DNA of 64,000 nucleotides, from the NCBI GenBank assembly GCA_963969365.1, contig OZ017757.1, positions 558,001 through 622,000 of the forward strand, read 5' to 3'. This DNA is from Asterochloris sp. CNOR1. Its lineage: Eukaryota; Chlorophyta; Trebouxiophyceae; Trebouxiales; Trebouxiaceae. A program made the position numbers and the translations under genes. Numbering within the stretch: position 1 is the first letter of the stretch; each line of letters opens with the position of its first letter. Positions 1-64,000 of the stretch are shown one piece after another. The notes under the pieces were generated by a model. The model searched no databases. It was given only the letters and a program-made list of their open reading frames with translations, and was not told the origin of the DNA.

Positions 1-3000
1 AGGACTGTGATAGACAGGAGTGATGACAGCCAAATGCGCAACCACATGTGATGTTGGTGCTTGTGCAGGGCTTCTGACACGTCAACCATTCGAGCGTCGC
101 ATCACGATGAGCAACCCCTGTGAGCTTACCCGTGGGAGCACACAAGTTGACTGCCTTCCCCAGCTTGTGCCACATAGAGACGATGTGCTTGGTGGTTGTG
201 GTTTTGCCGCACCCAGGCCCGCCGGTGAGCACCAGGACTGGCGCTGTCGCAGCCTGCAGAACGGCTGCTCGCTGCCCCTGAGACAGCACTTGCCCATCTG
301 CACGTCAGGTTCCAGCGCATCAGTACGAGGCCATTGCAGATGAGACCTGTCCGGTGTCTGCTCTTGACGCTTTGCTGCATAGGCCCCCTTGCATGTCAGC
401 CATCAGGCATGCCACTGAGGCGCGTACAGCATGTTCAGGTTGTAAACCTATAAGATCACCAGAACCCTCCAGGGCAAACAACATGCAGGCTCAGGCGAGC
501 TGGAATGGAGCTGCTGCTGGTGCCATGCTTTCAGATGCTGTCTGACATGGGCATCAGGACCCCAGGTAATCTATGCTGAAGTAGGGCTCTGTGGTTGACT
601 AGCTTATATTGTTTTGATGTTGCAGTGTTGCATTGTGGAGGGCAGCATCCTCTGAGCAAGAGATGAGGCACAACATATGGAGATGTGGCCTGCAACAATG
701 CTGGTCCACAATGCTGCGGTCACAAGTACCTCATTGAGCAGGCAGCAAGCTCTTTGGAAGCAGAGCTCAGCAGTCAATCCCGCCTAGCATGTTGAGCTGT
801 CCCCTGTGCATGTGTTGACCAGATCTGGGTCAACAACCTTTATGTGCAGCTCCCCTTCGGGCACGCCAAGCGGCAAGCAGCAGGGTGGCAGATCCCCATC
901 AACAAGCACCAGAAAGCAAGCAACTTGCAATATCACAATGAGCTGCTGTGTGACCCGGCACTGAGGAACGAGCTGGTGATGACATGAGCAATTCAGCCTC
1001 ACCCGTAGAGCTGAGCTGCTGGATGAGCCCCTGCAGGTGCCTCTCTAGCGCAGGACCCTCGGTGACTTGGGGTCCACTGATCTTCACTGGCACAGGCGGC
1101 CGACGTGCCAGCTCTGCCAACCTCTGGGACACACGCACCTGCAGACAGGGGCCCACACACATTGCTATCTGGTCCGAGACACTTTGTGCGTCATCGTCTC
1201 TATCCCTTGGTAACATCAAGGTAGACATGGTGAGATCCTAGTAGGGCGACAACAAACATGGTGAAACCCTCGTGGGGCAACAACAACAACAGCAACAAAG
1301 AGCGTGGGCTTCAGAGTGGCTTTCTGTGCACAAAGCACAGCAGCTTCCCCCCCAAAACAAGTCAGCAGGGAACTTCAGCATGCAGCTGCAAGCTCATGCT
1401 GTGCCTCAACACATGTCAGCAGGGAATGTCAGCGTGCAGCTGCACATCCGTGTCATGCCTCAACACAAGTCAGCAGGGAACTTCAGCATGCAGTTGCAAT
1501 CCCATGACATGCAGGATCTCACCTGTGACAGCACCAGTACCAAGCAGGCACTCAAAGCGCATTTGCAGGGTGCAACACAGCTGTCCCTCACCCAGAAGGC
1601 ACACTTCAACCTGCGACTGCTACAGGACTGACCTGCACCTGGCAGCAGATCTGCTCTGCATCATGTAAGCTTGGAGAGGTTGCGGCGTACAGCATGTCCC
1701 ACTGCTGCTCAATGGAAAGCTCTTGGTGCAGCTCACTGCTGCATATAGCAGCGCTCAGCTGCTCTGTTGCCTGGGAGTCATTCAGTGCCCAGAACACCTT
1801 GGCTCACCTCAGCATTGTACATGTCTGGCAGGTAGCAGCGTGCAGAGTCATCCCACTGCAGCTGGGCAGGGGCAGCGTCGCGCGGCTCCGCTGTACCTCC
1901 CTCCACCACCAGTAGGCCCTTCAGGAACATGTCTAGGGCCACATCCTCCATGCTCTGCTCACAGGCATAGGGCCGACCTGCAGGCGCAGGAGGAGGGGAT
2001 GAGATGGCGTCAAGACATAGCTGCTGCTCACCCTGCAGGCGCAGGGGAAGAGGGATTGCGGGCAGCAAGGCAACCTGCTGGCACGGGGAAGCAGGATGTT
2101 GGCATCAAACATGGCAAACTGCTCTGCTTGAGGCCTATGGCAGCCTGCAGGAAGGGTAGTTTGCTGGCAGCCCACACAGGGCAGCTGATCTGCTTTGCTT
2201 GCAGACATCAGGCGTCAGGCTGCCCTACAGGCACAGGACAGTGTACATAGTGTGGTGTCAACTTGACATATTGCGGCTAGCAATGGTTCCTTGTACTTGT
2301 CAGCTTGCAGGCATCTGAAGGCATCCTAAAAGCACAGGAAGGGGCTTGCTGACCCCGCCCTGGCAGGTGGCAGGTTTGTCTTGTTCATCTTGCACCATAT
2401 TGGCCAGCAGCAGCCTGGCCTGGGCCCAGACGCATTTATCTTACGTTGTGGGCACCTGACCATGTGGTGCGTGCCTGACGTTATGCTTGCCATGGCAGCC
2501 AAAGCTTTTTAACCTAAGACAGCTGACCAATCTGGGTCATGGACCTGGCAACTTAGGTAGGAGGTGGTTCTTTTGCCATGAAAAAAAGTGATTGACTGAC
2601 CTGTGCTCTGAAGGAGCCTCTCTGCCTCCTGAGTCACCACCCTCCAGGGGAGATAGGTGTGGCCACCGCTGCCCACCGCTGTGCTCAACACCTGAACCAT
2701 GGCTGAACCCAGCCTGCTGGGCAGGTTGAGCGGAGTGCCCAGCTTCACTGCCAGCTTCTCAGCCCACCTGCAGCGCACATCAAGCAACTGTTATATCCTG
2801 TATAGCATGGCCAGGCAGATCTGGCATGCTGCTTGCCAACTTTGCCAGCCTTCCAGCAGCGGTCAGACGACCACCAACACATCTGTGACACATTATCACA
2901 AGATAAAGTAGCCCACCTTGTCAAGTCAGCCCAGCACATGTGCTGACAGCAGCAGTGGGTGCAGTGGCATGTGTGTGCGTGCCCATCAGCTATTCACCTG

Positions 3001-6000
3001 AAGCTATTGTGGCTGCCCGTCTTCATGAGGGCCATATAAGGGTCTCGCTTCACAACTGCCTCTGCATTGGCACCGTGTGCTGCCAGAAGCTGCCTGACAA
3101 CCTGAGACGAGACATTACAGGACATCAGAAAGTCGCGAGCCACACGGTCACCTGCACAGGCAAAGAGGTGGCATGAGATCACATTTGCACACATGTCTGC
3201 CTGGTGGTCTGCTTAAGCAGAGTTACCACCGCAGGCAAGAAGCCTGCTGTCCCCCCGCCAGTACAAGCAGTGACCTGGAGACTTCCATTCATACATTAAA
3301 AGGACTCAGCACACAGAGGCTCTGCTGCCAGCTGCAGCAAGATGCATCATGGACATCGCAGGCCACACAGCCGACAGCTGGCAGCGCTCACCGCTGCGCT
3401 TGTCCCAGTCCGTCTTGATCTTGACAGCGGTCTTGGGGCCAATGCCTTTGCACCTGTGGGCAGTCAGGGCAAGAGCCTCCATGTTGCCGCAAAGGAAGGC
3501 TTCCCAGCAACTTGAGCACAAGCAACTAGCAGGACCCAAACTCATGTGAGGGCAGCGCAGGCTTAGGCAGCCTGACATTGACAATGTGTCTGGAGACAGG
3601 CTGGCACCGAAGCAAGGGCTCAGATTGAGGGCAGCAGCAGGCATGGCCCATGCAGGCTCTGGCAGACTACACAATGAAGAAACGAGACAGCAGGCACTAA
3701 TGCAGTGCAACACAATCACGCAGCGCCCCCCGTGCATTTGCCTTCCAAGACTGCTCTCCCCGGAGTGCAACTCATCTCTTTGGCATGCTGGTACCCACCG
3801 TTGAAGCATCTCAACAGCCTCTGGACCGTCCATGATGTCCAAGATGGCGTTGCCATGCTCAGCCACCATTGCAGCTGCCGTCACAGGTCCAACCTGAAGT
3901 ACAAAAGCGATGTGATGCACTTGTATTCGTGACATACATGTACGCCTGCCTCACAGTGCCCAGCCACCATCGCAGCTGCAACCACAAGTTGAAATTGCAA
4001 GGCAAAATGACATTCGCACGCCAGCTGCTGAATAGGCGCCCAATTTCTGCAGTGTTGCAGCAGGCCTGTGCTGAATCCGCACCCACTCTCGACAGGGCTC
4101 GAGGATATTGTTGCACCAGCCCCAATTGCACTGCGCCCCCAACACCATCCCTTTACAGCCCTGATGGACAGGCCGGCAGTCTGCAAAATCATGCAGGCCT
4201 GCCAGACATGCAGACAGCCTTCATGGCTCGCATTCACGCCTTTGCTGTTGGCACTGTAGCCCCTTGCATGCTTGGGATCTTGTCACTTGCTGAATGCACA
4301 AGCAAATCACAATCAGATGCAGGCAAGCAGAGTCTACAAGGCGGCAAGATGGCCTCCCTCACCACCTCTATATCCCTGCTGGACGGGTAAGCAGTCTCCT
4401 CTTCCACCAGGCAAGATACCTAGATCACTCAGTCCATCATGCAGAGCTGCTGCTTTTCACTCCTTTGCAGGTCTCCCCCGCCCATCAGCTTCCTGACAGC
4501 CTCTGGGCACCTGCTAATGGTCTACAGCAAACTGCACCAGCTACTGTCGTGCTGCAATGATGGCGAGCAGGGCCGGGCTTCCACATGGCTGTGAATGACA
4601 AGCTCCTGCGCAATGTGCCGAAGGCGCCTAGCTTGCAGCACAGTGAGCCTGCAACTGACTGGAATGCAGCTGGGCTCACCCCCTTGGCAGCTCCGCCCGA
4701 CAGGTAGGCTATCAGCCCCTCATCAGAGTCAGGCTTGATGTGCTCCCATTGGGTGGCCCTGAGCTGCTGCCCAAACTTGCTGTGGCGCACCCACTCCCCT
4801 GTGAAGCACATCTCCTGCCCCTCTGTGACTTCTGGGAACTGCCCCACCACTATCAGGGACCCTCCCCCTCTGGGACCACGAGCGCTGGCGTGTGCGTCAA
4901 AGCCCTGCACAGCAATCAGCAGGCCTTGAGTTGGGTCACCCGGAGCTATCAAGCTGGGTGGTTGGGCAGAGCAAGCCACCTGCCTGCCGCAAAAGAAGAC
5001 GTATCTGTTGTACCAAGCAAATCTTTGTCACGTATATCTGCTGTTCTAGACTCAAGATGAAGTGTTACACAACAAGGCAAGTCCACTTTGCAGTGCAAAC
5101 ATGGGACAGCATGCCATAACTGCAAGCGCCCCCTGACAATCATGCGGTGCAAAATAGTGATGTACAGGCAGGGCCATAGACAGAACACCACTTTTTGAGT
5201 TCCATGCAAAGCAGTGTGACTGGGGTTCAACTTTCTGCGCAAACCCAGCACTAGCCAAGCACTCACAGCAGGTTCCACCTGCAATCTGCGCGGCTTGACG
5301 TCAAGCACAGCTCCTGGCCCTACCAGGATATATGTCTGGGCCCCATCCTCCCAGCAGTACTGCCAGCCACTGCTGTGCAAGAGGGTGCTGTCATGCTGCA
5401 AGGGGGCCATAAGCAGACACCCTCACCTGCACGCTGCGGGGCTTGACCTTGAGCACAGTGTAGCCTGTGTCTGCTGACTTGTAAGTCACGCGGTGCACAA
5501 CACCTCGCAGGACAGCAGGAGCTCCAGCTGAATGGAGACTGCTGGCAGCAGATGGCCCGAGCAGGCCTGCCTGCACTCCAGCGCCTGCCTGTGCTCCAGC
5601 TGCGGCTGCGGCTGCTGCTGGCTGGTCACCATCCGGCCGGGGCCTCTTGCCAGAGCGCTGCTGCTGAGGCTGCCTGGGGGCAGCAGTTGCATTGTCTAGC
5701 CGTTCAGACTGCCGGCGTAGACTGCCAGACACCCCCTGCCCTCGACCAAAGACCTTGAGCGTTGCACGCCTCTCTGGTCTCTGCCAGCTCTCCTGTGAGC
5801 TGACCGGCTGCGCCTGTGCATCAGCAGACGCTCTCTCGGCTAGGGCTGGGGCAGCAGCAATGGTGTGGCCACGCCGCTGCACCTGCATGGCAGCAGGTGC
5901 GTCCTGCAGTGCCTGCTGCCTGCGCTGGGTGTCTCGCTGGGGGCGCCTGGCATTAGCATCAGCGGCCCCGTGCAGGGCACGCTGCTGCTGGGCAGGGGTG

Positions 6001-6185
6001 CCAGCACGGCACTCGGTTGGGGCCCTGCCTGACGTGCTGGCATGGAAGTGCGAGTTACAGCGCAGGCTGCCGGGCTGGGGCATCATGGCAGTGCTTCCTG
6101 GCGCTGCTTCTGCCGCTGACTGAAGGGCCTTGTGCAGGCAGGAGGAGGCTGTGAGGAGTGACCGGCCCAAGACGCGCAGCCTCAT
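1..6185 (-). CDS. RecD2-like ATP-dependent DNA helicase (partial, runs off left edge)
   Basis: Superfamily 1B helicase of the RecD2/YrrC type, expected to unwind DNA 5'-3' in repair. Read on the minus strand, exons give in order: an N-terminal OB segment (GVVHRVTYKSADTGYTVLKV, about 5520-5430); a second OB piece with GEWVRHSKFGQQ (about 4960-4680); helix-hairpin-helix motifs VGPVTAAAMV (about 3890) and CKGIGPKTAVKI (about 3450); a further HhH exon (about 3150-3000); an exon containing RWAEKLAVKLG and GHTYLPW (about 2760-2600); YLPDMYNAE (ends about 1811) joining VRVSQRLAEL (from about 1137); and the Walker A motif LTGGPGCGKTTTT (about 225-187). Later helicase motifs lie outside the window. 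The chosen ATG (6185) opens a basic, Ser/Ala-rich leader (MRLRVLGRSLLTASS) that could be a mitochondrial or plastid transit peptide. The open frame continues upstream only from a TTG. Family identity is firm; some splice sites are approximate. Confidence 0.85.
1354..1512 (+). repeat. 54-bp tandem repeat, about 2.9 copies, in a helicase intron
   Basis: Units start with A(A/T)GTCAGCAGGGAA at about 1354, 1408 and 1462 and end with TGCCTCAACAC. The unit is 54 bp, so the plus frame stays open as an 18-residue repeat, but the array lies inside the minus-strand helicase intron between the exons ending near 1811 and starting near 1137. A short CAA run precedes it at about 1273-1300. I regard the plus-strand ORFs here as chance. 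Confidence 0.85.
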
Positions 6186-6816
6186 GGATGGGGCCTTGCC
6201 ATGCAAGGCAAAGCCGCAGCTGTCTCAGCAGACCTCAGCCATACGTGTGGGTTCAGGCTGACATGCAGCAAGAAGGGAGCAGTGCCCGCACAGCTTTGTC
6301 AGACTGTGGCAAGCTGAGATCGATCGCGTGATGTTGCTAGATTGCACAAGACTCGCAGGAAGCTCAAGCAAGAACACAGTCTTGGGACCAGTGACCTAAC
6401 TTGCTTTCTTGCCAACCTCTGCAGATGGAGCCCAGCCTGCCCGTCTGCTGCTGACTGTCTGGCGCGGTCGGCGATGGCAGGTGATTAATCGGCTGATATT
6501 CCAGTAAAAATTGATAGACACCCCTGAACAAATGCGGGTCCATCAGATAGCCCCATTTTGCGGACACCCGGACCCACCACATTTGGCCAGAGCTGGCAGG
6601 TGACAGAAGGGTTCCGTATGGTCTCGCCGGATATACCCAGTGCATAGCCGATGCCACACGCAGCTCACGGTCGGGGCCGCCGATCTCCGGAGTGGCCTTG
6701 CTGCCTTGCAAACCCCCCTCCCGCCCCTGAACTGGACCGGAAGGCTTGCTGTCCTGGCAACTACCAGAGTCTGACTCTCAGATGGCTCTTAGAAGGCTCC
6801 ACACAAGCAAATCATC
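6186..6816. promoter_or_regulatory. Divergent promoter region, RecD2-like helicase / DUF1232 protein
   Basis: This 631-bp interval separates two divergent start codons and should hold both 5' UTRs and promoters. I recognise no TATA box or named element. An open minus frame at 6364-6711 has no family resemblance and I do not call it a gene. The functional assignment rests on position only. Confidence 0.45.
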
Positions 6817-7679
6817 ATGGCCAAGCTCATGCAGTGGCTCAAGTTTGCAGCCAGGAGGCTCAAGCAGAGCATCCTGGCACTGTACTATGCCTGCGAGCAT
6901 CGAGAGGTTTCAATCTGGCCTAAACTGATAGCTGGCTTCGCATTGGCCTATGCACTCAGGTGACCATATAATCTGAGCATACTTCAGCCTGCTGCTAGCG
7001 GCAAAGTCATCAGAAGACCTGTCACATTCTTCTCAAACAAACTGTGTTGGCTACAGCCCCATAGACTTGATTCCCGACTTCATTCCAGTGCTGGTGAGTT
7101 GTAAGCCCTGCTGCAAGGCTGGGCATGCCCAGGCTGCTCCCTAACCCTTCAAAGGCTGTGCCATTGCTTGTACCACAAGGCCCTCCTGTCTCTACAGGGC
7201 ATGCTGGACGACCTCATCCTGCTCCCTGGTGTGCGCATCCTTGCGCCAATGCTGCCATTAATGCTCGAGCTCTGCATGCCAGACATCTGTAGGGCACCAT
7301 GCAGCAGTTGCATGTTGCAGGATGCACAACACTTCCAGCTGCACCAAAGCTCTGCTTTCGACACACCCAAACTTGCTCTGCAGGCTTCATCGCCTTGGCA
7401 GTCTGGATGATCCCACCCCATGTCATGGATTCAGCAAGGGCCAGGGCTGCAAGTGCACCAATCAAGTTGGACCAGAGCCTTGCAGGATTGAGTGCCATCT
7501 TTGTCCTATGGGATGTTGGCGTCCTGTCGAGCATCGACTGGGCAATGAAGTACCTCCTGCCGAAGTGGTGGAAGGGAGCATCACTCGTGGTGCTGTGCAG
7601 CATCACAATTGGCTTGGCTGGCGCGCAGATCATTTGGTGGCTGGGCGTGTCAAAGCAGCATCAGGAGAAGTCGGCCTAG
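6817..7679 (+). CDS. DUF1232 / YkvA-family membrane protein
   Basis: Small membrane protein with the DUF1232 (YkvA) core; molecular function of the family is unclear. Four exons join in phase: 6817-6959, 7057-7093, 7198-7228 and 7384-7679. The first junction gives YALSPIDLIPDFIPVL and the next gives GMLDDLILLPGFIALAVWMI, which is the family signature (SPIDLIPDF, then DDL, then a hydrophobic segment and a PP...R.RA helix). The C-terminal exon adds SARARAASAPIKL and two hydrophobic stretches near residues 115-130 and 145-165. The start is fixed by an in-frame TAG at 6790-6792 just upstream of ATG 6817. It is divergent from the RecD2-like gene. Confidence 0.9.
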
Positions 7680-8029
7680 TGTGCTTTGACAAGACCAGTT
7701 GTACCCATGTGATCAGCTGCCTGTCAAAGTTCGAGTCTGGTTCTGAGCTGACCTATTGCATGGCAATAAGTTCCATTGAACAAATCCTGATTTTACCAGC
7801 TACAACCCACACTCTAAAGCCCCATGGTGCGGCATAACTCTGGGCGAATCTCATCAGACAGCAAGTTCAGCGCACGCTTCTTCTGTGATGTCGAGGGCAA
7901 TGTCATGACAGGCCTGCCAGATCAGCAAGGCAAACAGTGGTGCAACTCCAAAAGGCTTGATTACTTCACCTGGCAGGGCTGTCCAGTTGTAGCTGCCTTC
8001 AGCTACCTCCCCAGGCTTTTGCTGGGGTC
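7680..8029. other. No gene recognised
   Basis: This stretch lies downstream of the DUF1232 stop and before exon-like sequence on the minus strand. Open frames are short and look like none of the families I know. It probably holds the 3' UTR of the DUF1232 gene and the end of the minus-strand gene. Confidence 0.4.
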
Positions 8030-9890
8030 AAAACGGTGGCCCAATGTCCAGCTTCTGTGTTGGGTAGGGCACAATCATTTTGAGGTCTGCTGCAGGGCAG
8101 CCTGGCCTCTGCAGAATCTGCAGATAAGCAAATGGATCCCTTCAGCAGATGACTGAGATCAGGTGCAGGGCAGCCTGACTTCTGCAATAGCAACAGCAGG
8201 CGGGGGACTGAGTGTCACAAGTACCATAACATGGAGATAAGGTGCAGTGCGCTCTTGCCTCTGCAGAATGTGCCTGCAGATGCACAAGCACTCCAAGACT
8301 CAGGTGAGGTGCAATACCTGCAGGCAGTAAAAGGTGAATAGCACCTGCGTTGCAGTTGGTGGCTGCCAACAGACAGCAGGAATGTGTTCAGTGCCCTCAG
8401 TTCCGCCTCAGCTGCAGATGTTGCCAGCATGGTGCTGCTCTCCAAGCAACCTGCTGCTGAAGGCTGCCACGCTGTCTTTGCAACAGTTGCACAGTGGCTT
8501 GGGGCCTTTCACCTGCCACAAGCTGAGCTGTTGTTGACTGACCATGGCGGGCAGGCCATCAAGCCACAGGTCATATTTCTTGGCTGTGATGACTTGGACT
8601 GGGGCCTGCATGTAAACACGTTGCTAGGCTAGGGTGACCAAACCCTCACAGCCTTTGACAGGAATCCCATTTGCCGGCAGCAAGGTGGCATTGCACAGGC
8701 ACAGCAGACTATGATGAAAGTACCCTGCCTTAAAGCAGAAGCCTGGAGCATTGAGGCAAAGGAACACAGGGCAGCCAGCGAGGTCCTGGATCTGCCAGGG
8801 CAGCAAGACGTTCTGACATGGGCGCCCTGCTGTGCCACAGATGCAAACCGCACCCACCTGGATGGTGCTAACCATGACCGCCACATCAGCGACGTCTGCA
8901 ATGGAGTGCTGCATGGTGGGGCCATCACAGTCCGATGAGCAGCTGGAGCTGCTGCAGACACTCTGCAGATCTTCATCAGTAGACGCTGAGCTGTGGCCAC
9001 AGCGCTGCAGGCCATCCCTGCTGAGGCCTTCCTCTGCATGCGGAGCTGCATATGGCTGGCCAGCTGCCTTGGCTCTGCTGACCACCTTGTGATGAGCGTG
9101 CTTTGCCCTGCTACATGCCCAGAGCCTGCAGCACAGGCAACGCAGCAGGTCACCCTCTGTGGCAAAGGGTTGGTCGCTTGAGACACTGGGAATGGCCTGC
9201 TACCCTGGCTCTGCTGCCCTCCTGCCGAGAGCCGCAGCCTTGCAGCATTTGCAGCGCTGACCCTTGCAACATCAAGCCCCAGATGTGGCCCAAGGTTGGC
9301 CTGGGCTGGCGGCTTGGCTTGGCTGAGTGCCTTGCAATGAACATGACTCGCCATACATGATGCCAACACACGCAGCAATGGCTCTCTAGTGAACAGCACA
9401 GATGGACGGGCCTGGCCTGGCAATGTAATATGTCCTGATGACAGTATATGATGCCAAAGGCCTGCAGCAGCAGCATTCAGCAGCACAGGTGCTGCGCAGG
9501 GCTGGGATAGCCCGGGACCTGGCCTCTGCTGGTTGCATCCTGATGAGTACAGCTTGCAAGCCTTGACGTGAAAAACCTGAAGCAGCAGCACGTCTGCCTG
9601 CTTCCATCCGACAATGCTGCCAATGATACCGCGCGGCAACTTTCAGGAAGGTTGCTGCATCACCTGAATGCACTCTCTGCTGTTGGTGACAGCCTTAGCT
9701 CACCTACTGCTTCCCTGTCTCCGCTTGCCTGCATGCTTGCGTCGCCACTGTTCCATCTGCTCCTCTGTCAGGTCTGGCTTGAGCCGTACCTCTGCGCCAT
9801 GCTTGACCATGACTGCTGCATGGCAGCCCTTGACCGGCTGGCAGATCTGCACAGGGAGCAACAAAGGTGTGGTGATAGATGCATGAGGGT
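8030..9890 (-). CDS. Unresolved multi-exon gene with a possible PH-like segment
   Basis: Function not recognised. Exon-like minus-strand segments bounded by plausible splice sites are: about 9864-9702 after CTGTGCAG (KGCHAAVMVKHGAEVR, then LTEEQMEQWRRKHAGKRRQG); about 9655-9575, joining in phase to give SNLPESCRAVSLAALSDG; about 9070-8855, Ser/Asp-rich, ending ADVAVMVSTIQ before a GTGGGT donor; about 8603-8540 after TGCAG (APVQVITAKKYDLWLDGL, then AM); and about 8110-8030 (PGCPAADLKMIVPYP). The pattern of a lysine-rich start, a DVADV strand and a final ITAKKYDLWLDGL helix loosely resembles a pleckstrin-homology fold. That is an inference from spacing and hydrophobicity. Gene limits are guesses. 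Confidence 0.3.
8090..8295. repeat. Degenerate tandem copies, about 70-80 bp period
   Basis: Three related units start near 8091, 8161 and 8241. Each contains (GT)GCAG.GC.(G/C)(C/T)CT...CCTCTGCAGAAT or a close variant, followed by an AT-richer spacer. They look like decayed copies of the edge of the exon-like segment at about 8030-8110 on the minus strand. Confidence 0.6.
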
Positions 9891-10306
9891 TAGCTACCTG
9901 GCCTCCAAAACAATTGGCTGAGAGTGACTGCCAGCGATGCATAGGGATGTCCTGTACAATGCCTCATATTGAGTGCAACTAAGTCAGCCTCACATCAAAC
10001 CTTGTGCACTGGACCTGAAGCACTGAAGCTGGTGGAGGCCAGATGTCAAGCACTGACATGTGGTGTTGGAAGGAGAGCCCTCACATTTCTGGTTGCAAGC
10101 AGGCTCACTTTCAACATGTGTTGAGCTACTTTCTTTAGCTGAGCCTGCAGCACCCAGAAAGGACCTCACGAACCCTGACAGGGTGATGTGCTGAAACGGG
10201 CTGCCGCAGCAGGTGTCACCACACCCCTGCATTTGAGGCCTGTCACAGATACTACAGCATGTGTGCTGCAAAGAAAAGAAGGTAGCAGGCTGCAGGTAGC
10301 TCACAC

Positions 10307-11575
10307 CTCAGACGTGGCCTCAATGAGGATATGAACGCTAGGGTCTGTGGCTGAGGGATGTTCTCCGTTAAGGTTGCCAAGATTGTTTTGCACCTGCGAA
10401 ACAGGCGCTGAAAGGATGCAAAACACCGTGACATCAAAAGGCTGGTAGTCAATAAAGCAGCAGCTCTTCCAGTGAGCCATTGTTTAGGAACTTCTCTGCA
10501 GTGGCGTCAGCTAGCAGAGCTGCTGAATGTGACCACTCAGCTGCACGGCAAGGCAGCCTAAACTACAGAGCTCAATGCGCGCTGCAAGTTGATCTCGTGA
10601 CATTGCCAGGCAGCCCAGAAAGGCGCAGGTCAAGGCATGCTGTAGGGTAAATGCATCACCAGACAGCTTTGGCAGGCAGACCTCGATGCGTGCTCCTGTG
10701 GATTGCTGAGCCGACTTGATGGTGCTGCCGCCGGGGCCAAGGCAGAGGCCTGTGAAGTTAAGGCCGTCGCGCGCTGGCGCTGCATTGTACACCAGGCCTG
10801 CAGGTAAGCAGCCTCAGGTACTGCTGCATGTCCAACTGCTAAAGGATGCTGCCTGAACATGCTGTCGGTGCAGTGGCACCGCACTGCCCCATCCGGCCTG
10901 CCAGCTATGCCTCTGCAACAGCAGCTTTTGGAAGGCGCGTCTACAGGAAAGCGTGAGCCGATACATATGCAAGCCTTGCCATAGTATCCCCCTGGGTGGG
11001 CAAGGCCTGGGGCTGGGAGCGGAAAGAAGATCTTCATCCTGTGCTCCTGGGTGCTCTGGCCAAAGCCCTGCAGTTGAGAGCATGAAGCATGCAGTCTTCA
11101 GTTGAGGCTGCAGCAAAAGGGTGAATGAACCCTGGAAAAGAGAATGGTGCAGCTGATTAATGGCACATGTGCCGCAAGGGAGACCACTGATGCTGCAGCT
11201 CTGCAGCTGCGATCAAGGATAGGGCGCAAGCACACCTCACCATGGCCTGCAGCTCTCTCATCTTTTCCAGAGCACGGCCTGTGATCTTTGGCATGATGAA
11301 AAGCAATCTGCAACGGGGGACCAGAAGCCTCACAGCATCAAGATTGAATGCATGCCAGGCATTTGGCAACAGATGCCATGGCATGAGAGATCGACACTGC
11401 AGCAGAGCCTAGACAAGATGCCAGTCAGGCATACATAGTCGACCAAAAGTGTGCTCAGCTTCCAGCGGACCCCTAAGGCCATCACATGACTGCAATCAGT
11501 TGCGGCTGCATGGCCGTCATCTTCAGGAAGTTCAGTAAGAAGGGCAGTAGAACTGCTTGACTGAGCTGCAGGCAT
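10307..11575 (-). CDS. KH-domain RNA-binding protein (ends unresolved)
   Basis: Probable RNA-binding protein with a KH domain of the SF1/STAR-like sort. The clear exons are about 10797-10683, containing DGLNFTGLCLGPGGSTIKSA and then STGARIE, and 10393-10307, containing VQNNLGNLNGEHPSATDP and then HILIEATSE. They join in phase (ARIE/VQNN). The GLCLGPGGSTIK loop matches the GxxG loop and following helix of KH domains, and the second exon supplies the variable loop and last beta strand. Likely upstream exons are about 11300-11240 (IMPKITGRALEKMRELQAM) and an acidic, Ser-rich first exon from ATG 11575 (MPAAQSSSSTALLTELPEDD). Intron sequence near 11000 carries a decayed copy of the GLCLGPGG exon edge. 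The 3' end was not found; the gene may continue below 10307. Confidence 0.55.
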
Positions 11576-11697
11576 TGCAAGACAAAAGCAAACAGCATTC
11601 AGATGGACATACAGACGGAGCTGAGAGCAGAGTTCCTGTTTCATCAACGTTTGGTGCAGGTACTCATTCAGAAGCAGCAGTTCTCTTCACATGCAGC

Positions 11698-13761
11698 TCA
11701 CTTGCTGGCTGCCAGCAGAATGGTGCCTGTCAGCACAAGGGCTGCAGAGATCCAGAATCCAATCTGGGCTTTGGGGTTGCGGAGCTCTCCCAGCAGGAGA
11801 ATGCCCCAAAGACCGGCGACGATCAGCCCACATTGCAAAATGGGGTAGGCAACACTGAGGCCAACGCCAGGATCCCTTGTGGCAACGATGGCGCACATGT
11901 TGCCTGCATTCCAGAAAGCTCCGGAGATGCAGCCGTACAAAATGACTGTCCTGTTGGCCAGGTTTGGCCAGTCCCCTTTCTGTAAGAGTGTGATGATTCC
12001 AGTGATGATGGGGGCAGCAAGCAGAACACCTGCACCCAGCGCAGAGCAGACATCAGTGACTGGTGCGAAATGCTCCTCAGGCCTCGCCGGGGAAGCATGT
12101 GAGCCTCATGCAGCGCTAGCGGGAATGTCAAGAGACTCACCAAGCGCCAAGCTTGGCACAAAGGCCAGGCCTTGCGCTGCAGGGTACGCAAACTGCATCG
12201 GCGCCAGCACGAGCCCTGCAACAATCGGGTGGTGAGGCGATACTCTGCATCTGTCATGCAGCAGATGATGCAGGAATTGTTAGAAATTTTTGCACGCACC
12301 ACATCCAGGCTGCAGGTGCCTCACCTCCAAAGAATCCAGCCGCCACTGCTGCGCCAATGCCAACAAGGAAGTTGGACAGGACAGGCCTCCTGCTGCCATT
12401 GTTCTCCAGACTGCTGTAGCTTGCCTCAGCATCGCCTGCATAGCATCAACTTAGATCTTAAGCTGCAGGAATTGTAAAATTGATGAAGCAGAATTTCGTC
12501 AGCAGGGGTCCAGCTGCAGATCGTCAGGCATAGCCAGGCACATGCATAGTACTTTCTGCCTGGCAAACTTCAGTCTGTTCTGTAGTAGCTATGGCGCCGC
12601 TTAGCAGGCACAGCTGTGCTGCCTGCAGCAGATGGCCGATGCGTGCAGCTGCCCTATCCTGCTGCCTATCTGCCTTTGGCAAATGTCTGTTGCATGCTGG
12701 TGCATCTCAGGCCATTGCCGGCTCCTTACCTGAGCCGCCTTCTGGGGTCTCTTCTTCACTCAGGCGCCCGCTGAATGCATTTCCAGTGATCGCAACGACG
12801 AGGAGTATTATTGATGGCACAGCCAGCCAGGGCTTGCTCAGGTTCTCACCAGCAATCTTCAGGCCAAATGTGAAAGACACCTGCAGAGGTAATCCTATGA
12901 GGTAAGTATATCACATAAGCTGTCTGCAGAGCGACAGCGGCATGCAGCAAGGCACCTCTGATGTGGGAGAGCAGAACAGACAACAGCAGACAAGTTGGCA
13001 GTGCCTGTATAGCTGGGCTTGATAGCAACTGTCCTGGGGCAGCATGGCTCGTTTTGGACCAGCACATAGCCTCAGGTTGAGGACCATGCAGTGACTGTGC
13101 AGCAAAACACAGGCACTTACCACAATGGCTGTGCCGCACCAGGTGGCGGCAGCAGTGGCCAGCCCTAACCTGTTGATGGCAAAAAAGGTGCAGGCTGCAG
13201 CGTCATCACAGATGAAATCATACATTTGGCAGCAATGGGTGACATCCAGGGACACAGCTTGCCTCTGCCTGTGGACCATGGGACAAGCCTCACCTGTGGA
13301 CAATACAAACAGAACCCCACTGAGCAAGCCCCACTTATCAAAGACCTGCAACGCAACAGCGGAGTGTTTTCTCGCTGCGCTACATCAGCAAGCTGTGGGG
13401 TTCCCCTCGCAGCTTGCACGTCCACACCCCAGGCTGTGTGGGAAAGCAAAGCAGGAGTGAGAAAATGCTCACCATGGGATACACAACAAAGAGAGGCAGG
13501 CTGGACAGGACAACGCCAATTGATGCCCAGAAATTGAAGATGTATGGCTCCGGCTGCAGCAGGGGCACCATGCAAGGTGTGGCAGAGGCAAGGGAGCCAT
13601 ACACTGCATGGAATGAATATCAGCATGGGGCTAACAGAGATCTGTGGGCCATATGCACCCACATCAGCTCTCTGGACAGGCTTAAGTTTGGGGAAAATGC
13701 CAAAGGTGCCATTCCAAATGGCTGAAATAAAAGCTGCTGCCAGTCCTGGCACAGACACCAT
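11698..13761 (-). CDS. TMEM144-like (DUF1632) membrane transporter
   Basis: Ten-helix membrane protein of the TMEM144 family in the drug/metabolite transporter clan; TMEM144 proteins are thought to carry sugars or related solutes. The first exon from ATG 13761 reads VPGLAAAFISAIWNGTFGIF. Later exons give FNFWASIGVVLSSLPLFVVYP (about 13550-13480), DKWGLLSGVLFVLSTGE (about 13345), INRLGLATAAATWCGTAIVV (about 13180-13120), a helix plus an acidic loop GRLSEEETPEGGSG (about 12890-12730), a loop plus helix NFLVGIGAAVAAGFFGG (about 12330), LVLAPMQFAYPAAQGLAF (about 12205) and the last exon with AYPILQCGLIVAGLWGILLL (11990-11698). The exon preceding 12030 joins GVLLAAPIITGIITLL in phase. Substrate cannot be inferred. 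It is divergent from the LanC-like gene. Confidence 0.85.
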
Positions 13762-13946
13762 GCTGCTTGAGATGGAAATGAGTCAGGATTCCAGCAGACC
13801 CTTACTAGGGTTGAATGCTGAAAATGCAGATTGCCAAATCCAGATCTGTTCAGAATTATTTTCGGAGTCAGTGCACAACTTCTGCTGGAAGTGTCACCAG
13901 GCTTTGCCACCTGCAATCGCGGTGTCCTGCTCTGCTCCACAGCAAC
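13762..13946. promoter_or_regulatory. Short divergent promoter, TMEM144-like / LanC-like
   Basis: Only 185 bp separate the two start codons, so promoters and 5' UTRs must overlap or be very compact. No defined motif was recognised. Confidence 0.5.
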
Positions 13947-16900
13947 ATGTCAGATGTGTCAGACAGCACTCCCAGCAGCCCACAGGGCAGGGTGTCCATC
14001 GATGAGTTTGATCAGGTGAGATTGAAAGGCATGCCACAATTTGTTGCACTGCCATGCCGCTGCTGCAGCTCCCTGCTGAGTGATTCAGCATCTGCAGAGG
14101 CGCTACTTCCCACACCACCTGGATGATGCTAAGGCAGCAGAACCACCGGCGCCTGAAGTGCACAGGATCCTTGGACAGGCTGCAAAGGATGTGCTGCAGG
14201 TCAGATCGAAATCCTCATGTTGGGAGCACAGCTGCCTCTCAACACACAAGAACTTCTGGCACCTGATCCCGCTAGCTGTGGACTCATGGTCACCAGCCTG
14301 CGGAGTTGCATGCTGCACTGCACCATACCTGAGCAGCCTTGTGAGCTTCACCGTCCCCACTAACTGCCCCATCTGGCAGCTGGAGAAGTTGACGAGGTGG
14401 TGCTGAGATGATGCTTTGTTAGCTGGGTGAGGTGCTGGGACGTGCGGACAGGGTGCAAAGGTAAGGCAGGTTGGTGCAGGGACAGACTGTGTAGAGCAGG
14501 CGCAGCACCAGCTGGGTGAGATGGCGCTGACATGATTCTTTACACATACCTGTAGAGCAGCCAGTCCAGGTTGCAGACCCTCCCGGGCCTCTGGCCCAGG
14601 CAGCATACCTTGGGGCACGCTGCAGCTCCGCCCACAGCTCTCCCTGTTGCTGGGTGCTCGCCGGGCACAGCCTGCCACAGCCTGCCAAAATGCATGCTGC
14701 CCTGCAATGTATCTGAGCAGCCTTTTGAGCTCAGTTCTGTTTCCAGTCCAGCCTGGCCTCCCTACCCCCTGGTCACTAAAGGCGCTCTCCCCTATTGCTG
14801 TGGACCTTGCTGCCACCTGATGCATGCGCTCCGTGCCCCATGCAACGTACTGTGCAAAGCATGCTTTGCTGTTGCACTCACCTACGTGCTGCTGGCTCAG
14901 GTGTAGACAGCAAGCATCTTGCAGCTTACTCAATAGATCGACCATCCAGAAAACAAGCTGATGCCGCATGCAGGTGGTTATGTTCTGCGTGTCCAGCATG
15001 CTTTGCACTCCTCGTCGTTACCGTCAGCTTTGAGCGCCAGCACAGGTCGCCCATTGAGGAAGGGTGTTCACGCACCTGGACCTCAGCCTTCTGCCTCGCC
15101 CGTGCCGGGCTGATGCCCCATGCAGGTCATCAAGCAAGGGGGTCAGCTTGCTCAGCACCCAAGTCCGGAATCTGTTGGCCCATCAGGAATCAAGCTGATG
15201 CCTCATGCAGGTCATTGAGGAGGGCGTGCCCCGTTCAGAGGGCATCAAGAAGGAGAGCGTGTATGTGGGCAGGGCTGGCATCGCACTCATGTACCTCCAC
15301 ATGGCCAAGGCGCTGACACGGGCCCAGGCCAGTGCAGTCTCAACATCGTCTGCCTGGAACAGTGGGCAGGTCAGCTCTGCTGCCATGTTTCCCCTACATA
15401 GAAACAGGTGGGAGGCAGGCTCACTCTCCATGTGCTGATGTTGGCTCCCGCCAGCCCCACACAGCCAGCTGGGGGCAGCATCCTGGCAGAGTCTGTCTGT
15501 GCAATAGTTGCTGTGGAGCCTGTGCAGGCCGTCATTGCTGGAGTGCAGCAGATGGCAGCACTGTGCAGGTGAGGGGTCAGGCCAGTGCTGCAGAGCCACA
15601 AGCTGAACAGCCCTGTGCAGGCAGGTCCAGCCCCTGCTGAGACTGCCCAGCGCTTGGCGCAGGCATGGTGCCAAAGTCTCACTTGCTGAGGCGCTCCTGC
15701 AGGCCTCGGCTGAGCCGGCTTAATCAGGCAGAGATGCTGCACAAACATATGTCTCTGCCGCGCCATGCTGCTGAAGCGCTCATGCAGGGGCAGGGCGGCC
15801 CTGCATTGGCAGCTTGGGAGCTTGCACAGGACAGTCGCTGCTGCCGATTAGGACCAGGTGCTGGCAGGCAGCAACATCTGGCTGCAGGACATGGTGCAGC
15901 ATGTGACCCCTGCAGTGTTTTCAGCAGCCTACATCCACAGGCCCCTGCAGGTGCTGATACGTGCTGCCTGCGCTGCAGGCAGGTGCAGCTCAGACCTTCG
16001 CAGCTGTGAAGCCTGGGCAGGGCGGCGCTGCCCTTTCAGAATTTGAAGTGCAGCCTCAGCAGCTGCTGGCCAAGGCTCTGGACCACATAGAGGCCAGCGA
16101 GGGGATCTCCGGCATGCTGCAGCACTTCAGGGTGAGCTGCAGAATGGTGCCTCAGCAATTGTGACACGCCTCCTCCTGCAGCTGCATTGGCTGCATCGTG
16201 ATGACCCAGGAGTGCCTGCATGTCCTGTAGCAAGCAGTCGAGGGGTGAGCTGTAGCTGTATGCCTGTTTCACTTCTGCCATTCACTGTGCGCCACCATGA
16301 CCCACCCTCAGATGAGCTGCAACTCTATGTATGGATGGCGTGATGGTCACAAGCATCTCCCGCATGTCAGTGGTGGTCTGGCTGCCTATTTTGGAGCCCC
16401 TTGCTGTCAGTAGCAGCTGCCTGTTATGTCGGTGTGCCAGATCAGCCTCAAAGCAACTGTGCAGAAGCACGGGCTGATTGGGCTGTCCCCTCCCTGCAGT
16501 CACTGCTTGCTGCTTGAGGCCCATTCAAGGCCAGGCTGCTGAGTTGGAGAATTCCCCCTAAATGCAGAAAGTCACGTTCCTTGAGGGAGCCCCAGGCATC
16601 CTCGCTGTGAAGACTGCCATCCTGAGCACCCTGGGGGACAGAGGCAGCGCTCTGGCAGCTCAGCAGGTGACATTTCTGCTCCACCTGGCTGTCTGGCTAC
16701 TGCCTGCCTCAGCATGTAAACATCACCCAGCTGGTCGCTTTCAGTGTGCCTTCAATCAGGTAGGCCAGTGTTGGGCCCTCGGCTTCCATGTATATGGAGC
16801 TGGTTTCTGCAGCCCTTTGGGTTGAGTTAAGCTGTGAGCCATCACACCAAGCGGTGCTGTTGCCCTGTCATCAGCCTGTATTGCAGTCTTCAGGCTGCTG

Positions 16901-19900
16901 GCTGAGGGCGCACATCATGCTGTGCACAAATGGCACTCAGGAGTCTGTGGCATGACATGCAGGCCACAGAGGCTGCAGCTGCAGACGCACTCCAACTACC
17001 CGCCTCAGAGTGTGAGTGTGCTCACCACAGTCTAGCATGACATTCTAGCAGCCCTGCCATGTTGCTGCAGCTGCTGGCTCTGACCTGCACCTTCACTTGG
17101 TAGCGCCCAAAGCCTTAGCTAAAGCATTCAAGTCTGCCTGAGTTGATGACTTGGCGCGATGTGCTCCAAGCTGTGCCAGAGACATGCAGCACTGTAGACC
17201 TTGTGCTCAAGCTGCCTGGACTGTCACCTCGTCTTTCTTCAAGGACCTGGCACGGGTTTTGCTTGAGACCTTTCCATCTTTTTGTAAGAGGCCATGTGGC
17301 AGGCCTGGCTCATCAGGCGTACTATCTCTGCAACGTATATCCATGCTGTCTGCAGGTGAGCTGCTGTATGGCAGGGCCGGCGCCATATACGCCCTCTTAT
17401 TTGCCAGGCAGCATACAAAGATGAAGACAGCCGCTACGCAGCAGCTTGTGTCCCAGCTCCTGCAACAAATTTTGGCTGAGGGGCAGCGCACTGCTCAACA
17501 GCTGAGCGACCTGGTACAGGTGCAGGTACAGGTGAGGCCTGAAGCCTGCTCACGCACTGCCTGGAGGCCTCGCAACTCTGCTGGTGATTGGGCTGCCAAC
17601 AGCAGAGGTTCAGGCCTCACGGGTCCAAATGGCATGATGGGCGTGTCTGTTCGTACAACAGCAACAACCGACCCGCGTCTGCTTTGGATAGTATACCTGA
17701 AGAAGCACTTGTCAAAGAATAGCAGCAGAGCCCGAGCGTGCTTGCGCGTGCTACAGACAGGCAAGTGGACACATGGCCGGCTGGCAACATTCTATGCTGG
17801 GACTGTCCTCATGCTTGTGAGGGCTCAGCTAATTTGCAATGCATGAGGCAGTGCAGTTGCTGTGCAGGAGATCTTTGGACTGGTGTATCAGTGGCATGGC
17901 AGCATATACCTGGGAGGTGAGGGCCACCTTCTGTCTTGCAACACCCGTCACTTTGTGCTCCTGTCCCTGCACGTGAAGCGCATCTGTGGCGGGCCAGCAC
18001 AGCTGGCCGCAGGCAGCAAAGAAACCATCTGCTAGCCTCCAACAGGCCATGCAGCACACCAGAGCATCGCAGTCTGCTGACACCAAAAGCATGAGTCTCA
18101 CAGTGTTGTTGTTGAGATGCGCTGCCAGGCTCTCCCTGTGGCTGACCTTGCAGCCCTCATGCGTCCCGCTGGCTGCCCACTGCCTTCCTGCTGCCTGCTG
18201 CAGCAGCTCATGCAATGATACTGCAGGGCCCCAGAGGCCCAGCTGGGCCCCAGGGCTGCACACCAGTCTGTGCGACTCTCATTTCTGGCTGCATCTTCGT
18301 ATCCCCATTGCAACCATTTTTTCTGTGCTGCAGCGGCGCATGGGTTGGCAGGTGTTGTCATGGTGATGCTACAGAGCCTTCCCGAGCTGCAGACACTGGA
18401 TCCCACTGCTGGGAATTTGGCAGCTCGACCGCTGGCAGGCATGTTGCAGCAGATGCAGGCGTCTGGAAACCTGCCGTCCTCACTGGGCAACGACAAAGAC
18501 AAGTGAGCAGGCCTGCCCTTGACGGGGGCCTTGACTGTTTACGACCTGGAGTCTTGCCGTCCTTGCCGGACAATGCGAACTCCTGGTGGGCGCAGCTGCA
18601 TCTGGCTGGGGGGTTCCCTTCACGGTTGTCCATCAGCCCGCTGGTTGAGGGGCAAAGGAACAGTAAGAAAGTAAGCAGAGCTGAACTTGGCTCAGCACCT
18701 CCACTGTGACAAAACTGGCAAGCTCTGACTGCACTGCTGGCACACGACGAAGACAGCAGCGCTGCATTGGGCTTGGACCGCCTTGATGTGGGCCCTCGGC
18801 CATCACCGTGCTTGCCAGGCAGCAAGACTGACAGGTCAGCAGTGTTGCATGTGGCTGAGGGAAATTACTTGGTGAGAGCCCTCAAAGTGCTGCCATGATG
18901 AGCAAGCTCAGGGCTCGTCTGGCTGAGGACTGACTTGCGGCCTGTTGATCAAACGAACGCCATAAGTCAGGCCTGCTGGTCAAAGGGGTTGGCATCCTGT
19001 TCCTGCTCATACCAGCAGGTGGGGCCGCTGCTGCTCAGGAAGGGGAACTGTTTGGGGAAGCAGCCTGCTGGTGATGCTTTGCTCACATCGTGTGGGAGTC
19101 ATCAGCGGAACGGGCAGGGGTCGCTGTAAAGAAGTTGTCTGGAGGTGTGTCTGGCATTGTTCTGCATGAGGAGGCGCCACGCTGGCCAACCTGTGGGGCA
19201 AGCTGCCTGCAAGAAATTGTGACTGCTTTGCTTGGGGTGTACTATGGAGAGCCTGCCGCCTAGAGTCTGCAGCCTTGCTCAAAGTTGACAGCAGGACGCT
19301 GACTGGGCTGGCCTCATGGCATGTGCATGCTGCTGCAGGCTGGTGCAATGGTGCCATGGCGCCCCTGGCTTGACTCCAGTGTTGGCAGAGGCCCACAGAG
19401 CCCTGCAGCATGAACTGCCCAAGCCTGACCTCGCAGCCGCTGCAGAGAAGGCTGGCCAAGTCATCTGGGAACGTGGCCTGCTGAAGAAGGTACATGTCCC
19501 TGAGTGATGGCGTGTTTGACGTTTGACCTCAGCCATTGGCACGCGGCAGCAGGCAGGCGTGCTGGGAGGCAGGCGGCTTTGTTTTGAGAGCCGGTGATCA
19601 CAACAGAAACAGCCTTGTCCATTACTATGATGCAACTGCCACTGCCTGCAATGCCCCAGCCATGCCTGTTGTGCCTGGCCTACCAGCAAACACAATCATG
19701 AGGGACCTCACTTTTATGGGCGGTCAGCTCTGCCTTCACAAGTCTGCCACAACATCAGCACCAATGCTCATGCTGTGCTCAAAAGCGGTAAAAGCTTGCT
19801 GCACCTGCTGCAGGGTCTGGGGTTGTGTCATGGCATAAGTGGTAATGCCTATGCGCTGTTGGCGGTGTGGAAGCTCACCAAGGAGGACGTGTGGCGCCGA

Positions 19901-20062
19901 CGTGCACTGCAGTTTGCCCTGTTTGCAGCAGACAAATGGAGAGATCTGGCTGACGTCCCTGATGCCAGGTTGTCCCTTTATGAGGGTATGGCAGGCGTTG
20001 TTGCATTGTGGTATGACCTGCTTCAGCCTGAAGGGGCAGTATTTCCAGGCTATGAGCTTTAG
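13947..20062 (+). CDS. LanC-like protein (LANCL/GCL family)
   Basis: Eukaryotic lanthionine-synthetase C-like protein, an alpha/alpha toroid with a zinc site. Human LANCLs add glutathione to dehydroamino acids; plant GCL roles are less clear. Exons found: 13947-14015, 14098-14199 (RYFPHHLDD), from 15211 (ESVYVGRAGIALMYLHMA), 16568-16666 (VTFLEGAPGILAVKTAIL), from 17356 (ELLYGRAGAIYALLFARQ), 17868-17916 (LVYQWHGSIYLG), 18334-18502 (AAHGLAGVVMVMLQ), 19339-19489 (LVQWCHGAPG) and 19814-20062 (GLGLCHGISGN, LYEGMAGV). The last five join in phase, including DKDK/LVQWCHGAPG. WCHG and LCHG supply the expected Cys, Cys and His zinc ligands. The second toroid repeat reads FLEGAPG where animals usually have FLCGDAG. 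One or two exons between 15.4 and 17.3 kb are unresolved. Confidence 0.9.
14950..15215 (+). repeat. Copies of an acceptor and exon start inside a LanC-like intron
   Basis: The working acceptor at 15195-15225 reads GCTGATGCCTCATGCAG/GTCATTGAG. Near-copies occur upstream at about 14957 (GCTGATGCCGCATGCAGGT) and 15109 (GCTGATGCCCCATGCAGGTCATCAAG). Spacings are about 152 and 86 bp. Confidence 0.75.
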
Positions 20063-20233
20063 ACGGAGCATTGCAGGTGATCTGGCATGCATGAATTCAA
20101 TGGATGATGTGTATAATATATGAAACTACACCTGAGACACAGCTTTATTTAAGACACTGCTGTCATGGAATCAGGAGGAGCTGCCCCAAAATCAGACATG
20201 CACAGCTGCTCAAACATGACAGAAGGCTCTGCA

Positions 20234-23200
20234 TCAGTCCGACGCATGGGGCCAGAAGATGGTGAGCACATATGCGCCAGGGCCTTTCTCAAATGAGGCC
20301 GATAGTCCTTGCTCATCAGCAGCTGCACACAGATGTTCTGCCTGCATTGTGCAGAAGCAATCCGCCGGCAGGTCCCAGCCGTCCATTGGGTTGGGGTCAG
20401 CGCTGCCCCACCCTCCCATGAAGGTCACTGCTGTCTCCCGCACGAGGTGCCACCTGAAAGACAGTCACTACCTCAGGACGCCATGCAGCAGCTACCATCT
20501 GGTGTGAAGATGCATCGCTCATGACAGTTCCTGCCTGTATCTGCACAAGCTCCCCCTCACAAGCAGCCACTGCCTCGGGACATCATGCACAGGCCAGGCA
20601 GTGCAATGTCATGGAGCTGACCTGGCTTCAATTTGCAGCCGGGGGATTCAGGCATGGTGAGGTGATGCATCGCTCGGCCAGTGCGCAGCAGCACCCACCC
20701 TTGCATGCTGCAGGCAAGCCAAATACGATGGCTAGGCCTGCCAGAAAGACAGCAGTATGTTCACCACCTGAGCCACCTGATGGCGCTGAGCAGCTCATCA
20801 AGCACATGGCTGAGCCTCTCTGTGTTTTGAATCGATGTCCACGCTCAGTACAAGACAGCACTTAGACTTCAATTAACCCCACCTGACAGGGTTGAGCAGC
20901 TCCACGGTCAGTTGCCTCAGCCTGGTGCCTTTCAGCAGGCGCAGCAAGCCATATGGGGACGGCGGGTGGTCAGGACCCAGATCCAGCAGACAACTGCCAT
21001 CTACAAGCACTGTCACTGTCTCGCAGTGCGCAAACAGCTTGACTGCCACATTGACGTCGCCCCGTAGGTGGAGGTGCCGGACATGAACGCAGTCCCAGGA
21101 TCTGCAGCAGGGCAGGGCAACATCTGAGCTGAGTCTGGTCTGGCCTGTCATGCAGGCGCCCGTGTGCGCCATTCAAGAGCCCCTCTGCCGGACACCACAT
21201 TGCCAATGAGCTGGGCGATGTCATCACAGTGAGTGCCACAGCGCTGCTCTCAGACGCTGCAGCCACTGGCTGGTGCAGGCAGGCATGGCTGCAAGCTGTG
21301 CAAATGCAGGCAGGCACCTGCTAGGACCACCTGCCCGGCAGCCACCTGGCAGCCAAGCAGATGCACGCCCCTTCGTCAGCAGCCAGCTGGCAGCATTGGA
21401 CAAGCGCAAGTACAAGGCAGCCGGGCGCTGCTGTGACGCATGTGCCCAGCCCCAGCGCAGCTATGGCAAGCCACGCTCAGAGCTGCCACCCCTTGGGGCA
21501 CCTGCAGCCCAACGCAGCACCCACCTGGTTGACCTGCTGCAAGCTAGACCGATCTTAACGGGTCTCATATAACAGGGAGGGATAAAGCAGAGAGTCTCCC
21601 CATCAGCCAAGTCAGAGCATTTGCCACGTCCCTGGCAGCTTGTGCGAGCGGCCTCGCCTGCCATGCAGCCACTGGGTCTGCTCATCTTGCTACGGCACCA
21701 AGCAATGTCCAGGCATGTTCAGCTGTGTCTCAGAAGTCCCCTGCACCCACCTCCCCTGCAGCCACTCAGCCCGCTCATCCGCCTGCTGCCCCTCAAACAG
21801 CACAGAGCACCGATCCAGAGTGAGTCTGTCAAGAGGGAGGCGGGGCAGGGCAGCTGCCAGCGTGTCGACGTGGCACTGCTGCACATCCACCAGGGTGACA
21901 GCTTGCAGGTGCTGTAGGGACGCCATGTTCCAGGGACCTGCAGCCAATGTAGGGACATGAGTGCCAGAATTCTCAAACATCTGAGGTCAAAGGGAGCAGG
22001 CTGCAGGGGATGCAGGGGCGTCATGTCCCTGTGGCCTGCAGCCATGGTAGAGAAGCGGGTGTCAGAGTGAGCAGGGCAGCTGCTGGAGAGTCAGCTTGAC
22101 AGCCATGCGCAGAAAGTGGGCACATCTTAAGGGCCTGCAGATGGGGGCCCAACGCGGTCTCTGCAATGCTGCTGTACCCAAGCCAAGGTACAGCTTGCAG
22201 GTGCTACAGGACCGCCATACACATGGATGTCTTTGAGGTCGCTACCCCCTCAACAGGTCCTTTGTTGCCTTCGCTAACAGGCAAGGTGCCGTTGTTGTGA
22301 GCTGACATTCTCGCGCCACAGATGCTGCAGGAATACCGGTTTCCAGGGGCAGCAGCCGTGGTGACTTTGCTCTGGAGGCACTCCCCAGCTTCTGTTCTTA
22401 CTCCCATCATACTTAAAAACCTCGCCTACTGCTATACATCGGCTTGACCTGCAGACACTGGGGATGCCAACTGAGACCTCCCTCAGTATCCTGCAACAGC
22501 CCTGCTGTTAGGGCTGGCAAGCTGCCCTGTCTCGGCCTGCAGCCATGGTGACGTTGCTGTGGGGGCAAGGGCTGCTGCCAGCACCTCTGCATGGCGCTGC
22601 CACTAGGAACCTGCAGCCAAGACGGGACTGCTGTGAGGACTGGCCAGCTGCTTTGCCAGCTGCTTTTGCATGGCACTGCTGCCTGGCGCCTGAAGCCATG
22701 GTGCCATGCTGAGGGCCCAAGGCCTGCTGCCAGTGTATTGCAGGGCAATGCTGTGAGGGCTGACTCGCTGCCAGTGCGTCTGCATGGCCCTGCCTCGCAA
22801 AGCCTGCATCAGTGCACGTGAGGGCTGAGCAGCCGCCACTTTGTCCGCATGACATTGTTGCACTTCAACCAGAGCCACGGAGTGCAGTTGCTGCAGGGGA
22901 GATCTGTTCCAGCGCCCTGCAGTCCCGAGAGCATCCTGGACATCTAGAGCAGCCACAGCGTGCCCTGCAGCTGTGGCAGGCGTGGGCAGCCAGCATGCAG
23001 CACAACCCAGATGCCCAGCTTACTGCAGCTGAGGCAGGCAGGAGTAGCCCAGCACAGGTTGCATGGGCTCAGCATGCCTTGCTGGGGCAGCAGGCTGGGA
23101 CTATGTGGTGTGCCAGCACCAGCTGTACTCGGGACTGCAGTGTGGTGCGTCTTGCTGGTTGATCCGGAGAGCAGCACATGGCCTTGCTGCCGCCAGCCTT

Positions 23201-24398
23201 ACATCATGCTATGGTAGTGCATCAGGCGGGGACCAAGCAGGTGCACATGCTGAAGCACAGGCCACTGGCCCCCTCTTGTTGACAGTCTGTGCAGCGGGTT
23301 GCGCCCCTAATGCGCCTAGCCGACCACTGACGGCAGGCTTGCGAGCATGTGTGCAGGCTACAAGCGCTGTGCTGCTGCACTAAGAAGGCACACAGGCAAG
23401 CGTCCCCCCGTGTTGGTAGCAGGGACAACACACCGCCGCTCACTGTGCTCCGGGCCGCTGTGCAGCCTGTCGCGCCACTGAAACCCCAGTGACTCCAGAT
23501 TGGGGTAGCTGGCCAGGGTTGCCTCTGGATCGATGCAGGCTGGCACCCAGTGCAGTCCTGCCAGGTGCCTGAGATGCCGTCCTTGCAGCTCCTGAAATCT
23601 TGGCTCCGCCAGTATGAGGTGATTTGCCTGGTCAGGGCTGGGGTTGAGCCTGCGATCGGCCAGAATATGTGCTTTCCAGACTGATCCCACAATCAAGGGC
23701 AGCCTTCAGCAATTGGCTGTGCTGGACTTGTGGCAATTATATGCTGAAATTTCGTGGACATAAGTGCTTGGGACGGAGGTGGCCGCGGTCCAAACAATGA
23801 GCAGGATGCCTGGCTGCCCCATGAGCAAGTGGCAGCAATATTCTCGTAGACATACAAGTGGAGGTAGCCTGCTACAAATCTCTGGGTTGGCCATGTCTGG
23901 CTTCAGGGTGCAGAGTCCAGATGTGACTTGTAGCGGACAGTGATGCAGACTGCTCCCCAAGCCCAGTCGGGCACTGACAAAGTCCACATCTGCCAAGCCG
24001 GCATGAGGCCTCAGGCCCAGCCCACAGCACAGGACCCTTCTCCACTTGAGAAGCAGACATGCCTACCTGAGAGCGGAAATTGGGTAGGTACAGCCCAGCA
24101 GCAGCTGCCAGGCCAGGTCGTCAGGCCGTGTGGTGCGGGACTGGGAAGCCAGTTTGTATCGATCCACAAGCTGGCTCTTACTGAAATCAATGCGCAGGGG
24201 CAGCTGGTGCAGCACACTGCTCATTGTCTTGCTGGTGGCTTGCAGCTGCAGCCACCATGCTAACAGGCCAACAGTGCAGGGCTTTGCTGGACTGCCTTCC
24301 CCGATGTCGAGGAGGTGCAGGTCTGTCATCAGTGTTGCCATGATCTGGCTCAACACATCGCAGCTGCTGAACACCTCTTCTTGTGGAGTCAGAGACAT
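20234..24398 (-). CDS. F-box-like / leucine-rich repeat protein
   Basis: Likely substrate-recognition protein with an N-terminal F-box-like segment and LRRs. ATG 24398 opens an exon to 24067 with VLSQIMATLMTDLHLLDIG and QATSKTMSSVLHQLPLRIDF; the helix-helix layout ending in LPLRIDF resembles algal F-box proteins. LRR-like exons follow: about 23690-23420 (YPNLESLGFQWRDRL), about 22950-22860 (LQQLHSVALVEVQQCHADKV), about 21940-21780 (LQHLQAVTLVDVQQCHVDTL, then LDRLTLDRC) and about 21120-20885 (VRHLHLRG, TRLRQLTVELLNPV). The last exon, about 20457-20234, follows TTTCAG and reads RETAVTFMGGWGSADPNP to a TGA. Exon order between 23.4 and 21.1 kb is uncertain because of repeats. An SCF role is inferred from the domain guess only. 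It converges on the LanC-like gene, 171 bp apart. Confidence 0.65.
22540..22960 (-). repeat. Degenerate LRR-unit array, about 40-95 bp spacing
   Basis: At least four related units share GCTG(C/T)CAG.....TGCATGGC.CTGC on the plus strand, with starts near 22570, 22655, 22730 and 22768, and a diverged fifth unit near 22830. On the minus strand this corresponds to the LRR-coding stretch QQCHADKVAAAQP. Some copies are broken by stops in every frame, so the array mixes real LRR exons and decayed copies. Confidence 0.65.
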
Positions 24399-24523
24399 CT
24401 ACAATGCCGGGAAAATATCTATCGATAAGCATCTCTTCTATCTCCCTTTCTCTCTTCCGCTCTTTTCCCTGCAGCAGGAGCATCGTTGCTCTGCTGTACA
24501 CATGATTCAATGTTACTAGATCC
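24399..24523. promoter_or_regulatory. 125-bp divergent promoter, F-box/LRR / GT90
   Basis: Start codons are only 125 bp apart. The interval holds a pyrimidine-rich tract (about 24437-24472, CTCTTCTATCTCCC onward) that could act as a shared initiator or nucleosome-poor region. This is positional inference. Confidence 0.5.
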
Positions 24524-27393
24524 ATGTCTTTGGACATGAGAAGGCTTGTTGTGTTGACTGCCTGGTCCTGCCTCATCAGCCTTGTGAGCGCAGTGGACTT
24601 GCTGCAGCTGCTCACCAACAGTTTTCGGAAGGCACCAGACCATCGGTACTTTCAGCCAGCAGAGAATAAAGCAAGAGGGAAGTATAAGCTGCCTCCGGCA
24701 GCCGTGCTGCACGCCCTGAAGATTGAAGAAGCCTCCCCGCAACTGCATGAGCTGGTCAGCCAGGTTGCTGTTGACCTGCTGCCCTTCGAACATGGCATCA
24801 CTCTGGCCATGGTTGAGCAGGCGAGTCAGAGTCATTTGCTCTTGCCATGTTGTGCCTTGTACATTACGTATCAGACGGCAGGAGACGCCTGTTACTTGCA
24901 GGCCTACTGCACAGGACGCCTGCCAGGGATGCGCATCCAGATCATCGATCAGCAGGTCTACGTGGTAAGCACATCCTGCCAGCATGCACGACAGGTGCAT
25001 GTGCCTCTCAAAGCTGGCTCATTGTCACTGCTGGCCAGTGTTTATGGGAGGGCACACTTCTTCAGCAGACATCTCATCAAAGAACACAATGCTATTGCTA
25101 GCTTTGAACATAAGGTGTACATCTGCTTCAGGTTGGTGAGGTGCTAGCTGATCATGCGGTTCACTCGAGGCATCACAATTTGAAGGCTCAGCTGATGGCC
25201 CTTGCGGCTAGCGTGGAGCTGCCCGATATTGATGCGTGGGTGCAGCCTTGCTTGCTGAGCCATGCATGGCAGAATGCAAGTCCAGAGGGCTCTGCAAGTC
25301 ACGGGGAGCTCTCTGTCTGCAGGGTATTCACAACTGTGGATCGGGTGAGTGCTGCGTGCATGTACAAGATGCCCTGGTGTCACAGTTGCTGTGGCACCCA
25401 TGCTTATCAACAGGCCTCCATGAGCGTTGCAGGTCAACCCAGAGACTGATGAGCAGCAAAGCACCTGCCTAAAGCGGGGCCCTCTCTTCAGCCAGGTCTG
25501 CTCACAGCAGTAGGGTTGAGGCATTGAGATTTTGTGCGGCCCACAGGGCCTGTTGGGGCACCCACTTTATGACAGCCTTCTTACTAATTCGTTGGGATCT
25601 CCAAGTCTCACCTTGGCTGGCTGCAGGCCAGGCATCCTTCTCTGCCCCACTTGATAGCTTACCCTGACTTTACTTTTGAGGTGACCCTTTGCTGTCTTGG
25701 GCAACTGGACAAAGCCTCAGTTGTGCTGACTGATCTTGCAGCTGTGGTCTCTAACCAGTCCAGTCTGGTTTTTGGAGTGATACACTGCCACTTGCTGTTC
25801 CAGGACTGGCCAGAGGCCAACATCCCAAGCTGGGAGGTGCAAGGGTACATCATGCGGAAGGCCTCTGAGAGGACACAGTGGCAACAACGCAACCCGCAGC
25901 TGTTCTTCAGGGGTGGCTTGCACCCAGGTCTGGCCCCTAGCTCAGGCAAACTCTGCAGCATTGGGTGCAACTGGCGCCAGACTCATCTTGGCAGGCACAA
26001 GGCAGCAACATGTGGAAGCCGCTGGGACGTTACAGATTAAGCAGTCGGATCCGGCGCCATCTTGATCTCGCTGCGGCTTGCAGGGCAGAGAGGTGTTGTT
26101 GAGGGTGTGGACTGGCAGCCCCTGGCAAAACACTTTGATGTCACCTTCTTCTCCTCGCCACATGATATGGGCACAGTCAGGTGTGCTTTTGTGTCTGGAC
26201 ACAGTGACAGCCGTCAGCTGTCGAACCTGGTAGCATTGCAACGCTTGGCTTGTCTGCAGGAGTGGCTTCATTCCCCTCCCTCAGCACTGCGACTGGAAGT
26301 ACCTCCTCAACTGGCCTCCTCAGTCTTCTTACTCGGCAAGCGCTGAATGCCCAAGCTACATATCTTCTGCAGTGCAGAGTGACCTGCTGTTGCACAATGT
26401 CAAAATCAATGTGTGTCTTGCCATCTGCAGGCACATCTGAAGTCTTTTATGTCCTGTGGCTCTGCAGTTGTCTCTGCTGGAGCTGAGTCAGGCTGGCACG
26501 AATTTTGGTGCGCAACAGAGCGACCCTTGTTGCCTCAAAAGGCTTGCGCTGCATCGCATGGCAGCATCCCCAGGCCATGACTGGCTTCATGATGTTGTTA
26601 TTGCTACATGGCAGAAGACAATGTGCTGGCCATCCTCAGGGTTTTCATGTACCTGCTGCAGGTACCATCTTCTGAAACATGATGAAAACATTGTACTCAT
26701 ACCGCAAATTGAGTCTGCTAAGGACATAGTCGAGACCCTGTCTCACACGGTGAGCATCATTATGTTGGACAGCACCTCAAGGTGGCTCATCAGCCTCATG
26801 AGATACACTGCCTGCTGGCTGACCATGTGTAAGTTCTCTGGTCCCTGCTCTCTCAGAGCATCTGTAGCCCCAGGCCCCTTTTGCAAACTGTGGCCCAAGG
26901 TCTGTGGCTCATTAGAAACTGAGTGCAGGAGAACAGCTTGCATGGGCATCCTGAAGATCCCTACAAATGGCAGCAGTGCGAAGCCTGATATTACCACATA
27001 TCACTGGGGACCTCAGATGCAGCCTGCAGCTACTTTGTCATCCATGCAGGTACATAATCTGAAAGCAAACGACACTGGCGCCCAGCACATCGGGGAGGCA
27101 GGGCAGCAGCTCATTAACACTGTCCTGACGCCCAGCAATGTCCGCTTATACTGGTAAGACTGCAGTGAGTGCCAACAAGCTGTTTCAAAGTGCTGTTTCA
27201 ACTGACGTCACTTGGATCTGACCACAGGTACTCACTTCTGCATCATTATAGCAGTCTCCAGCGATTCAAACCCACACGACATGCTGATGCCATTTTCCTT
27301 GGCGACTCCATGCAGCGTCCAGATAATGAGCAGCCAAAGGAAAGGCTGTGCAGCCTCTGCACTGAAATTGCTTCGTCCCATGAGGCGGTGTGA
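24524..27393 (+). CDS. Secretory-pathway glycosyltransferase family 90 (CAP10/POGLUT-like)
   Basis: Member of glycosyltransferase family GT90 (CAP10 domain), which includes animal POGLUTs and fungal xylosyltransferases; sugar donor and acceptor cannot be told here. ATG 24524 opens a signal-peptide or anchor-like N-terminus (RRLVVLTAWSCLISLVSA). Exons: 24524-24820, 24902-24964 (AYCTGRLPGMRIQIIDQQ), about 25045-25130, about 25160-25347 (LPDIDAWVQPC), from about 25435 (NPETDEQQSTC), 25628-25681 (HPSLPHLIAYPDFTFE) joining 25804 onward (DWPEANIPSWEVQ, then NPQLFFRGG), from 26084 (VDWQPLAKHFDV), about 26664-26749 (HLLKHDENIVLIPQIESAKD), 27052-27156 (IGEAGQQLINTVLTPSNVRL) and 27229-27393. The DWPE..IPSWE...W..R...FFRG block and the C-terminal A..I...G..L....LT...V..YW pattern are diagnostic. 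Some middle splice sites are uncertain. The first donor may be GC type (CAG/GCGAGT). Confidence 0.85.
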
Positions 27394-28123
27394 CGACTGG
27401 ACTGGGCCTTCACCTCTACAAAATACTCAGACCACTCCTGACGAAATTGAGGTACTGTCAACATTGCCCAACAATGAGATATTGCTGAGTGAAATAACTT
27501 GTAACCTTGTTAGCATCAGAGCTGCCAAGCAGAATGCGGGTACGTACAGCACAGCCTCATCTGAAGCAAAGGCAGGCAATTGCTTGACTACTTCCTGGAT
27601 AAAGTTTGTGCAAGTCACTTTGAAGATTTGAGTTTCTTACACAGCACTTGACAGCAATCTAGTTGCAGGCATCATGCCGATCAGCAAAACATACTGTGCT
27701 GCAAACTTCAAAACTTGCTCTTGACATGTAAAGCTTAAAAAGCCCTGTTAGCAGCGCAGCGCAATGGACAGGGGCAGATTTACTGGATGTTGGAGATATG
27801 AAGGACACAGCGCTTGCCATTGAGATTTCTGCCTTACAACCAATGCACAGACTTGTAACAAAAGTGGAGGCCAAGAAGACAGCATATAGGGAAGCCAAGA
27901 CAATGCACTAATGAGTTCATGTGGGCCATCATAGTTTGCAAGTCGGCCTAGGCATCGCCACACATAAGACAAGGGAACACTATCAAACGAGACAAGTTTA
28001 GAGCATCCTGCTGTTGGGCGGGTCTTTTTAGCTACACACTGCTGCACAAAGGGTATAAGAAGGCGGCTCCAGAATGCCAGTACTGCTCCAGAATGCCAGT
28101 ACTGCGATTCAATTGCGAACTGC
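27394..28123. other. Convergent intergenic region, no gene seen
   Basis: This 730-bp interval lies between the stop codons of the GT90 and LHT-type genes. It is more AT-rich than its surroundings. I see no protein family in either strand. It holds a perfect 19-bp direct repeat at 28066-28103. Confidence 0.5.
28066..28103. repeat. Perfect 19-bp direct repeat
   Basis: GCTCCAGAATGCCAGTACT occurs twice back to back, at 28066-28084 and 28085-28103. It sits about 20 bp beyond the stop of the LHT-type permease, in its 3' UTR. Confidence 0.95.
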
Positions 28124-31100
28124 TCATTGGTACAACTTGTAAGTAGAGGCGTCCTGCACAGCAGCAGTCAAGCAGTGAATGTCCAGGGCACTTCTGACCT
28201 CCTGCAGAGGCCGTCCTGAGCTGTCAGGTGCTGCTACCACTTGACATCATGGTGCACAGGCAACACAGCAGGCAGCTGATGATGTCCAAACATGCATCAC
28301 TCTGCTGCAATAACCAGCAGCTCACCACAATGATGCCCCTCAGGCCTCCAATACTGCCCAGAATAGTCACAGCCACACTGCACAAGGAGAGCAGCCAGAA
28401 GTCAGCTCAAGTTGGGGCAGCGACCCTTTCACTGATACCAGTGCAGCCGCCATCATCTCAGAAAAACTACAGTCATCATACAAGAAAGAGGCTCACCCCA
28501 GAACAATGCAAATCCAGCTGGCCCAGAAGTGCCAGTTGCCAAAGCCAGGCCTGCACGGTAACAAAAGCAGTTGCCACAAGCATCGTTGTGGGGGAGTCAG
28601 AGGAGCCAACTCCTCAGGGCATGGTTGACAGCACAGTAGACATGCGGCCAAAAGGACGCTGCAATCTTGCTTTCCCAATACATGACTGGAAGTCCTGTAA
28701 GAGCCTTGCTCGAAGCAGCACACTCAGGCACGGAGACCAGCTGTCAGGCCTTACCTCTTCAGCACCAACCAGAGGACGGAGGGAATCCAGAAAGTTGTGG
28801 GGCCGGTGCCCAGGGCTCTGCAAATATTGCAAACAATGTTTCACTACAGTTGTGTGAGAAGCAGGGGACCCTGCACAAATTGCAGCTGGGCCACAGCTGA
28901 CAGCTTATGTCAGACACATGAAAAGGGATGTGCCAGACAGAACAAATGAGACATAGCACTCACCCAATGAAGCCCATCAGGTCACTGCAGACAGCAAGGT
29001 ACAGATGTCAGAGGGCAGCATTGCTACGACCAGCATGAGACCAGCGCCAACATGCACAGCACCACAGATACATAAGCAAAGCTGTGTGCCACCACAGTCA
29101 CGTTGTAATCTCACCCAAAGAAGGGAATGGTGCAGGCGATGAATGCAATGAGGACGACATAAGCACTCCTGCAGTCAATGATTACAGTGACTCAGCTAGG
29201 GATGAATCTGGCATCCAAGAACCTATGCAACCAGCAGTGCCCAGGCTGGATCCGAGCAGTCAAGCAGTGGGCACGAGATTAAATGACCCGAAAAACCAAT
29301 CCCAAAGCCAAAATGGGGAGAGGACCAGCACCTGGAAGCAGGCTATATGCTTCAGAACGCAGCAGGCCTGCCCTGCACAAACGCCCAAGGGTGGACGGTG
29401 TTGGCCACAAGCCACCGAGGCCACAGGCCACCCCACAAGCCACCACGGCACCAGCCCACCGAGGCCGGGTGGAAGGCAGCCAGGCAGCAGGTGCACTCCT
29501 CAAGACATGCTAAGCATAAGGAAGAAGTGGCTTGCGTCTCAAACAGGGAGACACATGAGGCAGTCAGCAGTGCAGTGCTGTGACTGCACCTGTAGATGAG
29601 ACGCGTGACCCCGCCATTGGGGATGCCCCTCTTGACCAGGCCAATCTCAATCATGTCCAGGACTGGGAATGTGTAGAGCTGCGGGCAGAAAGGTAAATGT
29701 GAATGGTAGCGTCAGGCGGCAGCAGGGCAGCAGCAGGCACAGATGTCATGCATGCTGGGCAGGACTGCAGAGGGGCACGCCACACAGGGCGCAATGCAAG
29801 GTGGCCAGGCTGCAGATCGCATACCACCAACGCAACACCACAGAACCATGCTACAGGGCCCAGGGGTGAAGTCTGCGCATGCACAACTCACCAGGTAACT
29901 GCCCATCACGTGCCACACAACAAAGAAGTCTGCCTGCAGGGGTAGTGGGAGGCCTCCTCAGCAGAATTTATTGGATGGGTGGCAGACTTTACGGGCGCGT
30001 GCACAGTCAAAGCAATTGACCGGGGCCACCAAGAGCAACTGCCCAAGGGTACTAGGGACAGGCTTGAGCACTCCATGCACTCTAAACTTGCTCTGCACAC
30101 CCAATACAGGTACAGTCTGCCCTCACCATGGCTACCATCCATTTCGGGTGGATGATGCTGGCAAGCACATTGTCTGCCACACCTGCACAGCAAGCATTAG
30201 AAGGTGTGGGCCAAGTTGCATCCCAAGCACACCCCTTCAACTGCAGGGAATGGGGGTCCAGCTGACAACAGCCAGACAGGATACAGATGCAGCAAAGCAC
30301 TGCAGGCTGGTGTTGGTCAAACCAGGCCGCTGACGGGTCAAGTTCAAGCCCACTCACCATTGCCAAAAGCCCAGTACCCTGTGAAGCTCACAGTGGCATA
30401 GCACCAGCTAACGATCTGCAACCAAGGTGGAGAGATGATCAGCTGGTGTGCTGAGGGAGGGCCGACAGCAGCCAGCTTCCCCTGCTTGCAGAGTCCAACA
30501 TGATGCACTGTCAATGGCCTTGGAAGCCCACACACACAGGGTGGCAGCAGCCCCGGCTGCTTCAATCTCACAGAACGAGCGAGAGCACAGCTGGGCGCCA
30601 GCAACGCGACTCCAGAGGACTGGCTGTGGCCATTGCACAGCTTGTGCGCGCGCATGCTCATGCCTAAGCGCAGCATGCATATTGGATCACCATTTGATAA
30701 CAGCATACAGTTGCACAAATCAAACATGAACAGCGTCACCCACCACGTAGGCCAAGATGACTCCGCGCCACATGGACACATGTGAGGGCCTTCCTGGCCT
30801 GGAGGGCATAGTTGCCTGAATCTCTGCAGCAAAGCAGCCAGGACAGTCAGGCGATGCCTGGCAACAGCACTGGAGTGTATCCAGATGTCAGTCTGCACAG
30901 GCTGAGAAGCTTGGGGCAAGCAGTCACAGCAGGGACGGGCTGGATGTTGTGGGGGCAGGGCGGCCTCCATGTTTATTGCCGATGTGCAATGGTGTGCAGC
31001 ACTGCAACGGTCAGGAAGGTTGTAGCAGCAATAGGCTGCACGCTCAGGAGGCAGGTGCCAGACCTTGCAACTGACAAGGCCCGGATCATGGGAGGCATGT

Positions 31101-34100
31101 AACCACAAGGCAACATCAGCTCACCGAGAATCACGTTGTGGCCTCCATAAGCTGCAGAGCAGGAGAGAAGTGGATCATAATGGGCTGCTCAGGCACAAGT
31201 ATTGTCTGCAAGTTGAGAACCGTGCAGTGCAGTTGGTTTGCACAGCTGGCCGGTCAGCATAGGGCTGCTCAGCCAGAAGCAGGCACAGCGCCAGTCGCTG
31301 TGAATGCGTGTTGTGCATTGCAGCCAGTTTGATGGCTGCTTAGGGCCTCACCGAAGGCAACTGTTCCTAGAGCATTGAACACGCCAAAGAGGCCAGCTGG
31401 CTTTGAGAAGCCGTTCAAGTTGTATTGAGCACCTGCAGTAATGTCCAGCAGAAGATCGGCAAGGGGATCAATCCAGCTTGCCAGAGGTGCAAGACGCAAG
31501 ATGACCAAGGCGCTGCCTAGCACTCGGAAGGCGCATCACAAGATGCTGAGACAGGCTGGTAAGCAGTCAAGGGTGAAGGACGCGCAGCAGTCGCCAGCAG
31601 ATGCCACAGCAGGGAGGACCCTGGAGCTTGAGGGCGCATGCTGAGAAGAACAGGCCAGACAGCACTTGCCAGCCAGCAAACCTTTGAGTTGAAGGCAAGC
31701 TGAAGGGGTTCAGCAGAGAGCAGGCATTGAGAGCGCTCACTCGTGTGTGTCTCCTGGCCGGCATTCAGGGAGCCACCAAATGCAATGGTCGAGTAGGACA
31801 TGCTCATGAAGGCAGCAATGAGGGACATGAAGGTGAGCGAGTGGAAGTTGGGGAGCTGCAGCACAGCACGAGCTGGGTCAATGGGCATAGTTGATGATGA
31901 GGTGGAGACGTGGCTGTGGGCACAGTGGCAATGCAAGGAACCCTGAGCTGGGCTGATGCACATCATGCTCGTGGTCTTGTGCGGCAGAAGAAGGGCAAAT
32001 ACTGGAAGACACACATCAACAGGCAGCACGCGCCGCACCAGCGGCTGCAACTGGCTGTGCTGGGCAGGTGGGCATGGCACAGCAGTAAGTGGGAAGGAGT
32101 GCTCACCTGGATCAAGATGAGATGGCATGAGGCAAACACGACGATCCAAGCTGAGAGGCCCTGCAGGGGGCGGGGCACACAATTCAGCATATGGCAACAT
32201 GCTGAGCTGAGCTTTGAGGCACCATGGATGCTTCCAGGCTGGATGTGCATATCTGACTCTGGGAGCATGCCTTGCAAGCAGAGCATGACCCGCATCCCAG
32301 GGGCATGCTCGAAATGGGCAGCAGGATGCATGGGCAGAAAGCCCAGACAGGCGAGGTGCATGGGCAAACAGACAGCCAGAGCACAGCAAGCTGCAGGATG
32401 GCCCGGTGCAGGCCCAACATGCAGGAGGCCACAGTAAGCAAGGTGCAGGCTGCTGCCAAAGGCTTACGAAGGAGGTGCACTGCCCCTGTTCGTTCTTGGT
32501 GCACACGATGTCATAGAATCGCATGAGGCTCTGGCCCCCAGTCACAGTGTAGGTGATACCCAGGCCAATCAGCACAATGAGCTGCGAGGGCAGCACCACC
32601 CAGAGGCCACCTACGCGGCCAAAGGCATACTGCAATGGCAGGCAGGCAGGAGTCAGCCACGCCAAGCAGCATGCTGGATTGCAAGGGAGCAACAGCCAGA
32701 GCCCACCACATGGCCAAAGGCAAACTGCAGGGGCAGGCCAGCAGCCAGGTGCACAGCAATTGAGCTGCGAGGGAGTACCCGAGGGAGGCCCTAGTGCATA
32801 GTGTCTAGCCAGACAGTAAGGCACCGCCTGCTGCAGTGCAATGAGAACGATACCCTGATGTGCTTTGGTAGTGCAAGTGCTGTGCTGGCATTGAGCTTCA
32901 GGATTTGTGCACTGGCAGCTGCGAGGCCTTCAAGCAGCCAGGTTGTCACCGCAGAGCTGCTTGCTGGAGGGATCAGTCAGGCAACTTGTGCTGTGGCAGT
33001 ATAGTTGCTGCCAGCAGCAGCAAGGGAGCATGGGCAAAATTTGGACCCTTTGCAAAATTGGGTGCAGCCAGACACACAGCTAGAGGTTCCAGAACAGGTG
33101 CCTCTTCTTACCTGGCCCAGCTCCTGGTACCTGTTGAAGCGGTGACCGTCCATCTCGTGCATGTGCACCAGCTGCCACAGGGTGTACAGACTGATGATCT
33201 GCAGAGAGACAGCACACACACTCAGCACAACCTGCAATGCAGCAGCCTAATCAGCCCTGAGCAAAGCTGCAAGCTCCCCAGGAACAGAGCAAAAGTGTAG
33301 CAGCCCCAGGCATTGAGCTACAAGCTCACACAGGACGCAGCCAAAGCAAGCCAGGCTGCTGATGCTGGTGTCGGGAGTGGAGTGGTGCAGCAGCAGAGCT
33401 CCGGCCACAAGCAGTGCCATCTCCCAGAACAGAGCCAAAGGCAGCTAGGTAACGGGCAGTGAACGTCACGCAACAGGTGCTTGCGCAGCAGCACCAGCCA
33501 CAGATGAGGGGCATCGCTCACCCAAGACAGTGCCAGCGTGACAGTCCCTCCGGCCCAGCCCAGGAACGACATGGCATAGGGCAGCCCCAGCACACCAGCA
33601 CCGACAATAGCTGCAGGCGCAACAGCAGGACTCAGCACCAAGCTCATGGAGGACATGCTTGGCAAGTGCTCCCTCCTCAACATGTGGCCATCTTGTGTAG
33701 GCCGCTAAAGCAAGGCTCTGCTTGGGTGCACCGCCAAGCTGCAGGGAGCCATGTGACACAGATGCAACGTACATCAGTGACTGGCAGGCAGGAGCAGCAC
33801 GAGGAGTGGTCGGGGGGGGGGGGGGGGGGGGGGAGGGGGGGTGCTGGTATGAGGAGAGGCAGGAGCTGCACAAGGCATGGAGACCGTACAGAGTCAGATG
33901 TCTGACCTGTGGTATTGTGGTAGCAGGAAGCCAGGCCAGTGCCCTTCTGAGAGGATGTGATGGGCAAGTTGTGCTCAGCCTGCAGCAAGCCCCAGAGAGA
34001 AGAGAGGTCAGTGCAGGAGTGACCCCACGATGCTGCATCAGCCAACAGTGTTGATCAAGCAGTGTGCTTTGCTAAGCAGGCCAGCAGAGAAACACTGCCA

Positions 34101-34863
34101 AAGCCGCCGCAGTAAGCCATCCGTGCTTCAGCGCCATGACCATTCCAGGTCAAGGCGGGCTTGATCAGCCTGACATGGCGTCTTGCTGTGGGGACGGGTT
34201 CCAAGCAGCTCCAGCTGATACTGATGCTGCATCAGGCCGTGCAAAAGGGTACAGTGTGATGAGGAGGCCATGATGGGACGAGCTGACTACATGAACCCAA
34301 CAGCCCAGCATGCTGGCTGATGGCTTGCCAGCCCTGTTGCCCTGGTCTGGCTCAACGTGTGACTCCTTACAAGCGCAGAGGTCCACAACGCAAGCAGGAG
34401 CCACCCATGTCCAGGTCGATCACAGAATCCCCATGCCACTGCCAGCAAAGATGTGGCAACCCCGCTTCCGCAGCACCCAACACTGAGCAGCTTCTGTAGG
34501 TGCTTCTCTGCATGACAAGCAACTTCAGGGGTACGCAGCCAGGCGGCGGCTGCAGCCTAGCACTGCGCCCTGCCAGCCATGCCTTGCAGGAGCCGAGGCT
34601 GTGAGACCATGCAGCAAGGGCACCTCGGCCACCAGCAGTATGAAACTCCCTGACATAAGACAGCAAGACACAAGAGGGGCACTCACGTCAAGTTTGTTCA
34701 CGTAGCGGCCCATGTCTCCGCCAACATAGGCTGAGTCCCCCGACTTCTGGACGTCGGGGTGCTTCATCTTCTCACTGTCATAGTCCAGCTTCTTTGCCGC
34801 AGCCTGTCGCTCCTCCATGGTGCCACGCTCCAGCGAATCCATCTCAACCTGGGACTCCATCAT
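28124..34863 (-). CDS. LHT-type amino acid permease (AAAP family)
   Basis: Proton-coupled amino acid importer of the plant LHT subgroup, expected in the plasma membrane. Exons in coding order: 34863-34687, 33610-33522, 33198-33112, 32629-32468, 32160-32107, 31855-31741, 31432-31352, 31151-31125, 30823-30744, 30415-30358, 30182-30127, 29933-29892, 29678-29590, 29168-29115, 28984-28964, 28817-28755, 28550-28497, 28377-28326 and 28153-28124. Nearly all join in phase. They spell [92 protein letters not shown] and [20 protein letters not shown]. The acidic cytosolic N-terminus is about 59 residues. Exon 1 to exon 2 is out of phase by one base, so one small exon is probably missing near 33.6-34.7 kb. 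The 27-, 30- and 42-nt exons are notable. Confidence 0.93.
32570..32795 (-). repeat. Copies of an LHT-type exon start in its own intron
   Basis: The exon start and acceptor at about 32571-32650 (plus strand GGCCAAAGGCATACTGCA) recur at about 32665-32745 (GGCCAAAGGCAAACTGCAGG) and more weakly at 32755-32795 (GAGCTGCGAGGGAGTACCC). Both copies lie upstream of the exon in the sense direction, about 90 bp apart. Confidence 0.8.
33812..33841. repeat. Poly-G tract (22 G, A, 7 G)
   Basis: An uninterrupted run of 22 G at 33812-33833, then A, then 7 G. It lies in the region between LHT-type exons 1 and 2, where it is C-rich on the coding strand. It could fold as a G-quadruplex, or its length could be a sequencing estimate. 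Confidence 0.95.
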
Positions 34864-36120
34864 CTTGGCGAGTAGTTATGCGGCCTGCAAGGGAGTGGGC
34901 TGCTTTGTAAGTGTACAAGGTGATGGGTCATCAATCTGCAATGAGCCACAGGTTGAGCGGGCTGGGTGGGCGGCTGATGGTAGTGGTGGTGGACTGCCCC
35001 AGCTTGCCTGGCAGGAGACTGCAGACTGAGCCACACAGGGCCCAAAATATCTTGCTCATACGATGCATGGCAGGAGTGCAGCTTCTGGAGACTGGCACAC
35101 CAGCAGGAGCGTTGAGGTGCTGTGGGCAGCCAATGGCGCAGCAGGCTCTCCAGCAAGCCTGAACAACCCGGCAAATTCAGCCTCTTCTGAATAAAGCCCA
35201 AGGGTGCTAAAGTTCTGAGGCACAACAGCTGCTTGCACACTTCCTCTGGCAGTATGCCCTGCGGCATGCCCAGCAGGGGTCGTCTTACAGTACCGACACT
35301 TACCAGCTTTTGATCTGGGTCGGTCAGATCTTACTCAGGCCACCCGAGATATGTGTGAACCCGCCGCCAGTCTTTTCCAAGGTTTGCCCGGCCTGAGCGC
35401 AATGACAAAGCCTCGGAAAGCCTATGTGACCACCCAACATCTTATCCAAAGATTATTTGCTTTCATCTATTGGGAAGTTGCAGTTCCAAGCAACTCACGC
35501 AGGAGTCAGCACAAGAGCTGACCCCGTACGCGTCGACACAGCCAGCCTGAAGCTTGTGAGTTCACAATCTTCTCAAAACTCCTTGAGCCAGGCACAGCAA
35601 TACAAAGCTGGTATATATGTGGTCGTGCATGAAGGCAGCTCGGACTCTGACAGGGCACAGCAGCATGAAGTTGAAGAGCAGCACTTGTCACCCCTGACAC
35701 AGAGCTGATGAGTTCACAGGCGTCGTTTCCAAGTCTTGGGGCAGTCTGGCAAGCTGGCTCCTCATGTACCCGTGCCTTCAGCAGTGCTGCAAGCTGCGAT
35801 GAGGGACCTGCCAGCATCAGGGCCGTGCTGCCCCATTTGATGCAGCTAGTCAGATGGCCTGGCTGAGATGACCATCGGTCGTGCTGACGCTTTGCAGTGT
35901 TATGGTCCCTGGGTCTGAGGTTCATCACAGCTCAATATACGAAGCCTCCAAACACTCTGCAACCTCATGTGAGCCAGCGCTTCATGGGCTTGCAGCATTC
36001 AGAATGTGGTGAGTTACTCACCCATCCATGTGTCGTTTTGGGTGTTGGGCAGCAAAGGCTGCCGTACACCTTGAGCAATTGAAAGTGGTCCTGTTGCTGG
36101 CAAGGCAACCTGGATTTCAG
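34864..36120. other. Divergent promoter and unresolved 5' end of the phosphatase gene
   Basis: This interval lies between the LHT-type start and the first phosphatase exon I can support. It should contain two promoters, 5' UTRs and the first exon(s) of the phosphatase gene. The open frame from 35457 begins at TTG. An ATG at 35902 opens a frame that does not join the next exon in phase. No other gene is seen. Confidence 0.4.
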
Positions 36121-37538
36121 AGCTTCAGAAGGACCTTGAGAGGCAGTGGCAGGTCTTGCAGAGGGTGCAGAGGGAACCCGAAGAGCGTCATGAATCTAAG
36201 AAGAAGTGGAATAGCTGCAGAGACATTTTGAAAACGATGCGCCTGTTGGCTCAGGGTGCCGTGCTAGTTCTGAAAGTGGCGCCATGCAGAGCTACTCACG
36301 TTAGCAGACATGCAAGCTGCTGGATTGTTGCTAGGTGTTTTTCTGATGAACATTTGCAACGAAAGGCCAGCTTGAGAACACAAAGTTCGTGCCATTTGGT
36401 GCCATTCAATGCAGGCACTGCTACAGCAGAACTGTCCAGTCCATTGCTTGTGGCAGCCATAGCACTTTGCGGCGAGCATGGTGGCTCAGAGCTCATGGCA
36501 GCAGTGTGCCGGATCCTGATGATGCCCAGAACTTTGCAGCACTTCTGGCAATCTCTAAGGAGGTGGAGCGAGCAGTTGAGTATCCCGCCAGGGATGCCGT
36601 GGCCAGCATAAGGGACAGCGGCATACAGGTAGGGCCCTGCACAGCGTGTCTTGCCTCTACTGCAGCAGGCAAGCATGCACCGTGCTGGCTCAGTACATGC
36701 CACATGTTTGCAGCTCTGCAGGGCCGCTGCAATCAGAAGCCCCTGCTGCCACCCCAGGCGCCCTGCCTGCAAGGGCGCAAAACCCTGGTGATGGACCTGG
36801 ACCAGTGTCTCATACATACGGTCCAGGATCAGGTGGCCGCCAAGTACTTTGCAGAGCAGCGCTTTGATTATGACTACAGCCTGAGGCTGGGCTTTGGCGC
36901 TGAGGATGAGGCAGCTGCAGCCAGACGGCCCCCGAATGTGCAGGGCTTCGTCCGGCCCCACGCCCTGGCCTTTCTCAAACAGGTCGCGCAATCCTTTGAG
37001 GTGGTGCTGTGGACGGCTGGCTCTCAGCCGTATGGCTCTGCGCTGGCAAAGTTCTTGGATCCAGAGGGGTGAGCTGCGCACCTCAGCAGCAGGCTTCTGA
37101 CAACTTTTGCACCTTCACTGCGCTGAGCATGCAACACCTCTCGAAGTGGCTCTGGCGCGCTGCAGGGCTATCTTCCAGCACGTTCTGGGCAGGGATAAGT
37201 GCCTTCAGCTTGACCAATGGGGTTTCAGCTTTGCCAAGGACCTTGCTGCGCTGGGCCGCGATCTTGCTGGCACAGTGATTGTGGACGACAACCCGCTGTC
37301 CTATGCACTCCAGCTGAGCAATGCCATCCCCATGGCACCCTTTGTAGGTCCACGCCGTGACTCCGTCAGTGGCTGTGAGTCACCACCTGACAACGCTTTG
37401 CTTGAAACATTGCCGCTCCTCAGGGAGCTCTGTGCTGCTGCCGATGTTAGGGCGGTGCTGCACAAGCGCTTCAGGCTTGCAGATCTCCTGAGTCGTGAGT
37501 TCATTGATAAGGAACGTGAAGCAAGCCTTGCAACGTAG
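36121..37538 (+). CDS. FCP1/NIF-type HAD phosphatase (5' end unresolved)
   Basis: Phosphatase of the FCP1/SCP (NLI-interacting factor) branch of the HAD superfamily; relatives remove phosphate from RNA polymerase II CTD or other phosphoserines. Exons: from 36121 (LQKDLERQWQVLQRVQRE, a charged coiled coil), about 36490-36628 (DPDDAQNFAALLAISKEVER), 36721-37068 (TLVMDLDQCLIHTV, then FVRPHALAFLKQVAQSFEVV and LWTAGSQPYGSALAKFLD) and 37166-37538 (VIVDDNPLSYALQLSNAIPM). The last two junctions are in phase (SGIQ/GRCNQ, DPEG/AIFQHVLGRDKC). Motif I has both aspartates but Cys where DxDx(T/V) has Thr or Val. The WTAG motif and the VDDNP motif are present. The sequence between the motifs is close to the family's usual spacing. 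Substrate unknown; start codon not found. Confidence 0.8.
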
Positions 37539-37632
37539 GCTTTCGAGGCTGAATTTGCTTGCACCAGATATTGTGCATTGGCCAGTGCCAGAAGTATGCA
37601 GCTGTGCCACAGTCAGAACACAGGTGGTCACC

Positions 37633-40345
37633 TCATGCATGTTGATGCACGTATACAGGCACTGCAAATGGCGTCAGGGAGTCTCTGAGGGCGTCAGTCA
37701 CCCACACATCTGCAGGTGCCTGCCAAACATCGCAAGAACCATCAGGGGCTGTGTTGGAGTGCTGAATATCTGAGCCATATTTGTGCTCACTGCGCACAAC
37801 CATGCCTTCTGGTAGACTGTAGATGTCAAGAAGGCCTTTGGTGGCCATCAGGCTAAGCATGAAGTCCACCTGCACAGGCATCACCAGCAGTGGCTGAGAC
37901 TGTACAAGAAGCACAGGCAGTCCTGGCAGCACATGGTGTGTGAGGGGCAAAGCATGAGCCCCACCTGATATCTGATGGGCCCAGCGGCCCCAAGCTCAAA
38001 CAGCTTTATCACAGCGTCTGCTGTGATGATGTACCCCATCAGCCCAGAAAAAGAATGCTGCAGACAGAGCAAGTCAGCTGCTGCTGGACTGCAAAAAGAG
38101 GCTGTCAAAGAGGTGTGTTGCGAATACATTACAAGCGTAGTGGGCTGAGCAGCGGGCCAAGTGTTCTGCGAAGAAAGCGTGCATACAGCACAAGTCTGTG
38201 CGGCATTAAGGATGCACATGCTGCCAGGGAATGCGCGCATCCCAACCCTGAGCCGTGCACGTCAAGGTATGACACAGACCGTCAGTCAAGGCAGCAGAGA
38301 TGCAGCGTGCAGGCTGTGCAGCCCCAGTGCAAACAGACGGGGGAGGCTGTGCAGCATCAGTGCAGGTTGCAGCAGGCTGTGCAGATGATGCCGCCTGGAG
38401 GCGCCTGTGCAGGGAGAGAGATGGCCTGCGGGAGCAGGGCGCACCACTCTGACAAAGTGCGGCTCCGTGGTGCAGTTGTGGCAGTCGGGGCGCAGGTGCA
38501 GCATGTGCCACCCAGGGGGCAGCACAGGCATGACCATCTGGAGGTCGGCCATCAGATCCTCGTCAACAGCCATGTCATCCTCCAGTATCTGCAGCACAGC
38601 TCGGTGTTCCTGAATGCACTTGAGGCCTAGCTACCACAGCAGCAGTGCCCAAGGAATGCTGCTCGTAGTCCAGCTGGTGGAGCAGATGGGGACTGAAGAT
38701 ATTCAGTAGAGGCTGCAGGCACTGACTGACAAAGTTGCTGCCACACCGTAGGCTGAACGCCTGTGGCACCGGCATCCTCAGAGTGCAGCAGTTCTGCCTC
38801 ACAGCCAAGCGGAGAAGCCACACATGGCTGGAGAGGGGCAGTGCAAGCTGTAGCCTCTCACCGGCAGATCTGCAACTGCCATGCAGCAAGCTGAAAGACT
38901 GCAGCGCTAAGGCCTCAGGGGTAGGGTGTTGAGGCAACAAGGTCACGGCAGCAGACCTGCCCACTGGCTGCACCAGAGCATCCCCCATCTTATGCTACCA
39001 GATGGTGGATACCCTGGCGCAGCCAGTCAGCAGGCCTGCTGCCGGAGGAGAGGATGGTGAGATGGTGCTCTGTTGTCAGGTACGGTCTCGGGAGGGTGGC
39101 TCATGGTGCAGATGCAAACATGGTGCAGGGGCCGCAGTGTGCAAGGCTGCAACACCATCTGGGGGAGTTGGTGGCATAGATTGTTACAGGACTTGATGCT
39201 GTAGCTAAAGCACTGCAGCGTCAGGACTCACCAGGCCATAGCTTGCCCCGCTGCGCAACAGCTGCAGCCACGCCCTGACGTGGCTCAGGTGGGCCCCAAT
39301 GGCGCCCCTACTGAGCTGCCCTGCAGCAGCGAGCACCACAGTCTGTGTGCGGGGTCTGCCTGTGCAATGTGAGAGCCTACCAGCAAGACACAGGCAGTAA
39401 GACATGCTGCGCCTGCACGGCCTGCATTCACCAATGGGCACTAGAGCTCATCCTCAGCTGAGAAAGGTAGCTTGCGGCACCATGTCCCCATGCAGGGCAC
39501 ATCGTGCTTGCTATTGTATGCCCCCTGCTGTGGGCTGTGCACAGGTAGGAGACCCCAGTAGCAAGGATGCCTTCATCCTGTCAAAGTCGGCGGTCTGTGT
39601 GTCTCTCTCTGCCATACAGCTTTCATCTTGATGCCACTGGGCAGTCAGAGCCCCAGGCCGCCTCCCCATGACACGGCTCAAGATGAGGTGGAGCGCCAGC
39701 GGCTGCTGTGCCTGGGCACACTCACAGCCCAGCCTAACTCACGCTTGACGTCTCCTGCGCTGCCTAAACAACCCTGGCGATGCCTGTGCACTCCAGCACC
39801 CTGGGTTCTGTGCAGCACTGCTGTCTCTGACTGATGTTGGTACAGTTTGAGAAACGTGTGCCCTGCACACCAAGCCATCTAATGTCTGTGCAGCTCCACC
39901 GTCTCCTACTGTTATTCACATAGAGCCTTGCTGTACCCACAAGTGCCAGGCCCTTCAGACCCAGCAAGGGCGCCACAATGGAGCCTCACCATGATTACAC
40001 TGTATCCCAAGGGACCTTTCTCATTCAGCATGCCATATGTTGCCACTCACCTTACCAGGCCACAGATACTCAGCCCCTGCTGCCCTGGCAGGATGTGGCA
40101 GCCTCACCATGATTGGTCCTGTATCCCATAGCCTCGCCCTGCTCCAGCTCTGCCAGGCTCTTCACGTTGAGCACGCTGAAGGGGGCCACTGTGCTGCCAT
40201 TGACGGCCCGCACCACGTGCAGGGGCAGCTGGCGCATGTCTGAGGCCTGGTAGCTCCTGTGAAAGAGATTTAGCCTGGCGCTCTGACGCCCATCATGGGG
40301 GATCATGCCAATCACGAAGACGGGCGTTGTGGGCGGAATGACGGC
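37633..40345 (-). CDS. GT25-like glycosyltransferase (5' end unresolved)
   Basis: Glycosyltransferase of the family 25 type (LPS/collagen galactosyltransferase fold). Exons in coding order: 40345-40108 (PVFVIGMIPHDGRQSARLNL, HVVRAVNGS), 39320-39232 (SRGAIGAHLSHVRAWLQLL), 38588 to about 38430 (ILEDDMAVDEDLMADL, PPGWHMLHLR), about 38058-37965 (FSGLMGYIITADAVIKLFEL) and 37869-37633 (VDFMLSLMATKGLLDIYSLP). Junctions GL/ILEDD and RYQ/VDFMLS are in phase. The GAIGC-type SH....W block, the LEDD metal-binding motif, the G..GYIIT..A..L motif and QVD...S match the family. It converges on the phosphatase gene, with stops about 95 bp apart. Exons upstream of 40345 may reach 42.7 kb but I could not prove them. 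Targeting to the secretory pathway is likely for the family and not seen directly. Confidence 0.8.
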
Positions 40346-40425
40346 CTGCCGGGCAGAAGTCAATAGATATGTCCTGGGGGAGCATGTCAGTCACAAAGAC
40401 GGGCACTGTGGGCAGTGGACCACAG
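39980..40425 (-). repeat. Two exon-edge duplications in the GT25-like gene
   Basis: The exon end and donor at 40100-40130 (GCCTCACCATGATTGG..CTGTATCCCA) recurs at 39981-40010 (GCCTCACCATGATTACACTG). The exon start at about 40302-40345 (ATCACGAAGACGGGCGTTGT) recurs at about 40386-40425 (GTCACAAAGACGGGCACTGT). Each copy lies on the intron side of its parent. Confidence 0.85.
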
Positions 40426-40599
40426 GTCCACACAGAGTGCCAAGTACCCTGGATGACAACGATCAAATTTTCTTGCTTGCCATGCGATGGGCTGGCTGCC
40501 AACGCAACAGAGGCTTGCTTTAGAGGCAGCAAGCTCAGAGGAAATGTTGCCCACATGATAGCACTGCTGGCTGGCTTGGGCTAGGTGCAGCAGCCAGGG

Positions 40600-42300
40600 C
40601 GCAAACAATCACTTGGCCTGGCATCTCCGCCTGGCAAGAGGCTTTGCTTCCATGAGGCAGCACTGCCCTTAGTGCGCACCAAAATCTGCAGGTCAGCTGA
40701 CAGCAGAGCAATGCACAATACCGCAGCTGGCCCTTGCTGACAAGAGCCGAGCCATGGCTTGCACAAGCTGGGAAGATGAGCCACAGGCTCCGTTGGCCAG
40801 GCTTGGGGACGCTGTGCTCAGCACCATGTGCAGATTGCACAGGCACCTGAGGGTATCATGCTGGCAGGACCGCTTGCATCTGCAGAGAGCACATGCTGGC
40901 CCTTGCATGCAGCAGTACGTGACCTGGATCTCTGCACGGGGCTCAGCAGAAGTGCTTTCCTGAAGCCTCAGGGATCCTTGTGCAGAAAGCACATCTTGGC
41001 CCGTGCACAAACAATCACTGCTTGCACTTGGGGTGGGGAGGGGCCCTGAAGTGTTGACCCCAAAGGGCATCAGGGGATGTGGCACAGTCAACACAGCTGT
41101 ATGTGTGAAGCCGTGCAGCATTCACCGCGTGTCGGTGCTTGGGCGGGGCAACGTGCGTCCCTGGTGAGCTGGCATCTGCCCGAAACACGCCGTATATGTC
41201 TGGCAGTGGGACTGCGCTGCCTGGCAGCGCCAGGAGGGTGCACAGGCACAGGCCGCAAGCCTGGCGCACTGCTGCCTGTGTGGCTCGTGGGCACCGCCAC
41301 CCCTGCAGAGCGTCAGGGGCCGTCAGCAAGTGTGGAACAGTGGGTGGAACGAGCTCTTTGCAGAGGGCCACTAAATCAAGGCGTGTGCAGCACGGCCTGG
41401 TCTGCAGGCAAGGTGCCTGCAGTGCCGCAAGCCTGTTTAGCACGTGTAAAGTACAGGAAGGAGTGAGCCGGCTGCACAAGCACGCAGCATCAAACTGTGG
41501 CTTTGTCTTTGGGTGTGAGCGTCCCTGCACAGCCTCTGGCCTTGTCAGACATGTGAAGCACGGAGCGGAAGGGGTTAAGTCTCCTGCAGCGCAGCATGCC
41601 AACAACTTCCCCTGCGAACGCCAGTGCCTCTCCAGTGGCGTGCTGGACGCCTTTCGAGCTGTCAGCAGGTGGAAGGGTGGGAAGGGCAGCAAGGTTTTGG
41701 CTGAGCAGGCTGACAGCCCTGCAGAAGGTTGGGGATAAGAATTGTCTGCAGCTGGTAGCCTGCAGCTGCAACTGTGTGCAGCACAGCATGATTTGGCCCA
41801 CAGACACCAGTGCCCCTGCAGAGGGCGGCAGGACGAATCTCCACAGTCAGCAGCTGGGCATCTGTGCATGGCAGCATGGCCTGCCCTGTAGAAGCACACG
41901 CCCATATGCAGGGGCTCAGAAGCATGCGCCGCAGGAGGGTTGTGACAGGCTGTTTGAAGCACACATTGCATGCAGAGCGAAGAGTTCGGTCAGCAGGGAC
42001 AACCATGTGCGAGGCCAGGGTGCTCTGGCCGCCGTGCAGAGGGTCAGCAGGTGGCGTCGCTGGCAGATGAAGCCATAAAGTGCTGTGGGCCTCAGGGCTG
42101 CATTGCTGTAGCTGCTGCAGGCTGCACAGCAAGGCAGTCCGCAGGTGAAGAGGCGGACAACGCAGGGAGTCCTGGCAAAGGCTGCCCTTGCTTGCCGAAG
42201 GGGCCATGAAGTGACACAGCATGCAGCTCACTTCTGTCATTGCGTGATTTGGCAGCAGCACAGGCAGAAATAGTGCGCACAGCGCACCTTCATAGTGCTA
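40600..42300. other. Repeat-rich stretch without a recognised gene
   Basis: The long minus frame at 41015-41971 is built of short degenerate repeats and resembles no protein. Units with GTGCCTGCAG or CCTGCAGAGC followed by GTCAGCA/GTCAGAC and GTG(T/A)G occur near 41055, 41293, 41412, 41526 and 41631, about 105-120 bp apart from 41293 on. It may be a long 5' intron of the GT25-like gene. Confidence 0.5.
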
Positions 42301-42700
42301 TCAGCCCCTGGGAGCAGGCAGTGTCCACTCTTGCCCCTCCCAGCGCCTAGTCTTTGCTGCAGCAATAGGAGCTTCTTGTTCTCTATGCTCATCTGGCTCT
42401 GTCCTCCACAGCTGACCTCCCATGATGCAGAAGGTCTCTGGGCGCATGTGAGCTGTTCTCATCGATGCTTGCAACACAGAGGACAGTGGCTTAAGCTCAG
42501 CCACAGGGCTACCTGTCGTTCACCCAGGCGTCCAAGGGGCTGCAGTTGGCTTTCCCGCGGGATTGCGGACTCCTGCAGCCGGTAATGGCCCAATACCTCC
42601 TGGAGATGAGGAGAACGTCTGCGATTGTCCCCAATACAACGCCTTGTGTTGGCCAAGGTTTTATAGTCAAAAGGTAAACATTTGACTGCGGATCCCTCAC
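42301..42700 (-). other. Exon-like sequence, unassigned
   Basis: Two minus-strand open segments look more protein-like than their surroundings: about 42700-42512 (VYLLTIKPWPTQGVVLGT, then ISRRYWAITGCRSPQ) and about 42504-42301 (MRTAHMRPETFCIMGGQLW). Their starts in the first case are ATG, and a GTAGCC donor follows the first. They could be 5' exons of the GT25-like gene or a separate short gene. I recognise no family. Confidence 0.25.
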
Positions 42701-43429
42701 CCCCCCTGGATTATTGCCACAGCATGGGCCATGCGGATTGCTGCCTGCCGAGCCTGATCAGAGGCCTCGTGAGGTCATCCGACACTCAATGATCCTGCAG
42801 CATGCATGGCAGGTTGCCTTCCCAGCACAAACTGCCAGGGAATAGAGCATTGTGTAGGTGGCATTGCTCCTGCAAGGTAACCTGTTTGCACTGCCATGCC
42901 TGCTGTGGCAAAATTCTGGCTGATGGACTGTGGTGCATATGCCACCACCTGGACCAAGATTCAGCATGAGCAGCAGCAGGTGCGCTCCAGAAGACCGTCT
43001 GCATCCTTTGCAGAGTGGCAGCAGTGCCGTCAACGGCGCAAACAGCCTGGCTGTGCAATGCGCTGGATCGGCTCATGTGTATTACCGAGGAGCTAACCCA
43101 GGTGGCTGCAATTCACTTCCACAGAGTCTTGTAGTGACCGCTGGCAACAAACAGTTGTGCTGGCTGATGAAAGGCATGGGAGCAGGTTGCAGATCTCTTG
43201 ATGCACAGTGATGCAAGTGGCCTCTCTCAGAACTCTGCCTCTCCGACACATCATGTCTCATGGAGGTGTGCCCACTTATAGTCAAGTACTTGATTTGCAG
43301 GATTGTTGTGCAGTGGTGCAGCACAACACATCACTTCAAACACCAAGTAAGTCAATGTTCAGCAGCAAAGCTTTCAAAGAACTTTAAGTCAGTGGAAGAG
43401 TTACAGCTCTGCCTGGATTGAGGATACTG
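42701..43429. other. Intergenic stretch downstream of SAL1, no gene supported
   Basis: Short open frames are present on both strands (for example 42896-43096 plus and 42775-42957 minus), but none resembles a known family or has a clear splice partner. It probably includes the SAL1 3' UTR. Confidence 0.4.
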
Positions 43430-46400
43430 TCAGGGAGCACCAATCTTCTGGATGACACTGACAATGGAGGCATGCAAGCGAGGTGTCGCTGTGACAATGC
43501 CTTGGTCAATGTCCAGCCACCGACTGCTGCCAAAGTCAAGGGGTTTGCCTGCAGATCATGTGAGCAGGATGAGATATGTATGTTAGCAGAGAATATTTTT
43601 AAGCCTCTCCCAAAGATACACTCTGCACCAGCAGCACCTCCAACAGCAGGCACTGACCTCATGCACAGCATTGTCTGCAGAAGCTTGCCCCCATCATCTC
43701 CAGCAGCAGGCAGGTGCAAGCGTGATCTCAGCAGCAGCATATGTCTCGATGTCCCTACCACCAGGGACCGTCCTCATGCACCAAAAATCTGTGCTGCATG
43801 CCCGCCGGACAAAAGACAGCCAGTACCAGCTGGACCCACAAGTATCCCAGCGGCAGGCACTTGCCTGAGGCATCACTGATCCTGGCGCCAGCCTCCTCCA
43901 CAATGACTGCACCAGCACAGTGGTCCCAGATCTTCTCGCGGTAGCCCTTGTGTGGGAACCTCAGCAGGATGGCTGCATCCCCCCTTGCAAGAGCCCCTGC
44001 AACAGCAGAACTGTGTTGGGCTTCAGCAGCCATGGGTGCCAAAGGTGCTCAGAGCCACTTAGCGAGCAGAATGGCTGCATAACCGCAGGCAAGGCCGCCT
44101 GCACAGCAGTATCAAACCTGTCACTGGTGCCATTAGTGCTGAGTGTAAGCCAGACAGCACTCACGCAGCATCTCAAAAAATTGAAGTCATCATTGTCACG
44201 GCTGTGTTCCCTGGGCATATGCAGCTGCTCATCAGCATATCATGGGACACCACAGCTGAAGCGTCAAGCACGGCCAGCAAAGCACTTGCCGCTCTGGGCT
44301 TTTGCAGACTGCACTGGGGAGCAGACAACAACATCGGATCACTTTGGCATGTCATGCTTAGCTGTCTCTACCTGCTAACAGGGATCTCACAGGAGGGCAT
44401 CATGTCAGACAGAGAGAGCAATGCAAAGGCCCCCGAGGGGCGCCCACAGTGCCTCACCATATTTTGCTTGGCTGTCCAGTCTGAGAGGTGGCGCTGTCAC
44501 CCCCAGCTCCTTGGCCAGCTGGGCAGTGAAGCCCTGGTTGGAGTGCCTGCTCTCAAAGGACTCCATGAATCGTGCATCTGAGAAGTCTGTCCTGTCAGTG
44601 AGCTTGAGGGGAGTGCTTGGCAAGTCTCCTGCAGGATGCAAAAGGACGATGTGAGCTTGGATGTCCGAGAAGTTTGCCCTGCCCTCGAGGAGCTCCCAGC
44701 TCAGCAGCTGCTCCAAGACGTTACTCCCTTGACTGTCGGCATGCACCATCCCTTCTCATGGGGCTAACAGCGGATCCCCTTGCCCCTTGACGGCCACATG
44801 AAGGAGACTGCTATCGGCAGCACCACCTGTAAAGCCCCACAAAGTGGACTTGCCCGTGCTTGCTGCAGCAGCACGGAGTGCTCGCTGCGCCACTATATCA
44901 GGATGGGCTGCCCGCTCGCCTGCACTGTCCCCTCTCAGGGGTCCCACAAAGGCGCCCTGCCCCGTGATGGCTGCGAAGAGGCAGCCTACGTCCCTGCTCC
45001 CCACCCGTGTTGCTGCTCCTGCCTGCCCATCCTCATCCTGAATGGGCTCCTGAGGAAGGTTGGGGCAGGCGAGAGCGCCCAGCACTGCCTGAGGACAGGA
45101 AGGGACACAGGTCCTGCAGATGGGCTCCTGAGCTCCATTGGGGCATGTGAGAGCCTTGTAGGTCCCTTTACAGTTGGAGCCTGCGAGGGGTCCTGCGAAA
45201 GGTTTTGAGGATGGCCTTGTGAGGAAGTCTGGGGCATGCAAAAGCACCCAGATCTGTCTGTAGGCCAGGCAGTGGAACTGGTTCTACAAAAGGCCTATCC
45301 CAATGATTCGGGTATGCAACTGCCTTCTTGAAGCGAAAGTCCAGGTAGTGGGCCCCGCAGTCAGCATACAATGGTGGGCAATGGGCTTGCACGCAGTGCA
45401 AGTGCAGCTGCCCATCTGGACTGCTAGCAGGTGGCTTTCCTCTGGCAGCTCTGCAGTGGCAAAGCAGCACCTCGGATGCTTGCAGCTGACATCCACACTC
45501 CACACGGCATGGCTTGCTGTGCTGGAAAAGCAGAATCTCCCGACTGATGGTGCTCAGACTTGCTCAAAAGGTTGCCTGTGCACAGCAAGCCTGGTGCACA
45601 TGGACTTGACAAAGCGAAGCAGGGCTGCCAACAAGTCCAGCAACAAGCATGCCAGGCTTCAGCAGCAGCAGGCAACACTGGATCTGATGAGCAGAGGCTG
45701 CCCACCTTCCCCTGATCAAGCAGGCCGAGGCAGATGGCATACTGCCGCATGCCAACAAAGCCCCTCGTGCCATCTATGGGGTCCAGGACCCAGTGCCGAC
45801 CCTGCATGTGGACATTGCTGTTCTGGGAAATGGACAGCCACTGAACACCATGTTACGGGTGAGGTCCAACACTACGTCTGGAGGGGGCAAAATCGCTGGC
45901 TGAAAGCAAAGACGATGGCAGGGTACACGGCTGGTGCGTGGCAAGCTTGAGGCGCTTTGTTGCCTACCACACCAGCGCCTATGACGGGCTGCGCTGATCA
46001 GCATACATTTGCCTGAGACCAACGCAGAATCGAGGTGGTGGCCAGCAAGACCAGGCTAGCCCATTGGGTTCCTATGCAGCGCAAGGCAGCCAATGCTCAA
46101 TTTGCTGCTGAGAAAGCGATGGGGGAACGAGCACCCAGGCTGACCCTCACACCCCCATGCAGCACAGGATTGTCAATGCTCAGGCCAGCCCTTAGCATAC
46201 CTGAGACCCTCCATCTGAACCTCCCTGATCAATGAGATCCAGTACTTGCTCCTGAGTCACAGAGGCGCCAGGCAGAACGCTGTTCACGGCATCTGTGATG
46301 GCTCGTGCCATACCCTGGCCCTCTGGTTTCCTGCAGGCAGCAGTTGCAGCAGTGCCTGTCAGCTCATGGCATACAGCCGTCAAGCACCGCCTGCCAGCAG

Positions 46401-47218
46401 AGGGCACTGAACCCTGAAGCATTGCCTGTCAGCCTGCTGGCAGCAGCTGCAGCATTTCCTGTAAGTCTAGAGCTTCAAGGTTGCCTTTTCCCGCCGTCTA
46501 CTGGACATGCAGGGACTGAACCATAGCAACAGATGATTGCGCCATGTTCTGAACGTCATCGTGTGAGGAGGCCAGCGGGTTGTGACAGTGGCTATGTGCT
46601 GTCTGGGAGGCAAGGCCTCACCTGAGGTCTGCAGAGTCCTCCTCAGCCACCATCCGGAAAGGGATGTCAGAGAAGGTCTGCTGTAGGCTCCATGCCACGA
46701 GCGCCTGTGCACCTGCACCGCCAGGCTGTGGACCCCCTGTACATTTCAATCGCATGTGGCAGTCTCAAGTGTCTAAAGCTGGGCAAGCTCACCGTAGTCA
46801 GCAATGGTGACAGGGGAGTCATCGCTCTTGTCTGTCCGCTCTGACTCCTTGAGCTGAAGTTGGATCTCCTGTTGGCACAGCAAGAACTTGTTGTTCAAAC
46901 CAGCATTGGCTGCAGGACCTCTTGCCAGGCAAGTCAGCGCACCGTGCACAGCTCTGCTGCAAGCTTCACTGCCTTGCATGCTGCAACAAGCTCCTCGCGG
47001 TACAACATGGCTAATGGTTTGCTAGTGGTACTGCGGACTGAACGGCACGCACCGCAATGCTTGGCGGTCCTGCCAATCAGGTGAGCAATGACAGGCAGGC
47101 CATTGACAGGGCGACGGTGCCACTGTTGCAGAAAGTATGATCTGAGGGAAGCCTTCTGCCTGTGGCTCTTGATCAGTCCGATTGCTGAGGTGAGGCCCAC
47201 TCGATTGCTCAGAATCAT
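43430..47218 (-). CDS. SAL1: 3'(2'),5'-bisphosphate nucleotidase (SAL1/HAL2-like)
   Basis: Hydrolyses 3'-phosphoadenosine 5'-phosphate to AMP, as in sulfur assimilation and PAP signalling. Exons: 47218-46943, 46868-46793, 46712-46622, 46330-46201, 45801-45706, from 45088, 44628-44458, 43996-43865 and 43548-43430. Hallmarks in order: YREELVAACKAVKLAAELC; DKSDDSPVTIADYG; FRMVAEEDSADLR; WVLDPIDGTRGFV, the DPIDGT metal site; LGALACPNLPQEPI; SRHSNQGFTAQLAKELG; RLDSQAKYGALARGDAAILL; FPHKGYREKIWDHCAGAVIV and EEAGARISDASG; then KPLDFGSSRWLDIDQGIV. Metal ligands E(ED), D, D of the IMPase fold and the WDHCAG aspartate are present. ATG 47218 gives a basic leader without acidic residues (SNRVGLTSAIGLIKSHRQK), consistent with organelle targeting as in Arabidopsis SAL1; an ATG nearer YREEL would give a cytosolic form. 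The last intron uses a GC donor. Confidence 0.93.
45045..45265 (-). repeat. Tandem copies of a SAL1 exon start
   Basis: The exon start coding LACPNLPQEPI (plus strand about 45045-45090, GGGCTCCTGAGGAAGGTTGG) is followed upstream in sense by copies at about 45121-45160 (GGGCTCCTGAGCTCCATTGG) and 45210-45260 (GGCCTTGTGAGGAAGTCTGG). In the copies the same frame still reads LTCPNGAQEPI and FACPRLPHKAI. Spacing is about 77 and 89 bp. Confidence 0.88.
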
Positions 47219-47311
47219 GTACGCCCCCAGCTGACCTAGAGGCTTGAAGGGTTGACTTTGACTTCCACAGGCTGGACGCAAGGCAGCACAGATGGAGCAG
47301 GTCAATTCAGA

Positions 47312-50300
47312 CTATGAGAATCGCTTCTGCATCTCAGGGTAGCGGGGGATGTCCACAACATTGCCCAGGCTGGCCATGGACACGGGGGTTTTGAGCATTG
47401 CGCTGGCTGCCTTGGTGATGTCGCCGGCAGACAGCTTCTCAATGGTCGTCAAAAACTCCCGCACAGGTATCCTGCAGGCCAGAGCAATCCACATGAGCAT
47501 ATCAAAAATTGCCAAGCTCAGGCTAGCAGGTGCCAACACTGTACATGCCTGCACCAGCATGGACAGTGCAGCACAAAACTTCTGCTGAGCTGCCTCAGAT
47601 ACTGCATGTAGCGGCACTGTAGATGTGGCAGTGTCCCAATCTCACACCTTGCCTTCACCAGCAGAGGTTAATACCTGACGACCATAAATGCTGGTACAGG
47701 ACAAGGGCAGAGGAGACAATGTTGGGCACCTGTCTCACCTGTTGCCTGAACAATCACCTGTCGACTGTGACATGCTCACATACAAAGGGATGCTGAAGGC
47801 GGGCTTCCTTGCAGTCCAACATGTGCTTCTGCTCCGCAAGAGTCTCACCTCTTGCCATAGGCCAGCACCTGGCGGCCGATGTCCTCTGAGACCACTGCCC
47901 GGCTCTCCAGGTTCATCAGCACGCCGTTGATGGCAGATTGCTTGGCCCTTCGCAGCTCCTCATCGCTGACAGACTTGGCCACATCCTGCACATCAGCGAC
48001 CATGTGGTCACGCTAGAGAATTGATGCTTGTGGGACTGGTACCGCATAGCTGCTCCCCTTCTGCAGCACAGCTGCAAAGCCACACTGCCAACCCCAGTGC
48101 CAGCTTTTGTGCTTCTAGCCGCTTGCGTGCTGAGTTTGTAAGCCATCTGCAGGATGATGCTTAAGCAGTACCAACAGGGCCATTCCCTTCCTTTTGTATA
48201 GAGCACACCGCAAGCCCCTGCACTCAAATTTTTGGTGCCAGCACAAAGTGGGGACCCGCCTCCGCAGACGTTGTCCACAGCCTTTGCCTTTGCAGTGCTC
48301 TGCATCTGTCTGGAGCTGCTGCTAGCACCCCAGAAAAGTCAGAAGTACCTGCATGAGGTGCAGCACTCCGCCAGCTGTGTCCATGGGCTTAGAGGCACAC
48401 CAGCCACAAGCTGCATGGTGCCAGCACAGATGCCCGACACAAGTGATCTGCAGCACTCCGCAGACTGTATCTGCCGGAGGCATTGGCAGCGTACTGTTCC
48501 TCAGCTGAATGATGCCAGCTTCAAATCAGACTTTCAGCGCGCAGACCCTAAGCTGTAATCTGACTCGACTGACCTGCAGCACTCCACAGACAGCGTCCAC
48601 GGCCTTGGAGGCGTACTGGCTCTCTGCTGAGGTGAACACGCCAAACAGCCCTGTCTCATTGTACATGCTGTTGATGGCGGTGCAGTTGTGCAGCCAGCTG
48701 TGCTGGTTCAGCAGGCTGGTGTAGATCTTGCTGTGCATGCCCTTCCCTGCAGGAGGTCAGGGTAAGATGCTTGTAGCACAGGGAAGCAGCTCTGGGCACA
48801 TTGAGACAGCATCAGATTGGCTGTACCAGGCCTGCACATTTCGGCCCCTGATTCACCAGTGATGCTCAGTGTGGCATCACCAGAGCAGGCTGTGCAGCAG
48901 GCCACAGACAGCACATCACAACATGAGGTACAGCAGACAACTGCGCTCGCAGCTGGGACTCAGGCGCTGCTCGAGACTCGATATGCTGAGATGCAAGAAT
49001 ATGGATCTATACTGGAGCAGTGTGCTGAACAGTAACGATTCTGTGCGGATGAGGTAGGCACAGTGCGAGTGTGGCAGCAGCTGCACACACCTGGCCCGCC
49101 GGTTGAGAACGAGCCGCCGCCGCCCAGCAGGTACTGCAGCACCATGGAGGAGCAGGCGCCCTTCACGTTGCGCCAGCCGCCAGCAAACTCAAAGCCCAGC
49201 ACGAAGTGGGTCATGGGCCCAGCCAGGAACTGCCTGCAGGGAGAGGCAAGCCATGCCCGTCAGGTGATGCCTGCAGGGAGGGCCTTGTGTACAGAGTGTC
49301 AGGCCAGCAGTGCAGGCTCCAGGTGCTGCCAGTTGGGTGCGTACGTGGCCGCACTCAGCCAAAGGGAGGGAGGGAGCAGCGCCTCCTGCAGCCCACCCAA
49401 AGGTATGACCTCTGCGCCAAACAGCTGCAGCTCCTGGACAGGCTGCATGCCATTAGCACGGACACGCAGGACCCCAGCACAGGCAGGCCTCTCGTGGGCA
49501 GCTGGCAGGGACACCGGAGACCTTGCCGCACCCAGCGACATGCCTCAACAGTGCTGGGCTCCAACTAGTGCTGTGCTGCATACGTGAGCTGGAGCAGGCC
49601 TGGGAGCTATGAGGGACACAGCAGCAGCCATGAGGGTGCTGCTGGCCGGCACTGTAAGAATGGCGGTGACCACAATGAGCACTGCAGAGCTATTTTCTGA
49701 GTGGCTCACCTGTAGTCGCCGCCCACATACTTGCTGGCAGGCTCTGAGGCCTGGCCCCCTGGCACGCCGGTCAGCAGGGGCTCTGCCAACTGTTTCAGGG
49801 CAGAGTGCTTCACGCCGCTGCCCGCCAGCACGATGCGCGGAGCCACATAGTTGGCTGTGAAGAAGTCGTGCAGGGTCTCGTCGTTCAGCGCACTGAGGCT
49901 GTTCTCCGGGCAGACCAGAGGCTTGGCCAGCGCGCCGGTGTATGCCACTGTGTGAATGCCCTGCAGCACAGCAAACAAGCTTGTTATGTGTGTGGACACT
50001 TCCTATCATTTGCCGTTGCCACTTCCAGGCCAGGCAGGCGCTTGGGAAGTGGCACAACAGAAAATGGGTCCTGTGTGCGTGTCCTATCAAGCAGCACCCG
50101 GACATGATGGAGCATATACGTGCCCTGTGCACTGCAGCTCCCTGCTCATCAGGTTAGCCACAGTTCTCTATGGAGTTGCCACCTGGGGCATGCTGCCGAC
50201 GGCCACCTGACCAGCCTGCCCAACCAAATGCACACCGATCCCAACCTGCGCAGCAGGCTAAGCAGTGTGTCCTGTAGCCACCCTGTGGCAGCCTTTCTGC

Positions 50301-52566
50301 AGCGCAGCTGCTGTCACTACTGCACTTAGGGCGCCATGCAGGCCACCAGAGCACGTCGGCATGCCCCTATAACACCCCCTGAAACTTGCAAAAAACCCCT
50401 CCCAGGGCAATGCTCTGAACACATTTGGTTGTCCATCTGCATAGTATGAATCGTCAGCACCCCAAAAACGACCTCAAGAGGCCCACCTCCAGCAGCATGG
50501 TTGCCCTGGATGCATTTGGATCCTCCTTCAGACGCGCCACCTGAGCATCTCAGCATGCCCCACGAAACACGCACCTCTAGCAGCATGGTCTGGGGGTTGC
50601 CCTCGATCTCCTTCAGGTCTTCCTTGAGGCGCGCCAGGGCGTCCCTGACCTCCCAGTTCAGGAAGGCAGGGTTCAGCACACTGTCTGCCAGGATCTCCAG
50701 AGCCTCAGGCACATTTGTCTTCACGGCATCAATGTTGTACACAATCTGCAGGAATGTGGGCATGGTGGTCGGCGCCTTGAGCATTGTACTGCCAAAAGCA
50801 TCAATGTTGTCAACAAGCTGCCAACCACAGCACACCACCGTTCAGGTGGTGCACTACGCGTGCTGTGGCATGCAGGGCATAACAGCAGTGGGGCTTGAGG
50901 CTGTCACAGACACAGTATCCTTTACACACGCCCAATGCCTCAAGACGGTGTCCAGGCAACTTGATGGCAGGCATGGCATGCCAAATGCTTGTGTCTAGCC
51001 TTGACAACTGGCAAGCTCCTCCTGAGCTGACATACGATCGTCATGCACAGCAGGGCAGAAGTCAAGCGGAGTGAGGTCTTTCAAATTCAGGTGGGAATGA
51101 TGCTGCTGCTAGACGCTTTGTCAAACCTGCTCTCGTGAAGCCGACGCGATCACATTTGCACCCAGAGCCTCCACCTGCAACAAGACCGCTTGATCAGGTG
51201 GCTGTTGGCTAAAACTCTCTTGATCGACGAATGCTTTGCTTATTTATACTGCTGCTGCTTGCTACAGCCCCGCGCCCCGCACACAGAACAGGGCGACGAT
51301 TACCAGGAAGCGCCTTGGCTGAGTCCTCAGCAGGAGTTCGTACTGTCATGCAGATGCAGCAGGCCAGCAACTGCAGGTCAGCGTAGACTTTGAACATACA
51401 CCAGGTAGCTGCAGCGCACATGCTGCCCAGACTTCACCTGCGCCTGGCCATGGCTCACCTCGCGCACCAGCCTGAAGTGACTCCTGTGCTGGGTGGACTT
51501 AAAAGCCATGTACTCCATCAGGTGAGAGACACCTGCAGCCGCCACAAAGGATAGAAGGGAGGCAGCTTAACATACAAAGCAGGCGCCCATGCGGGCACCA
51601 GCGCAATGCAGGCCTGCAGCAGCCAGGCAGCAGGGCCGGTGCAATGTAACCGGTGGTGTGCCCTGAGGCCAGTACGGTGGCAGGCGCAGATGCAGGGGAC
51701 AGCAAGATGCACTCAAGCAGCCGAAGGGAACGGGGAAGAGCAGCGTCGCACCCCCGCAAGCAGATACACATGCAGCTTTCATGAGGAGGCGCCTGCCGCT
51801 GACAGCAAGTGGGGGCAGCATGCTGGACTCCTGTCAACGTCTCTGCCTGGTGAGTGCATCAGGGCTACAGGGAGTGTGATCCCCACGGCGCAGTCTGCGT
51901 AAGCAATTGCTGCTGCGGGCCATACCAGTGCTCATTCAGGTCCAGCATGACTGACCTGTCTGGTGTGGTGCCTCCCAGGCGCTGCCGGCCTCCACATACA
52001 GCCCAATGGTTGCTGTGGGGCCCTGCATACAGCAGAGAGGAGGAGTTGTTCCCAATGTGCTACAGGCAGCCTGGTCACCGGGTGAAGGTACAAACAACAG
52101 TAGGCGTGATTCATGGCAACAGGCAGCCCAAGCCGGCATGTTGCAGTTGGAGCTCAAAGGGCGCAGCTGTCTGCGCAATCGGTGGGATGTCCTCATGCTG
52201 ACTGCAGGTGCCAATCGGCACATGAGCTTGCATGTGCGTACATCATCAGAGATGCATGAGCATGGCACTCACCAGAGTGTCTTCTGAGGCCACTTTGATG
52301 CCATTGGACAGGGTGCTCAGCTCTGTGGGCGGCACCTCCTTGGGGGCATGCTGCAGGTATGGGTTCTCCACCCCTGGCAATGGATCCGTGAGAGGCACCT
52401 GCAGTCTTGCATGGCCTCCCCCAAACAGGCTGCTCAGGAAGCCACCGCCTGAGGAGCTCTGTGCCACCGCAGCGTTGCCAGCTGATTGCCCCACCGCACT
52501 GGTGCTGATGGCATTCTGCAGGCAGGCTGACAGAGGCCGCTTGCTCCCCTGCAGCGTGCGCAGCAT
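47312..52566 (-). CDS. Mitochondrial processing peptidase alpha subunit
   Basis: Non-catalytic subunit of the matrix protease that removes presequences; it binds substrate through a glycine-rich loop. Ten exons join in phase: 52566-52273, 52022-51956, 51532-51461, 51174-51127, 50745-50575, 49960-49710, 49233-49091, 48746-48574, 47985-47849 and 47471-47312. Signatures: presequence MLRTLQGSKRPLSACLQ; TLSNGIKVASEDT; ATIGLYVEAGSAWEA; VSHLMEYMAFKSTQHRS, where the beta subunit has the zinc motif HxxEH and this one reads HLMEY, as expected for alpha; SASREQIVYNIDAVKTNVPE; VAPRIVLAGSGVKHSALKQL; the glycine-rich loop LLGGGGSFSTGGPGKGMHS; MNLESRAVVSEDIGRQVLAY; and the end FLTTIEKLSAGDITKAAS. Its stop lies 93 bp upstream of the SAL1 start on the same strand. 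It is divergent from the YIPF gene. Confidence 0.95.
48245..48625 (-). repeat. Copies of an MPP alpha exon end in the following intron
   Basis: The exon end and donor at about 48570-48620 (CTGCAGCACTCCACAGACAG) recurs at about 48450 (CTGCAGCACTCCGCAGACTG), 48360 (GTGCAGCACTCCGCCAGCTG) and 48248 (GACCCGCCTCCGCAGACGTT). Spacings are about 124, 90 and 112 bp. In the first copy the donor GT has become AT. Confidence 0.88.
50485..50830 (-). repeat. Copies flanking both ends of one MPP alpha exon
   Basis: Exon 50745-50575 has a copy on each intron side. Its end plus donor (50573-50640, ACCTCTAGCAGCATGGTCTG) recurs at 50487-50545 (ACCTCCAGCAGCATGGTTGC). Its start plus acceptor (GGCATCAATGTTGTACACAA, 50725-50745) recurs at 50797-50825 (AGCATCAATGTTGTCAACAA). 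Confidence 0.88.
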
Positions 52567-52727
52567 GATTGCTGATGGGTTGTGATGCGAGCAGTGCCCT
52601 GCAGGGTTCACTCCTCTTCTTGGAAATTCATTACCTGCAACTCAGACGGTGCTGATCACCTCTGGCATTGCCTTTGATCAGCCTCGAAGCGTGGATTGTT
52701 ATACAGAGCAGAGCTTGATCCAGAAGC
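52567..52727. promoter_or_regulatory. 161-bp divergent promoter, MPP alpha / YIPF
   Basis: The two ATGs are 161 bp apart, so both promoters must lie in this interval or in the first exons. No defined motif was recognised. Confidence 0.5.
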
Positions 52728-55700
52728 ATGGAGTCGCAGGGATGGAAGGTGCGAACATCAGGCCCATCATTGTGCATGTTTCATGCCGGCTGGGCACACC
52801 TGCCAATGCCTGCAATCTTTTTCCTGCTACCATCTGCAGGGGGGCAGCAGTTCTCCCTCACGGGGGTCGCCACAGCAGAACTACAATGTGCAGGCAAGGC
52901 TGCGGGGCCACACATTCCCAGAGAACGCTGCCTCTCCCAGAGTGTTCCTGGCCAGGCGCTGGTAGCAATGCCATGGCATGAGTTGTCATGCCTGTCTGCA
53001 GAGCACCTACTACCCTCCAGACTCCACACACAGCAGCGACTACCAGCCTACAGGGACAAATGCCCACGATGATCCCTTCAGGCTGCGGGACTCTGACAAT
53101 CCCTTCGCAGGGACGCTGGCGGGGCATGCAGAGGTGGTGCCGGTCCCAGAGCACAGCTCTGTGACTATCCAAACCGGCGCCCAGCCAGGCAATGTGGTGC
53201 TGCAGTTCCAAGGTAAGTGCACAGGGCAGGAGGTGTTGCCGTCTTGTATCATGCGAGGATTTGCTGCTGCACTTCTAGGTGATTGAGTGTCTAGTTGTCT
53301 GGCTGACATGCTCACGCCCGGCCAGGCAGCCGCTGTGCTGCAAAGGCAAGGTGACTGCACAGATTGGAGAGCGTCAGATGTGCCTGCCTGATGCGCTGGT
53401 GCCCGGCCAGGCAGTGCTGTGTGCTGCATGTTCAGGGCGGTCGCACAGGCCATTGTGTGCTGGCTGCGTCTGCCTGACATGCTGGCGCCCAGCCACACCA
53501 TGCAGTGCTGTTGTTTCAAGGGCACCCATGATGCAGCTGAACTGACTGTCATGGGCCTGCTGTTGCCATCAGTCCCAGCCTCTGAATGATCCGCGGTGCT
53601 GGCAATCACTGGCTTTGTCTGCTGCACATGTTGCCCATCAAGGGCACCCCGGCAGTCTGCCAGGCTGTGCTGGTTGTTCCAGGAGTGCTACCTGCTGAGG
53701 CTGAGCAAGATTGCACTGTGCAAGTTTGAGATCATACTGCTTGTTCATAGCTTCTGTAGTCCGTCAGGCCTGCGCAAGCTGTGCAATTTTGCACTTGCCT
53801 TCAAGACTTTCATGTTGTGTGCAGACTCGCAGCTCCACCAGAGTGCCAGTCCCCAGGGAAAGATGGGGCAGGAGGTTCCTAGAGGTAATGTGAGGGCTCT
53901 GCACACCTCAGGTCCTGCATGCAGACTTTGTGGCCAGGGCATGTTTGCCAAGGTGGCTTGCCTGCTGCAATCCAGCAATGGGGCCTCTCTGCAGATGGCT
54001 TTGCAGCAAGTCAAAGATTAGCCCTCTGTGCTTGTAGCCCTGGGAACTTGCATGTGCACTGCTTGGCTGTGGCCTTTCTGCCTGAGGGTCAGCCTCACAC
54101 CCATGCATGCTAGTTGCACTGTCTGGCTGTGACTTGCCTGCCCAGGCGTCAGCCCCACAGCTCTTCGGATGCGGGGCCTGCATATCGACTGCTTGGCTCT
54201 AAGCCACCTGCTCAGAATGGTGTCAAGGCCCTGCAGGGCGTGCATGCTGCTTGGTCATGGCCGGCCTGCCTAGAGATTGACAGTCCCCAGCCCTGCAGGA
54301 CATAAGGCCTACATCTGCACCGCGGAGATGTGCACTGGCCTGCTTTTAGGTGCCTGCCAGCTTGCAGAGCAGTGAGTTTTCAATGTTGCTGGCCATGCTT
54401 CCACATATGCAGCTTACCTGCAGATGGAAGATGGCTGAGACTGCAGCCACTGCTTATAGGAAGCAGCGTGCCTTGTCTGCCTGCAGTCACCCTCTACCCA
54501 GGCACAGCCTGCATAATGCGAGGGCCTCTGTGTGGCTGATGGCAACTGCTATGCTCCAGGACAGGATGCCAATCCTGCCTGTAGCCCACTCCTACCCAGA
54601 CCATGCCCGTGTGCAGACGCAGACGTCCTCGACTGCAGCATGCCCTTGCCTGCAGTCACATCCTACCCGGACAACACAAGCATGATGCAAGGGCACAGTC
54701 GGCAGACGGCCGGGGCAAATGGCGGCGAGGGGGACCCTGTCGACCCTAACAAGAAGTACTTCTTCCTCAACGTGAAGGCCTACCGCAAGTACTTCAATGT
54801 GGACACGAATGTGAGCCTCAGCTGCAGTGTGCAGGGAGCTGACTGCCTTGTGGGAAGACTTCCATTGAACCTCACATGAGAAGTGGACAGCACTGTGAGC
54901 CCAAGCCACTCTGCAGTGCAGAACGTGCTGATACAGTGAGGCCCTTCGCCTAACCATGCCTGTCTGTCTGCTCTCAAGGTTTTGTGTTGCTGCTACTGCA
55001 GGATGTGTTGCAGCGAGTGGGGGACTCGGTCATCGGGTCCTACAAGGCAGACTTCTTTGACAAGACTACTGACAATGCAGACCTGTGAGATACTGCATCC
55101 TGCACATGTGCATCTTTCAGCACATGGCCCTTGCAGAGACTCCTGTGTGGCCTTTCAGCAAGGACCGAAACAGCATAAGCAGACTGCGAGACACTGCATG
55201 TCACGCCTGCCATGTCAGAAGCTTCATCTGCTGCTTGTGAATGTACAGGCTGCAAGCCCTCACAGCCCATGTCTTGGCTGTGCTGTCATGTCCTGGAACA
55301 AGAATGCAGAATGTCAGGCATTGCCCCAGAATTCCGCATGGACTGTGAAATCAGGTGTCAGGTGCACATGCCATGCTTGTGACTCAGCCACTGGCCCCAA
55401 AGGCCTCCCCCTGACAGTATGGCTGTGGGCTGGGTACACGAGCCAGGCCTGAGAGTAAGGCACCCCTGTGCTTGCTGAACATGCATCTGCAAATCACTCA
55501 TCAGCAGGCGTGAGCCACTGCTTCATGGCTGGGCAACCACTGTATGGTGGCACTGCATGTACGCAGCCTGTGATGATTCAATCTGCATCTCACGCAACTG
55601 GTGCAGCTGCTGCAGAGCTCAGCAGCAGCATTGCCAGCCCCTGACTGTGCTGCTGTTGGCTTGGCTGCCAGATATGGGTTGTTATGTGTGGTGTGTGGCC

Positions 55701-57135
55701 ACTTCAGTGCTGCCTGGCCCCCAGCCTCCGACTGCCTCCATTTGTCTTGGCTGCATGGCATGGGCCTGTCAGGGCTGCACTCTGGCACATCAGCCCGACG
55801 CTATTCTGTCATGTCGCTGAAAGTCAGATCCTACTGTGGCTGCCAGGTATGGGCCCTTCTGGGTGGCCACCACGCTGGTCTTTGTGACAGCTGTCACAGG
55901 GAACTACGCCAACTATGTGAGCTATCGCAAGAGCCACCCCAGCACAGACGCCACAGCTGGCGCCTGGTACTATGATGTCAACAAGGTGGGCGCAAGTCAC
56001 AATGTGTCGGTGCGAGGTAGAGTAGTCAACAGCGAGTGCCTGCAAGGTGATGTGAATGTGTTGGGCCGCTGCTGCAGCAGATAATGCGTCACCACATTAC
56101 AGACACAGTGGTTTTGTGCTTCCAAAGCTCTCTTGGGTACACAGAATATGTGTCACCCAGCAGCACAGATGTCATGGCTGGTGCCTAGTGCTGCCCTGTG
56201 GCCAGAACGGGCAAAGGCTTCAGGGTATGAAGCTCTCAACTTTTTGAGCACTTGGCTGCTGCTGTTCTCTTGCTGCAGCTGGCATTCACCCTGCACACCA
56301 ACATGGTGGGTCCCGGCAAGGTGAAGGTCTGTCTAGGGTTCATTGCTGAATGCTCATTGGTCTCGAGCCATATCTGAAGTGAGTCTGTGACCTTGCTGTG
56401 TCATGCGGTGAAGCTTCGCGTCGCACTGCAGTGCCTTGAGCCTTCTGCACTGTTGCTGAGCTTGCTTCGCTTCACATAATGACATGCAGCACTGCGAAGT
56501 ATTGCACTAGGCTTGGGCCTGCCGCAGTGGGTTGGAACGTACAATGAGCAGTAGGCCACAGCTCATTGCACACACTGTGTCTTGAACCCTGAACTACAAT
56601 ATTGCAGGTGACATACAGCGCGATTTTGTTCTATGGCTATGTGGGACTAGTTGGCTTGGCTTTGTATGCCTGCCTTAGATGGGCTTTTAAGTCTGAGATC
56701 AGCCTGGCTCAAGTGTGGTGTTTATTTGGTAAGGTCATGGTGCTCAGTCTAGGAAAACTGATTGCATAATCCTCTCAAACCTCACAATGATCTGGCTGCC
56801 TGCAGGGTATGCCCTCAGCATCTTTATCCCTGTATCATTCATCTGCATCCTCCCCTATGAGATTCTCAGATGGGTGCTTGTGGCAGTGGCAACCTTCACA
56901 TCTGGTCTGTTCTTGCTCACCAATTTTAAGGCACCCATCTATGACACGGCTGGCGCCAAGTGAGCCACCTGCAGCTGTCGAGCATCTTCGGCTCTGCTGC
57001 AAGATCACGTGCTCCAAAGGTGTTGCATAAGTATTTTATGTGACCTGCAGGGCGACCCCCATCTTCCTTGCCATTGCAGCCCTTCATCTGGGCCTGGGTC
57101 TGGTTTTAAAGTTGTTTTTCTTCAGCTATTGGTGA
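52728..57135 (+). CDS. Yip1-domain protein, YIPF1/YIPF2 type
   Basis: Five-helix Golgi/ER membrane protein of the Yip1 family, acting with Rab GTPases in vesicle traffic. Exons that join in phase: 52728-52748 (MESQGWK), 52840-52893, 53002-53212, 53823-53885, 54656-54810, 55002-55084, 55847-55985, 56279-56305, 56608-56728, 56806-56959 and 57051-57135. The N-terminal half is hydrophilic and Ser/Gln/Pro-rich (GGSSSPSRGSPQQNYNVQ). The family core follows: YFFLNVKAYRKYFNVDTNDV, VGDSVIGSY, YGPFWVATTLVFVTAVTGN, SAILFYGYVGLVGLALYACL, YALSIFIPVSFICILPYEIL and a final helix ending LKLFFFSYW. The FNVDT(N/D)DVLxR motif and the last four helices are diagnostic of YIPF1/2. The 52893 donor is probably GC (CAG/GCAAGG). 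Length about 350 residues fits the family. Confidence 0.94.
53163..53520 (+). repeat. Three copies of a YIPF exon end in the following intron
   Basis: The exon end and donor (53165-53220, CGGCGCCCAGCCAGGCAATG, GTGCTGCAGTTCCAAGGTAAG) recurs at about 53306 (TCACGCCCGGCCAGGCAGCC), 53385 (TGGTGCCCGGCCAGGCAGTG) and 53474 (TGGCGCCCAGCCACACCATG). Spacings are about 141, 79 and 89 bp. The copies have lost or weakened donors. Confidence 0.9.
54478..54705 (+). repeat. Copies of a YIPF acceptor and exon start
   Basis: The used acceptor (CCTGCAG/TCACATCCTACCC at 54649-54668) has upstream copies at 54481 (CTGCAGTCACCCTCTACCC) and 54575 (CTGTAGCCCACTCCTACCC). Both keep a plausible AG, so they could act as alternative acceptors. 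Confidence 0.88.
55614..56220 (+). repeat. Copies on both sides of YIPF exon 55847-55985
   Basis: The exon start (GCTGCCAGGTATGGGCCCTT) has a copy at about 55667-55715 (GCTGCCAGATATGGGTTGTT). The exon end (AGCACAGACGCCACAGCTGG, about 55940-55990) has a copy at about 56160-56215 (AGCACAGATGTCATGGCTGG). Confidence 0.88.
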
Positions 57136-58531
57136 ACTGCATCTCTGGTTCTGAATGCATGTGAGTCGAAAGTGAAGAGAGGCCTCTCACAGAGGGACAC
57201 TATCTGAGGTTCAGGAGCTATGCATGCTTGCTGGGGTGCAAAGCGTATCCTGCATGGCAGTTGTCAAGTGCTTCACTTGATTCTGGTGGCCTCATGTGAC
57301 GGCACGGGCATGGCAGACAATGGTGCAGCAGTTCGCTTGTTGAGTGACCAAGTCTCTGTATCCAGGATCACGTAGAGGTGGTGATTGAGTGGGACTGTAA
57401 GCCAACGGCAGCAGGACACCACAGAGCCTTCACAACAAACACTGGCAGCAGCATGGCCTGAAAGTGCAGCCAACGTGGGCACAGATGGAGGGCTAGAACC
57501 CTAACAGGACTTGCCAGGGGACAGATTGCACAGAAGTGCCAGGGAACTGCACCCTCATCAGTATTGCTGTGAGCATCAACAGATGTGTTGGTCAACTGCT
57601 GGCTGAGTGGCCAGCATGTGCGAGGGTTGATTGCCAAATGGAGTCACCCTGACATCAGGCGTGAGCATACATTGGCTAGAGGGCACTGAATGCAAACTTG
57701 GCCTAGTGTAAAAGTGGCAAGCAAAAAAAGTTGTATTGCACCAAAGCTCCCCATTTCCCAGCTGTTTATGCCTGCATCCCGCTGGCTGTGCAGAGCCCAG
57801 AGGCAGCGGCACTGCTGGAGAATGAGCCAGTCCCGGCCTGACCCCTACTAATTTTACTGTGGCAATTCACAGAATGGCTTGTTGAATCACGCCATGCAGA
57901 CACTGATACCAGACGAATAATGAATCTGTCAGAAGGCAGACATCTATCATCGTAGATACCAAGCCGTCGCAAGTTCTGAGCTTTATTGGCAATAGCTGTG
58001 GGCATGCATTCTGGTCATTGGGTGATGGATTGAGTCCATCTATGCATGTACTCACTGTCCAGCAGCTGCATGACCCTGCACCATCACAAAGATGGGCTCA
58101 CAAGACAGGACATGAAGTTGCATGCGATTCTGCACCACAGCGGCAGGCAAAGGAACTGCTGCAGGATGCAGGCCAGTGTCACTTGTTAAGGGCAGAGGGC
58201 TGGCATCACAGCAAGGGTGCTGATAAGCTGCATGAGGCCTGAGCACTCACAACATGCAGGAATGTGACCTGATGCAGGGCGCCCAGCACTTGTGAAGGGC
58301 AAGTCTCAAGTGCTGCAGTGTGCAGCATCCTTGCAGGCCTTCAGCAGAGTCCTGCAGAGTGCCTCACCAACCAGCACAAACGCACAACCTGCTGATTCCC
58401 AATCGTAGCACCTGACCGTCAGGGAACAGCAATATAGCACACCCAACAGCTGAGCAGGTGGTACACCCTTTTTCACCCAAGAAATGGGACAAGCAAAGCC
58501 CAACAACTCCCAGTCAAGCCAAGATCAGGGC
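57136..58531. other. Convergent intergenic region, no gene seen
   Basis: This interval lies between the YIPF stop and the FOLT1-type stop. It is comparatively AT-rich with short A runs (for example near 57721). Open frames such as 57368-57637 and 57766-58005 on the minus strand look like no family and lack splice partners. If the FOLT1-type ORF uses the GTGAGC at its end as a donor, one more exon could lie here. Confidence 0.45.
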
Positions 58532-61500
58532 TCACTTCTCATATACAAGGAAGGTAATTGCCGACTGTGGCATGACCCGCAGAACGTTGGGGACGATGCC
58601 CTTGTAGAGCCCCACTATGCCTTCCCGCTGCAGGATCAGCCTGAAGGTGGCGGCCACCCCCTGGTACTGCACAGGACGGCTGCCCTGGCGCTGCTGCAGG
58701 CGCGACCTCACCACCTGCAGGTCATAAAAGGGAGAGTGGGTGGGAACAACAATGCAGTTGGTCCACCTCGTTGTTACTGAAGGGCGCCGCGCCACTGCTG
58801 CAGCTGCAAGCTTACCACCTGCAGGCCTCCAGGAGGCCATTCATGGCCACATAACAATGGCCAAACCTGACAGTGCCAATGTCAGCACCTAAGCATGGGA
58901 GCAAGGCATGATAGAGTCAACGAGGACTGCCACACATGCAGTTCCAGTGCTGCAGCAACTGTACCAATTCATGCTACCCAAGATGCCCCACCAATATACA
59001 GACTGCCAACAGGAATAGCTGATGGCAACAGCCCGAAGGCTGCCTATATCACATAGACCTGGACCTGCATGATCCTGCCTAAGCAGAATGCAGACCTGAG
59101 AGGGACAACGGACAGTAGAGGGCCCCAGCTTGAAGGCAGCGCCAACAACCGAGACCTGGACTGCCGACCTGCCACGGGCACCAGCCTGCCCCTGCAGCGA
59201 CCCTCTGCATGACAGCAGCTCAAGGTTGACTCAACTGCCCACCTGAGAAGGGTAGGTGACGGCTGAGGCCACCAGCTTGGAGGCTGCACCCATCAGTGAG
59301 ATCTGAAAGGCTGACAAGCTGGACCTGCCAGTGTCCTTAGCGTACTCGCCTGCGCCAGCTGTCAGGGCCTTCAGCTCCTCATACACCATAAATTGGATGG
59401 CACCATGAGAGACCTGCAGGGCGCAAAGTGCCTTCAGCTATTTCACGTGTGAGGTGGGCAACATGGGGTGGGCCTTCAGGTCATCATACACACTGCATGA
59501 GCAGCGCCAGAGGGAAGTGCAATGACACCTTGTCAGCTTTGTCATTTTTGTTGTGGCGTCATGACCTGAGAGAAGCTGTAACAGATGTGTGGACCATGCC
59601 CTTGCTGCTCAGGTTGTCAGCTCCTCATGCGCCATGATCTTTACACTGCCATGGAAGACGTTCAGGTGTCGACCCTAGTGTCGTGAGTCCTGAGACCCAA
59701 ATGCAAAACATCACCGCTTGCTGCATGTTTCTGCGCATGGGAAGCCTCCAATGTTAAAGCTTCCTGTGAGCGAGAGCTTTCTGCATACACACAGAAAGCC
59801 CCTCCAGACCACAGCCAGTCAAGACTGAAGCAATTGTGGTCGCCTTATGCGCAAGCTCTGCTTGGATGCAGTGTCTAGCATTGTCCCAGCATGGGCTTGG
59901 GAGATACATTCTGATGGTGGTGGCCATGCACGCAGCAAAGTATGAGTGCTTTTGGCGCACCAACAGCAGGGAGGGAACCAGCCCCTTGTAGAAGCCCAGC
60001 AGGCCCTCCTGACGAGCAATCTGGCGCGCTGCATCCACCAGCCCCCTGTACGCTGGCATGGCAGCAGCCCTCTGGGCCGCGGCGGCCTGGGGGCCTGTGG
60101 TGGCGGCTGCTGCTGCTGCAGTCGCGCGGCGCTGCAGCTGCAGGCGGGTCTTGATGACCCAGATGGGGTTTGTCGCCAGGCAGACCTGCAGCGGGGGCTT
60201 GGACGAGGTGAGCTCTCCCGGTGGTGCACCTGCAGACCTGATGATCAGCCAAGAATGCAGCAGAGACTGGGTACTGGGGGCCCTAAGTGCCACTAGTGCT
60301 GACAAGAGTGGGGTTGATTGCCAAGTAGACCTGCAGGGTAAGGCAGCATGCGGCGGCCAACTGCACAGTAAACGACGACCAGTGGCGGTCACCCATGCAT
60401 GCCAAGTAGACACCGGACGGGAGCATAGATCCTGGGTTGCAGGGGTGTTCCTGGGGCTTACAAGACACACTGCGACCTGAATGCAGCATTTTAGTAATTG
60501 TCCTGGGGCATCAATTGAACTGATAGGCAGCTGAGCTGGGCTGCCGCCCAGATGTCTCGAGGGTCTCAGCAGGGGTTCTGGTGTTCCAGCCAATACAGGT
60601 AGATCATGCAGGCAGCAGTGCAGATAGCTGCGACCGTGAACACTTTGTTGCACAAGCATCAAAGAGGCCAAGCAAGCTAAAGAGTCTTGGGGCATGGTAA
60701 GCAGAAGGACCTCACCAGGCCGCCTGTCCCTTCCTTCTGCAAATGAACCCGCTAGGCCATTGGGCCCCAAAACAGGCAAGATCGAACCATGCCTAGCACA
60801 CTTACCACGCAGCCTGCCTCTGCTGCAGACAGCAGGTGGACCTGGGGGGCCAGCTTGGACTGCCCGGTCCAGCGCTGGTACCGGTCCTTGGCTCTGTTGT
60901 AGAAGGCAAAGTAGAGGCCCCAGGACATGCCTGCATCCCAAGCATGCAGAGCAATGGTCGCAGAAGCCAGACCATGCTAGACACAGGCATCTAGATGTCC
61001 AAGCATCCCAGGGCATGCAAGTGAGTGTTGCAGCTCCCCAGCCTCAAGATAGAGGGCCTGAACACACCTGCATCCCACAGAGCCAACTTCAACTGGCTGC
61101 AGACAACTGCTGCAGCTTGGCAGCCAGGTCAAGTGGTGGCCAAGGGACATGCCTGCAGCCAAACAATCTGTGAACAAGGCCACCCTGCCTGCACATGCAG
61201 ATTAGTGGGTGCCTTACCATGGCTTCCCAGCTCAGCCTGAGATGTGCTGCCCTGGTCAGCGGGCATGGGTACCCAGTCGTGCTGATCACAGGGTGAGGCA
61301 CAGCAGGGTGTCTGCAACGCACATTCCCTGCCATGCACTTTCAGCCAGCTGCATGGTGTGCGGCCTGGCTGAGATCTGTGGGCCGAGGTGATCAGCGGTG
61401 CATGCAGCGCTTCCATGGTCACAGCGGCTCGGACCTGCAGTGGATGCAGCCACCTCCACCCTCGCCAGCTTCACCTCTTGTTGGAGGTCGCCACCCTTTT

Positions 61501-61939
61501 CGGGAGACAATGTGAGGCAGCAGTCCCCGCACCTGAGCCAAGCAGGGCTGGGGCCAGCCCCGCGTACAGGCCTCGCCAGCCTTCCTGGCGCACAATTGAT
61601 CTGACTGCATCCTGCGTGCCGCGATAAGCTGGCGCAGCACCAGGGGTGCCGTCCTGCACTGCACCGCGGGGCGGGGACTGTCATGGTTCAGATAGCACAA
61701 TGGCTTTCCTGGCACACCGAGTGCAGCACTGCAGGAGCATCCATCCGCTCACCCTGCAGACGAGTTTTGATGACGTCCAAAGGGTGCAGGCTCAGTGTGG
61801 AAACAAGGCCCGCAGTGCAGCCTGCCACAGCATGTCTCCTGCAGCATGGCCTTTCAGGCCTCAGACAGGACACACAGCTCAAGCAAACCATTGTGGCTGA
61901 GCAAGTCAACACTCACCAGTTGCGCTCATTTTCAGGCAT
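58532..61939 (-). CDS. FOLT1: Mitochondrial-carrier family folate/FAD transporter (FOLT1/SLC25A32 type)
   Basis: Six-helix carrier of the SLC25 family, closest in pattern to SLC25A32, plant FOLT1 and yeast FLX1, which move folates or FAD into mitochondria or plastids. Seven exons join in phase: 61939-61917 (MPENERNW), 61838-61753, 61658-61533, 60930-60806, 60185-59961, 59413-59243 and 58714-58532. The three carrier signatures are HPLDVIKTRLQVQDG, NPIWVIKTRLQLQRR and TYPSQVVRSRLQQR. Subfamily hallmarks are GLYAGLAPALLGSGMSWGLY, FAFYNRAKDRYQRW, GLVPSLLLVSHGAIQFMVYE and GIVPNVLRVMPQSAITFLVY. The second matrix loop has an alanine-rich insert (ATAAAAAATTGPQAAAAQ). The end YEK-TGA overlaps a GTGAGC that could be a donor, so a short C-terminal extension is not excluded. 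Substrate is by homology only. Confidence 0.93.
59095..60420 (-). repeat. Copies of FOLT1-type exon edges
   Basis: The start of exon 59413-59243 (about 59363-59413, GCCTTCAGCTCCTCATACAC) recurs upstream in sense at about 59472-59512 (GCCTTCAGGTCATCATACAC) and 59610-59655 (CAGCTCCTCATGCGCCATGA). Its 3' part (about 59272-59335, CCAGCTTGGAGGCTGC) recurs at about 59127-59180 (CCAGCTTGAAGGCAGC). The start of exon 60185-59961 (TTTGTCGCCAGGCAGACCTG) recurs at about 60320-60342 (TTGATTGCCAAGTAGACCTG). Confidence 0.85.
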
Positions 61940-62187
61940 GCAGAACAGCAGGAGGGAGTTGTCAAGGGATCAGCATGACACTTGGAAATTTGGAGCATGT
62001 GCCACTTTCCTTCTAAAAAAAAGGAACGGAAAGTTTGCAGATCGAGGGCAGGCTGCAAAAGCTGGCTCTGCTGAATATCTCAGCAGAGTGACTGCAGTGC
62101 TTGAGAGAAGGTGAGCGGTTAAGAGACTGCCCGCTACCAGCTGATGCTTGCTGTCAACGACTGCTCATGCATGGTGCAGGCAGGGCC
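61940..62187. promoter_or_regulatory. 248-bp divergent promoter, FOLT1-type / SKIP
   Basis: Start codons are 248 bp apart. An A-rich run (about 62016-62040) lies in the middle. No named element was recognised. The open plus frame continues upstream of the SKIP ATG, so the exact start is a choice. Confidence 0.5.
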
Positions 62188-64000
62188 ATGGCCACGATGC
62201 TGGCTCACCTGCCTGCTCCAACCAGGGAGTATGTGCCACCTGCTGAGGCGCTGCCCACCAGCACAGCACTGGCCTCGCGCATCAGCAAGGAGCCTCCTCC
62301 TTATGGCTCTGTGGAGAGGCAGCGCTACATTCCTAGGCGACCAGAGGATTTTGGTGATGGGGGTGCGTTCCCAGAGATCCAGGTAAGCCGATGGCTTCAC
62401 TTGCTGTCTGCCAGCTCCGCAGCGTACCTGCTTGATGCACACTGGCACGCAGGTTTGATGGGGTCTCGTGCTGGCTGTGCTGAGAAGTGCTTTTACTCAG
62501 TTGCGCCTCCGGCGATTGCGGGGCTACAGCCGGAACCAGCTGTGGATTGTCTACTCCGCCTGTGCTATCAAGTCTGCTTACCAACTCTGCCTGTGATGTG
62601 CTTGCCGTCCCTTACCCGCATGTGTAGTCAGGTTGCTGCACATCGTGGGTTTGCCTTCACAAGCAACCTTGCAAGCACAGGACACCGTTACACCTTGCAT
62701 CCCATCTGCAGGACACTCAGCATCCGCTTGGGCAAGGGACGCCGTCGTAGCGTCCATGAGTTGCCGTTTCTCATGCTCTGTAGGCGCTGGGAATGGGCCA
62801 AGAAGGAGGGATGTGCCTTGAGCATTATATCTATCGAGAGCCTGATCAATTTCTGGCGCTGGCTGACCTGACACTTGCTGTGGCTCAGGGCTCACAGGCA
62901 ACAGCAGATGTGCCGCTGCAGCTATATGGCTGGGCCTGGGGAATCATCGCTTCTTTCACCTGCGTTGCAGGTGGCTCAATACCCCCTGGGCATGGGTAAG
63001 AAGGAGAAGGGGGGGGCAGGAGGGGGCAGTGGTGCCAGCAGCACAGGCACGCTGGCCGTCACCGTAAATGCCGATGGGGATGTGAACTATGATGCCATCG
63101 TCAGACAGGGCCGCAATCAAGACAAGATCGTGTACTCTGATCACAAGGCACTGGTGCCCAAGCTGGACAGCCTTACGGAGGTGGGAAAGAAAATTCTTTC
63201 CCTGTCTGGGCAATGTTGTCGCAGCTCAACGCAGGGACATCAAGGTGGCGATGTATTCAAGTTGCACAGCCTTACAGAGCTGGACAGGTGCATATTGTGC
63301 ATCATTGTTCTGGCAGCTGATTGCAGGGATCCCACGTTGGTAGCAAACAGCCATCAGATGGGCAGGAGGCAACTTTGTGTAATGTTGCCATTCTGGCAGC
63401 TGATTGCAGGAAGGCTGTGGTGTGCCCAGCAGAACGAATTTCTCGAGGTGTTCAAGGTGCTTGTTCAAGGTGCTTTGCGTGTGCCCTGCTCAGATGCTTC
63501 TATCTCTTGCTCAGCTAGTTCTGTCCCCGCATCAGTTTCTTTTCCTCAAAATAGGTGCAGCATTTGTGAGGGGCCCGCGCGGCGTGCTGCCAGAGCTTGC
63601 TGCACAGAAATGAGATGGCCCGACAGATCATTCAGGCACCACCTTTCCTGCCCTCTGTCCTCCTCAAGCCTGCACTGTGCCCTGCAGAATTTCGAGAAGC
63701 CTGATGAGGATGAGGTGGCTCAGACCGCCAAGGAGACTGAGGCTGCACTGCTGGCTGTGGTGACCACCAAGCTGCATGCCCAGCAGCCCAAACAGCTGCC
63801 CAAGCAGCCAGGGGACGCCCAGTACATCAAATACACTCCTGCGCAGCAGGGCAAGCAGTACAACTCAGGGGCGGGCCAGAGGATCATCAAGATGCAGGAC
63901 ATGCCAGTGGACCCCATGGAGCCCCCCAAGTTCAGGTGCACTGCGCTGACTTGTAGAGGGATGAGTGTTACGTGTGCTGGTGAGAGCAGGTGGCGCAGAG
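62188..64000 (+). CDS. SKIP: SNW-domain splicing/transcription coregulator SKIP (partial, runs off right edge)
   Basis: SKIP/SNW1 is a spliceosome (NineTeen-related) component and transcription coregulator in the nucleus. Exons 62188-62382, 62971-63180 and 63688-63935 join in phase. They read LPAPTREYVPPAEALPTSTA, then EPPPYGSVERQRYIPRRPED and FGDGGAFPEIQ/VAQYPLGMGKK; VNADGDVNYDAIVRQGRNQD and KIVYSDHKALVPK; NFEKPDEDEVAQTAKETEAA; QYIKYTPAQQGKQYNSGAGQ and RIIKMQDMPVDPMEPPKF. These match the conserved N-terminal arm and the start of the SNW domain (YTPSQQG..FNSGA.QR.I.M...DPMEPP). The rest of the SNW domain is outside the window. A Gly-rich KKEKGGAGGGSG stretch replaces the usual short linker. 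ATG 62188 is chosen because MATMLAHLPAP fits family N-termini; ATG 62170 is possible. Confidence 0.94.
63160..63410 (+). repeat. Exon-end copy and exact 20-bp direct repeat in a SKIP intron
   Basis: The exon end (CTGGACAGCCTTACGGAG/GTGGG, to 63180) recurs at about 63258-63285 (TTGCACAGCCTTACAGAGCT). Further on, TTCTGGCAGCTGATTGCAGG occurs exactly at 63308-63327 and 63391-63410, an 83-bp spacing; each contains a possible branch and acceptor sequence. Confidence 0.88.

Follow-up and report, generated by a model that had tools for sequence, protein, structure and literature searches.

Messer and Arndt are said to have found in 2007 that tandem duplications make up most short insertions. For human coding sequence, the passages of PMC2151769 on insertions count 134 of 151 as tandem duplications. 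Short duplications within genes are cited in PMC4974935, where the interest of the passages concerned lies in new or multiplied introns, and Rogers-type intron gain is described there and, in the relevant part, in PMC2891723 as tandem duplication of an AGGT segment. A search of the open-licence PMC literature found no paper presenting copies of exon edges as a genome-wide pattern.

The green alga Asterochloris sp. CNOR1 (genome of 56 Mb in 21 contigs) carries decayed copies of exon edges within its introns. This observation, made in the initial annotation of a 64,000-bp stretch (hereafter the window), is confirmed by the present analysis. The pattern is real and orderly, and ordinary small duplications combined with natural selection appear to explain it.

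Local direct repeats in exons and introns

Four stretches totalling 364 kb were analysed: the window, C1 (200 kb), C6 (50 kb) and the held-out C15 (50 kb). Repeats were sought by a lag-banded Smith-Waterman comparison with cut-offs of score at least 17 and lag 20-620, and the same comparison with the lag displaced by 8, 16 and 24 kb served as control. This method replaced a sensitive BLAST self-comparison that returned nothing in direct orientation below lag 100, we think because matches near the main diagonal were dropped; a first Smith-Waterman scoring scheme, which did not separate local from far matches, was discarded. Altogether, 260 local direct-repeat pairs were detected, against 0-8 per stretch in the far-lag controls, from which a chance expectation of about 11 of the 260 follows. 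The window held 62 pairs (2, 4 and 0 at the three shifted lags), C1 110 (7, 8 and 1), C6 54 (5, 3 and 2) and C15 34 (0, 1 and 0), while 50 kb of E. coli K-12, taken as a method control, gave 2 (0, 0 and 0). Lags thin out above about 250 bp, and among BLAST pairs in the window (score at least 36, lag 20-250) direct matches were present and inverted ones absent; the copies thus combine the direct orientation and proximity that mark small tandem duplications. TRF reported just 10 rows in the window, so most decayed copies escape it. Intron bases lying within a detectable local copy, intron-internal copies included, amounted to 6.2% in the four stretches. One 50-bp array was noted as a candidate for Rogers-type intron gain.

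When introns were compared with their own flanking exons, as the initial annotation had suggested, 47 of 502 matched at a score of at least 17. Exons of other genes gave 1.45 matching introns on average over 20 rounds and never more than 3, and the reverse complement of the introns' own exons gave none. In line with the proposed lengthening, introns with copies were longer, with a mean of 563 bp compared with 412 bp for those without (score at least 16). All ten genes named in the initial annotation have at least one exon-involving pair (Table 1), although in the GT25-like gene the single such pair stops short of the splice site.

Table 1. Exon-edge copies and one intron-internal array in the window
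Gene and copy	Position	Strand	Used or partner copy	Splice site	Lag	Remark
RecD2-like helicase, decayed acceptor + exon start	3957..4007	-	3856-3906	acceptor 3893	101	gene by Pfam
RecD2-like helicase, decayed exon end + donor	5276..5310	-	5424-5458	donor 5426	148	
LanC-like, decayed acceptor + exon start	14947..14994	+	15184-15231	acceptor 15210	237	region self-matches only in genome
LanC-like, second decayed copy	15109..15139	+		acceptor 15210	85	
F-box/LRR-like (putative), decayed exon end + donor	20773..20817	-	20879-20923	donor 20882	106	label from initial annotation
F-box/LRR-like (putative), decayed acceptor + exon start	21997..22066	-	21899-21968	acceptor 21937	98	
LHT-type amino acid transporter, decayed acceptor + exon start	32648..32744	-	32551-32649	acceptor 32629	97	aligned length 99, complete tandem
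GT25-like, intron copy of adjoining exon	40372..40413	-	40293-40334		79	alignment ends before splice site
SAL1-type inositol phosphatase, decayed acceptor + exon start	44065..44103	-	43963-44001	acceptor 43996	102	
SAL1-type, decayed acceptor + exon start	45211..45296	-	45042-45126	acceptor 45088	169	region self-matches only in genome
MPP alpha-like (M16), decayed exon end + donor	48436..48508	-	48562-48630	donor 48573	126	
MPP alpha-like, second decayed copy	48354..48396	-		donor 48573	216	
MPP alpha-like, decayed acceptor + exon start	50798..50821	-	50726-50749	acceptor 50745	72	
YIPF-like (putative), decayed exon end + donor	53315..53362	+	53178-53224	donor 53212	137	label from initial annotation; no Pfam hit
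YIPF-like (putative), decayed acceptor + exon start	55662..55691	+	55837-55866	acceptor 55846	175	
FOLT1-type mitochondrial carrier, decayed acceptor + exon start	58779..58825	-	58675-58721	acceptor 58714	104	
Mitochondrial carrier, exon end + donor copy	59089..59168	-	59236-59315	donor 59242	147	downstream of partner; 49 codons
Mitochondrial carrier, decayed acceptor + exon start	59617..59666	-	59371-59420	acceptor 59413	246	
Mitochondrial carrier, decayed acceptor + exon start	60309..60336	-	60164-60191	acceptor 60185	145	
Mitochondrial carrier, decayed acceptor + exon start	61126..61163	-	60904-60941	acceptor 60930	222	
SKIP/SNW gene, decayed exon end + donor	63258..63283	+	63159-63184	donor 63180	99	
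54-bp unit, about 3 tandem copies	1350..1512	.				wholly intronic, example of intron-internal class

Layout at splice sites

Exon and intron borders were taken from gene models predicted from sequence in this analysis, comprising 885 exons in all, of which 557 were well supported (coding log-odds of at least 5). The rule that acceptor copies lie upstream of the used site and donor copies downstream held without exception among well-supported exons, with 47 acceptor and 40 donor pairs (87:0, where shifted placement yielded 26.7 rule-following and 9.1 contrary pairs), the filter having been chosen after five contrary cases had appeared; with all predicted exons, unfiltered, the score was 70:5. 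The five contrary sites adjoin exons of 13-36 bp with coding scores of -0.9 to 3.0. This layout follows because, after a duplication across one splice site, the mRNA is unchanged only when the outer copy is used. Traces of inner-copy use, i.e., pairs of an exon and an edge, were correspondingly scarce: 1 against 17.9 under shifted placement for well-supported exons, and 6 against 20.0 for all predicted exons in three stretches (8 in four). Pairs that combine a copy containing a splice site with a purely intronic one numbered 87, compared with 36.3 (sd 5.3) under shifted placement, and fall on 68 splice sites, so that they are not all independent.

As to spacing, 75-150 bp describes the pairs fairly well, but "mostly" overstates it, as 40 of the 87 pairs lie in that range (median 136). 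The figure of one to three copies per edge is mostly right, with up to four unused copies at an acceptor in C6 and a donor in C1. Two or more copies occur at 11 of the 68 sites, several of them at near-multiples of one lag, and arrays with near-regular lags include 88, 168, 257, 348; 98, 186, 299, 385; and 152, 298, 430.

Pairs inside a single exon had lags that were multiples of 3 in 24 of 28 cases (three stretches), many of them from repetitive proteins in C6. The lags of 60 edge pairs left remainders of 0, 1 and 2 in 14, 29 and 17 cases, an uneven but weak distribution with no in-frame bias. Identity between exon and intron copy at codon positions 1, 2 and 3 was 0.762, 0.813 and 0.703 (three stretches, all predicted exons), with an excess of mismatches at the third. 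The splice dinucleotide was retained in 37 of 55 unused copies, against about 31 expected from general identity. The high conservation of the acceptor motif TGCAG in unused copies shrank when scores were computed without the motif, and selection for spare sites is therefore not claimed.

Origin of the copies

Small tandem duplications that are blind to splice sites, sorted by selection, explain the exon-edge copies with a probability of roughly three in four. According to this scheme, duplications with units of mostly about 30-300 bp would arise regardless of splice sites; those within an exon would survive chiefly when in frame, whereas those within an intron would be free. A duplication across one junction would be silent if the outer copy, the downstream acceptor or upstream donor, were spliced, leaving the mRNA unchanged and turning the inner copy into intron. 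The latter would then decay, presumably neutrally, while selection held the used copy, so that the decaying copy would stay recognisable longest on the side of the exon, and repeated rounds would lengthen introns and build up arrays with as many as five copies. The step producing the duplication would be one of repair or slippage.

The evidence on shape is divided. Among the youngest pairs (identity at least 0.88, length at least 25 bp), 5 of 10 are complete tandems, in which the aligned length equals or exceeds the lag; in one, a 79-bp unit spanning an acceptor, 89 bp align at 93%. Many old copies are shorter than plain tandem origin predicts: the median ratio of aligned length to lag was 0.46 for intron-intron and 0.37 for edge pairs (three stretches), and simulated tandems gave 0.59-0.92 in six of seven settings and 0.23 in the most decayed. 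Compared without gaps at the lag of the pair, the sequence just beyond the cores showed no similarity (0.262 versus 0.262). Gapped extension gave a weak signal in intron-side flanks (-3.99 versus a null of -4.89; simulated tandems -2.73 to -5.10), and in exon-to-intron flanks its value of -5.51 was no better than the null (-5.10) and below all simulated values (-2.73 to -5.13). With such short cores and no similarity in ungapped or exon-side flanks, a further contribution is required from larger indels, gain of spacer or copying that is partly non-tandem; most old pairs were probably born in tandem.

A break-repair origin, in which patch-mediated repair re-inserts short nearby segments (within about 200 bp), in tandem or not and with unrelated spacer between the copies, is a tentative alternative of some weight. 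It overlaps with the tandem explanation, the distinction being the way in which the copy arises. The thinning of lags, the cores shorter than the lag and the absent flank similarity all suit it, and such a pattern has been reported in rice (Vaughn and Bennetzen 2014, as related in passages of PMC7407515); the complete tandems among the youngest pairs and the several regular arrays speak for tandem birth instead. That the copies are duplicated exons, decayed or functional as mutually exclusive or cassette exons, is very improbable. The mitochondrial carrier does keep a 49-codon copy with its donor (59089-59315), where the gene finder calls both copies exons and the protein reading suggests which one is the pseudo-exon, and with all predicted exons both copies contain an edge in 25 of the 260 pairs; this class shrinks to 3 of 260 with well-supported exons, and edge-pair lags lack the in-frame bias. 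Chance similarity, composition bias or a dispersed repeat family such as introners has a negligible likelihood. Weak matches are indeed frequent at score 13 (115 introns for own exons, 51.85 for other-gene exons), but the far-lag, other-gene, reverse-complement and whole-genome checks leave no support for this at scores of at least 17, apart from the chance share of pairs given above. In the last of these checks, three copy regions searched genome-wide matched only themselves, where introners would show near-identical sequence at many unlinked loci; the LHT region had three short matches elsewhere.

In its strong form, the proposal of the initial annotation makes splice junctions duplication hotspots, where segments spanning a splice site are duplicated through breaks or template switches linked to transcription, to splicing or to the repeated acceptor word CTGCAGG; this we consider unlikely. 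The excess of edge pairs over shifted placement agrees with such hotspots, as does that of pairs in which CTGCAGG occurs on one strand or the other (77 versus 44.5, sd 5.4), but both are expected from slower decay of exon copies and loss of exon-internal events. Moreover, wholly intronic pairs outnumber edge pairs (113 versus 87, well-supported exons, four stretches). The ratio of exon-involving to intron-intron pairs was 0.99 with well-supported exons (95% CI 0.76-1.29); all predicted exons, the set on which the simulations were built, gave 1.22. Uniform duplication with selection and decay gave similar shares, 0.54-1.40 in 11 of 12 settings: 0.54 (full tolerance); 0.72, 0.74, 0.72, 1.21; 1.25, 0.78, 1.30, 1.40, 7.25; 1.02, 0.95, the value of 7.25 resting on 33 pairs. 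The observed 1.22 sits in the upper part of this range, and the settings, chosen by the analyst, and a replicate scatter of 0.48-2.4 leave room for a modest splice-site preference. The proposal of short tandem duplication at splice sites therefore holds for local copying with one copy used and the other decaying, whereas a process aimed at segments spanning splice sites is not needed. The wider idea that junctions themselves promote duplication, with introns growing from their edges as a standing ratchet with reserve splice sites, is no more probable; if true, introns would lengthen with the mRNA untouched, and exon borders could shift via the reserve sites.

Relation to known systems

Splice-blind tandem duplication provides a checkable rule, namely that a tandem duplication across a splice site is silent with the outer copy in use, and introns can thereby grow as they take in exon edges. 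Conservation of the exon copy means that these fossils can bring to light duplications of which neutral DNA would keep no trace. Edge copies can also mislead gene finders into pseudo-exon calls, and in intron-rich compact genomes edge swallowing could account for a measurable part of the growth of introns.

The copies resemble the within-gene duplications treated in the passages of PMC4974935 in being short, inside genes and involved in exon-intron structure, but in the present cases the exon edge is copied into an intron that already exists and becomes longer. With Rogers-type gain, as outlined in parts of PMC4974935 and PMC2891723, they share a tandem duplication, an unchanged mRNA and one copy becoming intron; in contrast, the cases counted here make no new intron, and the duplicated segment already has a working splice site. 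The generating mutation is the same as that of the insertions in the cited part of PMC2151769, which are short and recent, whereas the units here are old, about 30-300 bp, and are interpreted as fossils beside exons. Finally, the rice duplications are alike in size range, in being local and in being partly not strictly tandem, while the splice-site layout described here is a subject that the passages of PMC7407515 on rice do not discuss.

Gene models and local direct repeats

The genome comprises 56.38 Mb in 21 contigs, and the window, which spans positions 558001-622000 of contig C12, was analyzed with 200 kb of contig C1, 50 kb of C6, and 50 kb of C15. For the lichen alga Asterochloris glomerata, published values are 56 Mb, a GC content of 56-62% over 98% of the genome, and 9 introns per gene (PMC6652019). 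The gene models are our own and come from an HMM gene finder self-trained on the DNA, which converged on the donor CAG/GTGAGC and the acceptor CTGCAG/G; models with less than 240 bp of coding sequence were removed. In the window, C1, and C6 this yielded 725 introns (median 228 bp) in 50 genes, with adjoining genes fused in some cases and many very short predicted exons doubtful. Eight of ten window models entered a Pfam scan (the F-box/LRR-like model and g3 were left out) and seven matched, the proteins carrying LANC_like, Aa_trans, Inositol_P, Peptidase_M16, Glyco_transf_25, Mito_carr, SKIP_SNW, NIF, and RecD2-type helicase domains; the YIPF-like model had no Pfam match.

Banded local alignment at lags of 20-620 revealed 62, 110, and 54 direct-repeat pairs in the window, C1, and C6, respectively, against 0-8 at far lags, while the held-out C15 gave 34 against 0, 1, and 0, and 50 kb of E. 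coli, a method control, 2 against 0. Far-lag controls put the chance expectation at about 11 of the 260 pairs of all four stretches. Exact 12-mers showed the same local excess, dwindling past a lag of about 250 bp, and direct but not inverted copies were enriched. A whole-genome search with three copy-bearing regions matched each to itself alone, so these three, at least, do not belong to a dispersed repeat family.

Exon-edge copies and their layout

At a score of at least 17, a flanking exon was matched by 47 of 502 introns between well-supported exons (coding log-odds of at least 5; 503 found, one removed for length), compared with a mean of 1.45 over 20 rounds with other-gene exons and 0 with the reverse complement of their own exons. 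The proposal of the initial annotation that introns hold decayed copies of the adjoining exon edges is borne out in that own-exon similarity exceeds the other-gene level. An earlier unfiltered run of 720 introns gave 40 matches against about 1, and C15 gave 8 of 105 introns against 0. At a score of at least 16, introns with a copy were longer (563 vs 412 bp, n = 56 and 446), although longer introns also give matches more room, and 26 of 54 genes had at least one such intron. Copies accompanied 68 of 1079 splice sites, with two or more at 11 of these.

The same annotation held that copies lie consistently upstream of the used acceptor or downstream of the used donor. With all predicted exons, 65 pairs obeyed and 2 broke this rule in the first three stretches, 70 and 5 in all four, and 6 and 3 in C15 alone. 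The exons beside the five rule-breaking sites are 13-36 bp long, and their coding log-odds range from -0.9 to 3.0. Removal of exons below log-odds 5 (328 of 885), a filter chosen after the exceptions had been noticed, left 87:0 for the rule (47 acceptor and 40 donor pairs, spread over the 68 sites) and 8:0 in C15, compared with 26.7 obeying and 9.1 breaking in shifted placement. Geometry itself also tilts toward the rule, because the contrary layout requires a unit longer than an exon. The scarcity of exon-plus-edge pairs, the trace of inner-copy use, is the sharper contrast: 1 against 17.9 in shifted placement with well-supported exons, and 6 against 20.0 with all predicted exons in three stretches (8 observed in four).

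Selection, targeting, and mode of copying

If a unit spanning an acceptor were doubled, the mRNA would remain unchanged only through use of the downstream acceptor, and with a doubled donor-spanning unit only through the upstream donor. Since the mRNA is kept only via the outer copy, selection at the protein level predicts the layout and special machinery is not required. Selection is also visible in the phase of exon lags, 24 of 28 within-exon pairs in three stretches having lags divisible by three (many from repetitive C6 proteins), and in mismatches between exon and intron copies, which are commonest at the third position of codons (0.762, 0.813, and 0.703 identity at positions 1, 2, and 3). 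Among the 30 exon-exon pairs found across all four stretches, 20 fall in C6, so repetitive proteins cluster there.

Edge pairs are more numerous than under random placement (87 vs 36.3), an excess explicable without targeting of splice junctions, because an exon copy decays slowly and stays detectable longer and exon-internal duplications are lost. Simulations of uniform tandem duplication with slow exon decay and exon-internal loss, run on all predicted exons with settings of our choosing, gave edge to intron-intron ratios of 0.44 (full tolerance), 0.52-1.00, 0.62-0.90 (four settings), 0.64 twice, and 2.00 in one heavily decayed setting with few pairs. The observed ratio was 0.77 (0.58-1.02) with well-supported exons and, with all predicted exons, 0.97 (70:72, three stretches) or 0.92 (80:87, four). 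When exon-intron pairs were included, the ratio lay within 0.54-1.40 in 11 of 12 settings and reached 7.25 in the other, against an observed 0.99 (0.76-1.29), or 1.22 with all exons. As these values resemble untargeted simulations, targeting need not be invoked, though replicates vary widely (0.48-2.4) and a mild splice-site preference may exist.

Plain tandem duplication is the reading we favor, with a probability of about 0.75, slightly lowered from 0.78 by the exon-side flank scores. Of the ten youngest pairs in three stretches (identity 0.88 or higher, length 25 bp or more), five are complete tandems; in one of them a 79-bp unit spans an acceptor (89 bp aligned, 93% identity). Arrays also occur, with four decayed copies at one C6 acceptor (lags 88, 168, 257, and 348) and three at one C1 donor (152, 298, and 430). 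However, the median aligned share of the lag in edge copies, 0.37, lies below six of seven simulated settings, ungapped flank comparison found no similarity, and exon-to-intron flanks scored -5.51, no better than the null (-5.10) and lower than every simulated value. Gapped intron-side flanks showed weak similarity, as in simulated tandems. Decay with indels accounts for part of the short aligned share and missing flank similarity; partly non-tandem repair copying, described for rice (via PMC7407515), may lie behind the remainder.

Individual repeats in the window and in loci L013 (contig C1) and L021 (contig C6)
Location	Feature	Remark
L013:4136-4507	Donor region followed downstream by three decayed copies at lags of 113, 225, and 409	Nearest copy 83% identical across 166 bp; among the strongest arrays
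L013:9777-9836	25-bp unit, about 2.4 copies, with CTGCAGGTGGGG in each, which could serve as acceptor and donor; predicted 50-bp intron of two units adjoining a 7-bp exon	Doubtful candidate for a Rogers-type intron
L021:8629-8726	27-bp coding repeat	In frame, 92% identical
Window 33812-33841	Run of about 30 G (TRF, 93% matches)	Within span of LHT-type gene model
Window 59089-59315	147-bp (49-codon) tandem copy of exon end plus donor, mitochondrial carrier gene	Both copies called exons, so annotation may include a pseudo-exon

Spare splice sites and known systems

AG or GT was kept in 37 of 55 unused copies, with about 31 expected (motif omitted from the alignment score), and multiples of three were not overrepresented among edge-pair lags (14 of 60); routine use of the unused splice-site copies is supported by neither. 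Across all four stretches, the lags of ungapped edge pairs (n = 60), divided by three, left remainders 0, 1, and 2 in 14, 29, and 17 cases, a weak hint of a shortage of in-frame units.

The genome papers on Asterochloris, Coccomyxa, and Chlamydomonas make no mention of exon-edge copies in the parts consulted, and literature searches, judged by titles and abstract openings, returned no publication with this pattern. Tandem duplication is already known as a way in which introns arise and as the cause of the majority of short insertions (PMC4974935, PMC2891723, PMC2151769). Taken together, the pattern is true and orderly, and its best explanation is ordinary.
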